From positions 62,001 to 126,000 of the IMG/VR virus record IMGVR_UViG_3300023110_001575: 64,000 bases of DNA; one strand, 5' to 3'. A program made the position numbers and the translations under genes. The notes beneath the pieces are model-generated. The model was not told where the DNA came from and did not search any database. It saw only the letters and a list, made by a program, of their open reading frames with translations. This document shows, one piece after another, positions 1 through 64,000 of this stretch (within the stretch, counting starts at the first letter, position 1; each line of letters starts with the position of its first letter). This stretch comes from a virus.

Positions 1-1
1 T

Positions 2-124
2 TTAGAAAATTCAGGCTTTGATGTTATGCACGTAAAGATGAGACATTGTCGAACACTAAGCGGCGGCCCCCATTGTGTTACACTTGATACAGTTAGAGAG
101 GATGAATATGCAGACTATCGATAA
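2..124 (+). CDS. Amidinotransferase, C-terminal fragment (cut by window edge)
   Basis: An open frame enters from the left edge and stops at 122-124, giving the last 40 residues of a protein. It contains SGGPHCVTLDTVRED, which matches the catalytic-Cys segment of glycine amidinotransferase/arginine deiminase-fold enzymes, where the Cys carries the amidino intermediate. The complete enzyme at 14841-15887 has the equivalent GGVHCVTQD, so two amidinotransferases flank this part of the cluster. The end of the frame overlaps the start of the next gene at 108, the same tight coupling seen through the whole block. Substrate is unknown. The fragment is short, so the family call rests on one motif. Confidence 0.6.
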   Translation, partial: LENSGFDVMHVKMRHCRTLSGGPHCVTLDTVREDEYADYR

Positions 125-998
125 AGCAATTATTGGCTTAGGTTGTAGTTGGACACAGGGCGAAGGCGGCTATACAGAAGAAACATGGAAGAAACACAAC
201 GGAAAGATGAATTTTCCTATGGATCAAAGCACAGACCTTATTCCTATGGAATGGGAAAACAGTTGGGTTAATGTATTAGCAAGGGATCATTTTACGGATT
301 ATACAGCAGTTAATTTAGGTCAGCGAGGTATAGGTAACAGAGCAGCAGCAAGGTGTTTGTACTTGACAGATATAGATTGGGATGCAATGGAAGATTGCAT
401 TATTGTGTTTATGCTAAGTGGATACGAACGTTTTGATTTTTTTAGACAAGACATGCATTTTGACGAAGAGCCGCATTTTACAAGACACAGAGAACACCCT
501 TATAAACGTGCTCATCATTATAACTTTAATACTGTATGGCCTAATGATAGTGACAAGTTTTGGAAAGCATATACAAGAACTTGTTGGAGCGAAACATGTG
601 CAAGTATGGAAACTCTATGTAGTATTTTAGAAGTGCAAAATTTTTGTAAGGCCTATGGATTTAAATTTGTTCTTGCAAATGCATTTGATTATAGAGGAAA
701 ACATGATTTAGAAACAAGAACAGGCGGTTTGCACGATCAAATAGATTGGACAAAGTATATACACGATTATAGACATTATGATCAATTTGTAGATTTGCTA
801 GTAGAAGCAGATGATTGGTTACAAGGTGAACATGAAAGATCACAATGGTGGGATAGATATCATAATTTAGATTATCCTAAACAGTTTCTAACAAATGATA
901 TTCATCCAAATATCAATGGCTACAAGTTAATGGCAAAAGAACTTGCAGAATTTATTACAGAAACATATGGCTTGACAACTGCAAAAAATCCTGTATAA
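108..998 (+). CDS. SGNH/GDSL hydrolase-like protein
   Basis: Predicted 296-residue protein. Residues 8-18 (IIGLGCSWTQG) look like block I of SGNH hydrolases with Ser14 as nucleophile, NLGQRGIGNR fits block II, and Asp264/His266 in NDIHPNINGY near the C-terminus fit the catalytic D-x-x-H block. Such enzymes deacylate or deacetylate small molecules and glycans; the substrate here is unknown. ATG at 108 is preferred over 102 or TTG 75 because GAGAGG at 96-101 then has a normal spacing. Two other SGNH-like proteins (7271 and the minus-strand gene ending at 54394) share the unusual Gly-Cys-Ser start of block I. The next gene's promoter sits in its last codons. Confidence 0.6.
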   Translation: MQTIDKAIIGLGCSWTQGEGGYTEETWKKHNGKMNFPMDQSTDLIPMEWENSWVNVLARDHFTDYTAVNLGQRGIGNRAAARCLYLTDIDWDAMEDCIIVFMLSGYERFDFFRQDMHFDEEPHFTRHREHPYKRAHHYNFNTVWPNDSDKFWKAYTRTCWSETCASMETLCSILEVQNFCKAYGFKFVLANAFDYRGKHDLETRTGGLHDQIDWTKYIHDYRHYDQFVDLLVEADDWLQGEHERSQWWDRYHNLDYPKQFLTNDIHPNINGYKLMAKELAEFITETYGLTTAKNPV

Positions 999-999
999 T
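972..999 (+). promoter_or_regulatory. Consensus sigma70-type promoter
   Basis: TTGACA at 972-977, a 16-base spacer, then TATAAT at 994-999; both hexamers are perfect. The start point would fall near 1006, just upstream of the AAAAGG ribosome binding site and ATG at 1018. It overlaps the stop codon of the upstream gene and would drive the radical SAM block. Confidence 0.75.
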
Positions 1000-1017
1000 T
1001 TATAAAAAGGATTTCGT

Positions 1018-2541
1018 ATGAGCGATTATAATCAGTCTGCAGATATTGCAGAAAAGCAGTTAAAGAATATCAGCAAGACAATGTGTTATGCAAAATGGAC
1101 ACAGGTTTCTATGCATCTTACAAATGGTAAAACGCATAGTTGCTATCATCCGCCATTGCATGATATGGATGTTGATGCTGTAAAAGCAAATCCTAAAGCC
1201 TTACATAATACTGCACAAAAGAAAGAAGAACGTGCAATGATGCTCAAAGGCGAGCGTCCTGCAGGTTGTGCATATTGCTGGAAGATTGAAGACGTAGGAG
1301 GTCGCAGTGATAGAATATACCGTTCCGGAGAGTATTGGGCACAGAATAGTAGAAGTGATATTATTGATGCACTAGATACAGGTGACGTAGATCCACGTTA
1401 TATGGAAGTTAATTTTAACCAAGCATGTAATTTTTCTTGTATGTATTGTTCTCCACATTTAAGCACAACATGGGAAGAAAAAATCAAAGAACATGGCGAA
1501 TTTAAAATACTAGATGCAGAGGGCAAGGAAACAGGACATAACAATCTAGAGTATTTGCAAGAAAAAGGACTTATGCCTTTGAAAGTACGGCAAAGCGAAA
1601 ATCCTTATCTTGAAGCTTTTTGGAAATGGTGGCCTAGTTTATATAACAAACTAGAAGTATTTCGTATTACAGGCGGCGAGCCGTTAATGGACATCAACAC
1701 ATTTCGTGTACTTGAATATATCTATGAAAATCCAAACACATGGCTTGAATTAAGTATTACAACAAACATGTGTCCTCCTAAAGAAGAACTTATGGATAGA
1801 TTCTTATCTAAAGTAAAAAAACTTGAAGAGATACAAATTTGGGAAGATAAAAATCGTTGGAATCCAGGTAGCGGAAACAACTGGTATGTTAACATGGCAT
1901 TGAAAAACTTTGCGTTGTTTATTTCAGTTGACAGCGTAGGCTCACAAGCAGAATACATACGTGGCGGATTAAAGTGGGATACAATGACACGTAATACTAT
2001 GCGTTTTCTAACAGAAACAAAAAATACAACTGTTACATTTATTAATACTTTTAATGCTTTGTCTGTGCCAAAAGTAAAAGACTATTTAGAATACGTGTTA
2101 AAATTAAGACAGCGTTTTAGTGCAAGTAATCAAGGTGTGCAATATATTCCTATACACGACCCTTACACTAAACACGATGATTATGAAATACATCCTCGTC
2201 AGCGTATTTGGTTTGATATACCTCTAATTAGATATCCTGACTGGCAAACTATTCAAATTTTAACACCAGACTTTGACAAGTATCTTGAAGAAGCAATTGA
2301 CTTTATGAAACAAAATAGCAATGTAAGCGATTTTGCAGGATTCTATGATTTTGAAATTGCAAAACTAGAACGCAATCTTGCTATAATGCGTGAACGTGTT
2401 GACATTAATCAAAACAAAATAGAATTAGATAGAAAAAACTTTGCAAGGTTTTTTGATCAGTATGACGAAAGGAACTTCTTAAAATTTGTAGAAGTGTTTC
2501 CTGAAATGGAAGATTTCTACAAGTTATGTAAAACTCTATAA
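1018..2541 (+). CDS. Radical SAM protein with N-terminal twitch-like module
   Basis: 507 residues. The radical SAM cluster motif C-x3-C-x2-C is at Cys137/141/144 (ACNFSCMYC), followed by TGGEPL near 219-224. Ahead of it is a Cys-rich module, Cys23, Cys42 and CAYC near 84-87 followed by an acidic stretch and GGRSDR, the layout of 'N-twitch' radical SAM proteins, in which a SPASM/twitch-type auxiliary cluster precedes the barrel. Such enzymes use SAM and FeS clusters to modify peptides or other substrates by radical chemistry. It is the first gene after the promoter at 972-999 and its stop overlaps the ATG of the next gene (TAATG). Substrate unknown. The longest of this class in the window. Confidence 0.8.
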   Translation: MSDYNQSADIAEKQLKNISKTMCYAKWTQVSMHLTNGKTHSCYHPPLHDMDVDAVKANPKALHNTAQKKEERAMMLKGERPAGCAYCWKIEDVGGRSDRIYRSGEYWAQNSRSDIIDALDTGDVDPRYMEVNFNQACNFSCMYCSPHLSTTWEEKIKEHGEFKILDAEGKETGHNNLEYLQEKGLMPLKVRQSENPYLEAFWKWWPSLYNKLEVFRITGGEPLMDINTFRVLEYIYENPNTWLELSITTNMCPPKEELMDRFLSKVKKLEEIQIWEDKNRWNPGSGNNWYVNMALKNFALFISVDSVGSQAEYIRGGLKWDTMTRNTMRFLTETKNTTVTFINTFNALSVPKVKDYLEYVLKLRQRFSASNQGVQYIPIHDPYTKHDDYEIHPRQRIWFDIPLIRYPDWQTIQILTPDFDKYLEEAIDFMKQNSNVSDFAGFYDFEIAKLERNLAIMRERVDINQNKIELDRKNFARFFDQYDERNFLKFVEVFPEMEDFYKLCKTL

Positions 2542-5105
2542 TGTATGACATCTTTTTTATTGGTGTAAAAAATGACACTTATGAATATCTAAAAGCAAAT
2601 TTTGTTACAGCAAAATATGCACCTAATTTTTTAACTGCCCAAAGTCAATCCTTAACAGACTTTTTTTGGGTAGTTCCTGATGATGTAAGTATAGTAGAAA
2701 ATTTTACATTTGACTATGAGCCTGATGATTGGAGCAAGAATTACAACCATGTGTTTCTTAATGACACCAAATATGACGGTGTGTGTTTGATTCCTAAAGA
2801 TAATGAAATTACTCTAGACGAAATTGAAAAAAGATGTTATAATAAACAAAAACAAGTAGAATTACAAGTTAGCGTACCAAAACCGTATGATAAGTTTTAT
2901 ATTGAAACATACGATGATTATAAAGACGCACTGGAGTCGTCAAACACTGCAATGTTTTGGGCATTGTCATACAACTTAGAATTAAAGGAAGACTTTGACT
3001 TTGATTTACATTTTGCACATGATAACATATATGACAAAGAAACAAATCATGTGTTCGTTCACGAAGTAAATGGACAAAAGTTATACAATGGAGTAGCACT
3101 GTTGACAAAAGCAAGAATTTTAACAAAAAAAGAAATTGAACATCGTTTTATTGTAAACAGAAAAGAATGGAACATTGTAGCAAGTGGACCTGTAAAATAT
3201 AATAAATTTGTAATTGATAGTTGGGAAGACTATCAATATGCACTTGAAAATTCAAATACAGAAATGTTTTGGGGAACAAGTGTTAATATCGATACAAGCG
3301 GGTTTGCATTTGATACTTATTTTACACATGACAATGAATATGATAGAAAAACAAATCATGCATTTATACATCGTGTAGATGATAATGATTTATACAATGG
3401 TGTATTTTTATTTTCAAAACATGCACCAGTATCGCAAAGAGAAATTGAGCATAGATTTATTGTAAATCACAAACCATGGGATGTAGTGGCAAGTAAACCT
3501 ATACAATATGATAAGTTTCCTATAGACAGTTATCAAGACTATGTAACAGCATTAAATTCAAGCACAACAGAAATGTTTTGGGGTATTCCTAAAGATGTAG
3601 ACGTTGCTGATGATTTTAAATTTGATCTATACTTTGAACATTCTAATACATATGACCGCAGTGTTAATCATGCATTTTTAAATAATGATACATATGACGG
3701 CATTATGCTTTTTAGTAAGCAGTCGCCGGTATCACAACGTGAAGTTGATTATAGATTCTATGCAAACAAAAAAGAATGGGACATTGTAGCAAGTACACCT
3801 AAACCGTTTGATGTGTTTAATATTGATACGTATGAACAATATCTACAAGCCTTAGACAATACAACAACAGAATTATTCTGGTTTAGTACAAATAATATTG
3901 CACTTGATGAAAAGTTTGTTAATAGTTTTTATATCAGTCATCATGAGCAAATTGATAGAAAACAAAATCATAGTTTTGTACATAAAGTAGAAGATAAAGA
4001 CTTGCGTACTGGTGCATATCTATGTAGTATCCATAAACCTGTAAGTAAAAAAGAAATAGAACACAGGCATCTAGTAGAGCGTAAAGAATGGAATAATGTT
4101 GCTAGTGGACCTGCACAATACGATAGATTTAATGTTGAGTCTTGGGAAGATTATTTACGTGCAGTTAAGATGAGTAAAACTGAATTATTTTATGCAGATG
4201 ATCCTAATATTGATACAAGCAAGTTTAGATTTAATATGTATTTTGATCATGCAAACACATATGACAGAAAACAAAACCATGCATTTGTACACAAAGATGG
4301 CTCTGAAACAGGTTACAATGGATTGTTTTTGTTGTCTAAACAATCTCCTATTACCAAAAAAGAAATTGAACACAGATTTGTTGTTAATCACAAGCCTTGG
4401 AATATTATGGCAAGTGAATACAAAATTTATGATGTTGTGTTTATTTCATATCAAGAACCTAATGCAGACGAAAATTATGAACTACTGCTAGAACGTGTAC
4501 CAAATGCAAAACGTGTACATGGAGTAAAAGGTATTCACCAAGCACATATCGAAGCAGCAAAACTTTGCGAAACTGAAATGTTTTGGATTGTTGACGGTGA
4601 CGCACAAATTGTAGATGATTTTAGTTTTGAATATCGTGTTCCACGTTGGGACAGAGACATGGTGCATGTATGGCGTACACAAAACCCAATTAATGATCTA
4701 GTATATGGTTATGGCGGACTAAAACTGTTTCCAAGAATGTTAACTATTAATATGGATACAAGTAAGCCTGACATGACAACAAGTATTACAAACAAATTCA
4801 AGGCTGTCCAACAAATATCAAACTTAACTTGTTTTAATACAGGACCTTTTGAAACATGGAAGTCAGCATTTAGAGAATGCTGTAAACTTTCATCAGGTGT
4901 TATTGACAGACAAAAAGACTTAGAAACACAAGAGCGTTTGGATATTTGGTGTACAAAAGGTGTAGATAAACCATATGGTGAATATGCTATAGCAGGTGCA
5001 AAAGCAGGCGCAGCATATGGTAAAGAAAATGCAACTAATATTGCTGCACTAAAACTTATTAATGACTTTGATTGGCTAAAGGATAAGTTCAATGCAGACA
5101 CATGA
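2541..5105 (+). CDS. Seven-unit repeat protein with C-terminal glycosyltransferase-like unit
   Basis: 854 residues made of about seven units of roughly 100 residues. Five central units start near residue 116 and share Y-D-x-F-x-I-x-x-Y/W-x-x-Y-x-x-A-L, then T-E-M-F-W, then a Y-D-R-x-x-N-H-x-F block, then R-E-I-E-H-R-F-x-V-N-x-K-x-W. The last unit (from about 630) has TEMFWIVDGDAQ with Asp685-Gly-Asp687, a D-x-D-like motif as in GT-A glycosyltransferases. In the middle units this acidic motif is missing although the surrounding TEMFW and D-R-x-x-x-H blocks align, so they look like degenerate copies of the catalytic unit. Glycan binding or scaffolding by the copies is inference. No signal peptide or membrane segment seen. 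Confidence 0.6.
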   Translation: MYDIFFIGVKNDTYEYLKANFVTAKYAPNFLTAQSQSLTDFFWVVPDDVSIVENFTFDYEPDDWSKNYNHVFLNDTKYDGVCLIPKDNEITLDEIEKRCYNKQKQVELQVSVPKPYDKFYIETYDDYKDALESSNTAMFWALSYNLELKEDFDFDLHFAHDNIYDKETNHVFVHEVNGQKLYNGVALLTKARILTKKEIEHRFIVNRKEWNIVASGPVKYNKFVIDSWEDYQYALENSNTEMFWGTSVNIDTSGFAFDTYFTHDNEYDRKTNHAFIHRVDDNDLYNGVFLFSKHAPVSQREIEHRFIVNHKPWDVVASKPIQYDKFPIDSYQDYVTALNSSTTEMFWGIPKDVDVADDFKFDLYFEHSNTYDRSVNHAFLNNDTYDGIMLFSKQSPVSQREVDYRFYANKKEWDIVASTPKPFDVFNIDTYEQYLQALDNTTTELFWFSTNNIALDEKFVNSFYISHHEQIDRKQNHSFVHKVEDKDLRTGAYLCSIHKPVSKKEIEHRHLVERKEWNNVASGPAQYDRFNVESWEDYLRAVKMSKTELFYADDPNIDTSKFRFNMYFDHANTYDRKQNHAFVHKDGSETGYNGLFLLSKQSPITKKEIEHRFVVNHKPWNIMASEYKIYDVVFISYQEPNADENYELLLERVPNAKRVHGVKGIHQAHIEAAKLCETEMFWIVDGDAQIVDDFSFEYRVPRWDRDMVHVWRTQNPINDLVYGYGGLKLFPRMLTINMDTSKPDMTTSITNKFKAVQQISNLTCFNTGPFETWKSAFRECCKLSSGVIDRQKDLETQERLDIWCTKGVDKPYGEYAIAGAKAGAAYGKENATNIAALKLINDFDWLKDKFNADT

Positions 5106-6000
5106 GTTACTTGATAGATTTGAATTGATGTATCCTAGAGATACTAGATTAAGTGATTTACGTAGAGCATATATTGACAAAGATATGAGTAGTATCTTTA
5201 GACTACTTCCTACTGTTATACGTGGAAGTACAGATGATTTGCGTAAAGTAATGATGGAAAATAATTTACACAGTTTGTTTAGACTTGCAGAAGATGAAGA
5301 ATTGCGTAAGTTATTATTAGAAAACAATACATATAAACTTTGGCCAGTATTGAAAAGATTTAAAGATACAAGATTTATTGATGCGTTTAAAAATCTACAA
5401 ATAAACAATATTGAATACGATACAGATTGTTTTAGTAGAGGACAACTTGAAAGTAAACTTTGGTTAGTACAAGAATTACAAAGACAAAAAATTGATTTAG
5501 GCACAGTATTTCTTTGTGCAGGATGGTACGCTACACTTGCTACAATGTTATTTGAAAGTAACATTAAGTTGGATAAAGTTAGATCTTTTGACGTTGATCC
5601 TACTTGCGCAAACATTGCTGAAGTTTTCAATAAGCCTTGGGTAAAAGAAGAATGGCAGTTTAAAGCCTGTACACAAGATATTATGGAAATACAATGGGAT
5701 GGGCATAGTTATCCTGTAAATAGAAGTGATGGTAGTGTTTGTATGCTTTATGATACACCAGATACAATTATTAATACTAGTTGCGAACATATAGAAAACT
5801 TTGCAAAATGGTATGATTCAATACCAGAAGGTAAATTAGTTGTACTACAAAGCAACAACTATTATGAAATTGAAGAACATGTAAATTGTGTAGGAAGTAT
5901 TGAAGAGTTTGCAGTAAAGGCATCTATGAATAATATTTTATATGCAGGTGAATTTGATTTGCCCAAGTATACGAGGTTTATGTTAATTGGATTTAAGTAA
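5092..6000 (+). CDS. Methyltransferase-like protein with helical N-terminal region
   Basis: 302 residues. Residues 1-110 are helical with repeated L-R-K-x-(M/L)-(M/L)-x-E-N-N segments. The second half resembles a class I SAM methyltransferase: a hydrophobic strand and loop IDLGTVFLCAGWYATLA, then an acidic strand end VRSFDVDP, then a strand/turn around MEIQWDG. The glycine-rich SAM loop is poor (CAGWYA), so binding of SAM or activity is uncertain; another Rossmann-type role is possible. It overlaps the end of the repeat protein by 14 bases and the next small gene by 14 bases. Confidence 0.45.
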   Translation: MQTHELLDRFELMYPRDTRLSDLRRAYIDKDMSSIFRLLPTVIRGSTDDLRKVMMENNLHSLFRLAEDEELRKLLLENNTYKLWPVLKRFKDTRFIDAFKNLQINNIEYDTDCFSRGQLESKLWLVQELQRQKIDLGTVFLCAGWYATLATMLFESNIKLDKVRSFDVDPTCANIAEVFNKPWVKEEWQFKACTQDIMEIQWDGHSYPVNRSDGSVCMLYDTPDTIINTSCEHIENFAKWYDSIPEGKLVVLQSNNYYEIEEHVNCVGSIEEFAVKASMNNILYAGEFDLPKYTRFMLIGFK

Positions 6001-6214
6001 GTTTACAACTAGACAGTTGCAATTAGAATGTGCAAGAGCACTGAGCACAATGCAAGCAACTAATAACAACATATGGCAGTTTAACAAAGAAGCACACCAT
6101 AACAGTTGGAATTGGTATTGTGCTGTCATACACTGGTATATTGAACAGTATGGTGATTTACCTAGTAAAGTCGGCCCTGGCAAGGATGTGGAGTTAGTTT
6201 ACGATAATGTATAA
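5987..6214 (+). CDS. Small protein of unknown function
   Basis: 75 residues, no recognised family. It starts at TTG 5987 inside the end of the upstream gene, with GAGG about 11 bases upstream, and its stop overlaps the next radical SAM start at 6207. The sequence is Trp/Tyr/His-rich in the middle (NSWNWYCAVIHWYIEQYG) and ends in a Gly/Val-rich acidic tail. Being small and placed directly before a radical SAM gene, it could be a partner, a carrier or even a substrate, but nothing in it resembles a known RiPP leader. An internal ATG near 6050 is an alternative start. Confidence 0.5.
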   Translation: MDLSKFTTRQLQLECARALSTMQATNNNIWQFNKEAHHNSWNWYCAVIHWYIEQYGDLPSKVGPGKDVELVYDNV

Positions 6215-7274
6215 TTATGAAGATATTAAAACTATTCATTTAGAAGTTACACAAAACTGTCAAGCCAGTTGTCCAATGTGTGATCGAAACATGAATGGTG
6301 AAGGAATAAATCCTCATATTAACCTTGATGAATTGTACTATGAAGATTGCGTAAAGATATTTGATGCTTCCTTTATAAAACAATTGGATACTATGTACAT
6401 GTGTGGTAATTTGGGCGATCCTATTGTTGCACAAGATACACTTGAAATATTCAAATATTTTAGAAAGCATAACCCTAATATGTGGTTAAGCATGAATACA
6501 AACGGAGGAGCAAAAAATGAAGAATGGTGGAGACAACTGGCTGAAGTTTTTGGAAGGATGGGTGCCGTTATATTTAGTGTTGACGGTTTGCGTGACACTA
6601 ATCATCTATATCGCCAAGGTGTTGTATGGGATAATGTAGAACGCAATATGAGAGCCTTTATAGACGCAGGTGGCAGGGCACGTTGGGACTATTTGATATT
6701 TGAACATAACCAGCATCAAGTAGAAGAAGCAGAAGCACTTGCTAATGAATGGGGTTGCGAAAAGTTTATGAAGAAAAAGACTGGACGCTTTATTACACAA
6801 GATTCAAAAAAGAAAGAATCGCATCAAGCAGTTGATCGTAAAGGTAAAGAAACTACTGAACTAAAAAAACCTGATGAAAAGTACCAAAACAAAGCTTTAA
6901 CTAAACAAGATAAAATTATAGAAAAATACGGAAGTATGGATGCATATTACAATGCTGTTCCTGTAATATGTAAAGTAAAAAAAGAAAACAGTCTGTTTAT
7001 AACAGCAGAAGGACTTGCGTTGCCCTGCTGCTGGACTGCTGGACGTATGTACAAATGGTGGCATAAAGATCCTAAAATAGAACAAATATGGGATTTCATT
7101 GAAGATAAAACAAAATTAGATGCACGTAATGGATTAGAAAAAGTTTTTAAAACAGGTATTTTTGATGCTATACAAAACAGTTGGAATAAGCCGAGTTGTT
7201 TTGCAGGTAAATTAAAAGTTTGTGCTATGAAGTGCGGTGCGGAGTTTGATCCATTTGCGGAGCAATTTAAATGA
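6207..7274 (+). CDS. Radical SAM protein with C-terminal SPASM/twitch-like module
   Basis: 355 residues. The cluster motif is Cys18/22/25 (NCQASCPMC) right at the N-terminus, with GNLGDP in place of the usual GGEP and SVDGL further on. The C-terminal third carries Cys near 254, then the ALPCCW pair near 274-275, and Cys in LKVCAMKCG near 339-343, the pattern of an auxiliary FeS cluster. A Lys/Glu-rich insert (about residues 190-240) is unusual. Three relatives with the same architecture lie at 10313, 12614 and 33506. It overlaps both neighbours by a few bases. Substrate unknown. Confidence 0.8.
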   Translation: MYNYEDIKTIHLEVTQNCQASCPMCDRNMNGEGINPHINLDELYYEDCVKIFDASFIKQLDTMYMCGNLGDPIVAQDTLEIFKYFRKHNPNMWLSMNTNGGAKNEEWWRQLAEVFGRMGAVIFSVDGLRDTNHLYRQGVVWDNVERNMRAFIDAGGRARWDYLIFEHNQHQVEEAEALANEWGCEKFMKKKTGRFITQDSKKKESHQAVDRKGKETTELKKPDEKYQNKALTKQDKIIEKYGSMDAYYNAVPVICKVKKENSLFITAEGLALPCCWTAGRMYKWWHKDPKIEQIWDFIEDKTKLDARNGLEKVFKTGIFDAIQNSWNKPSCFAGKLKVCAMKCGAEFDPFAEQFK

Positions 7275-7996
7275 TATTATTTAATGGATGCAGTTTTACA
7301 TACGGCGATGAATTAATAGATGCTGAAAATACATGTTTTGCTGCACTTGCAGGAAAAAAATTAAATCAAGATTTTAAAAATTTAGGAACACTCGGCGGCA
7401 GTAATCATAGGATTGTTAGAACTACATTTGCAAATTTAGATGAAAATATTAAAGCAGCAGTTATACAATGGACATCTCCTACAAGATTTGAACATTTTGT
7501 ACAAGATAGTTTAGAGACAAACGATGGATATAGAAAAGTTACTTTACAAAAATTAGGACCTATAGGTCACCATCATGATAGGACTATATGGAGAATGTTT
7601 AATGCAAACCAGTATAGTAAAACAAATCTTGCACTTAAAAAATATGCAGTGCAAGTTAGAACTTATAGAGCAAACTGTATAGAATTTTTATATCAAGTAC
7701 ATCAAATTCAAACAGCCTTAAGATTAGCAGATATACCTTATTTTATGGTAAACGGAATAAAAGAAATACATCAAGATATATTTCCAGATAATTTATCTCA
7801 TTTAAGAAATAGTTGTCCTGTATATAATAAAATTGACTGGAGTGACAAAGTTTGGTTGTTAGATCCAAAAACTGATAGTATAGAAGACTGGACTAAACGT
7901 AATAACTATGCTATAGGTAGCGGCGAGCATCCACTTGAGGAAGCACATGATGCTTTTTCTGATATAATACTACATAGATTGAAAGATAAAATATGA
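7271..7996 (+). CDS. SGNH hydrolase-like protein
   Basis: 241 residues. ILFNGCSFTYGDE at 2-14 is a block I motif with Ser8 as likely nucleophile, NLGTLGGSNHRI is block II-like, and GEHPLEEAHDAF near the C-terminus supplies the late His. The start overlaps the upstream stop by four bases (ATGA). It sits between a radical SAM gene and a 2OG-oxygenase-like gene, suggesting that it processes the same substrate; whether it is an esterase or deacetylase cannot be told. Confidence 0.6.
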   Translation: MILFNGCSFTYGDELIDAENTCFAALAGKKLNQDFKNLGTLGGSNHRIVRTTFANLDENIKAAVIQWTSPTRFEHFVQDSLETNDGYRKVTLQKLGPIGHHHDRTIWRMFNANQYSKTNLALKKYAVQVRTYRANCIEFLYQVHQIQTALRLADIPYFMVNGIKEIHQDIFPDNLSHLRNSCPVYNKIDWSDKVWLLDPKTDSIEDWTKRNNYAIGSGEHPLEEAHDAFSDIILHRLKDKI

Positions 7997-8991
7997 TAGA
8001 GGTACATTCAGAACCGTTTACATACTATACTAAAGAAGAGTTTTTTAATGCTGCGGTATTTTCTTACTTAGATAAAACTTATCCCTACGATAAAATTTAT
8101 CAATATGCAAAACTCGAAGGTACCCATGAAGCAAAAGGTATTGCTGAAAATAATTATGTTTTACCATTAGAAATTGCAGATTATGAAGACGGCATTGATG
8201 AAGGAAAACAAAAACAGTTTTATCCTGCATTTGACACTATACTTAATGAATTGCCTAAACTAAAAAAAGTAATTTTTGGTAAAGATTTTAATCATGATAG
8301 TTTTTATGTAAATTATCATCACGACCTTGACGGTAGTTTTATAGAAACGCACAATGATTTAAAAGACTTTAGGTGGTTGGTAACTTGTCAAATTTATTTC
8401 GATTACGGTAATCAAGGTGCTTGGACAGTAGACAAACGCGGAGAAATGCACAGTCAAGTACCTCAAAAACCTAACTTCTTTTATGCTATACCTGCTACTA
8501 ATTACAGTTGGCATTGTGTAGATGACATTGTTGATACCAAAAGATCTATATTATTTAGATTTGCTAAACGCAGACACAGAAGTGTGTTACGACCAAGTAA
8601 AAGTAAATTAGCATTTGTTATCGATAATACAATTAAACATAGTGATAAGACTTATATTAAAATGAGTATGCGAATGGGCAATCTTACAGAAGCATGGCTT
8701 GCCTCAAAAGACTGTGAAAATATTTTCCATACAAAATGGAAAGATGAAGATCAAAAAGAACGATTATTATACCATCTTATAGAAAAAGGTTATGATCCGA
8801 TTGTTATTCCGTCAGGTTGTTTTCCTAACAATCCGTTAAGTCCTGAACACGATGAATATAGAGTAATTCAAGAATCAGATGCTCAACAATATGATGATAT
8901 GGTTTTTAGAAAAGATGATTCTGATCCTCTGTTTTGTAAAGCAGAAGAAATATTAGAAAAACATAATCCTATGGAATACGAAGACGTATGA
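7993..8991 (+). CDS. Putative 2OG-Fe(II) oxygenase with C-terminal extension
   Basis: 332 residues. Residues 90-195 look like the double-stranded beta-helix of 2-oxoglutarate oxygenases: His120-x-Asp122 (ETHNDLKD), distal His174 (YSWHCVDD), then KRSILFRF whose Arg could bind 2-oxoglutarate. Residues 200-332 form a second, unrecognised domain starting KLAFVIDNT. The start overlaps the upstream stop (ATGA), and the next radical SAM gene starts in its last codons. Hydroxylation of a peptide or small molecule is the likely role; substrate unknown. Confidence 0.6.
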   Translation: MIEVHSEPFTYYTKEEFFNAAVFSYLDKTYPYDKIYQYAKLEGTHEAKGIAENNYVLPLEIADYEDGIDEGKQKQFYPAFDTILNELPKLKKVIFGKDFNHDSFYVNYHHDLDGSFIETHNDLKDFRWLVTCQIYFDYGNQGAWTVDKRGEMHSQVPQKPNFFYAIPATNYSWHCVDDIVDTKRSILFRFAKRRHRSVLRPSKSKLAFVIDNTIKHSDKTYIKMSMRMGNLTEAWLASKDCENIFHTKWKDEDQKERLLYHLIEKGYDPIVIPSGCFPNNPLSPEHDEYRVIQESDAQQYDDMVFRKDDSDPLFCKAEEILEKHNPMEYEDV

Positions 8992-10313
8992 TTAAAACAC
9001 TTGAAGATATGCGAAACGAATTAGAAAAGTTAGGATTAAATCCCGATACATTCTGTTTTGCACCTTACATTAACGCTGACTTGGATCAATCCGGTTCTGT
9101 ATATACATGCTACAGGGGTAGAGAACGTGTAGGCAATTGGAAGAAACAACCATTTACAAAACTGTTTAACAATGATTATTATAAAAATATTAGGAATGAC
9201 CTGTATTGCGGACAAAGAAATAAAAATTGCGTAAGTTGTTGGAATGCAGAAGATTCTAATAGTAAGTCGCCTAGAATGGATTTTTTTGGAGATTTTGAAA
9301 GACAAGTTGAAGATAAAGATGCACTTATAGATTTTATAAAAAATAATCCAGACGAATCTAGACTTACTGATCTTGAAAGGATAGAAATACGTCCTAGTAA
9401 TTTATGTAATTTGCAATGTATGCACTGCGGCCCAGGCAGTAGTACACTTTGGGTAACAAGTTTAACTGACAAAGAAACTTTTGAAATATATGAAGAAACA
9501 TCTTACGATGTTGGTAAAGAAGTTGATGATTTAGATGAATCTGTTACACATAATAATATATCTAAATTATTCAAAGTTGCTCTCAATAGCGAAAGCAGAT
9601 ATAAAGAAGACATAAAAGAATTACTCGCATCTGCTTCTATGATTCATTTTACAGGCGGTGAACCGTTACTTACTCCAGAACATATAGACTGGTTAGAATA
9701 TATGACAAGTAAAAATCCGCAAGATCAAAAATTAGTCTATAATACAAATCTTAATGTCAAAGACATATCAAAGTATTTAAAGTATTGGATGAAGTTTAAA
9801 CAAGTAGAAATTGTTTGTAGTATAGATGCATCGTTTGACACATATGATTTTTTTAGAATGCGTGGAGATATTGAACTTGTTAAAAGCAATTTACGCAGAA
9901 TTAAAGATTTCAATTTAAGTAACATAATTCTAAAAGGCACTGTAACATTTAACATGTTTAGTGCTTTGCGTTGGACTGATATTTTAAACAATTGGTTAGA
10001 GTATGATTTATTATTTCATACTAGTCTAGTACTAGATAATCCTGTATCTAGTTTAGAATTACCAGATTCTATTAGACAAAGATGTATAAACGAAATGCAA
10101 GACAGTATAGAAAAAGCAAAACTGTCGACAAATAATAAAGATTTTATTGATAGGTGGGAATACTTTACAAATGATTGTTTGAATTATATGAAAAATAATT
10201 TTAACGGCCAAGAAAAATTATCTGAAAGATCTACAAAATATATTAAACTGTGTGAACGTATTAACAATAAAAAAATGTTAGATTATTTTCCTGAACTAGA
10301 GGAATATGTTTAG
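8988..10313 (+). CDS. Radical SAM protein with N-terminal twitch-like module
   Basis: 441 residues. Cluster motif Cys140/144/147 (LCNLQCMHC), then TGGEPL, then SIDAS. The N-terminal module has Cys23 (FCFAPY), Cys41 (YTCYRG) and CVSCWNAED near 80, matching the other N-twitch members, though it has one Cys where several siblings have CC. The start codon overlaps the upstream stop (ATGA) and its TAG overlaps the GTG start of the next gene. Radical chemistry on an unknown substrate. Confidence 0.78.
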   Translation: MIKTLEDMRNELEKLGLNPDTFCFAPYINADLDQSGSVYTCYRGRERVGNWKKQPFTKLFNNDYYKNIRNDLYCGQRNKNCVSCWNAEDSNSKSPRMDFFGDFERQVEDKDALIDFIKNNPDESRLTDLERIEIRPSNLCNLQCMHCGPGSSTLWVTSLTDKETFEIYEETSYDVGKEVDDLDESVTHNNISKLFKVALNSESRYKEDIKELLASASMIHFTGGEPLLTPEHIDWLEYMTSKNPQDQKLVYNTNLNVKDISKYLKYWMKFKQVEIVCSIDASFDTYDFFRMRGDIELVKSNLRRIKDFNLSNIILKGTVTFNMFSALRWTDILNNWLEYDLLFHTSLVLDNPVSSLELPDSIRQRCINEMQDSIEKAKLSTNNKDFIDRWEYFTNDCLNYMKNNFNGQEKLSERSTKYIKLCERINNKKMLDYFPELEEYV

Positions 10314-10978
10314 TGGATTACAGAAAGTTTGAAACATTAGAATTTAGTCCTACAACTTATTGCCAAGCAAAATGTCCTTTATGTCCAAGAACAGAGTTAG
10401 ATGCAAAGGACAAATTAGTATATAGACATTTTTCCTTAGAAACTTATAAGAAGATGGTAGACACTGCTCCGAGTGCAGTCGAAGTAATTTATTTTTGCGG
10501 AGATTATGGAGATCCATTAATGCATCCTGATATAGAAGAAATGATAGATTATGGATGTGCTTCAGGTAAAGAAGTTCAAGTAGCAACAAACGGTGGCCTA
10601 AGACAGAAAGATTGGTATGTAAGTATTGCAAAACGTTGGAAAGATCAACTACGTTTGAATTTTGGTATAGATGGTATAACAGCAGAACAGAGTAGTAAAT
10701 ATAGAATTGAGGTAGATTTTAACAGAGCGTGGGAACATATGATTGCTGCAAATGAATCAGGTGCTGTAGTATGTTGGGATTTTTTAGTGTTTACATTTAA
10801 TTATAGAAGTGTACCCGAAGCTATTGAATTAGCAAGGAAAAATAAATTAGAAATGGATATAAAATTAAATACTAGAGATTGGAAGTATAAAATTGTAGAC
10901 AAAGAAATGAAAGAACAAGTTTTTGCTTGGGCAAATAAAGTCAGCGAATGGAAATGGTATGACAAAGATAAAGTGTAG
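10313..10978 (+). CDS. Radical SAM protein, N-terminal part of a frameshifted gene
   Basis: 221 residues from GTG 10313, with GAGGA upstream. Cluster motif Cys17/21/24 (YCQAKCPLC), then FCGDYGDP and FGIDGI. The frame ends at TAG 10976-10978 just where its relatives (6207, 12614, 33506) continue into the C-terminal Cys module. That missing module is present in the +1 frame immediately after (10923-11237). A single-base shift near AAAGTGTAG at about 10970-10977 would join the two as a protein of about 308 residues. Real mutation, sequencing/assembly error, programmed shift, or a true two-protein split are all possible. Confidence 0.65.
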   Translation: MDYRKFETLEFSPTTYCQAKCPLCPRTELDAKDKLVYRHFSLETYKKMVDTAPSAVEVIYFCGDYGDPLMHPDIEEMIDYGCASGKEVQVATNGGLRQKDWYVSIAKRWKDQLRLNFGIDGITAEQSSKYRIEVDFNRAWEHMIAANESGAVVCWDFLVFTFNYRSVPEAIELARKNKLEMDIKLNTRDWKYKIVDKEMKEQVFAWANKVSEWKWYDKDKV

Positions 10979-11237
10979 GACAAAAGGTATTGTTATAGAC
11001 ACTGACGGACATGCATGGCCCTGTTGCTGGACACTTACTGAGCCAAGCATGTCTCCTTATCTAAAAAGTTTAGATAAAGACTGGAATTCTATTGCAAAAA
11101 ATGGATTAGATGCTATAATAGATAGTGAAGCATTCAGTAAACATTTTAACACTGAAGGTTGGGAAACAGATCCTGATCCTATATGCAAAAAATTTTGTAA
11201 AGCGATAAACAATGAATACAAAACACACAAAGATTAG
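10923..11237 (+). CDS. C-terminal SPASM/twitch-like part of the frameshifted radical SAM gene
   Basis: The open frame from TTG 10923 to 11237 encodes KCRTKGIVIDTDGHAWPCCW and a later C-K-K-F-C pair, the auxiliary-cluster module that ends the sibling proteins. The part before about 10970 is a shadow of the upstream frame; only the portion from about KCRTKG onward looks conserved. No convincing ribosome binding site precedes the TTG, which favours a frameshifted single gene over an independent one. It overlaps the next radical SAM start at 11212. Confidence 0.5.
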   Translation: MLGQIKSANGNGMTKIKCRTKGIVIDTDGHAWPCCWTLTEPSMSPYLKSLDKDWNSIAKNGLDAIIDSEAFSKHFNTEGWETDPDPICKKFCKAINNEYKTHKD

Positions 11238-12636
11238 CGACACATTTTGTTTATTACCTTGGGTGCATCTAAGCACAAGACCAGACGGTAGTATGAGAGT
11301 ATGCTGCACAGCAAATGCAAGTTCAGTTGGTGCAACAAATGATAAAGAACACGGGGGCCAAGTAGGCATTCTTAAGGATGATGAAGGACGTCCTAACAAT
11401 TTAAATGTAAGTGATTTTCAAAGTGCTTGGAACAGCACATACATGAAGAATGTACGTAAGCAAATGCTTGCTGGTGAAAAGCCACCTAGTTGTTTAAAAT
11501 GTTTTAAAGAAGAAGCAGCAGGTCATCGTAGTAAACGTATGTGGGAAACAGACTACTGGAGTCAGCGTGTTGATGTAGATAAGATACTACAAGAAACAAA
11601 TGAAGACGGCAGTGTGCCACCTAATCTAGCGTATATTGATTTACGTTTCGGAACAAAATGTCAACTTGCATGTGTAATGTGTTCACCGCATGATAGTTCA
11701 GGTTGGATTAAAGATTGGAAGGCAATTTTTCCTGCTGTTAAAAATGAGTCTCTCAAAGAAATTATGCAATGGGAAAACAAAGGCAGTACAAACGGAAGTA
11801 GTTACAACTGGCACAAACAAAATCCTGTGTTTTGGGAGCAATTCTATGAACAAATGCCGAGTATGCAGCAGATTTATTTTGCCGGTGGCGAGAGTCTTAT
11901 TATCGAGGAACACTATGAAATACTTGAACATGCAATTAAAATGGGTTATGCAAAAGATCTTGAACTACGTTATAACTCAAATGGAGTTGAATGGAGAGAA
12001 GATTTATTTGATTTATGGCGAGAATTCAAACTTGTGCGTTTTCACTATTCGATAGATAGTATTAAAGAAATGAATAGTTATATTCGTTATCCAAGCGAAT
12101 GGAAACGTCAAGAAGAAGTGTTTCGTATTTTAGATACACAAACTAGTAATAATGTAGAAGTTACTATTGCATGTGCAGTTCAAGCACTTAATGTATATTA
12201 TCTTCCTGACTTTATTCAATGGAAACTAGAACAAGGTTTTAAGAAAATAAACATGTGGCCATTTGGCGCAGGTGGCATTAGTCAGCATTTTGTATATTGG
12301 CCTGCCCATTTAAATGTAAAAGTTTTGCCTAAATGGTTTAAAGAAGAATGTAGACGCAAGTACGAATCATGGTATCCTTGGTGGGAAGAAAACTGGGAAC
12401 TTGGTATTCCTAGATGGCACAAAGGTAAAGTTACGTATGAACAATTCCGTAGTGCAGAATACGGAATTAAACGTCTTAATGGTATTTTAAGTTTTATGGA
12501 AAGTGAAGACTGGAGTAGACGCTTACCAGAAATGAAAGAATTTTTAGATTTGTGCGATCGCCAACGTGGCATAACATTTGCAGAAACTTTTCCTGAAATG
12601 AAAGATATATTCGATGTTTCATTTGAAACACAGTGA
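11212..12636 (+). CDS. Radical SAM protein with N-terminal twitch-like module
   Basis: 474 residues. N-terminal module: Cys13 (TFCLLPWVHLS), Cys31-Cys32 (MRVCC), CLKCFKEEAAGHRSKR near 94-109. Cluster motif Cys150/154/157 (KCQLACVMC), then AGGESL instead of GGEP, and SIDSI. It is closest by eye to the 20262 gene (same FC-x-LPW and VCC patterns and similar C-terminus with E-D-W-S-x-(R/K)-L-P). Both ends overlap neighbouring radical SAM genes, supporting joint expression. Substrate unknown. Confidence 0.8.
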   Translation: MNTKHTKISDTFCLLPWVHLSTRPDGSMRVCCTANASSVGATNDKEHGGQVGILKDDEGRPNNLNVSDFQSAWNSTYMKNVRKQMLAGEKPPSCLKCFKEEAAGHRSKRMWETDYWSQRVDVDKILQETNEDGSVPPNLAYIDLRFGTKCQLACVMCSPHDSSGWIKDWKAIFPAVKNESLKEIMQWENKGSTNGSSYNWHKQNPVFWEQFYEQMPSMQQIYFAGGESLIIEEHYEILEHAIKMGYAKDLELRYNSNGVEWREDLFDLWREFKLVRFHYSIDSIKEMNSYIRYPSEWKRQEEVFRILDTQTSNNVEVTIACAVQALNVYYLPDFIQWKLEQGFKKINMWPFGAGGISQHFVYWPAHLNVKVLPKWFKEECRRKYESWYPWWEENWELGIPRWHKGKVTYEQFRSAEYGIKRLNGILSFMESEDWSRRLPEMKEFLDLCDRQRGITFAETFPEMKDIFDVSFETQ

Positions 12637-13630
12637 TATATTCACGTTACAAATAGAATTTACATCTTATTGTAATGCTAGTTGTGGTAGTTGTGATCGC
12701 AACATCGATGGCGGCAAAATAAATCCTAGACTTAAACTAAAACACTTTCCGGTAAGAGCTTGGCACAGTTTATGTAAGTCTAATTTGTCAACTGTTAAAG
12801 AAATAGTGTTTAATGGATCAGTAGGTGATTTTCAAATGCATCCTAGTGCATTAGAAATGATTAATTATCTTGCCGAAACTAATCCACACTTATATGTTGT
12901 TATTCATACAAACGGTAGTGCAAGAAATAAAGAATGGTGGTATTCTTTAGGTAAAACATTACAAAAGTTTAAAGCACATGACTTAATTTTCAGTATTGAT
13001 GGATTGGAAGATACTAATCATATTTACAGACGAGGAGTAAACTGGCACAAAGTTATAGAAAACGCTACTTCTTTTATCGAGTCTGGTGCTAATGCTGTAT
13101 GGAGAACGATTGTTTTTGATTACAATTTGCATCAAATAGAAGAAATAAGTAATACAGCAAAAAAACTTGGTTTTGTAGGCTTTCAAGTTAACAGATCTTG
13201 TGTAAAAGAAATTGATATGGTTGAATATAAGAGTTATACTGCAACTAAAATCAAAGGTATCGATTTTCAAACTGTAAAAGAATTACAAAAATTCAACTAC
13301 AAAACTGTGTCAGTAGATATAGGAGATCAACCTACTTTTAAAACTGTATGTCCTTGGATGAAAAGAGGTGAAATACAAATAAGCGAAACTGGTCATGTAT
13401 GGCCGTGTTGTTATAGTTTAAAATCTATGACATACGAAAATGAACAATACAATGATTTAAAAGAATTTATACATGCACCAGATTTATACGGACAAAATTT
13501 TAATAGTTTAAATAGTTTTACATTACAAGAAATATTAGAGCATACTTTTTTCAAAGACACTTTGCCAAAAAAAATTACTAATAACGAAATAGGCGAATGT
13601 AATAAATGTTCAGAAAGGGAATTTTTTTGA
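12614..13630 (+). CDS. Radical SAM protein with C-terminal SPASM/twitch-like module
   Basis: 338 residues. Cluster motif Cys20/24/27 (YCNASCGSC) followed by DRNIDGG as in the 6207 protein (DRNMNGE). FNGSVGDFQMHP replaces the GGEP region, and SIDGLEDTNHIYRRGV is nearly shared with 6207. The C-terminal module is VCPWMKRGE...HVWPCCY plus GECNKCS at the end. It is sandwiched between two N-twitch enzymes with overlaps on both sides, so paired action of the two architectures is suggested by position only. Confidence 0.78.
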   Translation: MFHLKHSDIFTLQIEFTSYCNASCGSCDRNIDGGKINPRLKLKHFPVRAWHSLCKSNLSTVKEIVFNGSVGDFQMHPSALEMINYLAETNPHLYVVIHTNGSARNKEWWYSLGKTLQKFKAHDLIFSIDGLEDTNHIYRRGVNWHKVIENATSFIESGANAVWRTIVFDYNLHQIEEISNTAKKLGFVGFQVNRSCVKEIDMVEYKSYTATKIKGIDFQTVKELQKFNYKTVSVDIGDQPTFKTVCPWMKRGEIQISETGHVWPCCYSLKSMTYENEQYNDLKEFIHAPDLYGQNFNSLNSFTLQEILEHTFFKDTLPKKITNNEIGECNKCSEREFF

Positions 13631-14814
13631 GTAAGAACAGTTGTGTATTACCATGGAAGCATATGGCATTAGGTGCTGAGAACGGGAAGCCTACTGTTTT
13701 GCCGTGTTGCAGATTTAAGGCATTTGGAGAAAGTGAATTTAAAGAATATAAGTTTTTACCACCAGAGGAAGCAGTTAATCACCCAGAATACTTTCAAAAA
13801 ATTAGAGATAAAATGAAAGCAGGTGAAAAATTGCCTGAATGTGTTAAATGTTGGGAAGAAGAAAAACTTGGCGGTCGCAATATGCGTATGCACTTTAACC
13901 AACTTTACGGCTATATAGAAGATAAATTTGAACTAGATTACTTAGAAGTGTTTTTAAGTAATCATTGTAATCTTGCATGTAGAATGTGTAATGTAGATGA
14001 AAGCACAACGTGGGCAAGATTATATAATGCTGCATGGAAAGATGCTCCTAGAACAGACAGCATGATGCATCATGTACCAGATCATTATTATAATCAAGGT
14101 GCCAAGGTTAAACCAGAAGTAAACACAGTACGTGACTTTGATTTAACAAAATTTAACAAACCAACAATGATTAAAATACTCGGAGGCGAACCCTTTATGT
14201 CTCCTGAACATTCGCCTTTTTTACAAGACCTAGCAAAATACGATGATTTATCCGATGTATCTATAGTCTATCATACAAATGCAACTAAATTTCCTACAAA
14301 GGAAGATATTGAAGTTTGGAAAAAATGTAAAAGTGTTGAATTATGCTTTTCGATTGATGGCTATGGTTATGGTAATGATTACAATCGTACACTAAGCAAT
14401 TGGAATGAAATTGAAGAAAATGTAAAAAAGTATTTAGATTTAGATGCTAATTTAATTTTTAGTGTTCATAGTTGTTTAAGTGTATTTTCTATTTGGAGTT
14501 TTAACGAATTATCTAAATGGGTACAAAGTATTATACACAAAGACAAGCATTCTATAGATTGTATAAGATGGCCGGAATATACTTCTATTGGTACAATGCC
14601 AGAAGAGTATAAGCAACACCTAATAGATAAAATGGAAACTTGGGATAACGTCCAGCCCTTTCATAAACGTGCAATAATGCAAGGACTTAAAGGTGGCGAG
14701 ACAGATTTAGAGTTATGGAACGAACTTCTAGAACGGTCAGCGGAAATGGATGCCGTAACAGGATTAGACTATAAGAAGGTTTTACCTATTGACAATAAAG
14801 GAAATTTATGTTAG
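13627..14814 (+). CDS. Radical SAM protein with N-terminal twitch-like module
   Basis: 395 residues from TTG 13627, chosen because GAAAGGGA lies 7-8 bases upstream; ATG 13606 is in frame but has no ribosome binding site. N-terminal module: NSCVLPWKHMA, LPCCRF, CVKCWEEEKLGGRN. Cluster motif Cys114/118/121 (HCNLACRMC), then LGGEPF and SIDGYG. The gene ends at 14814 shortly before a promoter-preceded amidinotransferase gene, the first small gap in the block. Confidence 0.78.
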   Translation: MSKNSCVLPWKHMALGAENGKPTVLPCCRFKAFGESEFKEYKFLPPEEAVNHPEYFQKIRDKMKAGEKLPECVKCWEEEKLGGRNMRMHFNQLYGYIEDKFELDYLEVFLSNHCNLACRMCNVDESTTWARLYNAAWKDAPRTDSMMHHVPDHYYNQGAKVKPEVNTVRDFDLTKFNKPTMIKILGGEPFMSPEHSPFLQDLAKYDDLSDVSIVYHTNATKFPTKEDIEVWKKCKSVELCFSIDGYGYGNDYNRTLSNWNEIEENVKKYLDLDANLIFSVHSCLSVFSIWSFNELSKWVQSIIHKDKHSIDCIRWPEYTSIGTMPEEYKQHLIDKMETWDNVQPFHKRAIMQGLKGGETDLELWNELLERSAEMDAVTGLDYKKVLPIDNKGNLC

Positions 14815-14817
14815 TAT
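14789..14817 (+). promoter_or_regulatory. Sigma70-type promoter
   Basis: TTGACA at 14789-14794, a 17-base spacer and TAGTAT at 14812-14817. It lies over the end of the upstream radical SAM gene and ahead of the TTG-started gene at 14841, which has GGAG at about 14830. The -10 is imperfect; the position before one of the few intergenic gaps supports it. Confidence 0.5.
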
Positions 14818-14840
14818 AGTACTAATAATGGAGAACTATA

Positions 14841-15887
14841 TTGGCAACTTTTACCGAATTTCAAAAACTTACTGATATCATTGTAGGCGGCACTTATAAC
14901 GCTGAAGATTTTAATGATGTTCCTGACTCAAATGCAAGAGATTTACTAAAACGTGTAAATGAAGAAACTGCTGAAGACTTAGAATCTTTAGTAAAAATAC
15001 TTGAAGATTTAGATGTTACAGTACACCGTCCTAATAATCTAATGCAATATAGTTGGGATAAAGCAACTGTACAAACGCCATGGTTTGGTAGTCATTTTCC
15101 TAACCATCCACTTATGCCAAGAGATGTGTTAGGTGTGTTTGGCAACACTATTGTAGAGCACTATACAGCAAGCGGTGGTAGATTTTTTGAGAATCTTGCA
15201 TATACTGACATTAGTAGACAATTCTATAATAATGGTTATAGATGGTTAAGTATGCCTATGGCAAAACTTACAAGCAAAGCACCTCCATATAATGAAAACG
15301 ATCAAATTATGTTTCATGCTGCAAACATTATTAAGTGTGGTAAAGATTTGTTTCATTCTCAAAGTGGTAATAAAGATCTTAAAAAAGGCAAAGGTACCGA
15401 TGTTGGATTAGACTGGCTGAAAAAAGAACTAGGCGATGAGTTTAGATGGAACGAAGTTGCTGTCGGCGGACACTGTGACGGCAAGATTGCACTATTAAAG
15501 CCGGGTGTACTAATGACATGGAATAAAAAATGGATACCAGAAAAATTACAAAACTGGGATATTATTGAAGTGTCTAGCGAAACAGAACTTCCAGACGAAT
15601 TTGATAAAATGCGTAAGCAACGTTTTTACAAAGACTTTATTGATGAATATTTTAGTCATTGGACAGGTTACGTAGATGAAACAGTTTTTGATGTAAATGT
15701 GTTAAGTGTGTCTGAAGATTATGTTATTTGCACTGGCACAAACAAAGAAGCATTTGCAAGAATGGAAAAACAAGGTATTACACCTATCTACTGGAACTTT
15801 AGACACCAGTATTTTTGGGATGGCGGTGTGCATTGTGTAACACAAGACTTAGCAAGACAAGGTTCTCAGGAGGACTACTTTGCTTAG
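14841..15887 (+). CDS. Amidinotransferase (glycine amidinotransferase-like)
   Basis: 348 residues from TTG 14841 with GGAG upstream. The catalytic Cys332 is in DGGVHCVTQDLAR, and His211/Asp213 are in GGHCDGKIALLKPG, matching the His-x-Asp and Cys of the amidinotransferase/pentein fold (GATM has HIDATF and GGGFHCWT). The length fits GATM-type enzymes, which move the amidino group of arginine to an amine. It would create guanidino groups on a product of the cluster, or make a guanidino metabolite. A second copy is cut by the left edge. The next gene has AGGAGG inside this gene's end. Confidence 0.72.
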   Translation: MATFTEFQKLTDIIVGGTYNAEDFNDVPDSNARDLLKRVNEETAEDLESLVKILEDLDVTVHRPNNLMQYSWDKATVQTPWFGSHFPNHPLMPRDVLGVFGNTIVEHYTASGGRFFENLAYTDISRQFYNNGYRWLSMPMAKLTSKAPPYNENDQIMFHAANIIKCGKDLFHSQSGNKDLKKGKGTDVGLDWLKKELGDEFRWNEVAVGGHCDGKIALLKPGVLMTWNKKWIPEKLQNWDIIEVSSETELPDEFDKMRKQRFYKDFIDEYFSHWTGYVDETVFDVNVLSVSEDYVICTGTNKEAFARMEKQGITPIYWNFRHQYFWDGGVHCVTQDLARQGSQEDYFA

Positions 15888-17100
15888 TAACTATAACTGC
15901 ATTGCGCCGTTTAAATGCGTTGCTATTGATTATGATGGCAATGTAAAGCCTGATGCAATTTATAAAGTTCCACTAGGTAATTTGAACAATAATTCTTTAG
16001 TGGAAATATGGAATGACAATCCTTGGACACAACTAAGGAAAGATCATTCACAGTTTCAACAAAACAAAGGCTGTGAAAAGTGTTATAAAAAAGAAGAACT
16101 AAGTGGACACAGTCGTAGATTGTTTTTTGAAACACTATTTGTTGACCGAGCAACTTGTTACAATAATAAACCTATAGTAACAGATATTAACACACCTAGT
16201 TTTTTAATGCTTGATGTTATTCCTAGTAACAAGTGCAATTTAAAATGTATACATTGTAGCGGTGCAGTTAGTACAGCATGGGTTGCAGATGAAAAAAAAT
16301 TATTAAAAAACAAAACAGGTTATTGGAGAAACAGCGATTACGGACATTTTGTATTAGATGATTCTGTTATAGACAACGTTTTTGCTGATACTAGTGTATT
16401 TGAAGATTTGTGTTATGTTGCTATACGTGGCGGTGAACCAATGTATGAGCCTAAAAATAGAGCAATTTTACAAAAGTTAATTGACTTGGGACTTAACAAA
16501 CAAGTTACTATTGATATAAGCACAAATGCTACAGTAGATGATGAGCAATTGTTTGATCATTTACGACAGTTTAAAAGTCTTATATTTTATATTAGTATAG
16601 AAGGTACAGGAGAACTGTATAATTATACAAGAGGCGGCAATAATTATGATATATCTGTTGTTGAGAACATGATCGAAAAACTAAAAACATTTGATAACCT
16701 TGAAGAAGTGTGTATAACATTTACAACAATGGCTGCAAATGTATTTGCAATTAGAGATGCATGGAATTTTGTTCAAAAGTATAAAGATTTTTGTAGTTTT
16801 AGTTTTTCAAATACAGTTGTTAATCCTGCTTATCTTAGTTTAGATGTGTTAAGTGCAGAAATGAAAGAACAAGCAGCATCTATGATTGAAGACATAGACG
16901 ATAAAATAAAATGGCCAGGCCAAGATAATTATTATTCTGTAGGTATAAGCAAATTGGCACAACAACTTAAAAAACCAGAACATGCAGAACAACAAAAATT
17001 GTGGAAATATTTCAAAGAATACATTGTTGATTTAGATAAAATAAGAAATACAGACTTTATTAGTGCTGCTCCGCAATTTAAGGAGTATTGGAATGAGTAA
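15880..17100 (+). CDS. Radical SAM protein with N-terminal twitch-like module
   Basis: 406 residues from TTG 15880; AGGAGG at 15868-15873 decides this start. Cluster motif Cys119/123/126 (KCNLKCIHC), then RGGEPMYEP and SIEGTGE. The N-terminal module keeps NCIAPFKC and CEKCYKKEELSGHSRR but has no CC pair, so its auxiliary cluster may be bound differently. AAGGAG near its end serves the next gene, whose ATG overlaps its stop. Confidence 0.77.
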   Translation: MLSNYNCIAPFKCVAIDYDGNVKPDAIYKVPLGNLNNNSLVEIWNDNPWTQLRKDHSQFQQNKGCEKCYKKEELSGHSRRLFFETLFVDRATCYNNKPIVTDINTPSFLMLDVIPSNKCNLKCIHCSGAVSTAWVADEKKLLKNKTGYWRNSDYGHFVLDDSVIDNVFADTSVFEDLCYVAIRGGEPMYEPKNRAILQKLIDLGLNKQVTIDISTNATVDDEQLFDHLRQFKSLIFYISIEGTGELYNYTRGGNNYDISVVENMIEKLKTFDNLEEVCITFTTMAANVFAIRDAWNFVQKYKDFCSFSFSNTVVNPAYLSLDVLSAEMKEQAASMIEDIDDKIKWPGQDNYYSVGISKLAQQLKKPEHAEQQKLWKYFKEYIVDLDKIRNTDFISAAPQFKEYWNE

Positions 17101-18019
17101 ACAATGGGAATCACTATATAAAAAGTATTTAGGCACAACAGGAAATAGTGCTAAGATACATGAGTGTCCTAAATTCTTATCACGACATGTGAAAGAGCAT
17201 GGCTGGTTTAATAGAGATTTTAATGTTCAAGACGAATATTTAGATTTTTATCCTAAATGGATTGAATCATCTGTAAGTACAAAGGTCAAAGGATTAGAAA
17301 CTTTACCTAATCGTTATGTAAGTCTTGGTGTAACACAAACACTAGATTGGTTTCATTTAGAATGTGCAAGAAATGGTTGGCGTATGCGCTTGCTTCGTGG
17401 CGAATATCCTTATAACAGAGATGTGTTCGACTTTGATTGGGATACTTATATTGATGATGCACCATTAGAGCGTGGAGATGCTGTAATTATTAGTGTGCCA
17501 TTTAGTGGATCTGGCAGTGTGCATCCAATGTACGAAGAGATTATGGAAACTTGTACAAAACTTGATATTCCTGTAATGGTTGATTGTGCTTGGTTTGGTA
17601 CATGTTACGATTTAGAATGGAGTGTAGACTATGATTGTGTTAAGGTAGTTGCATTTAGTACAACAAAAGGTTTGCAAACAGGTAATTTTCGTAGCGGTAT
17701 ATGTTTTAGTAAATGGACACATGGCTCTCTTGCTGTACAAACTGAATGGCATCACGGAATACATGCAAATACATATGCAGGACTAATGCTAATGAAGGAA
17801 TTTTCACCAGATTTGGCTGCAAATATATACAAAGAACACCAAAAACAAGTTTGCGAAAAATTTGGACTTATAGCTACTAATACAGTGCATGTTGCATTAG
17901 GAAATGAAGAATGGAATTACTTTCATAGAGATAAAGCATATAACAGAATTAACATTAGATTGCCTTTATTAGATGCAAGACAAGGAAAATTAGAAGATGA
18001 AATACATAGAATGCTGTGA
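17093..18019 (+). CDS. PLP-dependent fold-type-I enzyme (aminotransferase-like)
   Basis: 308 residues from ATG 17093 with AAGGAG at 17080-17085. Asp164 in PVMVDCAWFG corresponds to the PLP-ring Asp, and Lys192 in VVAFSTTKGLQTG to the Schiff-base Lys of fold-type-I aminotransferases and related enzymes. NRYVSLGVTQTLDWF near the N-terminus could hold the cofactor phosphate. It is short for the family (usually 350-450), lacking most of the C-terminal small domain, so the reaction (transamination, decarboxylation or other) cannot be named. It sits between a radical SAM gene and a 2OG-oxygenase-like gene. Confidence 0.6.
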   Translation: MSKQWESLYKKYLGTTGNSAKIHECPKFLSRHVKEHGWFNRDFNVQDEYLDFYPKWIESSVSTKVKGLETLPNRYVSLGVTQTLDWFHLECARNGWRMRLLRGEYPYNRDVFDFDWDTYIDDAPLERGDAVIISVPFSGSGSVHPMYEEIMETCTKLDIPVMVDCAWFGTCYDLEWSVDYDCVKVVAFSTTKGLQTGNFRSGICFSKWTHGSLAVQTEWHHGIHANTYAGLMLMKEFSPDLAANIYKEHQKQVCEKFGLIATNTVHVALGNEEWNYFHRDKAYNRINIRLPLLDARQGKLEDEIHRML

Positions 18020-18770
18020 ATATTATAAAAATAATATAATACACAATTTTAGTCCTGCAAAAAAGATTGATAATTTTTTTACAGCAGAAGAAATAGAAAT
18101 TCTGAGACTTTATCAATTTCAAAATGCAAGAACAGTAAAGTTTCAAGCATCTAGTAGTAATATTCAGCCATTAGCAAGTATTCCTATGCTATTTAGAAAT
18201 GAAAAATGGTTAAGACACAAGTTTTTAGATATTTTTGGAGACTTTAGTGGTAATCATTCAGGTAACTATTTTATTTCTAATCAGCCGCACGATGCACACC
18301 TTGATTTGATTACTGAGGAAGAAGGCGCCCCTGAAGATCCATATTTTGATAATGTTATACCTTTTAAGAGTGTAATTATTCCTTTGTTTTTGACAAAAGG
18401 AGCACGAGCACATACTGCTTTTATGAATCAACGCAGAATCGGTTATAGTGTTATTTTAGACAGAGACGCAGAAAAAAGCCAAGATACAGCAATGTATGAA
18501 ATATCAAGAAATTATAATAATTTTATTGATATAAATGGCGAGTCTATGAACCCGGAAAAAGATTATGGTGAATGGGATCCAAATAAATATCCACATATAA
18601 GTGAAAATAGTTTTCGTGGATTAAGTCATGAAACTATATTAGAACAGGATGTAGGCAGTATTTTAGTTTTTGATGCATGTCAAGTACATGCAAGTATTGT
18701 AATAGATAAAGAGCCTTGGTTAAAAAATGCAATTAACGTACAATTTTACAAAAGTTATAACGAAGACTGA
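17997..18770 (+). CDS. Putative 2OG-Fe(II) oxygenase
   Basis: 257 residues. His101-x-Asp103 in HDAHLDLI and distal His231 in DACQVHASIV fit the iron triad; KNAINVQFYK follows as the last strand. Between them is a long insert around GYSVILDRDAEKSQ. It overlaps the PLP gene by 23 bases and the next small gene by 44 bases. Hydroxylase or other oxygenase on an unknown substrate. Confidence 0.55.
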   Translation: MKYIECCEYYKNNIIHNFSPAKKIDNFFTAEEIEILRLYQFQNARTVKFQASSSNIQPLASIPMLFRNEKWLRHKFLDIFGDFSGNHSGNYFISNQPHDAHLDLITEEEGAPEDPYFDNVIPFKSVIIPLFLTKGARAHTAFMNQRRIGYSVILDRDAEKSQDTAMYEISRNYNNFIDINGESMNPEKDYGEWDPNKYPHISENSFRGLSHETILEQDVGSILVFDACQVHASIVIDKEPWLKNAINVQFYKSYNED

Positions 18771-19209
18771 TTTTGACAGTTTTCAAAAAGAGTTTTTAGA
18801 TTGGGTAGAAGAAAAAATAGAAAAGATTCGACCTGAAAATGGTTTTCCTATTTGTCCTTTTGCACGACGGGCTCGATTAGACAACAAAATACAATTAATA
18901 GACGGTAGAGAAAACTACCAACATGACATATACCAATTTGACAGACGCAACTATGATATAGGTGTTGTTTGGCTAGGACCTAATGCAAATCTTTTAGAAG
19001 CAGAAAAATTTGTAAACAGATTAAAGGGTAGAGAATTACTTTATTTTTTAAGTACACCTACTTCTGGGTATTTTGCTAAAAATCCATGTAATTGTATTTT
19101 TATACAAGACAAAGGAGATATTCAAGTTAAGCGTAAATATCTTGCGTCAACAGAATATTACAGAGATTGGCCAGAACAATACTTCTTTGAGATAATGAAT
19201 AATGTCTGA
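18727..19209 (+). CDS. Uncharacterised CPFA-motif protein
   Basis: 160 residues, function unknown. It shares a domain with the N-terminal half of the protein at 28542: D-F-D-S-F-x-x-x-F-L-(D/E)-W, then CPFA, then (D/N)-x-I-Q-(L/F)-(I/L)-D-G, then GV-x-(W/Y)-LG, then a NP-x-(N/Q)-C-I strand. The CPFA segment recalls DUF1415-type proteins, but I am not sure of that link. The ATG at 18727 lacks a clear ribosome binding site and overlaps the upstream gene by 44 bases; a later non-ATG start near 18760 is possible since homology begins there. Confidence 0.5.
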   Translation: MQLTYNFTKVITKTDFDSFQKEFLDWVEEKIEKIRPENGFPICPFARRARLDNKIQLIDGRENYQHDIYQFDRRNYDIGVVWLGPNANLLEAEKFVNRLKGRELLYFLSTPTSGYFAKNPCNCIFIQDKGDIQVKRKYLASTEYYRDWPEQYFFEIMNNV

Positions 19210-20275
19210 TACTTATTGCCCGTTGCCGTGGACTATGTTAACAAGCACTACCAATGGGTCTTATAGACCTTGTTGTGAATTTGTTTCTCAAGGTAACAAA
19301 AAACAAGTCTTGTGGAATCAAGATATTGAATTATACGAAGAATATATTGAACCTATAAAACAACAACTGTTAAATAACCAAAAACCTTTAGAATGTAAAC
19401 GTTGTTGGGATAGAGAAGAGCGTGGATTAGAAAGCCAACGAACACGGCACTTGCATGAAAAAGGTCAAACGTACAATTCAATTGATTTAAAATTAGGTAA
19501 TAAATGTAATTTAGGATGTAGACATTGCGAAGCAAATAGTAGTAGTGTACTACAATCAGAAATAAACAGAAATCCTAACGAAGATTGGACAGAAACACAA
19601 GTGTCTGATGCACGTATTAACTTTAGTGGAGACAATTGGGTAGATGCTGCACTAGATAAAATTACAAAAATGGAAGGAATAAAACAACTAAAGTTTACAG
19701 GCGGTGAACCTTTATATATTCCTAAAGTAAAAGATTTAATAAAAAATCATCCTAATAAAAAAGACATTAGTATTGATATTGTAACAAATGGTTTACTTTT
19801 TACTGAAGAAATGGCCAACGATTTAGATGCCTGGAAAAGTGTGTTAGTTAATGTAAGTGTGGATGCAATTAAAGATCATTACAGTTATGTTCGTTGGCCT
19901 GGTAAATGGGAAGATTTGGAACCTAAATTAGATTTACTTGCAACAAAAAAACATTGGAGAATTAATATTTGCATATCGGTTAGTGCATGGAATATTTGGC
20001 ACTTACCTGAGACAATATTATATTTTAAAAAGAAAGGGTTTACCTATGATTTAAATTTTGTTGATGACCCTATTTGGCAGCATCCTTGGATATATCCTGA
20101 AAATTTAAGGAATCACATTATAAACAAATTTGAGAATTATAATAATCGATTATTAGACGATTTAGCATCAGTTGTAAGTTTTATAAAACCATATGATGAA
20201 AAGTTATACAAAGAATTTTTAAAACAAAAAGAAATAAAAGACAGATTAAGGAAACAAACTTTTGAATTTGGATAG
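19202..20275 (+). CDS. Radical SAM protein with N-terminal twitch-like module
   Basis: 357 residues. N-terminal module: YCPLPWTML, YRPCCEF, CKRCWDREERGLESQR. Cluster motif Cys102/106/109 (KCNLGCRHC), then TGGEPLY and SVDAI. The start overlaps the upstream stop, and the end overlaps the next radical SAM gene by 14 bases. The shortest complete member of this class. Substrate unknown. Confidence 0.8.
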   Translation: MSDTYCPLPWTMLTSTTNGSYRPCCEFVSQGNKKQVLWNQDIELYEEYIEPIKQQLLNNQKPLECKRCWDREERGLESQRTRHLHEKGQTYNSIDLKLGNKCNLGCRHCEANSSSVLQSEINRNPNEDWTETQVSDARINFSGDNWVDAALDKITKMEGIKQLKFTGGEPLYIPKVKDLIKNHPNKKDISIDIVTNGLLFTEEMANDLDAWKSVLVNVSVDAIKDHYSYVRWPGKWEDLEPKLDLLATKKHWRINICISVSAWNIWHLPETILYFKKKGFTYDLNFVDDPIWQHPWIYPENLRNHIINKFENYNNRLLDDLASVVSFIKPYDEKLYKEFLKQKEIKDRLRKQTFEFG

Positions 20276-21425
20276 TACATTTTGTATTTTACCGTGGATG
20301 CATCTTGCTACAAACGCAAGTGGTAATCTTCGTGTATGCTGTAACTCAACTCCTGGTAAGAATTTTGTAACGAAATCAGACGGCAAGCCTTACAAAGTTT
20401 ATAAAGACGATTTACAAGAAGCATGGAATAGCGAAGTTTATACAAATATTAGAAAACAAATGCTAAACGGTGAACGACCTGATATGTGTCAGCGTTGTTT
20501 TAGAGAAGAAGATGCAGGTGTTAGAAGTGCAAGACAAGCATGGAATGATAAATGGCAGCAAGACAAAGAATATGAAGAATATGCACCTTTTGATATACAG
20601 TATGTAGATATACGATTAGGTAATTTATGTAACCTAAAGTGCCGTATGTGCAATCCTTATGCAAGTAATCAATGGGTAAAAGAATGGGCGTTGGTTGAGG
20701 ATGCGTTAGAACCTAGTGAATATGAACGGTTAAGCAAAATGGACTGGCCTGAGAATGAAAAGACATGGGAAAATCTTTTTAGTATTGCAAACACTGTAGA
20801 AGAAATATATCTAACAGGTGGCGAGCCTACAATTATCAAAGAACAGCATAAGCTTTTAGATTATTATATTGATAATAGTACTGCACATAAAATTAAATTA
20901 AAATATAACACAAACTTAACAAATGTTCCGCAGCATTTAATAGACAAATGGAGTGAGTTTAAACAGATACAATTAAACTGTTCTATTGATGCAACAGACA
21001 ATTTAGATAGATATATCAGATATCCAAGTAATTGGAAAAAAATTGTCGAAAACTTTGAAACAATACGACAATTGCCTAATGCAAATATAGAAATACATTG
21101 CACAGTACAAATGTATAATATTTTAAGATTAGATAAACTTATAGATTGGGCAGAACCTTACGGACATAAAATTTATTTTAACATTTTAAATCATCCTGAA
21201 TATTTAAACATAAGATGTTTACCTAAAGAACTTAAAACACAAGCAAACATAATGCTTTGTAGATATAAACATTTAGAAAAGGTACAAGGTATAATTGATT
21301 ACATGTATGCAGAAGACTGGAGCGATAAGTTGCCGCAGTTTTATGAATACACAGCACAGTTAGATAAAAGTAGAAATGAAAATTTGTTTGACATTATCCC
21401 TGAATTGCGTTATAATAAACCATGA
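20262..21425 (+). CDS. Radical SAM protein with N-terminal twitch-like module
   Basis: 387 residues from TTG 20262 (AAGGAA upstream; TTG 20268 also possible). N-terminal module: TFCILPWMHLA, RVCCNS, MCQRCFREEDAGVRSAR. Cluster motif Cys123/127/130 (LCNLKCRMC), then LTGGEPT and SIDATDN. Very similar in layout to the 11212 protein. It ends in an ATGA overlap with the next gene. Confidence 0.8.
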   Translation: MNLDSTFCILPWMHLATNASGNLRVCCNSTPGKNFVTKSDGKPYKVYKDDLQEAWNSEVYTNIRKQMLNGERPDMCQRCFREEDAGVRSARQAWNDKWQQDKEYEEYAPFDIQYVDIRLGNLCNLKCRMCNPYASNQWVKEWALVEDALEPSEYERLSKMDWPENEKTWENLFSIANTVEEIYLTGGEPTIIKEQHKLLDYYIDNSTAHKIKLKYNTNLTNVPQHLIDKWSEFKQIQLNCSIDATDNLDRYIRYPSNWKKIVENFETIRQLPNANIEIHCTVQMYNILRLDKLIDWAEPYGHKIYFNILNHPEYLNIRCLPKELKTQANIMLCRYKHLEKVQGIIDYMYAEDWSDKLPQFYEYTAQLDKSRNENLFDIIPELRYNKP

Positions 21426-22600
21426 CTGAAGATTTAAAGTGGAGCGAATACGATTTTACGAAAATTCCGTTCGATGATATCGTTAGCGTCGGCCAACGCA
21501 CTATGCTATATAGAGATTTGTTTACTGTCTCTTGGCTTCTTGGTAGATTTTGTAATTATCGTTGCAGTTATTGTTGGCCATACGCTCGTAGCGACAAAAA
21601 AGATCATAGACCTACAGAACTATGTTTAAAAACAATTGATGAAATAAAGAGGCAAGCCCGTGAGAATGGATTTAATTCTTATCATTTTAGTCTTAGTGGT
21701 GGGGAGCCTACTTTCCATCCTGGCTACTTGGACATTTTACAGCATTTGGCAGATGATGTAGATAATACAAATTATACAAGTGTACACATGACGTCAAACT
21801 GTTCACGTCCTATGCGTTGGTTTGAACAGTATGTAGAATGTGTAAAGCCATTTCATAGAGCAAGTATTACAGCAAGTTTACACACAGAACATTTAAATTC
21901 TACTGAAAAGTTACAAGACTTTGCAGACAAACTTATACTGTGTCAAGAGCATGATGTACAAGTTACAATTAATATGGTTATGGTGCCAGACTGGTTTGAA
22001 AGAGATTGGGAAAACGCTTTGTTCTTTCATGAGCAAGGTATCAACGTCACCCTTAAACCGCAGTCCGACCCTACGGCGTCGAGAGTTGTTGAAGGCTACA
22101 CAGACGAAATGCTCAAGCGATTATGGAACGGAATGCCACAAAGAGCATATACAGAAGAAAAGCGTAAATGGGCAGAACGTCCAAAGCCAAATTTTAGAGT
22201 AGATAAAGACGATAAATATTTACATCAGCAAAAGAGTGTTCCTTGGCACATGCAAGTAGAGTTTAAAGACTCTAAAGGAAAAACTTGGTATATGGATCAA
22301 GCAGAACGCTTTAATGCTTTTAACTTTAATAAATTCTGCGGATGGGAATGTAGTTCAGGTTTTAGAAGCATTATTATCCGCGAACCAGACGGTTCTATAA
22401 AACGATCATATTCTTGTCATGATGCTCCGCTTGGCAATATCGAAACAGGGTTTAAACTGTTTGATAAGCCAATGCCTTGTACAACACAAAGTTGTGTAAG
22501 TTCAGCAGATAGTAAAATACCAAAGCGTAGAGCAGGAGAAAAAATCCCGTTATATCCGGGAGACAAGACATATGAAGAAAGTTTATTTCACTCAAATTAA
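21422..22600 (+). CDS. Radical SAM protein with Cys-rich C-terminal tail
   Basis: 392 residues. Cluster motif Cys44/48/51 (FCNYRCSYC), then LSGGEPTFHPG. No N-terminal twitch. The C-terminus carries FCGWECSSG, then a Gly-Ser strand, SYSCHDAPLGNI, and PCTTQSCVSS, a spacing like an SPASM-type auxiliary-cluster region, though I cannot assign ligands. Its codon and base use near 22030-22110 is a little more GC-rich than neighbours. It overlaps the next gene by 29 bases. Confidence 0.75.
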   Translation: MTEDLKWSEYDFTKIPFDDIVSVGQRTMLYRDLFTVSWLLGRFCNYRCSYCWPYARSDKKDHRPTELCLKTIDEIKRQARENGFNSYHFSLSGGEPTFHPGYLDILQHLADDVDNTNYTSVHMTSNCSRPMRWFEQYVECVKPFHRASITASLHTEHLNSTEKLQDFADKLILCQEHDVQVTINMVMVPDWFERDWENALFFHEQGINVTLKPQSDPTASRVVEGYTDEMLKRLWNGMPQRAYTEEKRKWAERPKPNFRVDKDDKYLHQQKSVPWHMQVEFKDSKGKTWYMDQAERFNAFNFNKFCGWECSSGFRSIIIREPDGSIKRSYSCHDAPLGNIETGFKLFDKPMPCTTQSCVSSADSKIPKRRAGEKIPLYPGDKTYEESLFHSN

Positions 22601-24425
22601 CAATGTTATTGCTGAAGCAACTTTTCTGCCTCTCAGTGTTGCCTATGTTTGGGAATACTGTAGAGCCAATGTTGAAGGTTGGGAATTAGGCGACATTATA
22701 TTTGAACGTGATACTGTAGAAAATTATATGGAGAATATAAAAGATCCTGATGTATTTGCAATAAGCACATATGTTTGGAATTGGAATATTAGCCAAGAAC
22801 TTGCACGAGCAGTAAAAAGCAAATATCCTAATTGTTTGGTTGTAATGGGAGGTCCACAAGTACCATACGATCAAACTTGGCTTTCAAAAAACAAAGATAT
22901 CTGTGATGTTATTGTTACTTATGCAGGAGAAAGAACTTTTGCAGAAATATTAAATGGTAACTTAGATGCACCTGGTGTTATGACCGTAGAAAGTTATACA
23001 CCTCCTAAGCCAGATAAAGATGTTACTGATATTCCTAGTCCTTATCTAAGCGGGCTAATGGACAGCCTTATGAAGCCTGACAGACAATATAGTGCAATTA
23101 TTGAAACCAACAGAGGTTGTCCATATGCTTGTACATTTTGTGATCAAGAAGCATTATATTATAATAAGATTGCAAAATTTGAATACGCTAGAGTTATAAG
23201 AGAAATAGATTGGGTGGTTGATCATAACATTGACTTTTTGTATTTTGCAGATAGTAATGTAGGCATATTTGACAGAGATGTTGATTTTATAAAATACATT
23301 GCACATTGTCGAAAAGCGACAGGATTTCCTAGACAGATAGATTACAGCACTGCAAAACAACAACCTAAACGCATTGTAGAATTAGGACGTATATTAAATC
23401 AAGAAGCAAATATAAAACGTGGTGTAACAATTGCATTACAAAGTATGAATCCTGATACTCTCAAAGCTATTAAGCGTATCAACATTGCTAATACTAAATT
23501 AGAGGAAATGGTAGGAGAATACAATGCAGCAGGTGTTGATAATTATTGCGAACTCATAGTTGGCTTGCCAGAAGAAACACTAGACAGTTGGATACAAGGT
23601 ATAGGAAAAATACTCGAACTAGGTAGTGATCATGCTTTAACTGTACACCCCCTAAGTATTGTTCCTAACACACCTTTTGCAAAAGAGGAGTATAAAGAAA
23701 AATACGGGTTAAAATATGTGCCAACACCTGCACCTGCAGGTGGCAATACATATCCCGACGCAAGTGAAGGAGAAATTGATTTTGTTTGCCACCAAAGCAA
23801 TAGTTTTACAACACAAGATTATATAGATATGTATTTCTTTGCAAAAGGCATTGTTATTCCGCATCATTATCACGGAGTATCACAAGTAGTTGCAACATAT
23901 TTGCAAAGAGAACATGACATACCATTAATTGAATTTTACAAATTATTATTTGATTGGAGTAAAAATAGTGGTACTGTGTTTAATAAAGAATATGAAAATC
24001 ATACAAATAGTTTAAAGGATAGTTTGTTTAATATGAAAACATGGGGCAGACCTATTGAGGGAGGTGACAATTTCCACTTCCAAGATAATGGTGCTACTGC
24101 TGCAACATTATATAAAAATATAGATGATTTTTATAAACAAATTAAAATGCTTTGTTTAGCAAAATACAATGTTGATGTTGAAGAAGCACTAAAATTTAAC
24201 AAACACATTTTAGATTTATATGGTAAAAAAAGGAATGTAGAAACATTTACAAAAAATTGGCACAGTTGGTTTTTTGATGGCGAGCCATTAAAAGATGTAA
24301 ACACAAGTGTTTCGGTTAAGCCAAATGTATATCATAGTATAACTGATCATGCAAGACATTTATTTTGGTATGGACGTAAAAGTAAAAGATGTTTTTTAAA
24401 ATCTACGGAGGAAATTAATGATTAG
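22572..24425 (+). CDS. Cobalamin-binding-domain-like radical SAM protein
   Basis: 617 residues. Residues 1-150 resemble the B12-binding domain of class B radical SAM enzymes (strand/helix repeats with VFAISTYVWNWN and VVMGGPQVP), but the cobalamin-ligand motif D-x-H-x-x-G is not visible. The radical SAM cluster is Cys183/187/190 (GCPYACTFC), followed by FLYFADSNVGIF and LIVGLPEET. The last 200 residues are an unassigned helical domain. Such enzymes methylate unactivated carbons or do other chemistry. Closely similar in layout to the 26114 gene. A GGAGG in its last codons serves the next gene. Confidence 0.75.
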   Translation: MKKVYFTQINNVIAEATFLPLSVAYVWEYCRANVEGWELGDIIFERDTVENYMENIKDPDVFAISTYVWNWNISQELARAVKSKYPNCLVVMGGPQVPYDQTWLSKNKDICDVIVTYAGERTFAEILNGNLDAPGVMTVESYTPPKPDKDVTDIPSPYLSGLMDSLMKPDRQYSAIIETNRGCPYACTFCDQEALYYNKIAKFEYARVIREIDWVVDHNIDFLYFADSNVGIFDRDVDFIKYIAHCRKATGFPRQIDYSTAKQQPKRIVELGRILNQEANIKRGVTIALQSMNPDTLKAIKRINIANTKLEEMVGEYNAAGVDNYCELIVGLPEETLDSWIQGIGKILELGSDHALTVHPLSIVPNTPFAKEEYKEKYGLKYVPTPAPAGGNTYPDASEGEIDFVCHQSNSFTTQDYIDMYFFAKGIVIPHHYHGVSQVVATYLQREHDIPLIEFYKLLFDWSKNSGTVFNKEYENHTNSLKDSLFNMKTWGRPIEGGDNFHFQDNGATAATLYKNIDDFYKQIKMLCLAKYNVDVEEALKFNKHILDLYGKKRNVETFTKNWHSWFFDGEPLKDVNTSVSVKPNVYHSITDHARHLFWYGRKSKRCFLKSTEEIND

Positions 24426-25005
24426 AGTAGGAGATAAAATACCTAACATAAAGACTATGCACAAAGTTGGTACAACAACACGGTGGATTGATACTTATGA
24501 ATTATTTGAAAACAAGAAAATATTGCTGTTAGGTTTACCTGGATTGTTTTTAGTCGAATACGCTGCAAGTCAAGCAAGAACTTATGATTTTTATTATGAT
24601 AGATTTAAAGAACTAGGTTTAGACGAAATTTGGTTTACAAGTATAGATGACACATATGTACAACGTGCATGGATTAAAAACGATGGTTTGCAAAATATAC
24701 AAGCGTTGCCAGATCCTACAGGCAAATGGGCAGAAACCATAGGAATGGCAGAAGATATGAGCAGAGAAGGTTTAGGAGAAAAGCGTAGTCATAGATATGC
24801 GATGGTAATAGATAATTTGATTATGAAACATATGAAGTACGAAGATTTTACACACAACCCTATGACCTGTTTTCAAGTAACAGATGCAGATACAATGATA
24901 AAGTATTTTGAAATTATACAAACAAATTATGAAAGGTGGAACGATGACGCAAGAGACAAAGTCGATGTTCTCGGAAGAGACAAAGTCAACACCGTACTGT
25001 CGTGA
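24418..25005 (+). CDS. Peroxiredoxin-5-like protein lacking the peroxidatic Cys
   Basis: 195 residues. The Prx5 pattern is recognisable: LLLGLPGLFLVEYAASQ at 36-52 (family: GxPGAFTPxC), IWFTSIDDTYVQRAW, LPDPTGKWAETIG, and KRSHRYAMVIDN. Aligning PGLF with PGAF puts Tyr48 where the peroxidatic Cys should be, and the Thr of the active site is Leu45. The only Cys in the C-terminal part is in MTCFQV. So it should not be a normal thiol peroxidase; a binding or structural role is inference. GGAGG upstream; it overlaps the next gene. Confidence 0.65.
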   Translation: MIRVGDKIPNIKTMHKVGTTTRWIDTYELFENKKILLLGLPGLFLVEYAASQARTYDFYYDRFKELGLDEIWFTSIDDTYVQRAWIKNDGLQNIQALPDPTGKWAETIGMAEDMSREGLGEKRSHRYAMVIDNLIMKHMKYEDFTHNPMTCFQVTDADTMIKYFEIIQTNYERWNDDARDKVDVLGRDKVNTVLS

Positions 25006-25585
25006 ACTTCCGACACTTTGGTACGATAGGGAATATTTGCTAGATCATTTAGAAAATATTGATAATGAAGATTGGTATCAATTTGATTGCGGCCATATTA
25101 GATGGACAGTGCATGAAGCGTTTAATCCAAGATTAGAATGTAAAAACTATAAATGGAGCGAGTTTCATTATGAACTTGCAATGTTGTTTAAGCCTGCTAT
25201 TACACCTGACACAATGTTATACACAAGCACACCTATAGGAGGCACACCACCGCATCAAGACAGAAACAGACCTGCTGTGCTTAACTTTGCTGTGCGTGGA
25301 AAGTTTGAAGATGTAAGTCCGCAAACATTTTATGAAGATTTTGATAGAAGTACTAAAAAATATGTAATGCCTTATAGTGTTAGCGAAAAAACTAATGAAT
25401 TTGCTCCATGGATGTTCAAAGGTCCAGAAATACACGGAGTAGATAATGATGCTGATGAAGATAGAGTGATTATTACAAGTTGCTGGCGTCATAATAGTTA
25501 TGCCGAAATAGAACAAGGAATATTAGACGGTAGCATCATTGACTGGGATCAAAATGAAAAGAATAAAAGGATAAAATTTTTATGA
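24944..25585 (+). CDS. Putative 2OG-Fe(II) oxygenase
   Basis: 213 residues from ATG 24944 (AGGTGG upstream; the longer in-frame start at 24908 has no ribosome binding site). PPHQDRNRPAVLNFAV supplies His-x-Asp of an iron site, and KGPEIHGVDNDADEDRVIITSCW supplies the distal His and a following Arg. It overlaps the Prx5-like gene by 62 bases and the next oxygenase-like gene by four. Substrate unknown. Confidence 0.55.
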   Translation: MTQETKSMFSEETKSTPYCRELPTLWYDREYLLDHLENIDNEDWYQFDCGHIRWTVHEAFNPRLECKNYKWSEFHYELAMLFKPAITPDTMLYTSTPIGGTPPHQDRNRPAVLNFAVRGKFEDVSPQTFYEDFDRSTKKYVMPYSVSEKTNEFAPWMFKGPEIHGVDNDADEDRVIITSCWRHNSYAEIEQGILDGSIIDWDQNEKNKRIKFL

Positions 25586-26121
25586 ATTGGTATCACAGAA
25601 AACTTAAATTACAATACGATCCTAAGATTTTTAATGATATAGTAGAGTATGCTAAATCAAAAGATTGGAAACAAGGCTATGATCAAAACGGACTACAGTG
25701 GAACGTAGAAGAACTTCCGCTTGACGTTAAAGACTTTCCTATACTTGAAGAAATTTACGAAGGGTTTAACGCAGAATTTAAACGTCCGAGTTTCTTCCTA
25801 AGCAGTGTAAAGCCAGGCGGCCTAGTAAATCATATAGATCATCGCAAGTGGGGAAATTTTGGCATACCTCTTGTAGGAGACTTTAGCAAGACTCCTCAGT
25901 ATTACTATGATCAATTTAATCATCCTGTAGAAAAATTTGTAATGGATGCACCTACAATATTTTATACAAGGATGTTACATGCAGTGCCACGCAAACTTGA
26001 TGATACGGAACCACGTTGGATTCTAATGATGGATTTGTTTGATTGGATTGATAATTTGTTTAACAAAATAGATGACAACACAATATGGAAAAATACAGAA
26101 CATTTTAAATATAATGGATAA
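25582..26121 (+). CDS. Putative 2OG-Fe(II) oxygenase
   Basis: 179 residues. PGGLVNHIDHRKWGNFGIP gives His-x-Asp, and TRMLHAVPRKLDDTEPRWILMMD gives the distal His and an Arg that may hold 2-oxoglutarate. AAAGGATA lies before the ATG. The gene ends in an overlap with the next radical SAM gene. It follows another oxygenase of the same fold, with only modest similarity. Confidence 0.55.
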   Translation: MNWYHRKLKLQYDPKIFNDIVEYAKSKDWKQGYDQNGLQWNVEELPLDVKDFPILEEIYEGFNAEFKRPSFFLSSVKPGGLVNHIDHRKWGNFGIPLVGDFSKTPQYYYDQFNHPVEKFVMDAPTIFYTRMLHAVPRKLDDTEPRWILMMDLFDWIDNLFNKIDDNTIWKNTEHFKYNG

Positions 26122-27778
26122 TCTATATTTTATACAAATCCCACTAACAAGAAGTATGGCGTGTTTACCTCAAGCAGTAGGCACTATCTGGGGATATTGT
26201 GAACAGTTTAAAGAAGTTACTGATAGATATCAATTAGCAGGTGTTTTGTGGAAAGATAATATCGATATACAAAATCCTAAAGTTGTTGCTGCAAGTTGTT
26301 ATATGTGGAATTGGAAGGAAACATATGATATTATAAAAAAAATTAAAAAAGAATATCCTGATTGTATAATAGTAGTGGGCGGCCCAGATCCAAAATACAC
26401 AAGTGAATGGTGTAAAGATCATCCAGAAATAGATGCAGTAATTGCGTACTATGGCGAAGAAACAATGCGTAAAATTCTTGTTAGTGATACTTTAGACTTG
26501 CCTGGTGTAGTAACAAAAGAGTTTAACAATGCATTAGAAGCAGAATATGCTGATCCAAAAGATATACCAAGTCCTTATCTTAACGGGTTTTTTGATACAT
26601 TGTTAAAAGGAAATAAACAAAAAATAAGAGTAGTTTTTGAAGGAAATCGAGGTTGTCCATATAGTTGTAGTTTTTGCGACATAGGGCATAAAAAGTACCA
26701 AAAAATACAAATGTTCGATACTGAAAGATGCTTGGCAGAATTAGAATGGATATGTAATAATAATGTTAGAGTAATTGATGTAGCAGATAGTAATTTTGGT
26801 ATATTTCCAAGAGATGAACAATTAGTAGATTATATTGTAGAGCAAAAAGAGAAAGGTAATTTTGACGGTACTTTTATGCCTACGTGGGCGAAAACACATG
26901 GAGAAAAAATTATTAAACTTGCTAAAAAATTACAACAAAGTGGTGTTGACGAGGTATTTGGATTTAGTTTACAAAGCACAAATCCAAAAACACTAAAAAA
27001 TGTTAAAAGAAAAAATACATACGATATAAAGGGCTTTGCTCCAATTATTAAAGATTTGTCTGATGCAAACTTAAGCTCTTATACAGAACTAATTTTTCCT
27101 ATGCCAGGAGATACTATAGATAATTTTAAAAGCGGGCTACACGAGATATTAGATATGCCTGCCCCTTTTCAGATGCTACAAGTGAATAGTTTAAGTAGGT
27201 TAAGTAATACAGAGTTCAATACAGGATTTAAAAAACTTACCTGGGCAAACATAAAAGGCACAGCAAAACCATATGATAATGATGTTGTAGATGAAATATG
27301 CGTAGCAACAGATACACTTACAAAAGGAGAGGTGTTTGAAGGACTGTTTTACAGTAGGTCTTTTGTAATTCCTATGTATTGGTATGGACTAGCAACATAC
27401 ATGCTTGATGAGAATTATAAAATGCATAGCACTAGGAGTAAACTTATTAAAAACATTTATACTAAACTTTTTGAGATAAGTAAATTTCAAAAACTTAAAC
27501 AAGAAATGAAAGATCATTATTTTAAAAGTATTGAAAAATACGATCATATAGGCTACCGTATTATTAATAGAGAACTATCAGACTATTATACTGATACAGC
27601 TTATAGCCATTTGTATTACATTAAAAATAATATATTTGATGTGTTAGTAGATATATATCCTCAATATAGTGATATTATCAATAAAAATAAAAAAGATATG
27701 AAAAGCATAGATAATTTAGAAGATTGGCTACAAGACATACATGTTAGAAGGAGATTTACAACAGCATGGAAAAGTTGA
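26114..27778 (+). CDS. Cobalamin-binding-domain-like radical SAM protein
   Basis: 554 residues from ATG 26114, inside the upstream stop region. Residues 1-145 are B12-binding-domain-like (AASCYMWNWKET, VVGGPDPKYTSEW) without a visible D-x-H-x-x-G. The cluster motif is Cys181/185/188 (GCPYSCSFC), followed by VIDVADSNFGIFPRD and LIFPMPGDT. It parallels the 22572 protein along its length, so the two are paralogues with four smaller genes between them. The next gene starts in its last codons with AGAAGGAG upstream. Confidence 0.75.
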   Translation: MDNLYFIQIPLTRSMACLPQAVGTIWGYCEQFKEVTDRYQLAGVLWKDNIDIQNPKVVAASCYMWNWKETYDIIKKIKKEYPDCIIVVGGPDPKYTSEWCKDHPEIDAVIAYYGEETMRKILVSDTLDLPGVVTKEFNNALEAEYADPKDIPSPYLNGFFDTLLKGNKQKIRVVFEGNRGCPYSCSFCDIGHKKYQKIQMFDTERCLAELEWICNNNVRVIDVADSNFGIFPRDEQLVDYIVEQKEKGNFDGTFMPTWAKTHGEKIIKLAKKLQQSGVDEVFGFSLQSTNPKTLKNVKRKNTYDIKGFAPIIKDLSDANLSSYTELIFPMPGDTIDNFKSGLHEILDMPAPFQMLQVNSLSRLSNTEFNTGFKKLTWANIKGTAKPYDNDVVDEICVATDTLTKGEVFEGLFYSRSFVIPMYWYGLATYMLDENYKMHSTRSKLIKNIYTKLFEISKFQKLKQEMKDHYFKSIEKYDHIGYRIINRELSDYYTDTAYSHLYYIKNNIFDVLVDIYPQYSDIINKNKKDMKSIDNLEDWLQDIHVRRRFTTAWKS

Positions 27779-28524
27779 CCCTTAACAAAAAAATGTTTAT
27801 TGATTTAGACGAAATTATACAAGTTGAAAAGTGTCCAGATATAACAGATATGATTGTGGATAGTGTGAATCATATCAGACACAACTGTAATATTAGAACT
27901 TTTGATCTCAAAGGAAATCAAATTAAAGATGCTTGGTATGCAAAACAGATATTAGACTGTGACCTTAAAGATAATAAAAAAATATTACAAGCAGAACTAA
28001 AACATGGTGTTAGAAGTCCTTACTATGTATTAGCATTAAGAGAAGGTGGTCATGATAGTTATGTCTACGATTCGATAAACACAGATGATAATGTGTGGAA
28101 GAAGATAAAGTGGAAAGAAGATTTAAAAGACACTTTTGCCCCTCTAATAGAATATATAGAATCTTTACCTTTAGATAGAATAGGTCATTGTAGTTTTTTT
28201 ATAAACAGACCAGACATTATTCCTTGGTATCATGTCGATAGTGGCACAGACGACGAACTAGAAACGTGGAAACCGAAACCACACAGAGAAGAGTTTATAT
28301 GGATAAACTTTAGCTCGGACAAAACATTTTACGTCTTAGACGAAAAGGTACCTGTTCCAATAACATCTAGAAGTGCTTTTTTTAACACAAACAACTATCA
28401 TGGATCGCACGAAAGCACACCGAGGTATTCTTTCAGTTTACGTATTGAATGCGTTTTTTCGGAAAAATTAAGACAACAAATGGGAATTGCTCATTTAGAA
28501 AGGTACTATTACGAAAATGTATAA
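27766..28524 (+). CDS. Putative 2OG-Fe(II) oxygenase
   Basis: 252 residues. IPWYHVDSGTDDE holds His-x-Asp, then EEFIWINFSSDKTFYVLD, and FNTNNYHGSHESTPRYSFSLRIE with the distal His and Arg. The strand order fits the double-stranded beta-helix of Asp/Asn-hydroxylase-like enzymes. The ATG has AAGGAG upstream inside the radical SAM gene. Substrate unknown. Confidence 0.58.
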   Translation: MEKLTLNKKMFIDLDEIIQVEKCPDITDMIVDSVNHIRHNCNIRTFDLKGNQIKDAWYAKQILDCDLKDNKKILQAELKHGVRSPYYVLALREGGHDSYVYDSINTDDNVWKKIKWKEDLKDTFAPLIEYIESLPLDRIGHCSFFINRPDIIPWYHVDSGTDDELETWKPKPHREEFIWINFSSDKTFYVLDEKVPVPITSRSAFFNTNNYHGSHESTPRYSFSLRIECVFSEKLRQQMGIAHLERYYYENV

Positions 28525-28541
28525 CAATAACGAGATATTTT

Positions 28542-29540
28542 ATGTCGACTAAATTATTTGATTCTTTTGTGCATGATTTTTTAGAATGGAGCAAAACAAG
28601 TGTTGAACCAAAAAATGCTTGTCCATTTGCAAAAACTTCACGTGTCAAAAATCAAATACAATTTTTAGATGGCAGTTCTAATTTTGATGTTATTAAAGAT
28701 TGGGATTCTTCTAAAGAAATGGGTGTGGTGTATCTTGGACAAGATGTAGACAAAGAAATAATAATGGAAAAAATATATAAAGCAAGGGCTAACGATCCTA
28801 GTAAAGTTTTTTTCTACACTGCACCTATTAAAGGAGTAAAAGATAATAATCCCTTTCAGTGTATAATAATTCATAATAAAAAAGAATTTATGTTGAAACA
28901 GCGTATTTTATACGAAAAAGGAGACTATTATAAAAATTATCCAGGAGAAAAATTAGACAAATTTATAAGTGTCTATCCAATAACAAAAACAACAAAGCAA
29001 AAAATTGGAACTGCAAAGCAAGGTAAAGTATTCCAACATTATTTTAAAGGACAAGGTAGTGTTTTAGATATTGGAGGCGCAGCAGGTAATTTATTATACT
29101 ATGTACCTATAGCACAATACACATGTATAGATGTAAATGAAAAAGCAATCAAGTTAGGTAAAGAAATTTATCCTGAGCATAATTTTATACATTGGAATAG
29201 GTACAACAGATACTATAATAAAACAGGATATGCTCTTTTGGAGTTTCCAAAAGTCAGTCCACATGATTTTACATTTGTTAACAGTGTTTTTACCAGTTGT
29301 GATCACGACACTATAATGCACATAATGTCAAATATTCTTAAAATAACAAATAAAAAAGTTGTTTTTAGTGTATTTGATTATAACAACAAAGAATTAAAAA
29401 ACAAGTTAGGAAATGCTGTAAATTATCATGACGTATTTAAATTAAAAAATGTTTTAGAATTTGAATTTAAAATAGATTGTAAAGTTTATAATCCTTGTAG
29501 TATAGATAATAATTTTGCAGTGTTTAGTATAGAAAGGTAA
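28542..29540 (+). CDS. CPFA-domain protein fused to a SAM methyltransferase domain
   Basis: 332 residues from ATG 28542. Residues 1-150 match the standalone protein at 18727 (FDSFVHDFLEW, CPFAKTSRVKNQIQFLDG, GVVYLG, NPFQCIII). Residues 165-332 are a class I methyltransferase domain: GSVLDIGGAAGNLLYY as the SAM loop, YTCIDVNEKAIKLG as the acidic strand end. It therefore shows a fusion of a domain that is separate elsewhere in the same cluster, suggesting the two activities act on one substrate. An upstream in-frame extension to 28449 overlaps the previous gene and is unlikely. Confidence 0.6.
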   Translation: MSTKLFDSFVHDFLEWSKTSVEPKNACPFAKTSRVKNQIQFLDGSSNFDVIKDWDSSKEMGVVYLGQDVDKEIIMEKIYKARANDPSKVFFYTAPIKGVKDNNPFQCIIIHNKKEFMLKQRILYEKGDYYKNYPGEKLDKFISVYPITKTTKQKIGTAKQGKVFQHYFKGQGSVLDIGGAAGNLLYYVPIAQYTCIDVNEKAIKLGKEIYPEHNFIHWNRYNRYYNKTGYALLEFPKVSPHDFTFVNSVFTSCDHDTIMHIMSNILKITNKKVVFSVFDYNNKELKNKLGNAVNYHDVFKLKNVLEFEFKIDCKVYNPCSIDNNFAVFSIER

Positions 29541-29542
29541 AC

Positions 29543-30460
29543 ATGTATAACAATCCTCTTAATAAATTAATTTGGGATAAAGTGCAAGAAATGTTTTATT
29601 GGAACATTGCACCAGAATCTCCAATATGCCAATTGCCGTTTACACAAGAATTTATTGACGCATGTGAACAAGAATTTTCAATGACTGTTCGTGATATGCA
29701 TTATCCTATTTCCTTAGGAAAAGTTGATCAATGGTTTGGTAAACGTATGCAAGATTTTGTAAAAGAAATTGACGCACAATATCAGCACAATTATTTTGTC
29801 GGAGAAAATGGAACTAGCACAACTGGTGTAGTAGGAACTATATATGATGTTGACGAAAAACCTATTACAAACAAATGGAATATTAGAGGACAAGCACTTG
29901 TAGACAGATTACAGGCTATGCAAAAAGAAAATCCTAATTTAACAATTTTAGATATGGGTTGCGGAGTTAACGAATACAAAAAACATTTGAATAATGTTAC
30001 TGGAGTTGATCCGTATAGAGAAGAAGCAGATATTTTGTCCAAGCAAAGTGATTTTATTACGCAAGGTAAAACTTGGGATATAATCATTTGCTTTGGCCCA
30101 CAGAATTGGTATACTTACGATGAACAATTTAGAAACTTCAAAAAACTCAAAGAATGTTTGGCACCGGGCGGGTTACTTTTGTGGTCGCACGTACATCACT
30201 ATTATAAAGTATTTCAGCCCGATCATCTTTATGCGCACACTTGGATACACGGAGACATGGATCATGCTCAACGTAATAGTGCTTTTTATTTTTATGATCG
30301 CGATTGGAAATATACTTGGTATTTCAATTGGACCGAACATGCCGTAGAAACACTTGCTAAACATGTAGGACTGTCTATTGATAAAGTAGATTATGATCAT
30401 TGTAATTTATATAGACCGCCTATGTATAGAATATTTGTGGAGATGACACATGAAAAATAG
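29543..30460 (+). CDS. SAM-dependent methyltransferase
   Basis: 305 residues. The Rossmann domain starts near 133: LTILDMGCGVNEYKKHL (SAM loop), VTGVDPYREEADIL (acidic strand end), WDIIICFGPQNWYTYDE, and LAPGGLLLWSHVHHYY, a canonical class I methyltransferase order. The first 130 residues are unassigned. AAAGG precedes the ATG two bases after the upstream stop, and its end overlaps the next gene by 11 bases. Substrate unknown. Confidence 0.68.
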   Translation: MYNNPLNKLIWDKVQEMFYWNIAPESPICQLPFTQEFIDACEQEFSMTVRDMHYPISLGKVDQWFGKRMQDFVKEIDAQYQHNYFVGENGTSTTGVVGTIYDVDEKPITNKWNIRGQALVDRLQAMQKENPNLTILDMGCGVNEYKKHLNNVTGVDPYREEADILSKQSDFITQGKTWDIIICFGPQNWYTYDEQFRNFKKLKECLAPGGLLLWSHVHHYYKVFQPDHLYAHTWIHGDMDHAQRNSAFYFYDRDWKYTWYFNWTEHAVETLAKHVGLSIDKVDYDHCNLYRPPMYRIFVEMTHEK

Positions 30461-31019
30461 ATGGGACGTAACAGTAGCAGCGTCTAATTATCATTGGGAT
30501 CCTAACGCAAACGATAGCAATACTATTAGAATAATAAGTAATGTGTTTGATGAATGGAATGATGAAATCGAACGTGCTATAGAATTACAAAAACCTGTTA
30601 TTAGTGACGGAACAATCGAAAAGCACATATCTGCCGGAACGCACATGTATAACGGAGTTATAGTTGATACTACAGAATTTCCAATACTCGGTAGTATCGG
30701 TAAAAAACTAGGATTTGAAGAATATAATACAAGTATTCAAACACAAACTACTGGAATGACAACTCCATTGCATATAGATTCATCTTCTGGAGATAAAGAA
30801 AGAGTTATTGTTATGCTTCAAGACTGGTACTGGGGACAAATACTTCAATTTGGTAATATAGTATTACATAATTGGAAAGCAGGGGATGTATTATATTTTA
30901 GTATCAATGGTACACCGCATAGTACAGCAAATTTAAGTCCACATAGTAGAACTATAGCAAAAATTACAGGACGCACAACAGATGCATTTGAAAAATTATT
31001 AAAGGGAGAGTCTCAGTGA
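30450..31019 (+). CDS. Putative 2OG-Fe(II)/Asp-hydroxylase-like oxygenase
   Basis: 189 residues. TTPLHIDSSSGDKERVIVML carries His-x-Asp, QILQFGNIVLHNWKAGDVLYF follows, and GTPHSTANLSPHSRTIAKITG carries the distal His and an Arg. It is a tandem paralogue of the next gene: both start MKNRWDVTV and end alike (IAKITG), the next having an insert. The first 27 bases after the first base are identical in both genes. Confidence 0.62.
   Translation: MKNRWDVTVAASNYHWDPNANDSNTIRIISNVFDEWNDEIERAIELQKPVISDGTIEKHISAGTHMYNGVIVDTTEFPILGSIGKKLGFEEYNTSIQTQTTGMTTPLHIDSSSGDKERVIVMLQDWYWGQILQFGNIVLHNWKAGDVLYFSINGTPHSTANLSPHSRTIAKITGRTTDAFEKLLKGESQ
30451..30477 (+). repeat. 27-base direct repeat, copy 1
   Basis: Perfect 27-base repeat covering the first nine codons of the 30450 gene; copy 2 is at 31017-31043 at the start of its paralogue. 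The rest of the two genes has diverged clearly. Confidence 0.85.
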
Positions 31020-31678
31020 AAAATAGATGGGACGTAACAGTAGAACAAAGTAATTATGATTTTAATCCGTTTAGAGAAAGTGATCATGGCAAAAGCTTTA
31101 GAACAGTAGGAAATATAGAACCTACATGGAAAGATGAAATACCTATTGCAAATGCTAATCAATACGACTTTTATTGGCCTTCGCCTGTGTCTCCAGAAGG
31201 CGACAGTTTTAATTATGACTATGAAGAATTGCTTTGCAAGGATTGGGGTATACCTTTAGACTTTGTTGTATACAGACAGTGGACAACAACGGATGAAACA
31301 CCAATACTAAACAGTCTAGCCGAACAAATCGGTTTAGAAAATGCACAAACAAATATTCAAACTCAACATACAGGAATGATGCTACATTTACATATAGATA
31401 GTTTAACTGGTTTACGAAAAGAACGTACAGATCAAACAAGTAGTAGAGCAACAGACGATGAATGGGGTAGATGCTTTGTAATGCTTGATGATTGGGCACC
31501 TGGACATATTATTCAATTTGGTAATACCTACGTACCACCTTGGCATGCAGGAGATGTAATTTGGTTTGATTGGGCAAACATACCACATAGCACTGCTAAC
31601 ACTGGACCATGGCCTAGAAACATTGCAAAAATTACAGGTAAAGTTACGCAAAGGTATAAAGAGTTTGTTGGAATCTAA
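31016..31678 (+). CDS. Putative 2OG-Fe(II)/Asp-hydroxylase-like oxygenase, tandem paralogue
   Basis: 220 residues from GTG 31016 with GGGAGAG upstream, overlapping the previous stop by four bases. LHLHIDSLTG carries His-x-Asp, HIIQFGNTYVPPWHAGDVIWFDW follows, and NIPHSTANTGPWPRNIAKITG carries the distal His and Arg. Compared with its neighbour it has an extra stretch of about 30 residues near FYWPSPVSPEGD. A gene duplication followed by divergence is evident. Confidence 0.62.
   Translation: MKNRWDVTVEQSNYDFNPFRESDHGKSFRTVGNIEPTWKDEIPIANANQYDFYWPSPVSPEGDSFNYDYEELLCKDWGIPLDFVVYRQWTTTDETPILNSLAEQIGLENAQTNIQTQHTGMMLHLHIDSLTGLRKERTDQTSSRATDDEWGRCFVMLDDWAPGHIIQFGNTYVPPWHAGDVIWFDWANIPHSTANTGPWPRNIAKITGKVTQRYKEFVGI
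31017..31043 (+). repeat. 27-base direct repeat, copy 2
   Basis: Identical to 30451-30477, at the start of the tandem paralogue. Confidence 0.85.
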
Positions 31679-32774
31679 ACCTAGTTGTTGGTTTGCTTAT
31701 AAAGGTTTATCTGTAGATTCTACAGGCAATCTAAATCCTTGCGGCCATAGCACTTATAAGTTTGGAAAATTTACTGACTACAACTCTTTGAATGTTGACA
31801 GAACAAATGCTATAAAAGATTTTGATCAACATGTTCCGAAAGGGTGCATTTCTTGTACAAATAGAGAAGTGAGAAACGAACAAAGTAGACGTTTATATCA
31901 TTACGATTGGTTCAGTCAACAGGTAAATTTTGATATAGAATTTTTAGATATTGATATAGGTAATCTATGCAATCTCAAATGTAGAATGTGTAATCCTGGA
32001 CAGTCGTCTAGTTGGATAAAAGATGGACACCTTAAAGATAAAGTTGATTTTACGTTAGACGATTTTGATAATAATAAGATTCTTGATAATATAAATGGCG
32101 ATATGATAAAATTTTTATCTAGTTTAGATTCTTTAAGGTATATTATTATAAAAGGTGGAGAACCTTTTATGCATCCAAGATTCTTTGAGTTTATAGAATG
32201 TATTCCAAACAAGCATAACGTAAAATTACAGATTATTACCAATGGCACACATAAATTGACTAAAGATGAAAAGAGATTGTTTGCTAAATTTGATAAACTG
32301 AATATTTTCTTTTCAGTAGAATCTGATGGAGAGATGTATCAATACATTAGAGGCGGAAAATTTACATTTGAAGAATCATTAGATAATTGGAAATCTTACA
32401 AAACGTTTCCTAATGCAAATGAAATTGGATGGATTTATACTGCAAACATTTATGGTATCTATAATTTTGATAGTTTACAGAGTAAAATAGAAAACTCTAT
32501 TGATTTTGGACATCAAGTTCTTGATCCTATGTATTTGAATCCGTTGATTACACCTTTACATATAAAACAAAAAATATTAGAAACTACAAACTATTCTCAT
32601 TGGAAAAAATATTTTGCAACTAGTGCAACAGATTTGTTTGGTATAAGCATAGACAAACAATACAAACTTTTATGCAATTTGTATTCTTACACAACAACAT
32701 TAGATAATATTAGAAGACAACACCTTTTAGATGTAGAGCCCAGGTTTGAGTGGATTTATGAATACAACAAATAA
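31665..32774 (+). CDS. Radical SAM protein with N-terminal twitch-like module
   Basis: About 369 residues from TTG 31665 (TTG 31668 also possible), with AAAGG about a dozen bases upstream; the open frame extends further up but there overlaps the previous gene. N-terminal module: SCWFAYKGLS, LNPCGH, CISCTNREVRNEQSRR. Cluster motif Cys102/106/109 (LCNLKCRMC), then KGGEPFMHP and SVESDGE. Followed after 19 bases by a QueC-like gene with its own AGGAGAAGG. Confidence 0.77.
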   Translation: MLESKPSCWFAYKGLSVDSTGNLNPCGHSTYKFGKFTDYNSLNVDRTNAIKDFDQHVPKGCISCTNREVRNEQSRRLYHYDWFSQQVNFDIEFLDIDIGNLCNLKCRMCNPGQSSSWIKDGHLKDKVDFTLDDFDNNKILDNINGDMIKFLSSLDSLRYIIIKGGEPFMHPRFFEFIECIPNKHNVKLQIITNGTHKLTKDEKRLFAKFDKLNIFFSVESDGEMYQYIRGGKFTFEESLDNWKSYKTFPNANEIGWIYTANIYGIYNFDSLQSKIENSIDFGHQVLDPMYLNPLITPLHIKQKILETTNYSHWKKYFATSATDLFGISIDKQYKLLCNLYSYTTTLDNIRRQHLLDVEPRFEWIYEYNK

Positions 32775-32793
32775 TTAGTGTATAGGAGAAGGT

Positions 32794-33537
32794 ATGATTG
32801 AAAAAGGCGTTACAATAGATTTACACGGAACCAAAAGAATTGGTATGAAATTGTCAGGTGGACCTGACAGTGCAATGATTCTTTATATGATTTGTAAAAA
32901 AATAACTGATGAGAATATAGATATTGAATATATTCAACCAATTACTGCTACAGCAGATGTTAAACCATACAATATAAAATTTGCCAGAAGAGTAATTGAA
33001 TGGATGCGAAATAGATATCCTAATATTGAAATCAAAGATACACATTGTGCTGTATGCAGATATGAAGAATATAATTCTCGACAAGAAGAATTAGTAAGGG
33101 ATTTAATTTTAAACAGAGATATTGATATTACATTTGCAGGAATTACAGCAAATCCTCCCGATGAAAAAGGCAGGAATTTTTGGCCTTGCAATCCTAAATA
33201 CACTAGAGCAATTGAATTAGACTTTGACGAGCATCCTGAAGACATTTCAAATGCAGATTGGAATACAAGAGCAGTTGAAAGAGACGAACCTGATGTCGAA
33301 GTTTATTGGTCTACTTGGAGAGGCAAGGACGAAAAAGTTCCAATGGTAAGACCTTTTATTAATCATGATAAAAGGAAAGTAGCAGAATTATATCATCACT
33401 ACGATATTATGGAATTGTTTGATATAACAAGATCTTGTGAAAACAGAGATGGTCCTGCGCTAAACGATTTCGAAGATCATTGCGAAACAGAATGTTGGTG
33501 GTGCTATGAACGTAGATGGGCCTTTGGGCGAGTTTAA
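32794..33537 (+). CDS. QueC-like PP-loop ATPase (7-cyano-7-deazaguanine synthase candidate)
   Basis: 247 residues. The PP-loop KLSGGPDSAMILY is at 19-31. The C-terminus has Cys215 (TRSC), then Cys230, Cys234 and Cys237 followed by ERRWAF; QueC ends the same way, with four zinc-binding Cys and a C-x2-R-x2-AF tail. QueC uses ATP and ammonia to turn 7-carboxy-7-deazaguanine into preQ0. An additional CAVC pair lies near 87-90. The Cys spacing differs from bacterial QueC and the gene sits among radical SAM genes far from queE/folE, so another PP-loop amidation or thiolation enzyme is possible. AGGAG is well placed before the ATG. Confidence 0.55.
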   Translation: MIEKGVTIDLHGTKRIGMKLSGGPDSAMILYMICKKITDENIDIEYIQPITATADVKPYNIKFARRVIEWMRNRYPNIEIKDTHCAVCRYEEYNSRQEELVRDLILNRDIDITFAGITANPPDEKGRNFWPCNPKYTRAIELDFDEHPEDISNADWNTRAVERDEPDVEVYWSTWRGKDEKVPMVRPFINHDKRKVAELYHHYDIMELFDITRSCENRDGPALNDFEDHCETECWWCYERRWAFGRV

Positions 33538-34441
33538 GTATACAGGCTGGCACATTGAACTAACAAACAGATGTCCACTAGCATGTCCTGCATGTATTAG
33601 AACTATGCACGGGCCTGGTTCTAAGTCAGACATTGATACTAAATTACTTCTCAACTTTTTGCCTAATCCTGAAAAATATGATTACATATTTTTTCAAGGT
33701 AATTTGGGAGATCCTATATATCATCCTGATTTCCACAAAATTTCAGAACATTTTTTCCCAGCAAATGAATTACAAGTTACAACAAATGGAATGCAAACAA
33801 AAGAGTTTTGGCAAAGAGTGCTAGAAACATGGCCCGAGTCTAGTATTGTTGAACTTAGTATAGACGGCCTACAAGACACTAATAGCATATACAGAGTTAA
33901 CAGTAATTGGAACAAAATACAAGAACTTTTTGAACTTATAGCAACTACTAAACGCAAATGTCAGATTATATGGAAGTATATTGTTTTTGAACACAATCAT
34001 CATCAAGTTGAAGAAGCAATAGCCTTAAGTAAAAAAATAGGCATGAATGAATTTAAAATTAAAAAAAGTTGGACTATACATGATGACATGTCCAATAATG
34101 GCCAAGTTAAAGACTATTATAATCCAGAATGGTTTGATTATGTAAAAAGAGAAACACTTGACGAATTAGCACCTTTCTGTTATACTGGAGACATGCATTA
34201 TATAAATTCGCAAGGTAACTATTATCCTTGTTGTTGGATAGATAACGACATAAGTTCTGTAGGACACATATCAGAAGGTTTAGATAGTATTAAAGATAAA
34301 TTTTTAAACTTTAGTAACTTATTAATTTGGAGTAAATGTCCTAAAGTATGCAGAAAAATGTGTTGTAAAATTAGTGATAACGATAAAGAAATGATTACAC
34401 CTAACAACGTTGTTGATAGAAAAATAATAGTAAATGATTGA
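33506..34441 (+). CDS. Radical SAM protein with C-terminal SPASM/twitch-like module
   Basis: 311 residues. Cluster motif Cys23/27/30 (RCPLACPAC), then FQGNLGDPIYHPD (GNLGDP as in the 6207 protein), LSIDGLQDTNSIYR, and a C-terminal module FCYTGDMHYIN...YYPCCW with CPKVCRKMCC near the end. It overlaps the QueC-like gene by 32 bases and the permease gene by eight. Last radical SAM gene of the plus-strand block. Confidence 0.78.
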   Translation: MNVDGPLGEFKYTGWHIELTNRCPLACPACIRTMHGPGSKSDIDTKLLLNFLPNPEKYDYIFFQGNLGDPIYHPDFHKISEHFFPANELQVTTNGMQTKEFWQRVLETWPESSIVELSIDGLQDTNSIYRVNSNWNKIQELFELIATTKRKCQIIWKYIVFEHNHHQVEEAIALSKKIGMNEFKIKKSWTIHDDMSNNGQVKDYYNPEWFDYVKRETLDELAPFCYTGDMHYINSQGNYYPCCWIDNDISSVGHISEGLDSIKDKFLNFSNLLIWSKCPKVCRKMCCKISDNDKEMITPNNVVDRKIIVND

Positions 34442-35723
34442 ATTAGGAATTTGGAGTGGTATCGGTTTACTAACTGGTCTTTTAGCCGGGTTAGTGCCAG
34501 GTGCTGGTCCATTTGTTGCTATTGGTGTCTTATACCCGTTTTTAGCGTCAACTAGTGCGGTTAATATTATGGCGTGTTATGTTGCTATACTCATTACCAC
34601 TAACTATACTAATAGTGTTACAGCAATCTTATACGGTATACCCGGAGATGCTACTGCAATTAGCACAGCAAGATACGGACATAAAATGTTTCAAAAAGGC
34701 GCAGGCGGCCTTGCTGTAACAAGTAACGCAATTAGTAGCACCGTTGGTGTAGCATTTGCAATGTGTTTGTTTTTAGTTGCCTTGCCTAGTATTATGCATG
34801 TATTCAAATTTTATAACAGTATTATACAAACAATTGTAATACTAGTTGCAATATGTATGATTACATTTTTTACAAAACAGAATAAACTTTTGACATTATT
34901 ACTGTTTTGTTTTGGAGGATTAATATCACATCAAGGAATTGATCCGATTACATTTGATCAGTTTCTTGTTTTTAACAATTTTTATCTTAGTTTAGGAATA
35001 CCTTTTGCAAGTGTAATGATTGGATTGTATCTGTTTCCTGAGATACTAAAAATTCATAACATTTCTATTTCCCAACCTAGCAAGATAAGTAAGTATGCAA
35101 TAGGAAAAGGCACATTTGGTCCAAGCCTGTTAGGTAGCTTTATTGGATTTTGGTGCGGTCTTATTCCTGGCATAACGAATATTCTTGGTAGTTATGCTAG
35201 TGCAGGCATTGTAAAACGCTTTTTTAAAAAGCCTGTACTTAAAAGCATTGCTGCCGCAGAGGCTGCTAACAATAGTGGAGCATTATCCAGTTTGTTGCCT
35301 TTGCTAATCCTTGCTATACCTATTACGGGTAGTGAAGTAATTGTGTACTACTTGATGTTAGAAAGTGGTTATCAATTTAATATAGAAAACACAGTAGACA
35401 AACTGTCTTCTATACTTTACTTTATACCGGTAGTGACATTAATATGTTTACTTTTAAGTTGGTATGGTTTTAACCTGTTAGGTCAAATAGTGTATCTTTA
35501 TAAACAATATAGAGTATATGCAAATACGTTGATCCTAACTACTATAAGTGTAATAAGTGTCGTTATCTTTCCTATACACGAATGGATGGTAGCATGTATA
35601 CTGATTGCAATGGTACTAGGATATTTTCTACGAAATTACGATACGAGCCCAGTCATTTATGGATATTTCCTTAGTGACTTGTTCTATGAAAGTTTTGTAA
35701 GGACTGTTATAATATTATCTTAG
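34434..35723 (+). CDS. TctA-like permease (tripartite tricarboxylate transporter large subunit)
   Basis: 429 residues, very hydrophobic, around 10-12 membrane segments. The N-terminal GLLTGLLAGLVPGAGPF and AILYGIPGDATAI, and the second-half repeat GSFIGFWCGLIPGIT with AAEAANNSGALSSLLPLL, match TctA (family repeats of G-x-x-x-G-x-(I/L)-PG and N-N-x-G). TctA normally has about 500 residues, so this one is short. TctA forms an inner-membrane carboxylate importer with TctB and a periplasmic TctC; a TctC-like gene follows, no TctB is seen. Finding it in a phage suggests it alters host uptake, or that it serves the cluster product. Confidence 0.75.
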   Translation: MIELGIWSGIGLLTGLLAGLVPGAGPFVAIGVLYPFLASTSAVNIMACYVAILITTNYTNSVTAILYGIPGDATAISTARYGHKMFQKGAGGLAVTSNAISSTVGVAFAMCLFLVALPSIMHVFKFYNSIIQTIVILVAICMITFFTKQNKLLTLLLFCFGGLISHQGIDPITFDQFLVFNNFYLSLGIPFASVMIGLYLFPEILKIHNISISQPSKISKYAIGKGTFGPSLLGSFIGFWCGLIPGITNILGSYASAGIVKRFFKKPVLKSIAAAEAANNSGALSSLLPLLILAIPITGSEVIVYYLMLESGYQFNIENTVDKLSSILYFIPVVTLICLLLSWYGFNLLGQIVYLYKQYRVYANTLILTTISVISVVIFPIHEWMVACILIAMVLGYFLRNYDTSPVIYGYFLSDLFYESFVRTVIILS

Positions 35724-35731
35724 GAGAAAAA

Positions 35732-36499
35732 ATGAAAAAATTTATCACAGCACTAACAGCAATGTTTATTGCAACATCTGCAAACGCAGAAATTTTAATT
35801 GTAAATCCAGGTTCAGAAGAGGGTGCTTTTAGACAAGTATTGACTGAAATTGGAAACAAAATTGATCATCAATTTGTACAGGCAAATAATCCTGTAACAG
35901 CATCAACCTATTTAGCAAAAGGCAATGCACTTACTATTTGGAGTAGTGAATGGCCTGGAGATCCTAAAATGCCATCAGTAGAAGTAAGTGAAGACACACT
36001 TGTTGCTCTAATGACATATGAAACTATGATGTGTAGTAGAGAATTTACAACACTAGAAGATCTTAACGGACAGGAAGTAAAGATTGCAACATGGGGTAGC
36101 GCACCAGTAGCGAAATTCTTAGGAAACTTAGAACAAGCAACAGGAGCAACATTTACAGTTGTACCATTTGGTGGTAGTGGTAGTACAACAAAAGGTTATC
36201 TTGCAGGTGATGCAGATACAGTGTTTACTATTACAACTAGACAAACTGCTATCGAAGAAGATGCAAACACAACATGTTTTGCATTTAGTGAAACAGGCGA
36301 TCTAGGTTTCCGTTTTGTTGATGCAATCAACACAGTTTGGCTAGACAACAACACTACAACAGAACTTCGTGCAATTGTTGGTAATTTGTCTATGACACCA
36401 GAATGGCAAGATAAGTTTTCAGGCACAAAAACTTATATTGGCGGAACACCAACAAATGTTGCTATGTTTGAAGAAGCGGTAGAAAACTTCTCACAATGA
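35732..36499 (+). CDS. TctC/Bug-like periplasmic binding protein
   Basis: 255 residues with a clear Sec signal peptide, MKKFITALTAMFIATSANA, and likely cleavage before Glu20. TTLEDLNGQEVKIATWGSAP and FTVVPFGGSGSTTKGYLAGDAD resemble the Bug/TctC fold (family: TLEDL-x-G, then VPY-x-G-x-x-x-x-x-x-LL-x-G). It would bind a carboxylate in the periplasm and pass it to the TctA-like permease just upstream. AGGAG eight bases before ATG. Somewhat shorter than typical TctC (about 300). Ends in an ATGA-type overlap with the next gene. Confidence 0.7.
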   Translation: MKKFITALTAMFIATSANAEILIVNPGSEEGAFRQVLTEIGNKIDHQFVQANNPVTASTYLAKGNALTIWSSEWPGDPKMPSVEVSEDTLVALMTYETMMCSREFTTLEDLNGQEVKIATWGSAPVAKFLGNLEQATGATFTVVPFGGSGSTTKGYLAGDADTVFTITTRQTAIEEDANTTCFAFSETGDLGFRFVDAINTVWLDNNTTTELRAIVGNLSMTPEWQDKFSGTKTYIGGTPTNVAMFEEAVENFSQ

Positions 36500-37017
36500 A
36501 CTTCGAAATTAGACGCCTTTATGTAGATAATCTACCTAGTCAGATATATGACTTTATGCAGTCGTGTGCTGAACAAGGATTAGAAAACAATGTTTCAAAG
36601 GTGTCTATGAAGTTTGGTAAATGGAAAGATGAAGCGTGGTGGTGTACTTGGGTTGACAATAAAATTGTTAGCATAAGCGGCTGCCACGCTTTTGACGATT
36701 ATATACCAGATAGTTACAGAGTTTGTTTGCGCACTGCAACACTTAAAGAATACAGAGGAAAAGCACCAGGAAGTATAAAAAAGATGCATAATGATTTTAA
36801 TTGGGGTCATATACTTCCTTATCAAATTGAGTATGCTAAAAGCAAAGGTGCTAAAAGAATAGTTTTTACAACAAATAGTGAAGTTGACAAAAGTCCAAAC
36901 AGTTTTAGGACCAACAGGGTTGTTGAAAAAGTTTTCATTCCGCAAGGATTGTGTAGACTTGTTGAAAAAGATGCAGAAGTCTTCTATACGAAGCAAAATA
37001 TTTGGGAAGTGATATGA
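36496..37017 (+). CDS. GNAT-like acetyltransferase
   Basis: 173 residues. The order of an N-terminal helix, WTWVDNKIVSISGCHAF-like strands, YRVCLRTATLKEYRGKAPGS (strand then a basic Gly-containing turn) and a late strand KRIVFTTNSE followed by N-x-F-R-T-N-R fits a GCN5-related acyltransferase, but the acetyl-CoA loop (R/Q-x-x-G-x-G/A) is only approximate. Target unknown. It overlaps both neighbours by four bases. Confidence 0.45.
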   Translation: MNFEIRRLYVDNLPSQIYDFMQSCAEQGLENNVSKVSMKFGKWKDEAWWCTWVDNKIVSISGCHAFDDYIPDSYRVCLRTATLKEYRGKAPGSIKKMHNDFNWGHILPYQIEYAKSKGAKRIVFTTNSEVDKSPNSFRTNRVVEKVFIPQGLCRLVEKDAEVFYTKQNIWEVI

Positions 37018-37655
37018 ACGAACAATTGATTGCAATGCAAAGATTAGCCATGATGGGAGATTGGTTAGAATTAGATGTTTTTCATCATGATAATCTTATG
37101 AAAGAAATTGAACCATTCAAAGATGATTGGAAACCATACAATACTAGAAAACCTAACAATAGATGGGGATTAAGTGTTACTAGTTTAGATGGTGGTTTGA
37201 GCGGCATTCCTGACTTAGACAGTCTTTCAGAATACAATAAAAAATATAATACTAATATTACCAATCATGACATAGACAAGCCTACACCTGTATATGAGGC
37301 TAGTCCTACATTGCAAAGCATTTTAGAACCTTTTAAACCATGGCTAGGACGCTGTCATTTTTTAAAATTAGATGAAGGTGGCTTTTTTCCTGAACACTAT
37401 GATATTAATAAAACAACATATGATTACGATGAAATAAGATTGATTGGTTTTGTTCATAACTGTAATAAACATTTTTTAAAATTTGTTTATGAAGATACAA
37501 TACCACAGTATGATGATAGTAATTTATTCTACTTCAATGCTAATAAAAGACACACTGTTTTTAGCACAGTTGATGATTGTATTATGCTTGTTGTTTGTTT
37601 AAAATTTGATACAGGATGTTATAAAGCTTTACTTGACCAATATATTTGCTCGTAG
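37014..37655 (+). CDS. Putative 2OG-Fe(II) oxygenase-like protein
   Basis: 213 residues from ATG 37014. FFPEHYDINKTTYDYDEIRLIGF holds His-x-Asp, NANKRHTVFSTVDDCIMLVVCL holds the distal His; no clear 2-oxoglutarate Arg follows, so it may be a cupin of another type. Last gene of the plus-strand block; its 3' end overlaps the convergent minus-strand gene by 27 bases, so this is the border between the tailoring block and phage core genes. Confidence 0.5.
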   Translation: MNEQLIAMQRLAMMGDWLELDVFHHDNLMKEIEPFKDDWKPYNTRKPNNRWGLSVTSLDGGLSGIPDLDSLSEYNKKYNTNITNHDIDKPTPVYEASPTLQSILEPFKPWLGRCHFLKLDEGGFFPEHYDINKTTYDYDEIRLIGFVHNCNKHFLKFVYEDTIPQYDDSNLFYFNANKRHTVFSTVDDCIMLVVCLKFDTGCYKALLDQYICS

Positions 37656-38948
37656 TTTATTGTTTACTGAATTATAATTATCAAATAATTCTTTTTCATT
37701 TGTTCCTGTAATATCTAAATTTACATTAAAATTTTTATCTTGTAAATTTTGAAATGCAGGAATGCGTATGCCTGTCTTTATTTCAGTGTTTTGTTTATTT
37801 AGATATGGTGTAATATTTTCTAAATTTTTTACTTCTTTAATTTTTCCAGGTTGTAATACAGCACATCCCCATAATAGTCTTTTTTGTAAATTTATTTCTT
37901 TTCCTTGCAACATATTACTAATAATTTTGCCATCGTTCATTCTGTCTAAAATGTTAACAAATTGTCCTGGTCTTGGATTAAAGTCAATAGCAACCTTTCT
38001 ACCATTGTTAAAATGAAAGTCAGGACCTGCAAAAAACATATCTTTGATTGCAAGTTTATCTACAATAGTTTGCAAGAAGAATTGACATAATCCTGGAAAA
38101 TCTGTAGGAACTTCATCTGCGGTTACAATCCATACTGCACGTTCTCTAACAATATCACTTTTTTTACTTTTACTATGACTTTCTATTGGATTGCTATTAT
38201 GATCTAATTCGTCGCCATATTTTATCTTACTATTTTTTACATAGAATGCAATGTTTACTTTTCCATCTTTTACATATCCGTAAGGACTAATACTAGGTTC
38301 TTCGCTCCAAATATATTCTTGAAACATAATTTTACACGGTTTAAAATTAAAACGTTGTGTATGTATACCTTGTCTGTTAAGATCAAAAAATTCATTGTGT
38401 ATATTCTTAGATTTAATATGATCTAAGAAATGATGCATGTTATTCCATCTTCTATATTCTATTACAGGATTGCTTGCATCGTCACCTGGATAAAAGACGT
38501 TACTTCCTGTACCAATGTCTGGTTTACTAAACATTTCTTTGTTTTTAAATGCTTTTAGTTGGTTGTAAAATGTAGGAGTAATACTTTTTGGTACTAGTAC
38601 ATCCATACCAACTTGTCTACAAAAGTCATCAAACTTCTGTTTGTTGCTCAATATTTCTGCTGCAAATGCACTTATATTTTTAATGCCGTAAAATGATTCT
38701 AGTTGTGCTTGAATAGGAAGTAAGTTTTCGCTAATAGTATAAATTCTGTCTACACAACTGAAACGTTTTGTAATTTCAAGAATGTCAAACCCTTTACAAA
38801 TAAACACTTCTTGTGGTAGATCTATAAAATGTTCATGATCTGGTGCAGGTTCAAAATCAGTTACAATACTACAATTTTTTCTTAATGCTGTAACAAGGCC
38901 TTCGCATTTGTTTAAACTTCGTTCATGTGCTATTATTAGTGTTTTCAT
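37629..38948 (-). CDS. ATP-grasp enzyme
   Basis: 439 residues. The central region (IMFQEYIWSEEP, then ERAVWIV) and the C-terminal metal-binding segment KVAIDFNPRPGQFVNI, equivalent to E-x-N-x-R-P-G in ATP-grasp ligases, support the fold; the N-terminal 100 residues look like a pre-ATP-grasp Rossmann domain. These enzymes join a carboxylate to an amine via an acyl phosphate. It overlaps the upstream hydrolase gene and is convergent with the plus-strand block, so it could act with either. Substrate unknown. Confidence 0.62.
   Translation of the reverse strand: MKTLIIAHERSLNKCEGLVTALRKNCSIVTDFEPAPDHEHFIDLPQEVFICKGFDILEITKRFSCVDRIYTISENLLPIQAQLESFYGIKNISAFAAEILSNKQKFDDFCRQVGMDVLVPKSITPTFYNQLKAFKNKEMFSKPDIGTGSNVFYPGDDASNPVIEYRRWNNMHHFLDHIKSKNIHNEFFDLNRQGIHTQRFNFKPCKIMFQEYIWSEEPSISPYGYVKDGKVNIAFYVKNSKIKYGDELDHNSNPIESHSKSKKSDIVRERAVWIVTADEVPTDFPGLCQFFLQTIVDKLAIKDMFFAGPDFHFNNGRKVAIDFNPRPGQFVNILDRMNDGKIISNMLQGKEINLQKRLLWGCAVLQPGKIKEVKNLENITPYLNKQNTEIKTGIRIPAFQNLQDKNFNVNLDITGTNEKELFDNYNSVNNKLRANILVK
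37669..37696 (+). terminator. Possible weak intrinsic terminator of the plus-strand block
   Basis: GAATTAT at 37669-37675 pairs with ATAATTC at 37685-37691 across a 9-base loop, followed by five T. It lies 14 bases after the last plus-strand stop, inside the 3' end of the convergent gene. AT-only stems of this size are common here, so support is modest. Confidence 0.3.
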
Positions 38949-39582
38949 TTATATCATGCTTTATCATATTCATACACATTATATACGCATTTTCAGAATA
39001 TTGCAACCTAATTTTTTCTTCTTTGTACGGATATTTTTGTATAGTTTTTGACATGTTAAATGTATTTTGTCTAGTATCTTCTTCTAATGGAATTATTGGC
39101 TTGATAACTTCAAATGAATTATTTTTGTTCATAAAGCCGTGATAGCAATTTGCAAGCCTAATATGGCTGATGTTTTTTGCTTGATCGCAAAATTCAGTTA
39201 TGTTATCACACCAATTGTCTAGTTCTGCACTGTAGACTGTAGTGTTTGAATAATCTTTTGATAAAGTTTCTTTTGTAAAACCTAGCATACCTGGATAAAA
39301 TATATGATTACTAACAAACTTTTCTGAATGAACTAACCCTAAATATCCACCTAAACTTAATCCAATGTGTATGCATTCGTCCGGAAAAGGAATATCATAG
39401 ATCATTTCTTGTAGTGTAACATCATGTTCATCTTCTAATGTCCAGTACAAGCAATCTATACCGTGCGGGCTAAAGTAATCATTTAAGATTACTTCATGCC
39501 CTAATTCTTCAAATTCTTTTTTAAGTTTTAACTCACAATTACCAATGCCCCCACTTCCGTGAGATATTACAATTGGTAACAA
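38923..39582 (-). CDS. Alpha/beta hydrolase-like protein
   Basis: 219 residues. ISHGSGGIGN near the start is an oxyanion-hole-type HGxGG motif, HIGLSLGGYLGLVHS is the nucleophile elbow G-x-S-x-G, and LANCYHGFMN supplies the late His, as in dienelactone-hydrolase-like enzymes. The start is TTG 39582, immediately after the stop of the tail-fibre-like gene, and the end overlaps the ATP-grasp gene by 26 bases, so the three are co-transcribed. A role in cutting or deacylating host surface glycan is inference. Confidence 0.55.
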   Translation of the reverse strand: MLPIVISHGSGGIGNCELKLKKEFEELGHEVILNDYFSPHGIDCLYWTLEDEHDVTLQEMIYDIPFPDECIHIGLSLGGYLGLVHSEKFVSNHIFYPGMLGFTKETLSKDYSNTTVYSAELDNWCDNITEFCDQAKNISHIRLANCYHGFMNKNNSFEVIKPIIPLEEDTRQNTFNMSKTIQKYPYKEEKIRLQYSENAYIMCMNMIKHDINENTNNST

Positions 39583-41559
39583 TTATGCAGCCGTACCATC
39601 GTCTAAATTAATCCAAGCACCGTTTTGATAACCTTGGAATCTGTCTACTGATTCGTTGTAAATAACCATGCCGTTGACAGCAGTTAATGCATTTCTATTT
39701 GCTGTTGTGTATTGACCAAACTGTATGTAGCCACCTGATGTGATAGTATTTTCTACAGCATCTACTATAATTGTAGAATCGTCAGCAACTAAACTACCTT
39801 TAAACGCCGACGCTGTAACATCACCCTCAAAAATACCTGAACCATTAACATCTAATTCTGCACTAACAGTTGCTTTACCAATACCTACTTTGATTTGATC
39901 TGAATCGTTTGTTGTAAACATAACAAACTTTTCGTCAATTGTCAAATCGTTGTTTTTAGCAACACCTATGAATAATGCATCGTGTCCAGCTGTAATTTTG
40001 GAACTATTGATATCCCCGTCAATATCTGATATTGCGCCAAATTTTATTTCGCCTCTGATATCATAAACTCCGTCATCTAGTGCTGCATCTGCTTTATTCT
40101 TTTTGAGATCTAATTGCATTCTTCCTTCAAAAGAATTAAATTGAATAACTTGATCACCTGTTGTTTGCGATCTGTTTTCAAATAAAACTGTTAAATCATT
40201 TGGCAACCATCTAGTAAAGTGCATTTCTGATAGTTCTACTGATGTTAAACTAACAGATGCTTCGTCGTATAAGTCACCGAATGTATTACCAAATAAATCA
40301 CCTTGGAAAACTCCTGTCGGTGAACATTCAAAAGCACCTATAAATAAATTTCCTGTAAAAGTTTTATCCGCTGCATTTACTATTACTGCTGAATCATCTG
40401 CAATAACATTACCTTGCACGTTACCATTAAGTTGATTACTTACACCATCAACAAGTATTGTAGAATCTTCGCCGATTAGATTACCTTGTACATCAATGGT
40501 ATATGTTTGTCCGTCAACAATACCAATAGTAGGAGGAAAATTAAACAATCCGCTTGCATCACCCGTTACTCTATCAAAGTTACCAGTTGTTGCGTTAACT
40601 TCTTCAAACTTTGTTCCTACTCTACCAATTTTACCTGTTCCGCTAACAACAGGGACAACATCTTTGTTGTTTAAAAAGTTTACACCGTTGACGTTAACAG
40701 AGCCACTTGGTGCAGTAATATCTATGTTTTGATCTGGTGATGTAATAACACCACTGCCTGTGTATTCTGTATCTGCTCTTAATTTTCCTGCAACAGAATC
40801 TACCATTACAAAACTACTGTCTGAGAAAATACTACCTGTAACGTCACCATCTAACGGACCAAAAATTTGATCAGCTTCTATATTACCGTTGAAGAATGAA
40901 TTTCCGGTAATTGTTAATCCTAAACCAGCAAACGTTTGATTTGTTGCATCTAACAATAATGTGCTATCATCAGCAACAATGTTGATATTATAGTTACCAC
41001 CACCTACAACACCTTCACCGCCACCCCCGCCAGTACTTGGAAGATTTGTTAAAAGACTACCGTCACCTACAAAAAAGTTTGCTGTTACTGTTTTAGAGAA
41101 CGTATCAACCATAATAGTTGAATCATCTGCTACTACATCACCTGTAATACTAATATCATATGTTTGGCCTTCGAGGATGCCTGTGCCTCCTCCTCCTCCG
41201 CCTGTTACTGGTAAGTTTGTAAGTCCGCTACCGTCACCTACAAATGACCCTGCGGTAACAGAACCAGTTGCTGTCATTGTATTTGCGCTAACATTAGCAG
41301 CAGCAGCAACTGATGTAGGACTAATAGTACCACCGATTGTGATATTACCTGTACCTACAATGTCAAAGTTATTAAGATCTAAATTTTGGCTTAGTACTGC
41401 TGGGGAACCACTTACACTACCTGTAACTCTGATACCGCCTAGTGTGCTGCCATCGCCCACGTAAATTTCTTGTGTATCAGTTGTGTAAACTAGTTCGCCT
41501 TCTGCAAACGTAACGCCCAACCTTTCAAGGTTTGTTCCGCGGCGAAGTCTCAATGTCAT
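39583..41559 (-). CDS. Tail-fibre-like structural protein
   Basis: 658 residues. The N-terminus (RLRRGTNLERLGVTFAEGELVYTTDTQEIYVGDG) has the pattern found at the start of many phage receptor-binding proteins (major-tropism-determinant N-terminal-like). The middle repeats V-x-x-DDST-x-(M/L)-VD and FVGDGS-x-LTNLP many times with Gly-rich linkers, typical of trimeric beta-structured fibres. The C-terminus (GYIQFGQYTTANRNALTAVNGMVIYNES, then WINLDDG) is a common phage fibre ending. AGGAG eight bases before ATG lies within a hairpin and behind a late-promoter box, see 41568-41613. Confidence 0.75.
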   Translation of the reverse strand: MTLRLRRGTNLERLGVTFAEGELVYTTDTQEIYVGDGSTLGGIRVTGSVSGSPAVLSQNLDLNNFDIVGTGNITIGGTISPTSVAAAANVSANTMTATGSVTAGSFVGDGSGLTNLPVTGGGGGGTGILEGQTYDISITGDVVADDSTIMVDTFSKTVTANFFVGDGSLLTNLPSTGGGGGEGVVGGGNYNINIVADDSTLLLDATNQTFAGLGLTITGNSFFNGNIEADQIFGPLDGDVTGSIFSDSSFVMVDSVAGKLRADTEYTGSGVITSPDQNIDITAPSGSVNVNGVNFLNNKDVVPVVSGTGKIGRVGTKFEEVNATTGNFDRVTGDASGLFNFPPTIGIVDGQTYTIDVQGNLIGEDSTILVDGVSNQLNGNVQGNVIADDSAVIVNAADKTFTGNLFIGAFECSPTGVFQGDLFGNTFGDLYDEASVSLTSVELSEMHFTRWLPNDLTVLFENRSQTTGDQVIQFNSFEGRMQLDLKKNKADAALDDGVYDIRGEIKFGAISDIDGDINSSKITAGHDALFIGVAKNNDLTIDEKFVMFTTNDSDQIKVGIGKATVSAELDVNGSGIFEGDVTASAFKGSLVADDSTIIVDAVENTITSGGYIQFGQYTTANRNALTAVNGMVIYNESVDRFQGYQNGAWINLDDGTAA

Positions 41560-41567
41560 TTTATGTT

Positions 41568-41613
41568 CTCCTAAGGTGATAATAGTATTTGTATGTATTT
41601 ATCACCTTAGGAG
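41568..41613 (-). promoter_or_regulatory. Hairpin hiding the ribosome binding site of the tail-fibre gene
   Basis: A perfect 15-bp inverted repeat, 41568-41582 against 41599-41613, with a 16-base loop. On the minus strand the 3' arm contains the AGGAG of the fibre gene, so a transcript running through from upstream genes would fold it away. The late-promoter box at 41596-41603 places transcription start near 41590, in the loop, so late transcripts lack the 5' arm and keep the site free. No T-run follows, which argues against a terminator. Confidence 0.7.
41596..41603 (-). promoter_or_regulatory. T4-type late promoter box (GATAAATA)
   Basis: Minus-strand GATAAATA, one base from the T4 late consensus TATAAATA, 37 bases before the fibre start codon. 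Expected start near 41590. Structural gene downstream and hairpin arrangement both support it. Confidence 0.6.
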
Positions 41614-41620
41614 GTTTTGT

Positions 41621-41971
41621 TTATCGATTTAGTTTAAGGAATTTATGAACTCTTTTAGCAAGATCGCTTTTTAGTTGTTTAGTATCTAGCCTAAAATCTA
41701 CGATATCAATTTGGTCTTCGTATTGCATAAACAAATTATCAAGGGTCTCTTCGATTTGGTCAATAGTTTGTTTTTTCTTACTATCGTCAACATCGATGTC
41801 CCATTGTGTACCGTTATGAAACTTAATTACAATTCTACTGAGGTATTCAATAGGCAGTACTTCCATTTCAATGGATTCGAATATGTCATCCCAGTGTGTT
41901 TCCGTATCTGCTTCGTAATCAATAAGTTTCTTAGGCACTTGTTGTTGTTTTTTTCTTTTTGGTAGGAACAA
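41621..41971 (-). CDS. Conserved phage-type protein, function unknown
   Basis: 116 residues from TTG 41971, overlapping the end of the upstream gene by 41 bases. Basic N-terminus (PKRKKQQQVPKK) followed by an acidic D-T-E-T-H-W-D-D-I segment, then I-V-I-K-F-H-N-G-T-Q-W and a helical end with L-K-S-D-L-A-K-R-V-H-K-F-L-K. No family recognised. The position between structural-type genes suggests a virion or assembly role. Confidence 0.5.
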   Translation of the reverse strand: MFLPKRKKQQQVPKKLIDYEADTETHWDDIFESIEMEVLPIEYLSRIVIKFHNGTQWDIDVDDSKKKQTIDQIEETLDNLFMQYEDQIDIVDFRLDTKQLKSDLAKRVHKFLKLNR

Positions 41972-42539
41972 GTTCTTCTGCTTGTTCTCTTAAGGCTTTG
42001 GCTTCTTTAAAAAGCCTATCTGCTTGTGATCTATAACTTGCTGCTAGATCTTCATCAGATAATACACTATCTGCTGGCGCAGAGGTCTGTTGTGCAACAG
42101 GTTCTTGTACATAATCATCTGCTGGCGCTGCTTGTGTTTTTGCTTCTTTGAACTCGGGCTTAATAGCAATATCGTCTAATGCTACACCTTGTTGTTCAGC
42201 AATAATCCTATTAAGTTCATCTAACATAATCGATGTTGATCTGTCAGGAACCATCTCAATTTCATTTGTTGGAAATTTATTTAATCTTCCCGTTGAATGA
42301 AATGCTGCAAGCATATTTCTGCCATCTGGCAAAGTATCGCGAGCCATTGCTTCTGCAAGTTCGTTTGAGGTTTGACCTGCTGGTGATTCAACAAGTCTCA
42401 TTAGTGCATCATGTTCGTCTGATGGTAGTGATTCGGTCATAACAACTAAACAATTTTCAACGTCATTTGGAATTGTTCTATATGCTACTACCACAGACTT
42501 CTTATTTTTTGCAAGTCTTCCTACGTGTTTAAGTGGCAT
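41931..42539 (-). CDS. Conserved T4-like marine phage protein, function unknown
   Basis: 202 residues. The N-terminal 120 residues (MPLKHVGRLAKNKKSVVVAYR, then LMRLVESPAGQ, then AMARDTLPDGRNMLAAFH, then LDELNRIIAEQQGV) resemble a protein I recall from T4-like cyanophages, but I cannot name its role. A Pro/Ala/Gln-rich linker and a helical, Lys-rich C-terminus (KALREQAEELVPTKKKK) follow. It overlaps both neighbours, forming one unit with the genes at 42529 and 41621. Confidence 0.6.
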   Translation of the reverse strand: MPLKHVGRLAKNKKSVVVAYRTIPNDVENCLVVMTESLPSDEHDALMRLVESPAGQTSNELAEAMARDTLPDGRNMLAAFHSTGRLNKFPTNEIEMVPDRSTSIMLDELNRIIAEQQGVALDDIAIKPEFKEAKTQAAPADDYVQEPVAQQTSAPADSVLSDEDLAASYRSQADRLFKEAKALREQAEELVPTKKKKTTTSA

Positions 42540-42792
42540 CTTCTTCTACTTCCTTTTCTGGTTTTGGCGCATCTGGATCAGGTGCGTCTCCTTGTTCAGC
42601 CTGTGCTGCTTTTTGCTGTTCTTCAACATTTTTTAAGAACGCTTCTAATTTGTTGTATACTGTACCTACAGCAGCCATCTCTCCTGGTTTAAATGAACCA
42701 CGCTCACTAGCGATGTCAATAATACCTTTCATAACTGCTAGATCTTGAATGTTTAGATCCATAGGATTTGGTTGTTGTTCTTGTTCAGACAT
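42529..42792 (-). CDS. Small acidic phage protein, function unknown
   Basis: 87 residues: a Gln/Asn N-terminus, a helical middle (LAVMKGIIDIASERGSF, VGTVYNKLEAFLKNVEE) and a highly acidic Asp/Pro/Glu tail. AAGGAG is well placed before the ATG. It overlaps the 41931 gene by 11 bases. Likely a conserved small phage protein; no function can be assigned. Confidence 0.6.
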   Translation of the reverse strand: MSEQEQQPNPMDLNIQDLAVMKGIIDIASERGSFKPGEMAAVGTVYNKLEAFLKNVEEQQKAAQAEQGDAPDPDAPKPEKEVEEDAT

Positions 42793-42828
42793 ATTCGGAA
42801 TCTCCTTTATAATGTAATTATTTGATGT

Positions 42829-43110
42829 CTAGTTTCTATATTTTAAAAGTGGACAAGCAAGTGCAAAATAACTTAGTTCTTTTGATTCTTCAAACGCTAT
42901 TTTAACTTTACTTGCTAACGGTTGTTCTGCTTCATAAACAACTTCTTTATCGATATAATATCTTCCTTTAAGATTTGTTTGCACCCATTCTTCTAGTGCC
43001 TTTTGAATATTATATTTTTGGGGAATAACCATACATTCCCAATAGGGTGGACAAAAATCCACCCGTCTAATATCAAAAACGTTTAAAGGGTTAATTTTGA
43101 TTTTATCCAT
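42829..43110 (-). CDS. Small protein of unknown function
   Basis: 93 residues, no recognised family. DFCPPYWECMVIP near residue 20 and an alternating strand/helix pattern suggest a small folded domain. Its start overlaps the end of the VWA/metallopeptidase gene by eight bases, so it probably belongs to that transcript. Confidence 0.55.
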   Translation of the reverse strand: MDKIKINPLNVFDIRRVDFCPPYWECMVIPQKYNIQKALEEWVQTNLKGRYYIDKEVVYEAEQPLASKVKIAFEESKELSYFALACPLLKYRN

Positions 43111-44422
43111 TTAATTCTTCGTAATGTGCAGTAAGACCAAATGGTGCTTCTAGTCCTTTATCATGGTGTCCATGGATAATAAAAATAGTATCACAGTAAT
43201 CTGGATCACCCCAGCTACCGAAAGGATAGCCATCTGTAAACATAATAAACTTCTTAGGCGTAATATCGTTTGCTTTCATGTAGGTCCAGTTAGCATCAAA
43301 GTCAGTGCCACCGCCTCCCATAACTTCGTAGTCGGTGAGACTTTCGCCGCAATCGGCACTAAAATCTTGTTCATTGTATACTTTAGTATCAAAGCACCAC
43401 AATTTAATATTGTAATCTTTGAATTGGTCCATAATGCCTTGTACTTCGCTTAGAAAAATGTTTGCTTGTTCGTTTCCAATGGAGCCTGACATGTCAACAC
43501 CAATACAAACATCAATAGTTTCTTGAAAGTTCATGCCTGGCAAAATAACACCAGTATGCCAGCCTTTGCGTGAAGGACGCATAAATGTAAAATCATTTTT
43601 TACGGTGCTTTGGATTTGCTGACGGATGATTTCACCCCAGTTCATTTTAGGCTCAGTAAGGTCTTTAATAATTCTTGCAATTTCGCCCGGAGTGTTACCA
43701 GCGCCTGCGGCATTTGCTGCTGAAATCATGCTCTCTTTGATTTCGTCACGAATTTGTTTCATTTCTTCTTTTGAATATTTAGGTGCTTTACCCTTACCTT
43801 CGCCTTCTTCGTCTCCGTCATCTCCTTCTAAATCAAGGTGTTCGTCTAGCATCTCTCCTAATTGTTTTAGGAATTCTTGGCCTTGTTTTTCAAACTCTGG
43901 AAACAGATCATCGTATACTTCTTCCGAAGTCCACCCTTCGTATTTAAAGTCTTGAAAACAATCAACGATGCTGGGTTTAACACCAATACGATCGCGAACA
44001 AGTAAATTGTTAACAATATAATCTGCTGAAATATTATAAAGCATAGGATGACGATCATCTCTACGACCTAAGTGATCAAATACACAGTGTAGAATTTCGT
44101 GTGCAATTACAAACTCAATTTCTTTATTATCCATTGCATTAAAGAATTGAGTGTTAAAATACAAATTACGACCATCTACAGCGGCAGTCGGAATCCAGTC
44201 GTCAGCAGCAACAATTTTAAGACGTGTTGCCATATTACCAAAAAATGGATGACGGAGTAGCAAACCTACTCGTGCAACAATGATACGATCTAATACTTCT
44301 TCACGCATCACAGAAAGAGCATCTTCTGTAATATCTAGATCAGGTTGCCAATTTTTAAGTTTACTTGCAGTCTTGTCTGTAGACATTTGCATTGCAACGT
44401 ATTGCGGTAAAAAATCTAACAT
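43103..44422 (-). CDS. Putative metallopeptidase-domain/VWA protein (MoxR partner)
   Basis: 439 residues. Residues near 105-120 contain EFVIAHEILHCVFDHLGRR, an HExxH zinc-peptidase-like motif; the second half is a VWA domain with MIDAS elements DMSGS, GGGTDF and FTDGYP. This order matches the DUF2201-type metallopeptidase-like/VWA proteins that work with MoxR AAA+ ATPases as metal-loading or folding chaperones. An acidic, Gly/Lys-rich linker separates the domains. The MoxR gene lies just upstream but has its own terminator, and this gene has its own promoter (44453-44480). Confidence 0.72.
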   Translation of the reverse strand: MLDFLPQYVAMQMSTDKTASKLKNWQPDLDITEDALSVMREEVLDRIIVARVGLLLRHPFFGNMATRLKIVAADDWIPTAAVDGRNLYFNTQFFNAMDNKEIEFVIAHEILHCVFDHLGRRDDRHPMLYNISADYIVNNLLVRDRIGVKPSIVDCFQDFKYEGWTSEEVYDDLFPEFEKQGQEFLKQLGEMLDEHLDLEGDDGDEEGEGKGKAPKYSKEEMKQIRDEIKESMISAANAAGAGNTPGEIARIIKDLTEPKMNWGEIIRQQIQSTVKNDFTFMRPSRKGWHTGVILPGMNFQETIDVCIGVDMSGSIGNEQANIFLSEVQGIMDQFKDYNIKLWCFDTKVYNEQDFSADCGESLTDYEVMGGGGTDFDANWTYMKANDITPKKFIMFTDGYPFGSWGDPDYCDTIFIIHGHHDKGLEAPFGLTAHYEELNG

Positions 44423-44452
44423 GTCATTCCTCTTATATCAGTGCCTATATTT

Positions 44453-44480
44453 AATATAACATATTTAAGTTTTTTGTCAA
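44453..44480 (-). promoter_or_regulatory. Sigma70-type promoter of the VWA gene
   Basis: Minus strand: TTGACA (44475-44480), 16-base spacer, TATATT (44453-44458). Three bases after the -10 begins TATAGGCACTGAT (44437-44449), shared with the MoxR promoter region. AGAGGA precedes the ATG at 44422. Confidence 0.7.
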
Positions 44481-44490
44481 CCATTAAAAA

Positions 44491-44523
44491 GAAAAAATGG
44501 GCAGAGTATATACCCTGCCCATT
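44491..44523 (-). terminator. Strong intrinsic terminator after the MoxR gene
   Basis: AATGGGCAG at 44496-44504 pairs with CTGCCCATT at 44515-44523; the loop contains the self-complementary GTATATAC. On the minus strand a run of six T, one C and five T follows. It lies 13 bases after the MoxR stop and before the next promoter. Confidence 0.85.
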
Positions 44524-44535
44524 CCTGTGGCACAC

Positions 44536-45624
44536 TTACTGTTGTGCTGCCTTAATATACTTTCCATAACGATCATGGAACTCATCAAAACACTCAACAG
44601 CATCTGGATCGATTGGAAGACTGTATTGAGTAAGAGCAAGTTTGATACCCATAACAACCAATTCCGTATCGAAATTATCCATTGCAAAACGCAAAAAGTT
44701 ATTCACCTTAGCATCAAACTTTTTATCATTTTTTGCATCTGCATCTTGAAGTTCGTAACAAAGTGAAACAGTCAAGGAATACATGGCACTGATTTCTTTT
44801 GTGTTCAACTCTTTTACTTTACCATCTAAGATGTCTGATGGATTTGGCATACTCGATGCAACTTTACGGTGTGCCATAAACTTAACAGCAAGTCCTTCGC
44901 CAACCGAACCCGCTACAAGATCTGTAATAACTTCTTGATCATCTTCATCGTCAAGCAATTCGCTCACAAACGTCCATGTTCGTGGTGTTGCAAACGAACG
45001 ACTTGGACTACGAGGATCAAAGTCAAACAAATCTTTTTTTGCAAACTGAAGATAACCAACTACATCTTTGTGTATCTTGTTAGCAACAGCCCACTCAAAC
45101 CAGTCATTGAAATCAACAGCCAGTTCCAAGTGTACAAAACGGTTAGCAAGCGGAGCAGGCATGCGGTAAGTAACACCTTTGTCTGCTTCGCGGTTACCAG
45201 CCGCAATGATTACTACATTGTCAGGTAGTACATATGTACCAACCTTACGGTTAAGAATAAGTTGATATGCAGCCGCTTGTACAGCAGGTGCCGCTGAGTT
45301 CAACTCATCTAAAAACAAATAAATTGTCGAGAATTTTTTAGCAAATTCTTCGCTTGGAAGTTCTACAGGAGGAGCCCATTTCATTGTGTTATCATTTGCA
45401 CTGTAGTAGGGCATACCTTTGATATCTGTAGGTTCCCAAAGTGACAAACGAACGTCAATGAGATATGAATTAGGTGTTGAAGTTTGAATCTGTTCAACAA
45501 TTTCGGATTTACCAATACCTGGAGGCCCCCACAGGAAGATTGGACGTTTTTTAGCAATTGCTCGCTGAATTCGTGATTTAGCCTTGTTAGGGCTTACAGT
45601 ACGTGTAATTTCTGCAACACTCAT
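44536..45624 (-). CDS. MoxR-family AAA+ ATPase
   Basis: 362 residues. Walker A is LWGPPGIGKSEIVEQ near 31-45, Walker B is IYLFLDELNSA near 95-105, sensor 1 is VVIIAAGNRE near 135, and RMPAPLANRF is the arginine-finger region; all are in MoxR/RavA order. These ATPases remodel or load partner proteins bearing VWA domains, here the 43103 protein. The gene has its own promoter and terminator, so it is expressed alone even though its partner is adjacent. Confidence 0.82.
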   Translation of the reverse strand: MSVAEITRTVSPNKAKSRIQRAIAKKRPIFLWGPPGIGKSEIVEQIQTSTPNSYLIDVRLSLWEPTDIKGMPYYSANDNTMKWAPPVELPSEEFAKKFSTIYLFLDELNSAAPAVQAAAYQLILNRKVGTYVLPDNVVIIAAGNREADKGVTYRMPAPLANRFVHLELAVDFNDWFEWAVANKIHKDVVGYLQFAKKDLFDFDPRSPSRSFATPRTWTFVSELLDDEDDQEVITDLVAGSVGEGLAVKFMAHRKVASSMPNPSDILDGKVKELNTKEISAMYSLTVSLCYELQDADAKNDKKFDAKVNNFLRFAMDNFDTELVVMGIKLALTQYSLPIDPDAVECFDEFHDRYGKYIKAAQQ

Positions 45625-45664
45625 CTGTGTATTCCTTTCAATGTTAATCAGTGCCTATACAACT

Positions 45665-45692
45665 AATATAGCACCAAACAAGAAAGTGTCAA
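45665..45692 (-). promoter_or_regulatory. Sigma70-type promoter of the MoxR gene
   Basis: Minus strand: TTGACA (45687-45692), 16-base spacer, TATATT (45665-45670), then TATAGGCACTGAT (45647-45659) at the start region, the same 13 bases as before the VWA gene. GAAAGGA precedes the ATG at 45624. Confidence 0.7.
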
Positions 45693-46084
45693 CCACTATT
45701 TTCTATTTTTTTTGATCTTTTTAAAGCTTTTGCTAAACCGTATTTTCTTATATCTCCTGAGAAAAGAGTAAGTTCGACTGCTTTCTTTTCATTTGTTACG
45801 TACACTGCTCTTGATGTAAGGTAATATGGACAATCTATAAAATGATCCAGCCAAATTATAATTTGTGTTGTGATAGGCATGTCTAACGGAAAAGGTATCT
45901 CATAGTTTGCTAGTTCAATACTTTGTACTACATTCCATCCTTCATCAGTTAAACGTAGTCCGCCTTCGTCTTTTTCTCTAGTATTTTTCCACCATATAGG
46001 CAAATGTATTTTTACATTACTAGAAGAATCTGCTTCTCCTATTTGTTTTAAAAATATCTTTGTATATGCTTCTTTCCATTTCAT
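45689..46084 (-). CDS. Conserved phage-type protein, function unknown
   Basis: About 131 residues from ATG 46084; a TTG at 46108 inside the upstream gene would add eight residues. Neither start has a clear ribosome binding site. The sequence has WKEAYTK, PIWWKNTREKDEGGLRL, a hydrophobic IIIWLDHFIDCPYYL and a basic end (RKYGLAKALKRSKKIE). No family recognised. Its stop lies over the -35 of the MoxR promoter. Confidence 0.5.
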   Translation of the reverse strand: MKWKEAYTKIFLKQIGEADSSSNVKIHLPIWWKNTREKDEGGLRLTDEGWNVVQSIELANYEIPFPLDMPITTQIIIWLDHFIDCPYYLTSRAVYVTNEKKAVELTLFSGDIRKYGLAKALKRSKKIENSG

Positions 46085-46091
46085 ATGGTAT

Positions 46092-47003
46092 TTAATCGTA
46101 ATCTGCAAATCTATTGTGCAATAAGAATGCTTGATTGTATTCTATTATTTTGCTTATATCAGGCCAAATAGTTTGCCAATCTAATTTACAGATATAATCT
46201 ATAGTTTCTACAATCTTTTGTAGTCTTTTTTCTTGATCTATTTCTTTATCATAATCTTCTGACCAGAAATTATTAAATGTTTTAAATCCTAATTTATGTA
46301 AACTTTTTAAACTATTATTTTTGCCTACAATGACAAAAGGATGTGCAGCAAGAATAGTTTTAAATATTTTTTCTGAATGAAACATTGCATCTTCATTAAA
46401 GAAAGTTTCATTTACAACACTAAACCATGTGTTAAGAAAAATATCTCTATTGAAATTGTTAGCCCAGTTTACATCAAAATCTTTTCTATCAACCACAAGG
46501 GGACTGTTTTCTAATTCTTCGTGCTCTGGATAACTAACAAGGTTGTTTTTTATAAGGCCTAGTTTTTTTAGTTTAATAATTATACTTAATCTGTGCTGTC
46601 TATTTTGCCTGTTTAAACAATTAAACAAATGTTTTCTTGTATTGTTGTATTCTTTAATTGGAATAGGAACATGATCAGTTTTTACACGCTCTGCCCAAAC
46701 AGGTTGTGCAATTATATTAATAGGTGTTGTAAATTGACTTTGTGCCTTGAACCATCTTTTGTATCTTTTTTGTTCGTACAAATTGCTAGTAATTATATAA
46801 AGAGGTTTACCTCTAGGTATTTTATTGTGAATATATTTGTAGTGGTTATGTAGAGGAAATGCTTCTGACATTTGATCAATTACAAGGCGAGATCTATTCC
46901 AATGATCAATTAATTTATCTATCCATTCGTAAGGTCCTTCACTAAGCGTATATCCACCTAATGGTTGTGCAGAAAGAACGGTACTATTCTGATACAACTT
47001 CAC
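46092..47003 (-). CDS. Putative glycosyltransferase-like protein
   Basis: 303 residues. The C-terminal FHSEKIFKTILAAHPFVIVG, followed by SLKSLHKLGFKTF, has the pattern of exostosin/fucosyltransferase-like GT-B enzymes (family: E-K-x-x-K-x-I-x-x-x-x-P-F-I, then L-x-x-x-GF-x-T-F), where Glu and Lys contact the sugar nucleotide. The N-terminal half is less recognisable. It may decorate DNA or virion proteins. It overlaps the upstream small gene by 20 bases. Confidence 0.5.
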   Translation of the reverse strand: MKLYQNSTVLSAQPLGGYTLSEGPYEWIDKLIDHWNRSRLVIDQMSEAFPLHNHYKYIHNKIPRGKPLYIITSNLYEQKRYKRWFKAQSQFTTPINIIAQPVWAERVKTDHVPIPIKEYNNTRKHLFNCLNRQNRQHRLSIIIKLKKLGLIKNNLVSYPEHEELENSPLVVDRKDFDVNWANNFNRDIFLNTWFSVVNETFFNEDAMFHSEKIFKTILAAHPFVIVGKNNSLKSLHKLGFKTFNNFWSEDYDKEIDQEKRLQKIVETIDYICKLDWQTIWPDISKIIEYNQAFLLHNRFADYD

Positions 47004-47271
47004 CTTGTGTCAACTTTATTACTACAAATTTATCTGTTTTAAATTGTTGATTTAATCTTTTTGCAAGATTATGTGCATGTCCTGGATTAGAAAAACTTGT
47101 TTTCTTATACTTAGGACCTGGATAGTTTGTAATTGAATTACTACTTTTTAAATTAAAAGGCTTGCCGTCGTAGAATACTGCCCAGATTGCATCTGCATCT
47201 AAAATTTGCTCACATTTGTACGTTGCACTATTTGTAAATTCTAACAGTATTGTAGGCTTTGGTCTTGACAT
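46984..47271 (-). CDS. Small protein of unknown function
   Basis: 95 residues, no known family: PTILLEFTNSATYKCEQIL, then WAVFYDGKPFNLK and a basic middle GPKYKKTSF. The start codon lies in a hairpin arm downstream of a late-promoter box (47270-47307), which suggests tight timing of expression. It overlaps the glycosyltransferase-like gene. Confidence 0.55.
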   Translation of the reverse strand: MSRPKPTILLEFTNSATYKCEQILDADAIWAVFYDGKPFNLKSSNSITNYPGPKYKKTSFSNPGHAHNLAKRLNQQFKTDKFVVIKLTQGEVVSE

Positions 47272-47300
47272 ATACGTATCCTTTTAAAAACTACGTATAT
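47270..47300 (-). promoter_or_regulatory. Hairpin covering a start codon
   Basis: ATATACGTA (47270-47278) pairs with TACGTATAT (47292-47300) across a 13-base loop that holds the AAAAGG ribosome binding site; the start codon at 47271 lies in the 3' arm. The late start expected near 47294 would remove most of the 5' arm. A shorter, more AT-rich version of the 41568-41613 arrangement. Confidence 0.45.
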
Positions 47301-47307
47301 ATTTATC
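47300..47307 (-). promoter_or_regulatory. T4-type late promoter box (GATAAATA)
   Basis: Minus-strand GATAAATA in the 39-base gap before the 46984 gene, identical to the box before the tail-fibre gene. Confidence 0.5.
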
Positions 47308-47310
47308 TTT

Positions 47311-47553
47311 TTACCAACCAGTTCCGGCGTCTATATCAACTTTTATTACCTGATCTCCGAGTCCGCCGCTGTTTTCTTTTACATATTTTTCCATGTCGCC
47401 TTGTAATCTAGACATTACAATGCCCATAGTAAAAGCCAAGTTTTTTGCAGTAGTAATATCTAAACGCAAATCCTTGGCTCTACTATTCTCAGCAGCCTGT
47501 ACTTGTTTAATAAATTGCTGTATAGGTTGTGTATTAAGAGGTTCTGTTGACAT
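47311..47553 (-). CDS. Small protein of unknown function
   Basis: 80 residues: Gln/Asn-rich start (PLNTQPIQQFIKQVQAAENSRAK), helical middle (TTAKNLAFTMGIVMSRLQGDMEKYV), and a Gly/Asp end (VDIDAGTGW). No recognised family. It overlaps the upstream gene by 20 bases. Probably a conserved small phage protein. Confidence 0.55.
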   Translation of the reverse strand: MSTEPLNTQPIQQFIKQVQAAENSRAKDLRLDITTAKNLAFTMGIVMSRLQGDMEKYVKENSGGLGDQVIKVDIDAGTGW

Positions 47554-48007
47554 TGCTTAACATTAATTTCATTTCTAATTCAGTTTTGTATGGACCCATA
47601 TACTTATTTCGCTCAAGTGTAATTAACTTAGGGCAAAAACTTTTTAACCAGTTTTTGTTAAATTTAATTAGATAGTATCCTGCACAATATACACTTTTAG
47701 ATTTTTCACTTTTTGTAAAAAGCGGCAAGTTTCTGCTTATATCAAACATACTGTTATAAGGTTTGTTTTTTGTAGGAAAGCCGTGTATTTCTCTTGTGTC
47801 TTCATCTACATCGGGTGTTGTAATTTTTGCTGTTAAGAAACTTTTGCCAAATTCTTGTTTAATTTGTGTTTCACTATGAAATGTAACTACGCCTTTTTTT
47901 GTATAGATAAATTTATCTTCGTCTTTAGTAAGTGTACCTATACGGATGCCTTCATCCTCAACAATCCAAAATTTATCTTTTAATACTGGTTTTACATTCA
48001 TTGTCAT
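47534..48007 (-). CDS. Conserved phage-type protein, function unknown
   Basis: 157 residues. Start overlaps the nuclease stop (ATGA). Pattern of beta strands at the N-terminus (FWIVEDEGIRIGTLTKDEDKFIYTKKGVVTFH), then a middle with HGFPTKNKPYNSMFD, then CAGYYLIKFNKNWLKSFCPKLITLERN. No family recognised; by position a replication or nucleotide-related role is possible but unproven. Confidence 0.55.
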   Translation of the reverse strand: MTMNVKPVLKDKFWIVEDEGIRIGTLTKDEDKFIYTKKGVVTFHSETQIKQEFGKSFLTAKITTPDVDEDTREIHGFPTKNKPYNSMFDISRNLPLFTKSEKSKSVYCAGYYLIKFNKNWLKSFCPKLITLERNKYMGPYKTELEMKLMLSNVNRTS

Positions 48008-48987
48008 TTAATATACCTCGCTTGTAAAGGTTCTGCAAATGTTGCTGCTTGATCTGCTACACGTTGCATATCCCACTTTGCACAGAATTTCATAAGGCGC
48101 ATGCCTACTTGTGAAATATTTTTAGATTCTACAGTTTGAATAGTCGTATCAATTTGTTCTCTAATATCATCTGGTTGTGCTGTAAGATCACACAATGTAA
48201 CATTGCGGTTGTAATCATCTAGCACACGATGTTCTGCACCTTCATGATCTACCCAACGTTGTAACATCATGTTGTTCCAGTTGAAGCCTTTTGTGTCTTT
48301 GTCAGCAAACGCTTCTAACAAACCTACTTTGTTCTTTGTGCCTTTTTTGCGTACACCTGGATATGCACTAAACACGTTGTCACTAGTGTCACCACGCATA
48401 CATTTTTCAAACAACATAAATTCAGGGTCAGGAGCAGCCTTTGCTTCACCCGTTTTCTTATCAACTACCGCATGACCTTTATCGTCAAAGTAGCCTTTGT
48501 ATGTAATAGTTGTGTTGCTCACACCGTTGTACTGTTGTACATTATGAGCAATAAGTTGTGCAAAGTCACCGTCTGTTGAAATAATAATATGTTTGTCGTT
48601 GGGATGATTTTGTATCCAGCCTGCAATTAAGTCGTCTGCTTCTAGTACAGAATTGTGTAACACAGTGCAGTTTGTTTTTGTATCTACAAACTGTTTAAAG
48701 TCGTCAAACACTTCAAAAAAGATTTTATCTTCTTCTGCTTCACGTGGACTCATTGCATCTCGGTGTTCTTTGCGATTACGTTTGTAAGGCTCATAATAGT
48801 CCTTACGCCAACTGCGTCCTTCTAAACAAAACACAACATGATCTGCGTCAAAGTCACGCCATGCTTTCTTTACACTGTTAAGTGTAATGTGTAGTGCCAT
48901 ACCGACTTTAGTATCGATGTCGCCACGCACAACATGACGAGCACGAAAGAATGTGTTAAGTGTGTCTACTAGTACATAGGTTGCCAT
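48004..48987 (-). CDS. FEN-family 5'-3' nuclease / RNase H (T4 Rnh-like)
   Basis: 327 residues. Acidic active-site segments of the PIN/FEN fold are visible: YVLVDTLNTF at the N-terminus, FCLEGRSWRKDYYEPYKRNR, SVLEADDLIAGW, ISTDGDFAQLI, and KCMRGDTSDNV. In T4 this enzyme (305 residues) removes RNA primers and flaps at lagging-strand joins. A consensus promoter at 49023-49051 lies about 40 bases upstream, inside the preceding small gene, so the nuclease has its own early transcript. Confidence 0.75.
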   Translation of the reverse strand: MATYVLVDTLNTFFRARHVVRGDIDTKVGMALHITLNSVKKAWRDFDADHVVFCLEGRSWRKDYYEPYKRNRKEHRDAMSPREAEEDKIFFEVFDDFKQFVDTKTNCTVLHNSVLEADDLIAGWIQNHPNDKHIIISTDGDFAQLIAHNVQQYNGVSNTTITYKGYFDDKGHAVVDKKTGEAKAAPDPEFMLFEKCMRGDTSDNVFSAYPGVRKKGTKNKVGLLEAFADKDTKGFNWNNMMLQRWVDHEGAEHRVLDDYNRNVTLCDLTAQPDDIREQIDTTIQTVESKNISQVGMRLMKFCAKWDMQRVADQAATFAEPLQARYIK

Positions 48988-49190
48988 TAAAAAGCCTCTT
49001 CATATCCTTCATTACTAATAGCATTATAATACAATTCTGTGCCTTTGTCAAGATCTGTTTCAATCGTTTGATCAAATTTATAATCTTTATAACAATCAAT
49101 AGTTACACGGTTATGTTTACGACTTACAGCAAATGCCATCGAATCTTTGTTTTTTGTTATAATCATATTCTTTGCAACTAGTTTAGCCAT
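48987..49190 (-). CDS. Small protein of unknown function
   Basis: 67 residues from ATG 49190, which overlaps the stop region of the methyltransferase gene. Basic N-terminus (AKLVAKNMIITKNKDS) and SRKHNRVTIDCYKDYKFD with an acidic end. No known family. It contains the promoter of the nuclease gene. Confidence 0.55.
   Translation of the reverse strand: MAKLVAKNMIITKNKDSMAFAVSRKHNRVTIDCYKDYKFDQTIETDLDKGTELYYNAISNEGYEEAF
49023..49051 (-). promoter_or_regulatory. Consensus sigma70-type promoter of the nuclease gene
   Basis: Minus strand: TTGACA (49046-49051), 17-base spacer, TATAAT (49023-49028); both hexamers perfect. Expected start near 49016, 30 bases before the ATG at 48987. Confidence 0.7.
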
Positions 49191-50055
49191 TGTCAACCTC
49201 AAATAAATCATTGTCTAGTTCTGCTTTACGTTGTGCTCTTTTGTTTGCCCAGCCTTCACGCATTTTGTTACGCTTTGCAAGTTCTTCTGGACTAGGATCG
49301 ATTGGAATAGGATCATCTTTTGGAGTAATTTGATCTAGTGTGGGTAAAAATGCATCATATGCATTTTTGTTTAATTCAAAGCCGATAAAGTTTCTACCAT
49401 AACGTAATGCAGTACGTGCAGTTGTAAAGCCGCCACAGAACGGATCCATTACAGTTTCTTCTCTGTTACTACTGTATAAAACAAATTTTTCAATAAAGTC
49501 TTCACTCAATTGATTTTTGTTTTTTATTTGACCTGGCTTGTAATCACGTGGCATATCTTGTACAGTTAATCTATCATGATAACTGTCTTTTTGATCTGAG
49601 TAATATACGTTTGTATTAAATGTACGTTTTTGTTTACCTCTATTTGGCTTTTGCCAAAACAACACATGATAGTGACTGCTTACCCATTTCTTTTTAGTGC
49701 TTACACCAAATGAATACTTTGCAATTATATGATTAATTTCTTGTAAGTCTGTTGCGTGTAGTGCGTTCAATACATGGTGTAGGTTAGTATATCCGCTTAC
49801 AATATAAATGCTACCACCTGGTCGTAAACATCTAGCACACTCTGAAATCCACTCTTTGCTGAATGTATCGTATGTTTCTAATGGAACTTCTACATAACCT
49901 GGAACTACATTGCTTTCATCTCTGTGATAAACAACATCAAGTTTATCTCCTTCGATGCCATAAGGAGGATCAGTGAATATCAAATCCACTGATCCATCTG
50001 CTATATGTTCACGCATACCAGAAATACAATCCTGGTTGTAAACTTTATAAGTCAT
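49183..50055 (-). CDS. DNA N6-adenine/N4-cytosine methyltransferase
   Basis: 290 residues. Motif IV LIFTDPPYG is at 25-33 and motif I VMDPFCGGFTTARTA lies near 217, followed by IGFELNKNAY; motif IV before motif I is the beta-group order. It methylates adenine N6 or cytosine N4 in a specific DNA sequence; the recognition region lies between (residues 50-200). It starts in a TAATG overlap with the ParB-like gene, and a possible nuclease is one gene further upstream. Confidence 0.8.
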   Translation of the reverse strand: MTYKVYNQDCISGMREHIADGSVDLIFTDPPYGIEGDKLDVVYHRDESNVVPGYVEVPLETYDTFSKEWISECARCLRPGGSIYIVSGYTNLHHVLNALHATDLQEINHIIAKYSFGVSTKKKWVSSHYHVLFWQKPNRGKQKRTFNTNVYYSDQKDSYHDRLTVQDMPRDYKPGQIKNKNQLSEDFIEKFVLYSSNREETVMDPFCGGFTTARTALRYGRNFIGFELNKNAYDAFLPTLDQITPKDDPIPIDPSPEELAKRNKMREGWANKRAQRKAELDNDLFEVDNG

Positions 50056-51107
50056 TAATAGTCCTTTGTGTCTACTAATTTGTCACCTTCTAGTGCATGT
50101 CTATCTTTAATCTGCGGAACTGCACCTAGTATTTTCCACGGACGTTCGTCGCCTACTTTGCTTAGTGTCATTCCAATCTTTTCAAAAATTGACGTAGTTA
50201 TCATATTATACGACAACTTGTATAAAGATTCAAGTGTTTTTTCGAAGTTTCTTACACCATCTCTTGCTTTTTTAGGATTGTATGAATTTGTAAACAATAT
50301 AATTTCAACTGGGTCAAACTTTTTATTACATGCATCTAAAATATGAGAAAATGTTCGTAACGGGTATGTATCGTTATCTACACTTACAAGAATTCTGCTT
50401 TTATTGTTTATATCAAATCCACTACTTTTACACCAGTCTTCCCAGCCTTTGCGATTTTGTGTTCTAACAAGTCCTAAATCTTGTCCTGCTTCATATCCTG
50501 AAATAATATTATTGATGATTTTTGTAATGTTTCCGCTCTTGTTATTAAAAAACTTTTCAATATCTACATCGTTATATAACCACCATTCGATTTCTTCTGA
50601 GATAGGTTTTAATTCTCCCAATCTACAAAGCTCAATTCCTGCTGTCTCAAAGTCTTTTCTAAGTGTAGGAACTGCCGGAGGGTGCTCGTTAGCAATAAGT
50701 CCGTTAGTAACATAGTTACGTTCACTATCGTCTTCGTAATCATATACTGCTACTGGGAGCCATTTTTCTTCGTTGCGTTTTGCTGCAATTACACGACCTC
50801 TACCGTCTCTAAACTTGCCATCTGTGCCATAACATGGCGGTGCATACTTTGTTGAAAAGCCGTGGTAGAAAAAACTAGCCTGAATACTTTCGATACGCTC
50901 CTCTGTATTCTGCTCTTGTCTAATCGACATATTCCAAAGATCTGGATTGGTTTCGTCGACTGTATCTAAATCTAAAAATGTAAAATGTTGGAACTCAGCA
51001 TTTTTTTGCTGACGGATATGTTCAAATCCGTATTCTCTTAAATTAATTGTTCCGTGATTGTTGAATCCTGTCACCGTTGAGGTGCCTGCGATTTCTGGTG
51101 TCGCCAT
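50055..51107 (-). CDS. ParB/sulfiredoxin-fold-like protein
   Basis: 350 residues. Residues 85-130 (FSTKYAPPCYGTDGKFRDGRGRVIAAKRNEEKW) have the D-G-x-x-R-x-x-A pattern of ParB N-terminal domains; a helical region and an unassigned C-terminal domain (SRILVSVDNDTYPLRTFSHIL) follow. ParB-like proteins bind or cut DNA and some use NTP. It is directly coupled to the DNA methyltransferase. GGAGATATA precedes the ATG. Function in modification or restriction is inference. Confidence 0.5.
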   Translation of the reverse strand: MATPEIAGTSTVTGFNNHGTINLREYGFEHIRQQKNAEFQHFTFLDLDTVDETNPDLWNMSIRQEQNTEERIESIQASFFYHGFSTKYAPPCYGTDGKFRDGRGRVIAAKRNEEKWLPVAVYDYEDDSERNYVTNGLIANEHPPAVPTLRKDFETAGIELCRLGELKPISEEIEWWLYNDVDIEKFFNNKSGNITKIINNIISGYEAGQDLGLVRTQNRKGWEDWCKSSGFDINNKSRILVSVDNDTYPLRTFSHILDACNKKFDPVEIILFTNSYNPKKARDGVRNFEKTLESLYKLSYNMITTSIFEKIGMTLSKVGDERPWKILGAVPQIKDRHALEGDKLVDTKDY

Positions 51108-51178
51108 AGTATATCTCCTTCATTGCTCTATGCGTTTGGGTAAACAGAATTTGCCTAAGCGTTTACTGTCTACATAAC

Positions 51179-51186
51179 TATTTATC
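51179..51186 (-). promoter_or_regulatory. T4-type late promoter box (GATAAATA)
   Basis: Minus-strand GATAAATA in the 95-base gap before the ParB-like gene. Start expected near 51173 giving a 66-base leader with a weak GTAAAC/GTTTAC stem. No ribosome-site hiding is evident here. Confidence 0.4.
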
Positions 51187-51202
51187 ATTTTGCAATTAAC
51201 TA

Positions 51203-51760
51203 TCAAATACTTTCGATTAATGCTCTTTGCATTGCACGTTTTTGATCTTTATAAGAAACTTCTACTAGATTATTAGGTTTAATCTTAGAAAAAACAAATT
51301 CTACTGCACTAAATGGAATATGTGCTTCAATGCCATCTGGCACTGCAACTAGATATTGTTTTATGTCTTTACCGCTAATAATTGCAATACTATCTTGTTG
51401 CCCTAGTAGGTAAAAATCTGCAGGATTTTCAATCTCTACACCTTTGTTCTTACCTAAACTGTTTTTAAGTTTTACTTTGATAAATGCTTTTTCTTTGCCT
51501 GTTTTTGTAAACAGACCATTTGCCATATATTTAAATTCTAAATCTAAACCTGTTTTAACATCATGATGATCTCTACCAATATCGTCTACCCATTGTAGAC
51601 GTCCTTGTGTATAAACTTCTAGAGATTGTTCAATAATGTCTGCTTTATCAAATCGATCCTTACGATCATTAAGTTGATCGCCTACACTTGCTATTAGTTT
51701 AGCATATCGATTAGATTGTATTACTTCGCTAAGTACTTTCGCATAAGTTTGTGTGTTCAT
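51203..51760 (-). CDS. Possible PD-(D/E)XK nuclease (restriction-endonuclease-like)
   Basis: 185 residues. DDIGRDHHDVKTGLDLEFK at 59-77 offers acidic residues Asp64/Asp67/Asp73 followed by Glu75-x-Lys77, the metal-binding pattern of PD-(D/E)XK nucleases, and KAFIKVKLKNS gives a following strand. The neighbouring ParB-like and DNA methyltransferase genes make a restriction or self-marking role attractive. No homologue is recognised, so this is motif-based. Its own promoter is at 51794-51822. Confidence 0.4.
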   Translation of the reverse strand: MNTQTYAKVLSEVIQSNRYAKLIASVGDQLNDRKDRFDKADIIEQSLEVYTQGRLQWVDDIGRDHHDVKTGLDLEFKYMANGLFTKTGKEKAFIKVKLKNSLGKNKGVEIENPADFYLLGQQDSIAIISGKDIKQYLVAVPDGIEAHIPFSAVEFVFSKIKPNNLVEVSYKDQKRAMQRALIESI

Positions 51761-51793
51761 TGTTGTGCCTCTATTGCATTATTAACTATTAAT

Positions 51794-51822
51794 AATATAA
51801 CACACAAACACCCAAATGTCAA
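51794..51822 (-). promoter_or_regulatory. Sigma70-type promoter
   Basis: Minus strand: TTGACA (51817-51822), 17-base spacer, TATATT (51794-51799). It lies at the end of the upstream radical SAM gene and 34 bases before the ATG at 51760. Confidence 0.65.
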
Positions 51823-53054
51823 TCTTTTAAAAAACCAAATTCAGGATAAAGATCTAAGAATTTTGTTGCTCTTGTACTGTCAAAATAATCCAACATGTAT
51901 CTAAAATAATCACGTTGTTTATCTGATAAAGTTTTTTGTGGCTCCGTTTTAATCCAATCTAACCAGTTGTAGTCGTCTATTAGGTTTAAAGTTTTTAACT
52001 CTGGTAAGAAAGTTTCAATTTTTTTTACAATTTCAATTCTGTAATCAATGGGTGAGTTGGCAAAATGTAATGGCTCTGGCCAATCTAAAAATGTTGTATT
52101 AAAAGGAAACTTATTTTGTTTAATAAAGTCAAGCAAATTTGGCAAATCTTTTAGATTTAGCAATTGTATTGTAGGCTCTAAGGTAATTTGAAAATTCTCA
52201 TATTGGTCGCATATTTTTTTAGATCTTAAAATCTTGCTTTCCAATGCAGACCAAGAACTAGGGTATCGAACATATTCTAAAACTTTTCCAGTAGCATCCA
52301 AACTTATTGATAAGTTTACATGCTTAAACTTTGTAAGGTATTTTTCTATCCATGATTCTTTGATAATTGTGCCATTTGAAATTATGTGTACCTTTATATG
52401 ACCGCTTTCTTTTCTATTCACTAATTCTTCTATCAAAGATGTAAATCCCTTCATCACAAACGGCTCGCCGCCGACTGCCATAATCTCTTGAGTTCTTTTT
52501 GCATTTTCAAGTATATGGTCAACAAATCGCTGGTTGAAATTATTAGATGATGTAGAAAGAACTTCTAGGTCTTTACTATTGGTATAAGGATTGCTTTTGC
52601 CGAATTTATTATATTCTAGCATGTTCTTTGCAATTTGATTGCTCAATGTAGGGTTACACATCACGCACTGCAAGTTACATTCGTTGCTCATTCTCAAATC
52701 AAAACTCAGAGGACTAGGAACAACTGTATGGGCATTTTTATAATAATAATCGGCTAATGATTTCCATTTATGATTTTCATACTGTCGGTTTGAAATGATT
52801 CCCTGTTCTTCACTTTCAATACAACTTTTACAGATATTTTTAGGGATGATTCTTTGATTGAATTTGTGTCTTAATTTTTGTAAAGTCTTGCTGTTCCATA
52901 CTTCATCGACATCCTTGCCTAGAATATTAATATCGTCTGAATCTAATTGTTTTGCATAACAACAGGCTTTCATATGCCCTGTTGTTGTCACAAACATTTT
53001 AACAAAAGGATGGACACAAAAATTTTTGTATAAATCTTCTATTTCATTCGTCAT
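51819..53054 (-). CDS. Radical SAM protein with N-terminal twitch-like module (phage-core strand)
   Basis: 411 residues. N-terminal module: FCVHPFVKMF, MKACCYAK, CKSCIESEEQGIISNR. Radical SAM motif ECNLQCVMC near 129-137, then VGGEPFVMKG and SLDATG. It is the same architecture as the eight plus-strand members but stands alone among phage replication-type genes, so the family entered both parts of the genome or moved between them. Six bases after the upstream small gene. Substrate unknown. Confidence 0.78.
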   Translation of the reverse strand: MTNEIEDLYKNFCVHPFVKMFVTTTGHMKACCYAKQLDSDDINILGKDVDEVWNSKTLQKLRHKFNQRIIPKNICKSCIESEEQGIISNRQYENHKWKSLADYYYKNAHTVVPSPLSFDLRMSNECNLQCVMCNPTLSNQIAKNMLEYNKFGKSNPYTNSKDLEVLSTSSNNFNQRFVDHILENAKRTQEIMAVGGEPFVMKGFTSLIEELVNRKESGHIKVHIISNGTIIKESWIEKYLTKFKHVNLSISLDATGKVLEYVRYPSSWSALESKILRSKKICDQYENFQITLEPTIQLLNLKDLPNLLDFIKQNKFPFNTTFLDWPEPLHFANSPIDYRIEIVKKIETFLPELKTLNLIDDYNWLDWIKTEPQKTLSDKQRDYFRYMLDYFDSTRATKFLDLYPEFGFLKD

Positions 53055-53060
53055 GCACTA

Positions 53061-53450
53061 TTATGATACTTCACTTCTTCCTTTATCTATAGGTACAACA
53101 TTAATATAGCCTGCACCTCTGTCTGTATCTAAACCTTCATCTACAAGCATATTGTAAACAATATCTTTAAACCATCTATCAACAATTTCTTCTTCAGGAT
53201 CAACATCTGTTCCATAACCTGCTTCTAAAAGTTGTTTAATAAAATATTCATTCCAATCTAGTTCAAAGAATCCGTTACGAATATTTTCTTCATTCACTTG
53301 CACATCTAAAACACTTACCCATGGCTCTTTTCTTTTTGTTGCATATTCTTTTGGATCTTTCTTTTTTAGAAACTCGAGTTTTTCTTTTTCAAACTTTGCC
53401 TTTTCTTCTTCGGCTTTTTTGTCTCTAACAATTTTATTCCACCATCCCAT
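53061..53450 (-). CDS. Conserved phage-type protein, function unknown
   Basis: 129 residues: a Lys/Glu coiled-coil-like N-terminus (VRDKKAEEEKAKFEKEKLEF), then WVSVLDVQVNEENIRNGFFELDWNEYFIKQLLEAGYG, then an acidic DVDPEEEIVDRWFKDIVYNML. I do not recognise a family with certainty. The ATG overlaps the stop of the small SHOCT-like frame (TAATG), indicating coupling. Confidence 0.6.
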   Translation of the reverse strand: MGWWNKIVRDKKAEEEKAKFEKEKLEFLKKKDPKEYATKRKEPWVSVLDVQVNEENIRNGFFELDWNEYFIKQLLEAGYGTDVDPEEEIVDRWFKDIVYNMLVDEGLDTDRGAGYINVVPIDKGRSEVS

Positions 53451-53536
53451 TATAAGTGTTTCCTTAGTTTTTTGTATTGTTCTTCAGTGACTATCCCACT
53501 AGCGTACTTACTAATTTCCTTATGTTCCCCAGGCAT
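53450..53536 (-). CDS. Very small SHOCT-like protein
   Basis: 28 residues from ATG 53536 to a TAA that overlaps the next ATG (TAATG). EISKYASGIVTEEQYKKLRKHL matches the SHOCT short-domain pattern (L-x-x-x-G-I-(I/V)-T-E-E-(E/Q)-(F/Y)-x-x-x-(K/R)-x-x-L). The start overlaps the end of queE. A longer open frame exists upstream but only as a shadow of queE. No clear ribosome binding site, so it may be translated by coupling. Confidence 0.4.
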   Translation of the reverse strand: MPGEHKEISKYASGIVTEEQYKKLRKHL

Positions 53537-54413
53537 TTCCGAATAGGCTAATGTGGAGTCTTGGAGTGAACCTCCAGCCTCGTTCCATACAGAGCTTCGC
53601 CACCTCTTGTACCGTGATGTTGTACCCTTCCGAGCGACCGCCAAGCGGCATAAGATAGACAGGGCATTCCACACCCGCTGAACGATATTCACTAACTGCT
53701 CTACTAACTTCATCAACATCATCCATATCAGCAACAACAAATTTAAGATACACAGAACTGCTGTCACAACGAGCGTAATCACGCAAGACGTCAGGTTTGA
53801 TAGCTGAATCCCAAGTTTCTCCGCTGACGGATAACTTAGGAGAACAACTAAATGTCCATTCAATTCTGTCATTGTTGTTGATGTAATTGAACAAATCATC
53901 ATGTAAAAATTGTGTAGTGTTTGTTTCAAACGTGACATTTTTTAAATCTTTCATTTTCGGATGTTCAAACAACTCTACGTAGAGTCGTTGCCATGCAAGT
54001 AATGGTTCACCGCCTGTCATAATCAAATGAATATCTTGTCCATTATCTTGTGTCCATTTGCCTTCCGGCAATAAACTAATCAAATGATCTACAACTTCGT
54101 CTACTTCTGCAAGTTTGTTAAAGTGTTTAAACTCTGGATAGATACTAGCATATGTATCACAACCTGTGTGAATAATAGGTAAATCTTCAAATTTTTCTGT
54201 AGTTTCGTGTACGCCTGCGTCAAGTAGTGCCTTTACTTCTGGATTGTAACGATTGCCTTCTGCGTGTTGTTCCCAACGATTCTTGTCTTTTGGTAAGCCA
54301 AAATTCATACAACGAAAGTTGCAACCAAATGTACGTAAAAATACGCTAGGTACTCCTACGTATTTACCCTCACCTTGTACACTATAAAATGCTTCACTGT
54401 AACGTAATTTCAT
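53520..54413 (-). CDS. queE: QueE-like 7-carboxy-7-deazaguanine synthase
   Basis: 297 residues. The start YSEAFYSVQGEGKYVGVPSV is the QueE N-terminus (Q-G-E-G binds substrate), and TGGEPLL follows near 135. The FeS Cys are Cys31 and Cys35 (GCNFRC) with the third, Cys85 in HTGCDTYAS, only after a 49-residue insert; normal QueE has C-x3-C-x2-C or C-x14-C-x2-C. QueE uses radical SAM chemistry to turn 6-carboxytetrahydropterin into CDG, the third step to preQ0. The start overlaps the SGNH gene by 20 bases. Works with the FolE, QueD-like and DpdA-like genes nearby. Confidence 0.8.
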   Translation of the reverse strand: MKLRYSEAFYSVQGEGKYVGVPSVFLRTFGCNFRCMNFGLPKDKNRWEQHAEGNRYNPEVKALLDAGVHETTEKFEDLPIIHTGCDTYASIYPEFKHFNKLAEVDEVVDHLISLLPEGKWTQDNGQDIHLIMTGGEPLLAWQRLYVELFEHPKMKDLKNVTFETNTTQFLHDDLFNYINNNDRIEWTFSCSPKLSVSGETWDSAIKPDVLRDYARCDSSSVYLKFVVADMDDVDEVSRAVSEYRSAGVECPVYLMPLGGRSEGYNITVQEVAKLCMERGWRFTPRLHISLFGNAWGT

Positions 54414-55032
54414 GTGTCTGTTCCTTTATATAATTTGCAATATTTGTACCAAACTCTTTATGCACTCCGTAACCTGGATGACGTTTGTCTTTTGCCAAAT
54501 CACTATCTTTTCTTCTTCTCATAGTATCAATGTCTTCTACTGCAATAAAATCTATGTTATTCCATTTTTCGTGTTGAAAGTGCCAAGGTTTTGCATTAGC
54601 ATGGTAATTGATTATGTTATGCTCGTCTAAGTAAGATTTTGCTACTCTCATGTATAAGTTAGTTGTCCAATTAGAATCATAATCTGTATAAAGATTTTTA
54701 AAATATGATTTAATTGCTTTATCGCCTTTCATACCCCACATCTTTACTTGTACTGAATTCATTGATATTTCGTCAGTTAGTATTGCATGTCTGTTATGAA
54801 ATGTCCATAAACAAATAACTGTGTCACCTTCTTGGTATTCAAATGTCAACAAGTCGTTAAGTATTTCTTTATTTGAATAACCACTCATTCCTTTGTTAAT
54901 GCATTCTAAATTTAACAATTTAGAAACAACAGAAGGCCAAGCAAGTTTGCTCGGCTCTTCATTGTGCGGCCATATATCTTTTAAATTATCACCGTATGTC
55001 AAACTACAACCAAATGCAATTAACCTTGCCAT
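54394..55032 (-). CDS. SGNH hydrolase-like protein
   Basis: 212 residues. LIAFGCSLTYGDNL at 4-17 is block I with Gly-Cys-Ser, NKGMSGYSN is block II-like, and HPGYGVHKEFGTNIANYI near the end supplies the late His. Same unusual Cys-Ser pattern as the plus-strand proteins at 108 and 7271, linking the two parts of the genome. Start overlaps the stop of a 39-residue frame upstream. Substrate unknown. Confidence 0.58.
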   Translation of the reverse strand: MARLIAFGCSLTYGDNLKDIWPHNEEPSKLAWPSVVSKLLNLECINKGMSGYSNKEILNDLLTFEYQEGDTVICLWTFHNRHAILTDEISMNSVQVKMWGMKGDKAIKSYFKNLYTDYDSNWTTNLYMRVAKSYLDEHNIINYHANAKPWHFQHEKWNNIDFIAVEDIDTMRRRKDSDLAKDKRHPGYGVHKEFGTNIANYIKEQTHEITLQ

Positions 55033-55139
55033 TCTGCTTTTGCCTTGATAAATCTTTCTGCTAGATCGTATTTAAGTTGCAGATTAAAAATGGTTGTAGT
55101 GTTATAAGGTTGTGTAAAAGAATAATTAATTTCAAACAT
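55020..55139 (-). CDS. Small protein of unknown function (39 residues)
   Basis: ATG at 55139 overlaps the folE stop (TAATG) and its TAA at 55020-55022 lies inside the start region of the SGNH gene. The peptide has a Tyr/Thr-rich start (NYSFTQPYNTTTIF) and a Lys/Ala-rich helical end (LAERFIKAKAEWQG). The perfect fit between two coupled genes is the main support; it fills the only gap there. Function unknown. Confidence 0.55.
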   Translation of the reverse strand: MFEINYSFTQPYNTTTIFNLQLKYDLAERFIKAKAEWQG

Positions 55140-55822
55140 TAGCAAGCAAATTCCTGTTGTAGTTTGATGTTGTCAAAGAACTCTTTCTTAGTTGTAGGAT
55201 CATCTTTAAAACTACCTCTTAGCACAGTTGTTTGTGTAAGTGAACTATGTGCCATAATTCCGCGATTCTCGCAGCAGCCGTGTGTTGCTTGAATGTATAC
55301 ACCTAAGTGCTCGGCACCTGTCGCTTTTTGAATCTCACGTGCAATATCATTTGCAAGTTCTTCTTGCAGTGTGCCGCGTCTTGCACACCACTGTGCAATT
55401 CGTGTATATTTAGAAAGACCAATTAATTTTTCAGCAGCAATAATACCAATGTATGCAGTGCCAACAACAGGCTGGTGATGATGTGAACACATTGATTTAA
55501 GTTCACTGCGTACTACTAGCATACCTTCATAACGGTCTTCCGAATCATTTGGAAATGCTGTTGCATCAGGCTTAGGATCATAACGTCCTGCCATAATTTC
55601 ATTTATATACATTTTTGCTAGACGTCTGCCTGTATCCTTTGAATTAGGATCATTTACAATGTCAATACAAAGACTTTCAAGAACGCTTTCGAACTTAGGT
55701 GTAAGTTCTTCTATAAGGGCTTCTTTGTCACCTTTTTGCATAACATATGATATGTTATCGCCAGCCCAGTAACGTTTACCAGCATCTTCTAATCGTTGTT
55801 TTAGTTCTAAACTTTTTGTCAT
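55139..55822 (-). CDS. folE: GTP cyclohydrolase I
   Basis: 227 residues. SMCSHHHQPVVGTAYIGII contains the zinc Cys and His and GCCENRGIMAHSS the second Cys, both as in FolE; LSKYTRIAQWCARRGTLQEELANDI is also canonical. It opens GTP to dihydroneopterin triphosphate, the entry to the queuosine/preQ0 and folate routes. With the QueD-like, QueE and DpdA-like genes nearby, supply for DNA modification is the likely use. Own promoter at 55862-55890, followed by a small leader hairpin. Confidence 0.88.
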   Translation of the reverse strand: MTKSLELKQRLEDAGKRYWAGDNISYVMQKGDKEALIEELTPKFESVLESLCIDIVNDPNSKDTGRRLAKMYINEIMAGRYDPKPDATAFPNDSEDRYEGMLVVRSELKSMCSHHHQPVVGTAYIGIIAAEKLIGLSKYTRIAQWCARRGTLQEELANDIAREIQKATGAEHLGVYIQATHGCCENRGIMAHSSLTQTTVLRGSFKDDPTTKKEFFDNIKLQQEFAC

Positions 55823-55837
55823 TTATTTCTCCGAGTT

Positions 55838-55855
55838 ATAGACGAGGATGTCTAT
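55838..55855 (-). promoter_or_regulatory. Short hairpin in the folE leader
   Basis: ATAGAC (55838-55843) pairs with GTCTAT (55850-55855) over a six-base loop between the promoter and the folE ribosome binding site. Too small to be a preQ1-type riboswitch by itself; may stabilise the 5' end. Confidence 0.3.
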
Positions 55856-55861
55856 TAATTT

Positions 55862-55890
55862 AATATACCATGTATTTAGGTTTTTGTCAA
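55862..55890 (-). promoter_or_regulatory. Sigma70-type promoter of folE
   Basis: Minus strand: TTGACA (55885-55890), 17-base spacer, TATATT (55862-55867). The -35 overlaps the stop of the upstream small gene. The region from -35 to -10 is similar to the promoter of the VWA gene. Confidence 0.7.
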
Positions 55891-56138
55891 GATATTTCTT
55901 CAATATCTGTTACATCACTAAAAGGAACTACACGTTTGATAAATTGTTTCTCAGCATCTTTAATTTCGTACAGTTCTCTTTTGCTATCTTGAGATAATAG
56001 AACACCTTCTCTTTCTAGTTCGACATATGCATTAACCGGAAGATCTGCCATGCTATACATTCCACCAAGTCTGCCAAATTTGTCTACAGGCCATTCTGCT
56101 TTATACTTGCATTTATATTCTTTATATTCAGTACTCAC
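55887..56138 (-). CDS. Small protein of unknown function
   Basis: 83 residues: a basic start (EYKEYKCKYKAEWPVDKFGRLGG), YSMADLPVNAYVELEREGVLLSQ, and an acidic end. No recognised family. Its start overlaps the PRTase gene by 11 bases. Confidence 0.55.
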   Translation of the reverse strand: MSTEYKEYKCKYKAEWPVDKFGRLGGMYSMADLPVNAYVELEREGVLLSQDSKRELYEIKDAEKQFIKRVVPFSDVTDIEEIS

Positions 56139-56712
56139 TTACATTCTCCCAAGGATAAACTAACCAAACATCTTCTTCTGCTTTATTGATTTCGTGTGCG
56201 TAATAACGAACTAATCCGCAGTCACTTGCTAAATTTTCAGTTAAAGTTGCGAAACGAACGTTTTGGTCCCAAACTCTGTTCCATCGATCATGATCGGGTA
56301 AACAACCACTAGTCCAGTCTTTTACAATCCAGTTAAATGTTGTACCAGTGTCGTTAATATCGTCTACAATAAGAATATTACTTTTGTTTTCAATAGTAAT
56401 AATATCAACACCTGCACTTGCTTGAATGTCTTGATTATGAGTTTGAATTTTCATATCTTCATATCCAAATGCATCTTCTGCCATCCAACAGTTGCTTTCG
56501 TTTCCGTAACCTTCATTGTCATCACGCAAACTAACCTTTAGTGCTTCGCAACGAATACCAGTCATGTTAGAAATAATAGTTGCAGGAATGTTACCACCTC
56601 GTGTAATACCTACAATGTAATCAGGACGCCAATTATCTTTATACATCTGCATGACAATACTTGCACACATCTTTTCTACGTCTTGCCACGAATAATAATG
56701 TTTCTTAATCAT
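56128..56712 (-). CDS. Phosphoribosyltransferase-like protein
   Basis: About 194 residues from ATG 56712 (ATGATTAA overlap with the upstream stop); ATG 56727 adds five residues. ILIVDDINDTGTTFN is the PRPP-binding motif of type I phosphoribosyltransferases, and VGITRGGNIPATIIS an earlier loop. It resembles hypoxanthine/xanthine-type enzymes of base salvage. An insert between the two motifs (EGYGNESNCWMAEDAFGYED) is unusual. In a phage making deazaguanine it could serve salvage of purines or of a deazapurine base; that is inference. Confidence 0.65.
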   Translation of the reverse strand: MIKKHYYSWQDVEKMCASIVMQMYKDNWRPDYIVGITRGGNIPATIISNMTGIRCEALKVSLRDDNEGYGNESNCWMAEDAFGYEDMKIQTHNQDIQASAGVDIITIENKSNILIVDDINDTGTTFNWIVKDWTSGCLPDHDRWNRVWDQNVRFATLTENLASDCGLVRYYAHEINKAEEDVWLVYPWENVSEY

Positions 56713-56932
56713 TCTTTTTCCACTCATCCATTTCAGTTTTTATATCAGTAATTTGTTCGTTTGCAATACCAGCAGCCATTGATTGAACTTGTTCTAGTAA
56801 GTGCCTACAAGTAGATTCGTCATATTGTTTATAACTAATTTCAGCAAATTCATTACGAATACGATGTGCTTGTATACACAAATCTTTCATTGCATTTATA
56901 CGTCTAATCCATTCTTCAATTGGATGTTGCAT
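56705..56932 (-). CDS. Small helical protein of unknown function
   Basis: 75 residues, nearly all helix: IEEWIRRINAMKDLCIQAHRIRNEFAEI, then CRHLLEQVQSMAAGIANEQITDIKTEMDEW. No family recognised. Start overlaps the upstream stop (TAATG-like), end overlaps the PRTase start. Confidence 0.55.
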   Translation of the reverse strand: MQHPIEEWIRRINAMKDLCIQAHRIRNEFAEISYKQYDESTCRHLLEQVQSMAAGIANEQITDIKTEMDEWKKND

Positions 56933-57315
56933 TAAAATGGTACCTCTGCTTCTGGTTCGTGATTACCTTTATAGTCTTGATGAACCATTTTGTAAATTGA
57001 TTCAAAGTTTTTAAAAGCTTTTTCTAAACCGGGATAATGTTGACACATATCTTTAATTTTATTTAATGAAGGCATTGTATCTACAAATTCAGTTTGTTCC
57101 CAAGTAATATTGTCACTCCAGTGTGTATCATCAATTGTGATGGTTAAATTACCATCACTAATAGTACTGGCATTATTAATATTAATGTCTGATATATTAA
57201 ATGTTAAATCTTCGTCAGAAATAATGTCTATAGTTGCTGTTGTGATATCACTTATACTAGTTGAATATGTGTGGTCTGTACTTGTACCAAAAATAATATC
57301 ATCATCATTACCCAT
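56932..57315 (-). CDS. Conserved phage-type protein, function unknown
   Basis: About 127 residues from ATG 57315; an upstream ATG at 57348 lies in the glycosyltransferase gene and is less likely. The first 80 residues are Ser/Thr/Asp/Ile-rich beta-like sequence (DIISDEDLTFNISDININN) and the C-terminal part (MPSLNKIKDMCQHYPGLEKAFKNFESIYKMV) is helical. The C-terminal segment recalls a small protein of T4-like cyanophages; I cannot name a function. Confidence 0.5.
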   Translation of the reverse strand: MGNDDDIIFGTSTDHTYSTSISDITTATIDIISDEDLTFNISDININNASTISDGNLTITIDDTHWSDNITWEQTEFVDTMPSLNKIKDMCQHYPGLEKAFKNFESIYKMVHQDYKGNHEPEAEVPF

Positions 57316-58366
57316 CTGCAATATTCCTGTATAGTTCGGTTCCGTCAAAAAATTCTTTGTTAAGTTTAGTGCGCTGTTTTTCTAAACTTATAAGATAGTC
57401 ATCGTAGTTTTCCATATAGTCAACAATCTTGGCAGCAATGTCTCCTCTATGTTTTCTATATGCACTATAATCTTCAGTCCATTGACTAGGATATTTAAAT
57501 TCGGGCAATGCCATTTCTGAATAACTTAATCTATCAGGTACCATAGGAATAGCATCTACTAGAGCGCCTTCGTACCAACTGATACCTAGTGTTTCTTGTA
57601 AGTTAGCACTAAACACAAGTTTTGCTTCTCCTAACAAGTTGTGATATTCATTTTTAGTAAGCGTTTGCTCTTGACATACAACAAATTCATATTCGGGTAG
57701 TTGTTGTTTTAAATCATGGAATATATCAACTTGTTTTTCTGGAGCAATACGATGCGGGAAAAGAATTAGATCACGCTTCTCCATACCTTTGTATTGATCT
57801 AAACTGCTACGTAAATATTCCATAGGCCAACCTACACGATGTGTTTTATCTATATCAACTTGATAATCTTCACCTAATGTATCTGCAAACATTTCAATAT
57901 GAAAGTCAGTTGCAAAAAAGTTATCATCATAACATTCAAACATTGACATTTCAGCATGTCTTACCCAGGGCTTATCTCCAATCAACCTGCCAAGAAAGTC
58001 ATGAGGGTCATAACTACCAGCATGCCAAAGCCCGCCGATGCTAACATCAACGTCCAAGAGTTCTGCCATATAACGTAACTGAATAACAGTAGGGTTCCAA
58101 GCATCGGTATATAAGAAATAATCTCCATTTTGAATTTGCCCTTTACAAAACATTTCGCCTATGATTTCTAGTTGTTTTGATTTGTAAACATTGGTTCCGC
58201 CAAAATTGAGAAATGCCCCAGGCGTTGTTGCCTGAGGCGTCTCGCCACCACTGATGACTTTTACATTTTCGTTTGTAGATCGTGATAGTTGCTTTGGAAG
58301 GTAATCTTTCCATTGCTTAGTGTAGCGTGTATCAACTGCTTCAATATCTACAATATAAATTGTCAT
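57308..58366 (-). CDS. GT-B glycosyltransferase (GT4-like)
   Basis: 352 residues. The second half has FPHRIAPEKQVDIFHDL, then KLVFSANLQETLGISWYEGALVDAIPMVP, the GT4 pattern in which E-x-x-x-x-x-x-x-E binds the sugar nucleotide. The N-terminal half (YIVDIEAVDTRYTKQW, then FLYTDAWNPTV) would be the acceptor domain. As in T-even phages, a glycosyltransferase near DNA-modification genes could glycosylate modified bases; virion or host glycan targets are alternatives. Starts in a TAATG overlap. Confidence 0.68.
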   Translation of the reverse strand: MTIYIVDIEAVDTRYTKQWKDYLPKQLSRSTNENVKVISGGETPQATTPGAFLNFGGTNVYKSKQLEIIGEMFCKGQIQNGDYFLYTDAWNPTVIQLRYMAELLDVDVSIGGLWHAGSYDPHDFLGRLIGDKPWVRHAEMSMFECYDDNFFATDFHIEMFADTLGEDYQVDIDKTHRVGWPMEYLRSSLDQYKGMEKRDLILFPHRIAPEKQVDIFHDLKQQLPEYEFVVCQEQTLTKNEYHNLLGEAKLVFSANLQETLGISWYEGALVDAIPMVPDRLSYSEMALPEFKYPSQWTEDYSAYRKHRGDIAAKIVDYMENYDDYLISLEKQRTKLNKEFFDGTELYRNIADG

Positions 58367-58578
58367 TAATGTCTCCGATTGTTAAAACTTCGACTTGCGT
58401 TACGTGACTTAGCACGTAAATAATTTTGATATTTAATATAAGATTGCCAAATAGGCGCATCTTTTTTATACAAATCAGCCTCGTTAAAGACTTTACCTTC
58501 AAAGCGACAATAGTCGCGGAACTTATCCAAATCATTAAACACTTTTGTATAAGCGTCACGATTGAACTTAATAGTCAT
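58366..58578 (-). CDS. Small basic protein of unknown function
   Basis: 70 residues, rich in Lys, Arg, Tyr and Asn (FNRDAYTKVFNDLDKFRDYCRFEGK, then IKYQNYLRAKSRNASRSFNNRRH). Possibly nucleic-acid binding from charge alone. AAAGGAA precedes the ATG and its stop overlaps the glycosyltransferase start. Confidence 0.55.
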   Translation of the reverse strand: MTIKFNRDAYTKVFNDLDKFRDYCRFEGKVFNEADLYKKDAPIWQSYIKYQNYLRAKSRNASRSFNNRRH

Positions 58579-58596
58579 TTACCTAATTCCTTTTTA

Positions 58597-59064
58597 CTAT
58601 GGGTAAACAATTTGACAGCCATTTTCGCCATCTTCGGCGACATCAATAACAACAAAGCGGCCGGGATACTTTGCGTTAATCTGTGTGTACAAGTCATCTG
58701 CGATCATTTCGCACGACTTGTGATTTAGTTCAATAACCTTGTCGTCATAAAGACTTTCTAGCCAACGCTTGAACTGAATAAATTCAATGTCACGATCATT
58801 ATGTGTAACTTGAATTTGTACCTTAAAATGAAAGATGTGTCTATGAGCCACACCTAAAAAACTTACGTCATCCCAGCCACCTGTTGCTAGTGCTGGATCG
58901 TCTTTTGCCGCAGGATAAAGATGGATACCTTCTTTACGGAATGTTACCCAAATACTACGTTTTGCATTTTCTAATCTGTGTGAAATACTCAATTTTTTAT
59001 CTTCCTGTCGCATTTTCCAAAGCATCCAATCATAATAACGCTTAGGTTCTTTGTCTCTACTCAT
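58597..59064 (-). CDS. queD: QueD-like 6-carboxytetrahydropterin synthase
   Basis: 155 residues. FLGVAHRHIFHFKVQIQVTH gives a His-x-His strand like the zinc site of QueD/6-pyruvoyltetrahydropterin synthase, DIEFIQFKRWLESL matches the D-F-x-x-L-K segment, LNHKSCEMIADDLYTQI the Glu/Cys helix, and VVIDVAEDGENGCQIVY the final E-T-x-x-x-x-A-x-Y-like strand. The enzyme makes 6-carboxytetrahydropterin for QueE. The match is partial, and the first zinc His is not certain. Start overlaps the upstream gene by eight bases. Confidence 0.6.
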   Translation of the reverse strand: MSRDKEPKRYYDWMLWKMRQEDKKLSISHRLENAKRSIWVTFRKEGIHLYPAAKDDPALATGGWDDVSFLGVAHRHIFHFKVQIQVTHNDRDIEFIQFKRWLESLYDDKVIELNHKSCEMIADDLYTQINAKYPGRFVVIDVAEDGENGCQIVYP

Positions 59065-59611
59065 TTACTATAGTACCATTTTCAATACTTGTCAACTCGA
59101 TAATTTCATCAGATCCATAATTAGACCAGTCAGTAAATTTTTTCCTATCCATTAAGTCGTGTAAACTATGACACCAAACACCTGGATTAGTTGCCTTAAA
59201 ATCTTTATCATCAATTTTCAACATAGTGTTATAATTCCATAGTTTGATATATGGAATAGGAACTCTTAGTTGCGGAATAAAATTTTCGTATTCTGTTAAA
59301 CCACTTTCTAGAAATGCTTCTGCAAGTGCAATAGGAATATCTAAACTGCAATAATAGTCTTCATTTAGACAATCCTTGATCATTGATTCCCACCATTCCC
59401 AGTCTTCATCTGTATCAGGATTAAAACTATGATTAGCACCAAAAAACAAATGCTTAATTTTATTCAAATTAGCAATGCCCTTGATTTCTTCTAAAGGCTG
59501 TTTGCCTGTAATAAACAAAGTTTTTAAACCAAATGCAGGTGTACGTTCTACTTCGTTACCAATGAAGTAAACAGCATCATCTGCTGAACCTGTAGCATAA
59601 TCTCTATTCAT
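59057..59611 (-). CDS. Protein of unknown function
   Basis: About 184 residues from ATG 59611, with GGGAGG ten bases upstream and a TAATG overlap with the preceding stop. DYATGSADDAVYFIGNEVERTPAFGLKTLFITG at the N-terminus suggests a Rossmann-like or other alpha/beta fold; LKHLFFGANHSFNP-like and CSLDIPIALAEAFLESGL segments follow. No family recognised. Lies between the DUF2693-like gene and the QueD-like gene, so a part in deazaguanine metabolism is possible but unsupported. Confidence 0.6.
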   Translation of the reverse strand: MNRDYATGSADDAVYFIGNEVERTPAFGLKTLFITGKQPLEEIKGIANLNKIKHLFFGANHSFNPDTDEDWEWWESMIKDCLNEDYYCSLDIPIALAEAFLESGLTEYENFIPQLRVPIPYIKLWNYNTMLKIDDKDFKATNPGVWCHSLHDLMDRKKFTDWSNYGSDEIIELTSIENGTIVNE

Positions 59612-59925
59612 TAATATTGAGCCTCCCATTCGTTGCCGCCGTTACCATATTGAAGAACTTCTACTTTTTTAACACGATCATATCTAAAACTTCTAAAACC
59701 GTTTGATTCAATAGCCCATACAACAACATTTTTTTCATGTTTTTGTGTTGTATCTTTCTTTGGGTCTGGAAAGAAAGACGGCATAAGAGTACAAGGCATC
59801 ACTCTTTCAGTGCCGTCTAATTTGTTAAAAGTTACTTCAACTACTTCTTTTTCTAATAGCGCAACTAATTCATCTTTTGTAGGAATACCCTTTAGGGCTG
59901 CTACTGTTTCTTCAACTTTTGCCAT
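59611..59925 (-). CDS. DUF2693-like phage protein
   Basis: About 104 residues from ATG 59925, with AAGG upstream; the frame is open to 59979 but has no ribosome binding site there. VEVTFNKLDGTERVMPCTLMPSFFP and VVVWAIESNGFRSFRYDRVKKVE form an SH3-like barrel reminiscent of DUF2693 proteins of T4-like phages (F-x-K-x-D-G-x-x-R-x-M-x-C-T-L). Function unknown. Own promoter inside the upstream small gene. Confidence 0.6.
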   Translation of the reverse strand: MAKVEETVAALKGIPTKDELVALLEKEVVEVTFNKLDGTERVMPCTLMPSFFPDPKKDTTQKHEKNVVVWAIESNGFRSFRYDRVKKVEVLQYGNGGNEWEAQY

Positions 59926-60088
59926 TTTTAACCTTATACATCTCGTTCCAAATGTCCCAACGTTTTTTATTGTACTCATTTATTTGTTCATTAGTATAAT
60001 TGTTTTTATGCATACTGTCAATGATTTTTTCAATTTCTTCTAAAGCCATTTCTAATGCTTCTAATCTAAGTTCTTTTTCCGAGCGCAA
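59912..60088 (-). CDS. Small helical protein (58 residues)
   Basis: TTG at 60088 or ATG at 60049 to TGA at 59912-59914. The peptide is a plausible charged helix pair (EKELRLEALEMALEEIEKII, then YTNEQINEYNKKRWDIWNEMYK). It fills the gap between the 60066 and 59925 genes and overlaps both, as in the rest of the operon. Function unknown. It also contains the promoter at 59993-60021. Confidence 0.55.
   Translation of the reverse strand: MRSEKELRLEALEMALEEIEKIIDSMHKNNYTNEQINEYNKKRWDIWNEMYKVKNGKS
59993..60021 (-). promoter_or_regulatory. Sigma70-type promoter
   Basis: Minus strand: TTGACA (60016-60021), 17-base spacer, TATACT (59993-59998). Start expected near 59986, about 60 bases before the DUF2693-like ATG at 59925; would drive the genes down to the QueD-like gene. 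Confidence 0.6.
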
Positions 60089-60254
60089 TGATATTCTCCA
60101 GTCTGTGTATTTCGTCTTTATACCAAAGTTTTTTTGTTTTTAATTTCCTAATTGCGTCATCTACAATGTATGATTTTTCAAGTTCAATAATTTCTTCATC
60201 TAGTTTTCTGTGCTTTCTTTTCAGTTCGACTAAATGTTCTTCATGTCCCATCAT
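60066..60254 (-). CDS. Small coiled-coil protein of unknown function
   Basis: 62 residues with heptad-like charged helices (HLVELKRKHRKLDEEIIELEKSY, then IRKLKTKKLWYKDEIHRLENII). Its ATG lies in a TAATG overlap with the transglycosylase stop. No known family; could be a small partner of that enzyme by position only. Confidence 0.55.
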   Translation of the reverse strand: MMGHEEHLVELKRKHRKLDEEIIELEKSYIVDDAIRKLKTKKLWYKDEIHRLENIIALGKRT

Positions 60255-61711
60255 TACAATTCCTCGAATAGATTGTTAAATTGCGTTTGAGCATTTACAA
60301 TACGCTTGCCTGTATTGCCTCTAGTACCTATAATACTATCCCAGTATCTAGAAAATTCTAAAATGACAGCCTCGGCTTTTTGTCTGTCATCAGTTTCAAA
60401 AATTGCATCAACAACATCTCTAAACGCAATTCTATCAAATTTTTCTTGTATCAACATATTAGGAATAATACCTGCGTCATATTGACGGTTTGCTTCTTGT
60501 ACAGCATTAATGTGCATCCATACATTGTGACCCATCATAATTGCATACGAGAAACTATCCCATGAAGTTTTTCCTTCTTTACCGATCTTATTTAGATCGC
60601 CCGGACCGTATATACAAATTTCTTTTGCTTGTAGTCCTGTTGTTATAGGCGAATCTAAGAAACTAGGATGTTTTCCTTCTCTAACAAAAGCTTGTCCAAA
60701 AGCAGTTGTATCATTTGCAAGTGCTTTGTCGTCGATACTAGGTACCATTCTATATACCCACTTGCTTCTATCTTCTGTTTCTAGTTCACAGTAAATCTGT
60801 CCATTAGCAGTTGCAAGGAAAGGCGAAGCACAATCAAATGTAATAGTAAAGTTTTCGTTATGATATTTGCGCACTGCTCTTTGAATGTCAGTGAGCAGTG
60901 TAGCCCACTCTAGTTTTGAAGTTCCTAAGAAGTGCATGAAATCATGTTTGCCTTTTTCAAGCAATCCGTCAAAACGTAACGCAACAACACGTTTAAGTGC
61001 TAGGTGTACATCGCACATATTTTGTCCACCCATTGACCATCCGTTGAAATGATCTTCATATTTTTTAGGATCACAGTAGTCTTTCATTTGATCGTACCAG
61101 TCATCTGCGTCTGCATGATTCTCGCCTTGTAGTACGTTCAAAAACTTACAAGCACCTGTACGATGCTTCATCCAGTAGTCATTATTAATACGTGTTGCTT
61201 TAACTGCTTCTTGGTAAGTTGAAATGCCAGTTGCTTTTGCACCTGCAGGCGAACGTGCAACCCATGCCGGAATATCAAGGATCATACCGTAGTCCATATA
61301 AGCATCCATCCAACGCAGTACGCCATCACGTTTCTTTTGTGCCTTTGGACAGTTTGGATCTTTCCAGTCACCTTCCCAAACACCCTTACCAATCTGGAAG
61401 CCACCTGAGTCGCCAAGTAGCCAAGTGTTTGCTCTGTCTCTGTTACGCACCATATCTTCCTTAGGTGCATGTTTTGTAGTATCTAAGTCAGCATGTCCTG
61501 CTGAGTATAATGTCCACTTATATTGAAACTGTCCTTGATCTTTATTTAGATAGTTAAGACTTTCAACACCATTATTTAAATTACTAGGTATTCTAGCAGG
61601 GTCGACATAGTTTTCAAAACGCTGTTTGCCTACGTAAGTAGCATAAAAGCCACTCAACGCGGGCAGAAAAACAGCATAGTCATTTTGTGTTGCAGTTAAA
61701 TTTGTATTCAT
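60254..61711 (-). CDS. TGT/DpdA-like DNA-base transglycosylase
   Basis: 485 residues. TGT hallmarks: Asp101 in LLGDSGGFQIG (catalytic/base-binding), LNVLQGENHADADDW (VQGG-like), GWSMGGQNM (G-G-L-A-V-G-like), and nucleophile candidate Asp293 in TFDCASPFLATANG (family F-D-C-V-x-P-T-R). tRNA-guanine transglycosylases and phage DpdA swap guanine for a 7-deazaguanine. With FolE, QueE and a QueD-like enzyme in the same operon, DNA modification with preQ0 or a relative is likely. The zinc site of bacterial Tgt is not apparent. Starts in a TAATG overlap with the clamp gene. Confidence 0.78.
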   Translation of the reverse strand: MNTNLTATQNDYAVFLPALSGFYATYVGKQRFENYVDPARIPSNLNNGVESLNYLNKDQGQFQYKWTLYSAGHADLDTTKHAPKEDMVRNRDRANTWLLGDSGGFQIGKGVWEGDWKDPNCPKAQKKRDGVLRWMDAYMDYGMILDIPAWVARSPAGAKATGISTYQEAVKATRINNDYWMKHRTGACKFLNVLQGENHADADDWYDQMKDYCDPKKYEDHFNGWSMGGQNMCDVHLALKRVVALRFDGLLEKGKHDFMHFLGTSKLEWATLLTDIQRAVRKYHNENFTITFDCASPFLATANGQIYCELETEDRSKWVYRMVPSIDDKALANDTTAFGQAFVREGKHPSFLDSPITTGLQAKEICIYGPGDLNKIGKEGKTSWDSFSYAIMMGHNVWMHINAVQEANRQYDAGIIPNMLIQEKFDRIAFRDVVDAIFETDDRQKAEAVILEFSRYWDSIIGTRGNTGKRIVNAQTQFNNLFEEL

Positions 61712-62439
61712 TATTTACTTTGTGCTGGCAGGATATAGTCATACTTGGCCATACCACTGTCTACTGTAATCATCATAGCACCTTGATCTGTGATGCTAAT
61801 TTTCTTATCGCCATCTAGCCCTAAAATAGAAATAGTTTGCGCAACTGGCCATGCCCAAGTATGTTGTAAGTTTCCGCCAACATCATGTTGGAATGTAAAC
61901 TTACCCGCATGTGTATTCAAGTCACCAAAGTAAAAATTAAGATTTCCATCTTCTGTCTTAACTTGGAATACAGGTTCTTCTGAATGAGCACCGGCCATTA
62001 GTTTCATACGTGCAATTGCTGCAACACTTGGTTGAAATTCTACATCCCATGTGCTACCTTTAAATTTTACACTTTTTAGTTTTTCTTCAATAATCGCTTT
62101 GTTCATAAAGCGATAATCATTTTGGAAGTCTCCACCTTCATTTTCAAAATGAATGTGTGTTGGAATAGTTTCACCATTCCGATCTTCTTGCACTACGTCA
62201 ATTTTTGCTTTATCTTGATATTCTGGGTTCTTCAAATGATATGCAAGTTTGTTAAGATCTGGCATACCAAATGTACCTACAAATTCTGACACTGGCGAAT
62301 GTGTTGTAGCACTAAGTACAACACTTCTATCTTCCGCCATACTTTCAATACTTGTCTCTTGTTCTGCTACAACTTTTAATGTTGTAATAAAGCCGAGACT
62401 ATGTGTGTGCGACACAACATCTTGTAAGATATCTTTCAT
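61711..62439 (-). CDS. Sliding clamp (T4 gp45-like)
   Basis: 242 residues. The layout of two clamp-like half-domains fits T4 gp45 (228 residues): MPDLNKLAYHLKNPEYQDKAKI in the first, and FQPSVAAIARMKLMAG, NLNFYFGDLNTHAGKFTF, ISITDQGAMMITVDSGMAKYDYILPA at the end, which corresponds to the gp45 C-terminus. The trimeric clamp tethers the polymerase and, in T4, also activates late transcription at TATAAATA boxes, consistent with the late boxes seen here. A perfect promoter lies just upstream. Confidence 0.65.
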   Translation of the reverse strand: MKDILQDVVSHTHSLGFITTLKVVAEQETSIESMAEDRSVVLSATTHSPVSEFVGTFGMPDLNKLAYHLKNPEYQDKAKIDVVQEDRNGETIPTHIHFENEGGDFQNDYRFMNKAIIEEKLKSVKFKGSTWDVEFQPSVAAIARMKLMAGAHSEEPVFQVKTEDGNLNFYFGDLNTHAGKFTFQHDVGGNLQHTWAWPVAQTISILGLDGDKKISITDQGAMMITVDSGMAKYDYILPAQSK

Positions 62440-63212
62440 ACTGTTTCTCCATTGTTAAGTTCTATTATATTGCCTAGTGTGTTGTTTGTCAATAGTTTTT
62501 CTATCGAGTATTTAGGTTTAAAGCCTAATGTTTTAATTTTTTCCATATTTGCACAAGTCCATTGTCTTTCATTTGGGGTATTTAGACGGATGGGCAAATC
62601 TTCTGCAAAGTCACGGACACGAAAAGGATGTCCTGTACCTATATCAATTTCTCCTTTATACTTGCTATTCATGCACAATTCTATTGCATCACATACATCT
62701 TCAATATGTATAAAATCTCTATAATGATTTGTAACATATTCAAGTTCTCCGTCTAGATACTTTTGCATAAACATTCCTTTGCGTGGAATATCTGAATACA
62801 CTGTATGAAATCTCATGCATAGTGTATTTGAATAACATGATGCTGCTTCTTCTACAATATATTTGCTGGCTGCATATGGATTTAGATGTGGTTCATATGC
62901 TGAACTAGAACTTGCAATCAACATACGTGTATCTGGATAGCGTTCTAAAAGTCTTTTGGTAACTTCTACATTATTTTGCCAATAGCCTGCAGGATCATTC
63001 ATTGATTCACGAACACCACTTTTTCCTGCTAGGTGTATAATTAAATCAAATTCTTCTTTCAATTCACAAGTTGTCAGATCTTGACTGTTGTTAAGTTTGT
63101 CTCTATCCCAACCGTCCTTAAGATCAAACCCTACAACACTATGTTTTTTTGTAAGTCTTTTTAGTAAATGACTTCCAATAAAGCCTCTATGGCCTGTTAA
63201 CATAACTTTCAT
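62436..63212 (-). CDS. NAD-dependent sugar epimerase/dehydratase (SDR)
   Basis: 258 residues. MLTGHRGFIGSHLL at 4-17 is the NAD-binding G-x-x-G-x-x-G, LIIHLAGKSGV and ASSSSAYEP follow, and YAASK is the catalytic Y-x-x-x-K; YRDFIHIEDVCDAI is the usual late motif. It changes a nucleotide-sugar. Short for the family (about 310). Its neighbour is a phosphomannomutase-like enzyme, so sugar supply for the glycosyltransferases is a reasonable role. The stop overlaps the clamp start (ATGA). Confidence 0.8.
   Translation of the reverse strand: MKVMLTGHRGFIGSHLLKRLTKKHSVVGFDLKDGWDRDKLNNSQDLTTCELKEEFDLIIHLAGKSGVRESMNDPAGYWQNNVEVTKRLLERYPDTRMLIASSSSAYEPHLNPYAASKYIVEEAASCYSNTLCMRFHTVYSDIPRKGMFMQKYLDGELEYVTNHYRDFIHIEDVCDAIELCMNSKYKGEIDIGTGHPFRVRDFAEDLPIRLNTPNERQWTCANMEKIKTLGFKPKYSIEKLLTNNTLGNIIELNNGETV
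62464..62492 (-). promoter_or_regulatory. Consensus sigma70-type promoter of the clamp gene
   Basis: Minus strand: TTGACA (62487-62492), 17-base spacer, TATAAT (62464-62469); both perfect. Lies in the last codons of the epimerase gene; GGAG precedes the clamp ATG at 62439. Confidence 0.75.
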
Positions 63213-63903
63213 TTAAGATCTCCATTGTATCCTTCCAGTCTTTGACATGATAGGATTTACCATTGCCTCTTTTGGCAATTGCAGTTGATAATGGTTCGTC
63301 ATTACCACCAGGTTCTTGTTTATCGCCAAAAAAGATTAGTTTGTCATGGTCGTTAAAATCATTAATAATTTGTGATTTGTCACAACCTGTAGGATAGATA
63401 TCAATACCTGTTTCTCCTCCTACTTTTGCTGTAATGTTTTCAAATTCTGTGTTAATTTGATAAGCAATACTTTCACGTTCTCTACTTTCGAGATCGTGTT
63501 TAATATATAATTTACGTTCGCCTAGTGTGCAATTACGCCCTACAATTGAAAAGTTTACACAACCTGGACGTACTTCGATATGGTTTCCTGTGCGTAAAGG
63601 AAAATTACTTGCTTGTAGCCATCCATTCATTAAATCCATAAGTTCTTTTGGTGCCGTCCAGTCGTTAGTTTTTACATTTACACCGTGACTCCAAACATCA
63701 TTACCAGAACAATTATAAACAACTTTTGCTGTGTTAAACAAAACATTTCCAATTTGTTCAACTGTTTTATCTTTGTCACTACCGGTAATCAGATAAACAT
63801 CGTTAGTTGTTACAAAATCAAAAAAGAATTTGTTAAACTCAGGATCAATAGTTTGTCTACTAGGAGTTAGTGTTCCGTCGACATCAAAAATAAACTTATT
63901 CAT
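63187..63903 (-). CDS. HAD-family phosphomannomutase-like enzyme
   Basis: 238 residues. FIFDVDGTLTPSRQ at 4-17 is HAD motif I with the nucleophile Asp; VNFSIVGRNC, GGETGIDIYPTGCDKSQI and LIFFGDKQEPGGNDEP closely follow eukaryotic-type phosphomannomutase (which has FFGDKT-x-x-GGND). It would turn mannose-6-P into mannose-1-P for GDP-sugars. Overlaps the epimerase by 26 bases. Confidence 0.72.
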   Translation of the reverse strand: MNKFIFDVDGTLTPSRQTIDPEFNKFFFDFVTTNDVYLITGSDKDKTVEQIGNVLFNTAKVVYNCSGNDVWSHGVNVKTNDWTAPKELMDLMNGWLQASNFPLRTGNHIEVRPGCVNFSIVGRNCTLGERKLYIKHDLESRERESIAYQINTEFENITAKVGGETGIDIYPTGCDKSQIINDFNDHDKLIFFGDKQEPGGNDEPLSTAIAKRGNGKSYHVKDWKDTMEILNESYVNRP

Positions 63904-64000
63904 TTATGCATACCGCCTTTTCTCCTTCTGTAAACAATGCTTCAAGAACTGCTGCATTTATACTGCATTGCTGCTGTGTATTATACTCGTTAAATTTTGT
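63896..64000 (-). CDS. C-terminal fragment of an unrecognised protein (cut by window edge)
   Basis: An open frame enters from the right edge on the minus strand and stops at 63896-63898 inside the start of the PMM-like gene, giving 34 residues that end in AAVLEALFTEGEKAVCINE. GAAGGAGAAAAGG within it serves the next gene. By position it may be another sugar-metabolism enzyme; the fragment is too short to assign. Confidence 0.5.
   Translation of the reverse strand, partial: TKFNEYNTQQQCSINAAVLEALFTEGEKAVCINE

Follow-up and report, generated by a model that had tools for sequence, protein, structure and literature searches.

An ordered radical SAM gene core behind the fibre genes of an uncultivated marine T4-like phage, with a counterpart in Bdellovibrionota

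Introduction

Reports of T4-like phage genomes rich in radical SAM (rSAM) genes go back to 2010 (PMC2853527), and the portions available to us of the three papers that describe such genomes offer no mechanism (PMC2853527; PMC5332604; PMC7029224). Campylobacter phages CP220 and CPt10 are given 11 and 12 rSAM genes in their paper (PMC2853527), and CP220 returned 11 rSAM matches in our searches. Given such phages, the preliminary description of the DNA analysed here went too far in stating that no system like it had been described. What is new is the fixed order of a gene core, the Bdellovibrionota counterpart of that core, within which the phage N-rSAM genes form a nested clade, and the position of the block behind fibre and GT8 genes. 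The phage that carries it is large, uncultivated, marine and T4-like.

Layout of the radical SAM array

The source record is 126,358 bp long, and the window (the whole stretch analysed, 64,000 nucleotides) spans its positions 62001-126000. Of the block's 33 ORFs with 100 aa or more, 16 contain a C-x3-C-x2-C motif, all of them on the + strand; the same proteins, shuffled over 500 rounds, gave a mean of 0.1 and a maximum of 2. Since the motif ORF at 32794-33537 matches QueC rather than rSAM, 15 rSAM loci are left, on one strand within 33 kb, as the preliminary description had counted them (Table 1). Its division of these loci also holds: eight are N-type, with the Cys module before the barrel (1018, 8988, 11212, 13606, 15880, 19202, 20262, 31566), four are C-type, with the module after it (6207, 10313+10923, 12614, 33506), one has a Cys-rich tail (21422, hereafter R21422) and two are of cobalamin type (22572, 26072), both with a B12-binding domain (PF02310) before the rSAM barrel (PF04055), as expected of cobalamin-dependent rSAM enzymes. 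The reported alternation of C- and N-type genes from 6207 to 13627 and the dense packing were likewise found, with overlap or contact at 30 of 33 array junctions and a largest gap of 26 bp. The split of 10313/10923 into two ORFs recurs, with no gap there, in two records at 88% DNA identity.

All eight N-type loci score above the curated 170 bits of the NCBIfam model NF033640, N_Twi_rSAM (175.6 to about 416 bits), a cut-off passed by 10 loci in the record, the block's remaining rSAM loci scoring below it. C8, C76 and C79 (20262 numbering) are invariant in an alignment of 10 N-type sequences, and C26 is absent from 15880. By sequence, the eight loci thus belong to N_Twi_rSAM and are predicted to hold an auxiliary N-terminal Fe-S cluster. 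Positions 10-80 of the N-module profile match the C-terminal twitch of BtrN (6.6e-8).

The array extends further than first described, with 17 PF04055 matches in the record, among them genes upstream of the window (record 48.8-50.2 and 54.5-56.4 kb) and the minus-strand gene at window 51819-53054; gene 1018 (24.7 bits) falls outside the 17. Eight 2OG-oxygenase genes had been placed in the block: seven are recognizable there by eye, the eighth (37014) lies just outside, none of the eight was matched in a Pfam scan, and only 37014 is confirmed by a profile (beta-hydroxylase match). The amidinotransferase stands, being of GATM/StrB1 type by sequence family, with an HC-T motif seen by eye. A TctA-like transporter gene lies at the end of the block. 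A chimeric assembly near 37.6 kb, raised earlier as a concern, is ruled out, as window positions 36600-38800 are unbroken in five of five other records (three at 100% and two at 93% identity).

Table 1. Features of the array and its surroundings (window coordinates).
Feature	Position	Strand	Basis
SGNH-hydrolase-like protein, 307 aa	75..998	+	SGNH profile group seed; motif by eye; no Pfam match
Perfect sigma-70-type promoter, TTGACA-16-TATAAT	972..999	+	Consensus match only; 19 nt before gene 1018
N-twitch rSAM	1018..2541	+	NF033640 301.9 bits
Core glycosyltransferase, GT-A domain 4416-5102 after degenerate repeats	2541..5105	+	Fold, invariant DxD
Core M302, methyltransferase-like by eye	5092..6000	+	No Pfam match
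Core P75, helical, 75 aa	5987..6214	+	Alignment, AF2
Core C-twitch rSAM	6207..7274	+	PF04055 36.4 bits; Cys module after barrel
SGNH/DUF6071-like	7271..7996	+	PF19547 8e-9
2OG-oxygenase-like	7993..8991	+	HxD...H by eye; no Pfam match
N-twitch rSAM	8988..10313	+	NF033640 233.6 bits
C-type rSAM, barrel part	10313..10978	+	PF04055 44.5 bits
Detached Cys module of 10313 gene, other frame, possible own ATG 10959	10923..11237	+	Sequence
Core N-twitch rSAM	11212..12636	+	NF033640 about 416 bits
C-twitch rSAM	12614..13630	+	PF04055 24.4 bits, below cut-off; Cys module
N-twitch rSAM	13606..14814	+	NF033640 252.7 bits
Amidinotransferase	14841..15887	+	PDB 1bwd, inosamine-phosphate amidinotransferase, 1e-25
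N-twitch rSAM without second Cys position of module	15880..17100	+	NF033640 226.7 bits; alignment
PLP enzyme, fold-type-I-like	17063..18019	+	Profile to aminotransferase 3if2, 9e-4; invariant Lys
2OG-oxygenase-like	17997..18770	+	Motif by eye; no Pfam match
Conserved phage protein of unknown function	18727..19209	+	phrog_28122 4.5e-7
N-twitch rSAM	19202..20275	+	NF033640 228.8 bits
N-twitch rSAM	20262..21425	+	NF033640 404 bits
Perfect sigma-70-type promoter	21388..21416	+	Directly before gene 21422
Core rSAM with Cys-rich tail, R21422	21422..22600	+	PF04055 59.4 bits
Cobalamin-binding rSAM	22572..24425	+	PF02310 45.4, PF04055 36.4 bits
Redoxin	24418..25005	+	PF08534 49.6 bits
2OG-oxygenase-like	24941..25585	+	Motif by eye; no Pfam match
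2OG-oxygenase-like	25582..26121	+	Motif by eye; no Pfam match
Cobalamin-binding rSAM	26072..27778	+	PF04055 51.7, PF02310 46.9 bits
2OG-oxygenase-like	27766..28524	+	Motif by eye; no Pfam match
18727-like domain, then methyltransferase-like domain	28539..29540	+	18727 profile group; methyltransferase 0.0028, below cut-off
Methyltransferase	29543..30460	+	PF13489 30.1 bits
2OG-oxygenase-like	30450..31019	+	Motif by eye; no Pfam match
2OG-oxygenase-like, resembles 30450	31016..31678	+	Joint profile group with 30450; no Pfam match
N-twitch rSAM	31566..32774	+	NF033640 175.6 bits
QueC-like PP-loop protein, not rSAM	32794..33537	+	PF06508 22.2 bits, cut-off 22
C-twitch rSAM	33506..34441	+	PF04055 25.8 bits, below cut-off 29.5; Cys module
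2OG oxygenase, beta-hydroxylase type, just outside block	37014..37655	+	PDB 7v4f 3e-22; invariant HxD, H
N-twitch rSAM outside array	51819..53054	-	NF033640 277.3 bits

An ordered core and swapped cassettes

Six genes, namely the GT-A glycosyltransferase, M302, P75, C-rSAM 6207, N-rSAM 11212 and the Cys-tail rSAM R21422, form a core that keeps one order wherever this can be tested. N-rSAM 11212 has 266 relatives among viral contigs, and among the 80 loci kept (84-100% identical) the order GT-A, M302, P75, C, N is found in 45 of 45 loci with the full set of five, and P75, C, N, R21422 in 35 of 35 with the full four. Between core members lie variable genes, spanning 1.0-9.2 kb from C to N and 1.4-10.5 kb from N to R (start to start), and the accessory tailoring genes differ strongly between maps of relatives; close relatives of the amidinotransferase occur at 17 viral loci in a search reaching close relatives only. 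The broader proposal of a phage-borne multi-step tailoring system is supported in part: the recurring ordered core, the swappable cassettes, the Bdellovibrionota clusters and the intact junction speak for it, while the turnover of accessory genes and the earlier reports of rSAM-rich T4-like phages weaken it. Among 50,697 phage records, 11212 and 6207 found matches at only 21-23% identity, and P75 and R21422 found none.

The core glycosyltransferase (gene 2541) has a GT-A-like fold with an invariant DxD: with an AF2 model of pLDDT 92.6, all 46 PDB fold matches with E<=0.001 are annotated glycosyltransferases, at low TM-scores (0.31-0.47 by query length). Searched against PDB sequences, neither the GT-A nor the GT-B-like profile found a match, nor did that of M302 (52% mean column identity over 27 sequences) in the PDB; a GT8 profile matches glycogenin (4e-4). 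P75 is conserved end to end, with 30 invariant columns in a 29-row alignment and no variable core region; a known fold was rejected for its AF2 model (pLDDT 87.6), which had no PDB fold match with E below 6. Epimerase and UDP-glucose dehydrogenase genes are also present, and for the substrate class, fold and context lean towards glycan chemistry.

Fibre neighbourhood and promoters

In this phage group the array stands directly behind fibre and GT8 genes. The genes for the fibre proteins of about 300 aa lie at record positions 43046-45223. The run fibre genes - gp115 - GT8 - GT8 - gp192 - GT-A precedes it in seven of eight fetched maps, an unmatched ORF taking the place of gp192 in one; the eighth contig ends there. 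Hypervariable genes with glycosyltransferases thus adjoin tail fibres, as in host-recognition clusters of the pelagimyophage type. A pelagimyophage lineage for the source phage was rejected, as the major capsid protein of the near-identical record G001 is nearest to those of Sinorhizobium phage Phosso and Vibrio phage 2.275.O (70%), followed by RaK2-like jumbo phages (65%). The fibre has a homologue in Pseudomonas phage PA5oct whose database entry bears an ESI-MS/MS mark; within 18.8 kb, mostly 'hypothetical', no annotated glycosyltransferase lies beside this homologue.

Upstream of R21422, 18 of 29 relatives retain a sigma-70-type promoter with 11 or all 12 of its 12 positions (shuffles, 0.2), a conservation that suggests early transcription of that gene. 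The T4-type late motif TATAAATA is rare, with three occurrences in the record, two of them near a start. R21422 is also kept in a related phage group, group B (G033, G037, G040), at 76-79%, together with the N-core in two of three phages (66%); the fetched stretch of G037 begins inside the array. Beside the array, the fetched stretches of group B gave no GT-A, M302, P75, GT8 or fibre profile match, so the rSAM genes can occur without these neighbours beside them.

Counterparts in Bdellovibrionota

Orthologues of R21422 were found in 17 of 290 Bdellovibrionota genomes and in none of the 398 and 194 genomes of two other phyla. These 17 loci hold the N-core in 15 cases, the C-core in 12, GT-A and/or M302 in 13 and GT-A in nine. 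Orthologues of N (53-62%), C (40-48%), R (57-68%), GT-A and M302 share a locus, and a 50% identical relative of 20262 lies on a Bdellovibrionia chromosome. Unlike in the phages, gene order and strands vary. P75 was found in six-frame searches of L155-L202 and L217-L234 only in two phage-like MAG contigs, and was not found among ORFs of 60 aa or more in bacterial loci L239-L246.

One chromosomal locus, L243, has the phage-like order fibre homologue - gp115 - GT8 - GT8 - 163-aa ORF - GT-A - N, with rnhB/trmD/pheST-like flanks (by eye). The fibre family occurs in this one of the 290 genomes only; it was therefore rejected as a general Bdellovibrionota partner, and on the bacterial side the fibre as acceptor rests on one locus. 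In an N-core tree with outgroups the 23 phage rows form one clade (100/100), and in a second such tree 20 rows of two phage groups form one clade (100/99) inside 17 bacterial rows; the phage clade is sister to L243 (97/92).

Beyond these clusters, one 839-aa ORF in a Zetaproteobacteria MAG fuses the O-antigen exporter ATPase Wzt to an N-twitch rSAM (ABC_tran + Wzt_C + SPASM + rSAM), near RmlC/RmlD-type, TylF and WbsX genes, a setting that fits a glycan pathway. Cellular N-rSAM genes did not show a general surplus of glycan genes nearby, GT2 being equal near and far (2/106 vs 2/106 proteins) and methyltransferases about equal; only TylF, GDSL, epimerase and Asp_Arg_Hydrox leaned that way, with three near each and at most one far. 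This test covered 38 of 49 bacterial loci, nine having been left out beforehand (phage-like MAG contigs, a duplicate, archaeal, too distant) and two dropped for want of an N match; of 184 near proteins the nearest 110 were taken and of 156 far ones the farthest 110, and with the four longest near and the last four far ones removed before alignment, 106 of each were scanned.

A bolder reading, which we regard as rather improbable, is that phages took the ancestral core from Bdellovibrionota once, put it behind fibres and now run a combinatorial variation of attack-surface fibre chemistry, comparable to the variation of cell surfaces by O-antigen loci. Radical-SAM glycan or glyco-fibre chemistry would then be common to predatory-type Bdellovibrionota and widespread uncultivated jumbo T4-like phages.

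A proposed pathway and its rivals

Core order and bacterial clustering point to undescribed chemistry that probably decorates surface sugars or fibres. Tentatively, and at somewhat less than even chances, we take the array to provide the tailoring steps of a modular pathway for glycan building, encoded behind the fibre genes, its likeliest acceptor being the fibre proteins of about 300 aa, with a lipid-linked or host-surface glycan as the main alternative; its reactions, acceptor and benefit we infer as follows. The two GT8-like, the GT-A and the (by eye) GT-B-like transferases would assemble sugars on the acceptor from units supplied by UDP-glucose dehydrogenase, NAD-epimerase and aminotransferase-like enzymes. 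N- and C-twitch rSAMs, using the twitch as BtrN does, may attack unactivated sugar C-H bonds (dehydrogenation, epimerisation or similar), cobalamin rSAMs may C-methylate, 2OG enzymes hydroxylate, and the PLP enzyme and amidinotransferase install a guanidine. The fixed core would lay the invariant part and the cassettes between core genes would diversify the product, putatively a variable coat on host-recognition fibres, to the benefit of changed adsorption or escape from receptor loss.

The closest rival, less probable yet a serious one, is that the pathway remodels a surface glycan of the infected host (O-chain or capsule), for example shutting out competing phages. The early-type promoter before R21422 fits such host modification better than a fibre product, the Wzt::N-rSAM fusion is in keeping with it, and in the text available to us the pelagimyophage authors read the host-recognition glycosyltransferases in this way (PMC7029224). 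However, the block is linked to fibre genes throughout the maps of this phage group that reach them and, in one instance, on a bacterial chromosome, and the part of the gene set scanned against Pfam holds no glycan exporter or flippase. A RiPP-like or polytheonamide-like modification of a peptide or protein, with P75 or a virion protein as substrate, seems unlikely. Polytheonamide biosynthesis does use the same enzyme classes (rSAM, cobalamin-rSAM, 2OG, methyltransferase), P75 combines small size with high conservation, beta-hydroxylases and a proline hydroxylase are relatives of the 37014 family, and the group B rSAM array stands without matched transferases beside it. Against this, P75, the sole small gene, shows none of the variability of a precursor and was not found in the bacterial clusters searched, and the GT-A is part of the phage core and of nine of the 17 bacterial loci. 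Best matches to SPASM/RiPP equivalogs reached 21-53 bits against cut-offs of 180-380 in an NCBIfam scan of 10 of the 15 rSAM loci, those from 1018 to 20262. As the gaps leave no room for a further precursor gene inside the array itself, as distinct from the rest of the genome, a classical RiPP with a precursor hidden there is ruled out.

A free small molecule or cofactor used in infection, such as a guanidino-amino-sugar or amino-acid derivative, perhaps moved by the TctA-like transporter, is more doubtful still: the amidinotransferase is closest in the PDB to StrB1, a TctA gene lies in the block and a Paenibacillus N-rSAM sits beside carrier-protein and ketosynthase-like genes (by eye), but the fixed linkage to fibre genes and glycosyltransferases in this phage group speaks against it. 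DNA base hypermodification we consider very improbable. Phage DNA-modification clusters also contain 2OG, rSAM, QueC-like and aminotransferase genes; here, however, the array runs with baseplate and fibre genes, and core members lie on bacterial chromosomes, in L227 and L231 beside glycosyltransferase, epimerase and O-acyltransferase-like genes (by eye). Just as slim is the chance of an rSAM gene nursery, a set of horizontally acquired genes kept by chance for no common pathway: the strong variation of accessory genes would suit it, but the strict core order, the core N-rSAM's 84-100% identity across the 80 kept loci and the clustering of core members in another lineage do not.

Should the favoured pathway make a glycan that varies on fibres or surfaces, this would add a new layer to phage-host recognition and supply enzymes useful in late-stage sugar chemistry. 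NF033640, whose name and accession appear in no paper of the literature searched, gains a first pathway context, and the Bdellovibrionota link offers a clue to where this phage lineage, without close core-gene matches among the phage records, came from and perhaps to its host.

Comparison with known systems

Pelagimyophages resemble this phage in having a hypervariable region beside the tail fibres, with mostly GT8 glycosyltransferases, a UDP-glucose dehydrogenase and added rSAM cassettes; their authors propose instead that the transferases modify the O-chain, and the portion of their paper at hand describes no ordered rSAM core or bacterial counterpart (PMC7029224). TARA_ERS488813_N000010 has 12 rSAM genes in one 183-kb T4-like genome, treated in the corresponding portion as Fe-S metabolism with no pathway attached (PMC5332604). 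For CP220 and CPt10, T4-like as well, the likeness lies in a module where the C-type profile is the best match for three genes, accompanied by an amidinotransferase from the same family (1e-54) and two proteins labelled nucleotide-diphospho-sugar transferases; they differ in that a 49-kb stretch gave no GT-A, M302 or P75 profile match and that one rSAM matches the broad R21422 profile best. BtrN, a 2-deoxy-scyllo-inosamine dehydrogenase, has a twitch module homologous to that of the N-type, placed after the barrel rather than before it. The Bdellovibrionota clusters differ in that no P75 was found and a fibre homologue occurs in one genome only, yet they share N, C, R, GT-A and M302 orthologues with the phages; GT-A, M302 and the C-, N- and Cys-tail rSAMs are thus a minimal set that can be tested outside the phage.

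The radical SAM array and its surroundings

The window covers positions 62001-126000 of a virus record of 126,358 bases. The 15 radical SAM (rSAM) loci that the preliminary description had placed on one strand were borne out, all on the plus strand, by profile matches and by motif count: eight are N-twitch loci (N-type, Cys module before the barrel), four are C-twitch loci (C-type, module after the barrel), one has a Cys-rich tail and two have a B12-binding domain, where 0.1 motif-bearing ORFs would be expected in the block by chance. Its view of the N- and C-types as mirror arrangements of one idea also holds, because the N-terminal module of the N-type is homologous to the BtrN twitch. The count of eight 2OG genes stood in part: seven lie within the block (by eye), and the eighth, 37014, falls outside it and was confirmed by a profile suggesting a beta-hydroxylase-like enzyme. 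The array is one unbroken run with 30 of 33 junctions overlapping or touching, and across the whole plus-strand run of 70 genes every gap is at most 60 bp. Farther upstream the record has baseplate genes together with a 4806-aa gene and fibre-like genes, the last followed by gp115, two GT8-like genes, gp192 and a GT-A gene; then comes a stretch that encodes GT-B-like proteins (by eye), an epimerase and a UDP-glucose dehydrogenase, together with an aminotransferase-like gene and a second amidinotransferase-like one.

Features of the window and of bacterial loci related to it
Sequence	Position	Feature	Remark
Window	1018-34441 (+)	Array of 15 rSAM loci	
Window	2541-4415	Several degenerate repeats ahead of the GT-A domain of gene 2541	Appear to derive from part of the domain by decay
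Window	10313-11237	C-type rSAM with its barrel in one frame and the Cys module, perhaps with an ATG of its own at 10959, following in another	Same two ORFs, gap-free, in two records at 88% DNA identity; Cys module likewise a separate ORF in bacterial locus L155
Window	21388-21416	Promoter before core gene 21422	
Window	34434-36499	Permease of the TctA family with a probable periplasmic binding protein (by eye)	Towards the end of the plus-strand run; transporter pair in a phage
Window	37002-39582	Neighbouring genes that recur in a Bdellovibrionales MAG (L166, 18288-20989)	2OG enzyme 58%, ATP-grasp-like 30%, next gene 33%
L243, Bdellovibrionota chromosome	7060-18378	Core N, GT-A, R, then a 308-aa fibre homologue	Housekeeping genes adjoin
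L181, Zetaproteobacteria MAG	8765-11281	One ORF: O-antigen ABC exporter ATPase (ABC_tran, Wzt_C) plus N-twitch rSAM	Single case, from an assembly
G043, contig C1	745-775 kb (L218, L219)	Bdellovibrionota chromosome with its own N_Twi_rSAM array	33 NF033640 matches in the genome at E <= 0.001, weaker ones counted in

An ordered core with exchanged cassettes

We confirmed 266 relatives of the core N-type gene 11212 in viral contigs, and counted gene order in the best 80 of these 266 loci (84-100% identity), many of them incomplete, within 10-kb flanks and under set identity limits. The other core members were found in 51 (GT-A gene 2541), 55 (M302, gene 5092), 65 (P75, encoding a 75-aa protein), 75 (C-type 6207) and 46 (R, the Cys-tail rSAM 21422) of the 80 loci. 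The order GT-A, M302, P75, C, N was identical in all 45 loci holding these five genes, and P75, C, N, R were in identical order on one strand in all 35 loci holding those four. Start to start, the distance from C to N ranged from 1.0 to 9.2 kb and that from N to R from 1.4 to 10.5 kb, the intervals being occupied by differing rSAM, 2OG, PP-loop and PLP genes. The accessory part is modular too: close relatives of the amidinotransferase occur at 17 viral loci, where the adjoining families (best hits) are those of 13606 and 20262 at all 17, 15880 and 17063 at 16, and 12614 at 14. An N_Twi_rSAM protein scored above the NF033640 cut-off in all 42 records searched (contigs of at least 60 kb), with five to 25 matches per record at E <= 0.001, C-type matches counted in.

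A second phage group (G033, G037 and G040; loci L122-L130 and L148-L151) has the amidinotransferase set and 19-25 NF033640 matches per record. These records are fragments, in which PF07068 matched no gp23; two of them, G033 and G040, have many non-array genes in common with the window, at up to 77% identity. R21422 is present in all three (76-79%) and core N in G033 and G040 (66%), with N and R at opposite ends of the array, and in the stretches fetched beside it no GT-A, M302, P75, GT8 or fibre profile matched. The pair most widely retained is thus N and R; the transferase part is not present throughout.

The same core in Bdellovibrionota

A genome scan yielded 49 bacterial loci, many from Bdellovibrionota-type MAGs (phyla as named in the deposited records). 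One of them, L155, opens with N, beta-hydroxylase-like genes (by eye), N, an amidinotransferase (49%), a PLP gene (44%) and N, and continues with a C-type rSAM whose Cys module is a separate ORF, N (50%) and, farther down, rpsU/dnaG/rpoD-like genes (by eye). R21422 orthologues (E <= 1e-20) were detected in 17 of 290 Bdellovibrionota genomes, which serve as the control that the query detects orthologues, and in none of 398 genomes from the phylum to which a Reyranella genome belongs, or of 194 from that of a Verrucomicrobiota MAG; five of the 17 (G043, G045, G046, G047, G050) were already among the genomes of the 49-locus scan. These 17 loci (5 to 20 kb) hold the N-core in 15 cases, the C-core in 12, GT-A in nine and M302 in eight, with GT-A and/or M302 in 13. 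Since order and strand differ among the bacterial loci, inheritance of a whole operon does not by itself explain the co-location. Across the phylum, 30 of 114 genomes searched had an N_Twi_rSAM above cut-off, and GT, epimerase, sugar-transferase, CapD-like and O-acyltransferase-like genes (by eye) neighbour some bacterial loci. Two membrane-like proteins, of about 160 and 300 aa, recur as a pair beside Bdellovibrionota rSAM arrays (L220, L225, L229).

In an N-core tree with outgroups, 23 phage rows fell into a single clade (100/100) amid 17 bacterial rows, with L243 as its sister (99/92); with the second phage group added, 9 + 11 phage rows again formed one clade (100/99) inside the bacterial rows, sister to L243 (97/92), a long-branch warning applying to these trees. 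The R21422 tree, which has no outgroup, separates phage and bacterial groups and nothing more. From the place of the phage clade among bacterial rows, a single transfer into the phage line is the simplest reading.

Candidate acceptors and chemistry

The L243 fibre homologue matches its best phage counterpart at 1e-24 (phmmer), and the phage counterparts stand just before gp115. After it come gp115, GT8, GT8, a 163-aa ORF, GT-A, N and N, which is the phage order. A further homologue (29%), in phage PA5oct, carries an ESI-MS/MS mark in its record and sits in a matching run of a giant gene, a ~200-aa gene and a gp10-like tail pin. The L243 order and the PA5oct homologue suggest the neighbouring fibre proteins as the best acceptor candidate, the fibre family occurring in one of 290 Bdellovibrionota genomes, that is, at one bacterial locus. 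Predation by B. bacteriovorus employs phage-like trimeric fibres (PMC10769870); that paper's main text contains none of the terms glycosyl, post-translational or radical SAM.

The core GT has a predicted GT-A-like fold, and the amidinotransferase is nearest to a StrB1-type enzyme. A comparison of near and far neighbours revealed no general GT2 excess around cellular N-rSAM genes.

Promoters within the array

Perfect sigma-70-type promoters (consensus match) precede gene 1018 and core gene 21422. Of 29 relatives, 18 keep the latter promoter at 11 or 12 of its 12 positions, against 0.2 in shuffles, and it is rare before the other genes tested (11212, 2/57; 6207, 0/38; P75, 0/43; 5092, 1/27; 2541, 1/3; 20262, 0/9). 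Because its -10 box ends about 5 nt upstream of the ATG, the 21422 message may be leaderless. The enzyme may also be made early, a possibility that weakens a purely late, virion-only reading.

Phage relatives and previously described arrays

A near-identical record of 256 kb encodes a T4-type capsid protein, to which those of Sinorhizobium phage Phosso and Vibrio phage 2.275.O are nearest (70%), followed by those of RaK2-like jumbo phages (65%). Matches to the rSAM profile PF04055 number four in Phosso, none in 2.275.O and one in GAP32, so the array is no general trait of jumbo relatives; the counts for CP220 and Vibrio phage K566 are 11 and six. The core genes are without a close isolate among 50,697 phage records: tblastn found 11212 in two (21% identity), 6207 in four (22-23%) and P75 and 21422 in none. 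N-type relatives in general are no rarity among phages, since the accessory gene 20262 matched 41 records, nearly all Vibrio phages, all below 60% identity (20-28% among the 40 matches listed).

In the open-licence PMC literature, we found no paper giving the name or accession of NF033640, and no title on such arrays in Bdellovibrio or Bdellovibrionota. The array is real and well-linked, and belongs to a kind that is known but unexplained, the rSAM-rich phage cassettes. These have been described in the T4-like Campylobacter phages CP220 and CPt10, which are rSAM-rich and carry amidinotransferase modules (PMC2853527), in a T4-like TARA genome with 12 rSAM genes (PMC5332604), in pelagimyophages (PMC7029224) and in Tasman Sea viral contigs, for which the prevalence of rSAM genes is reported (PMC7150976). 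What is new relative to these is a testable core.
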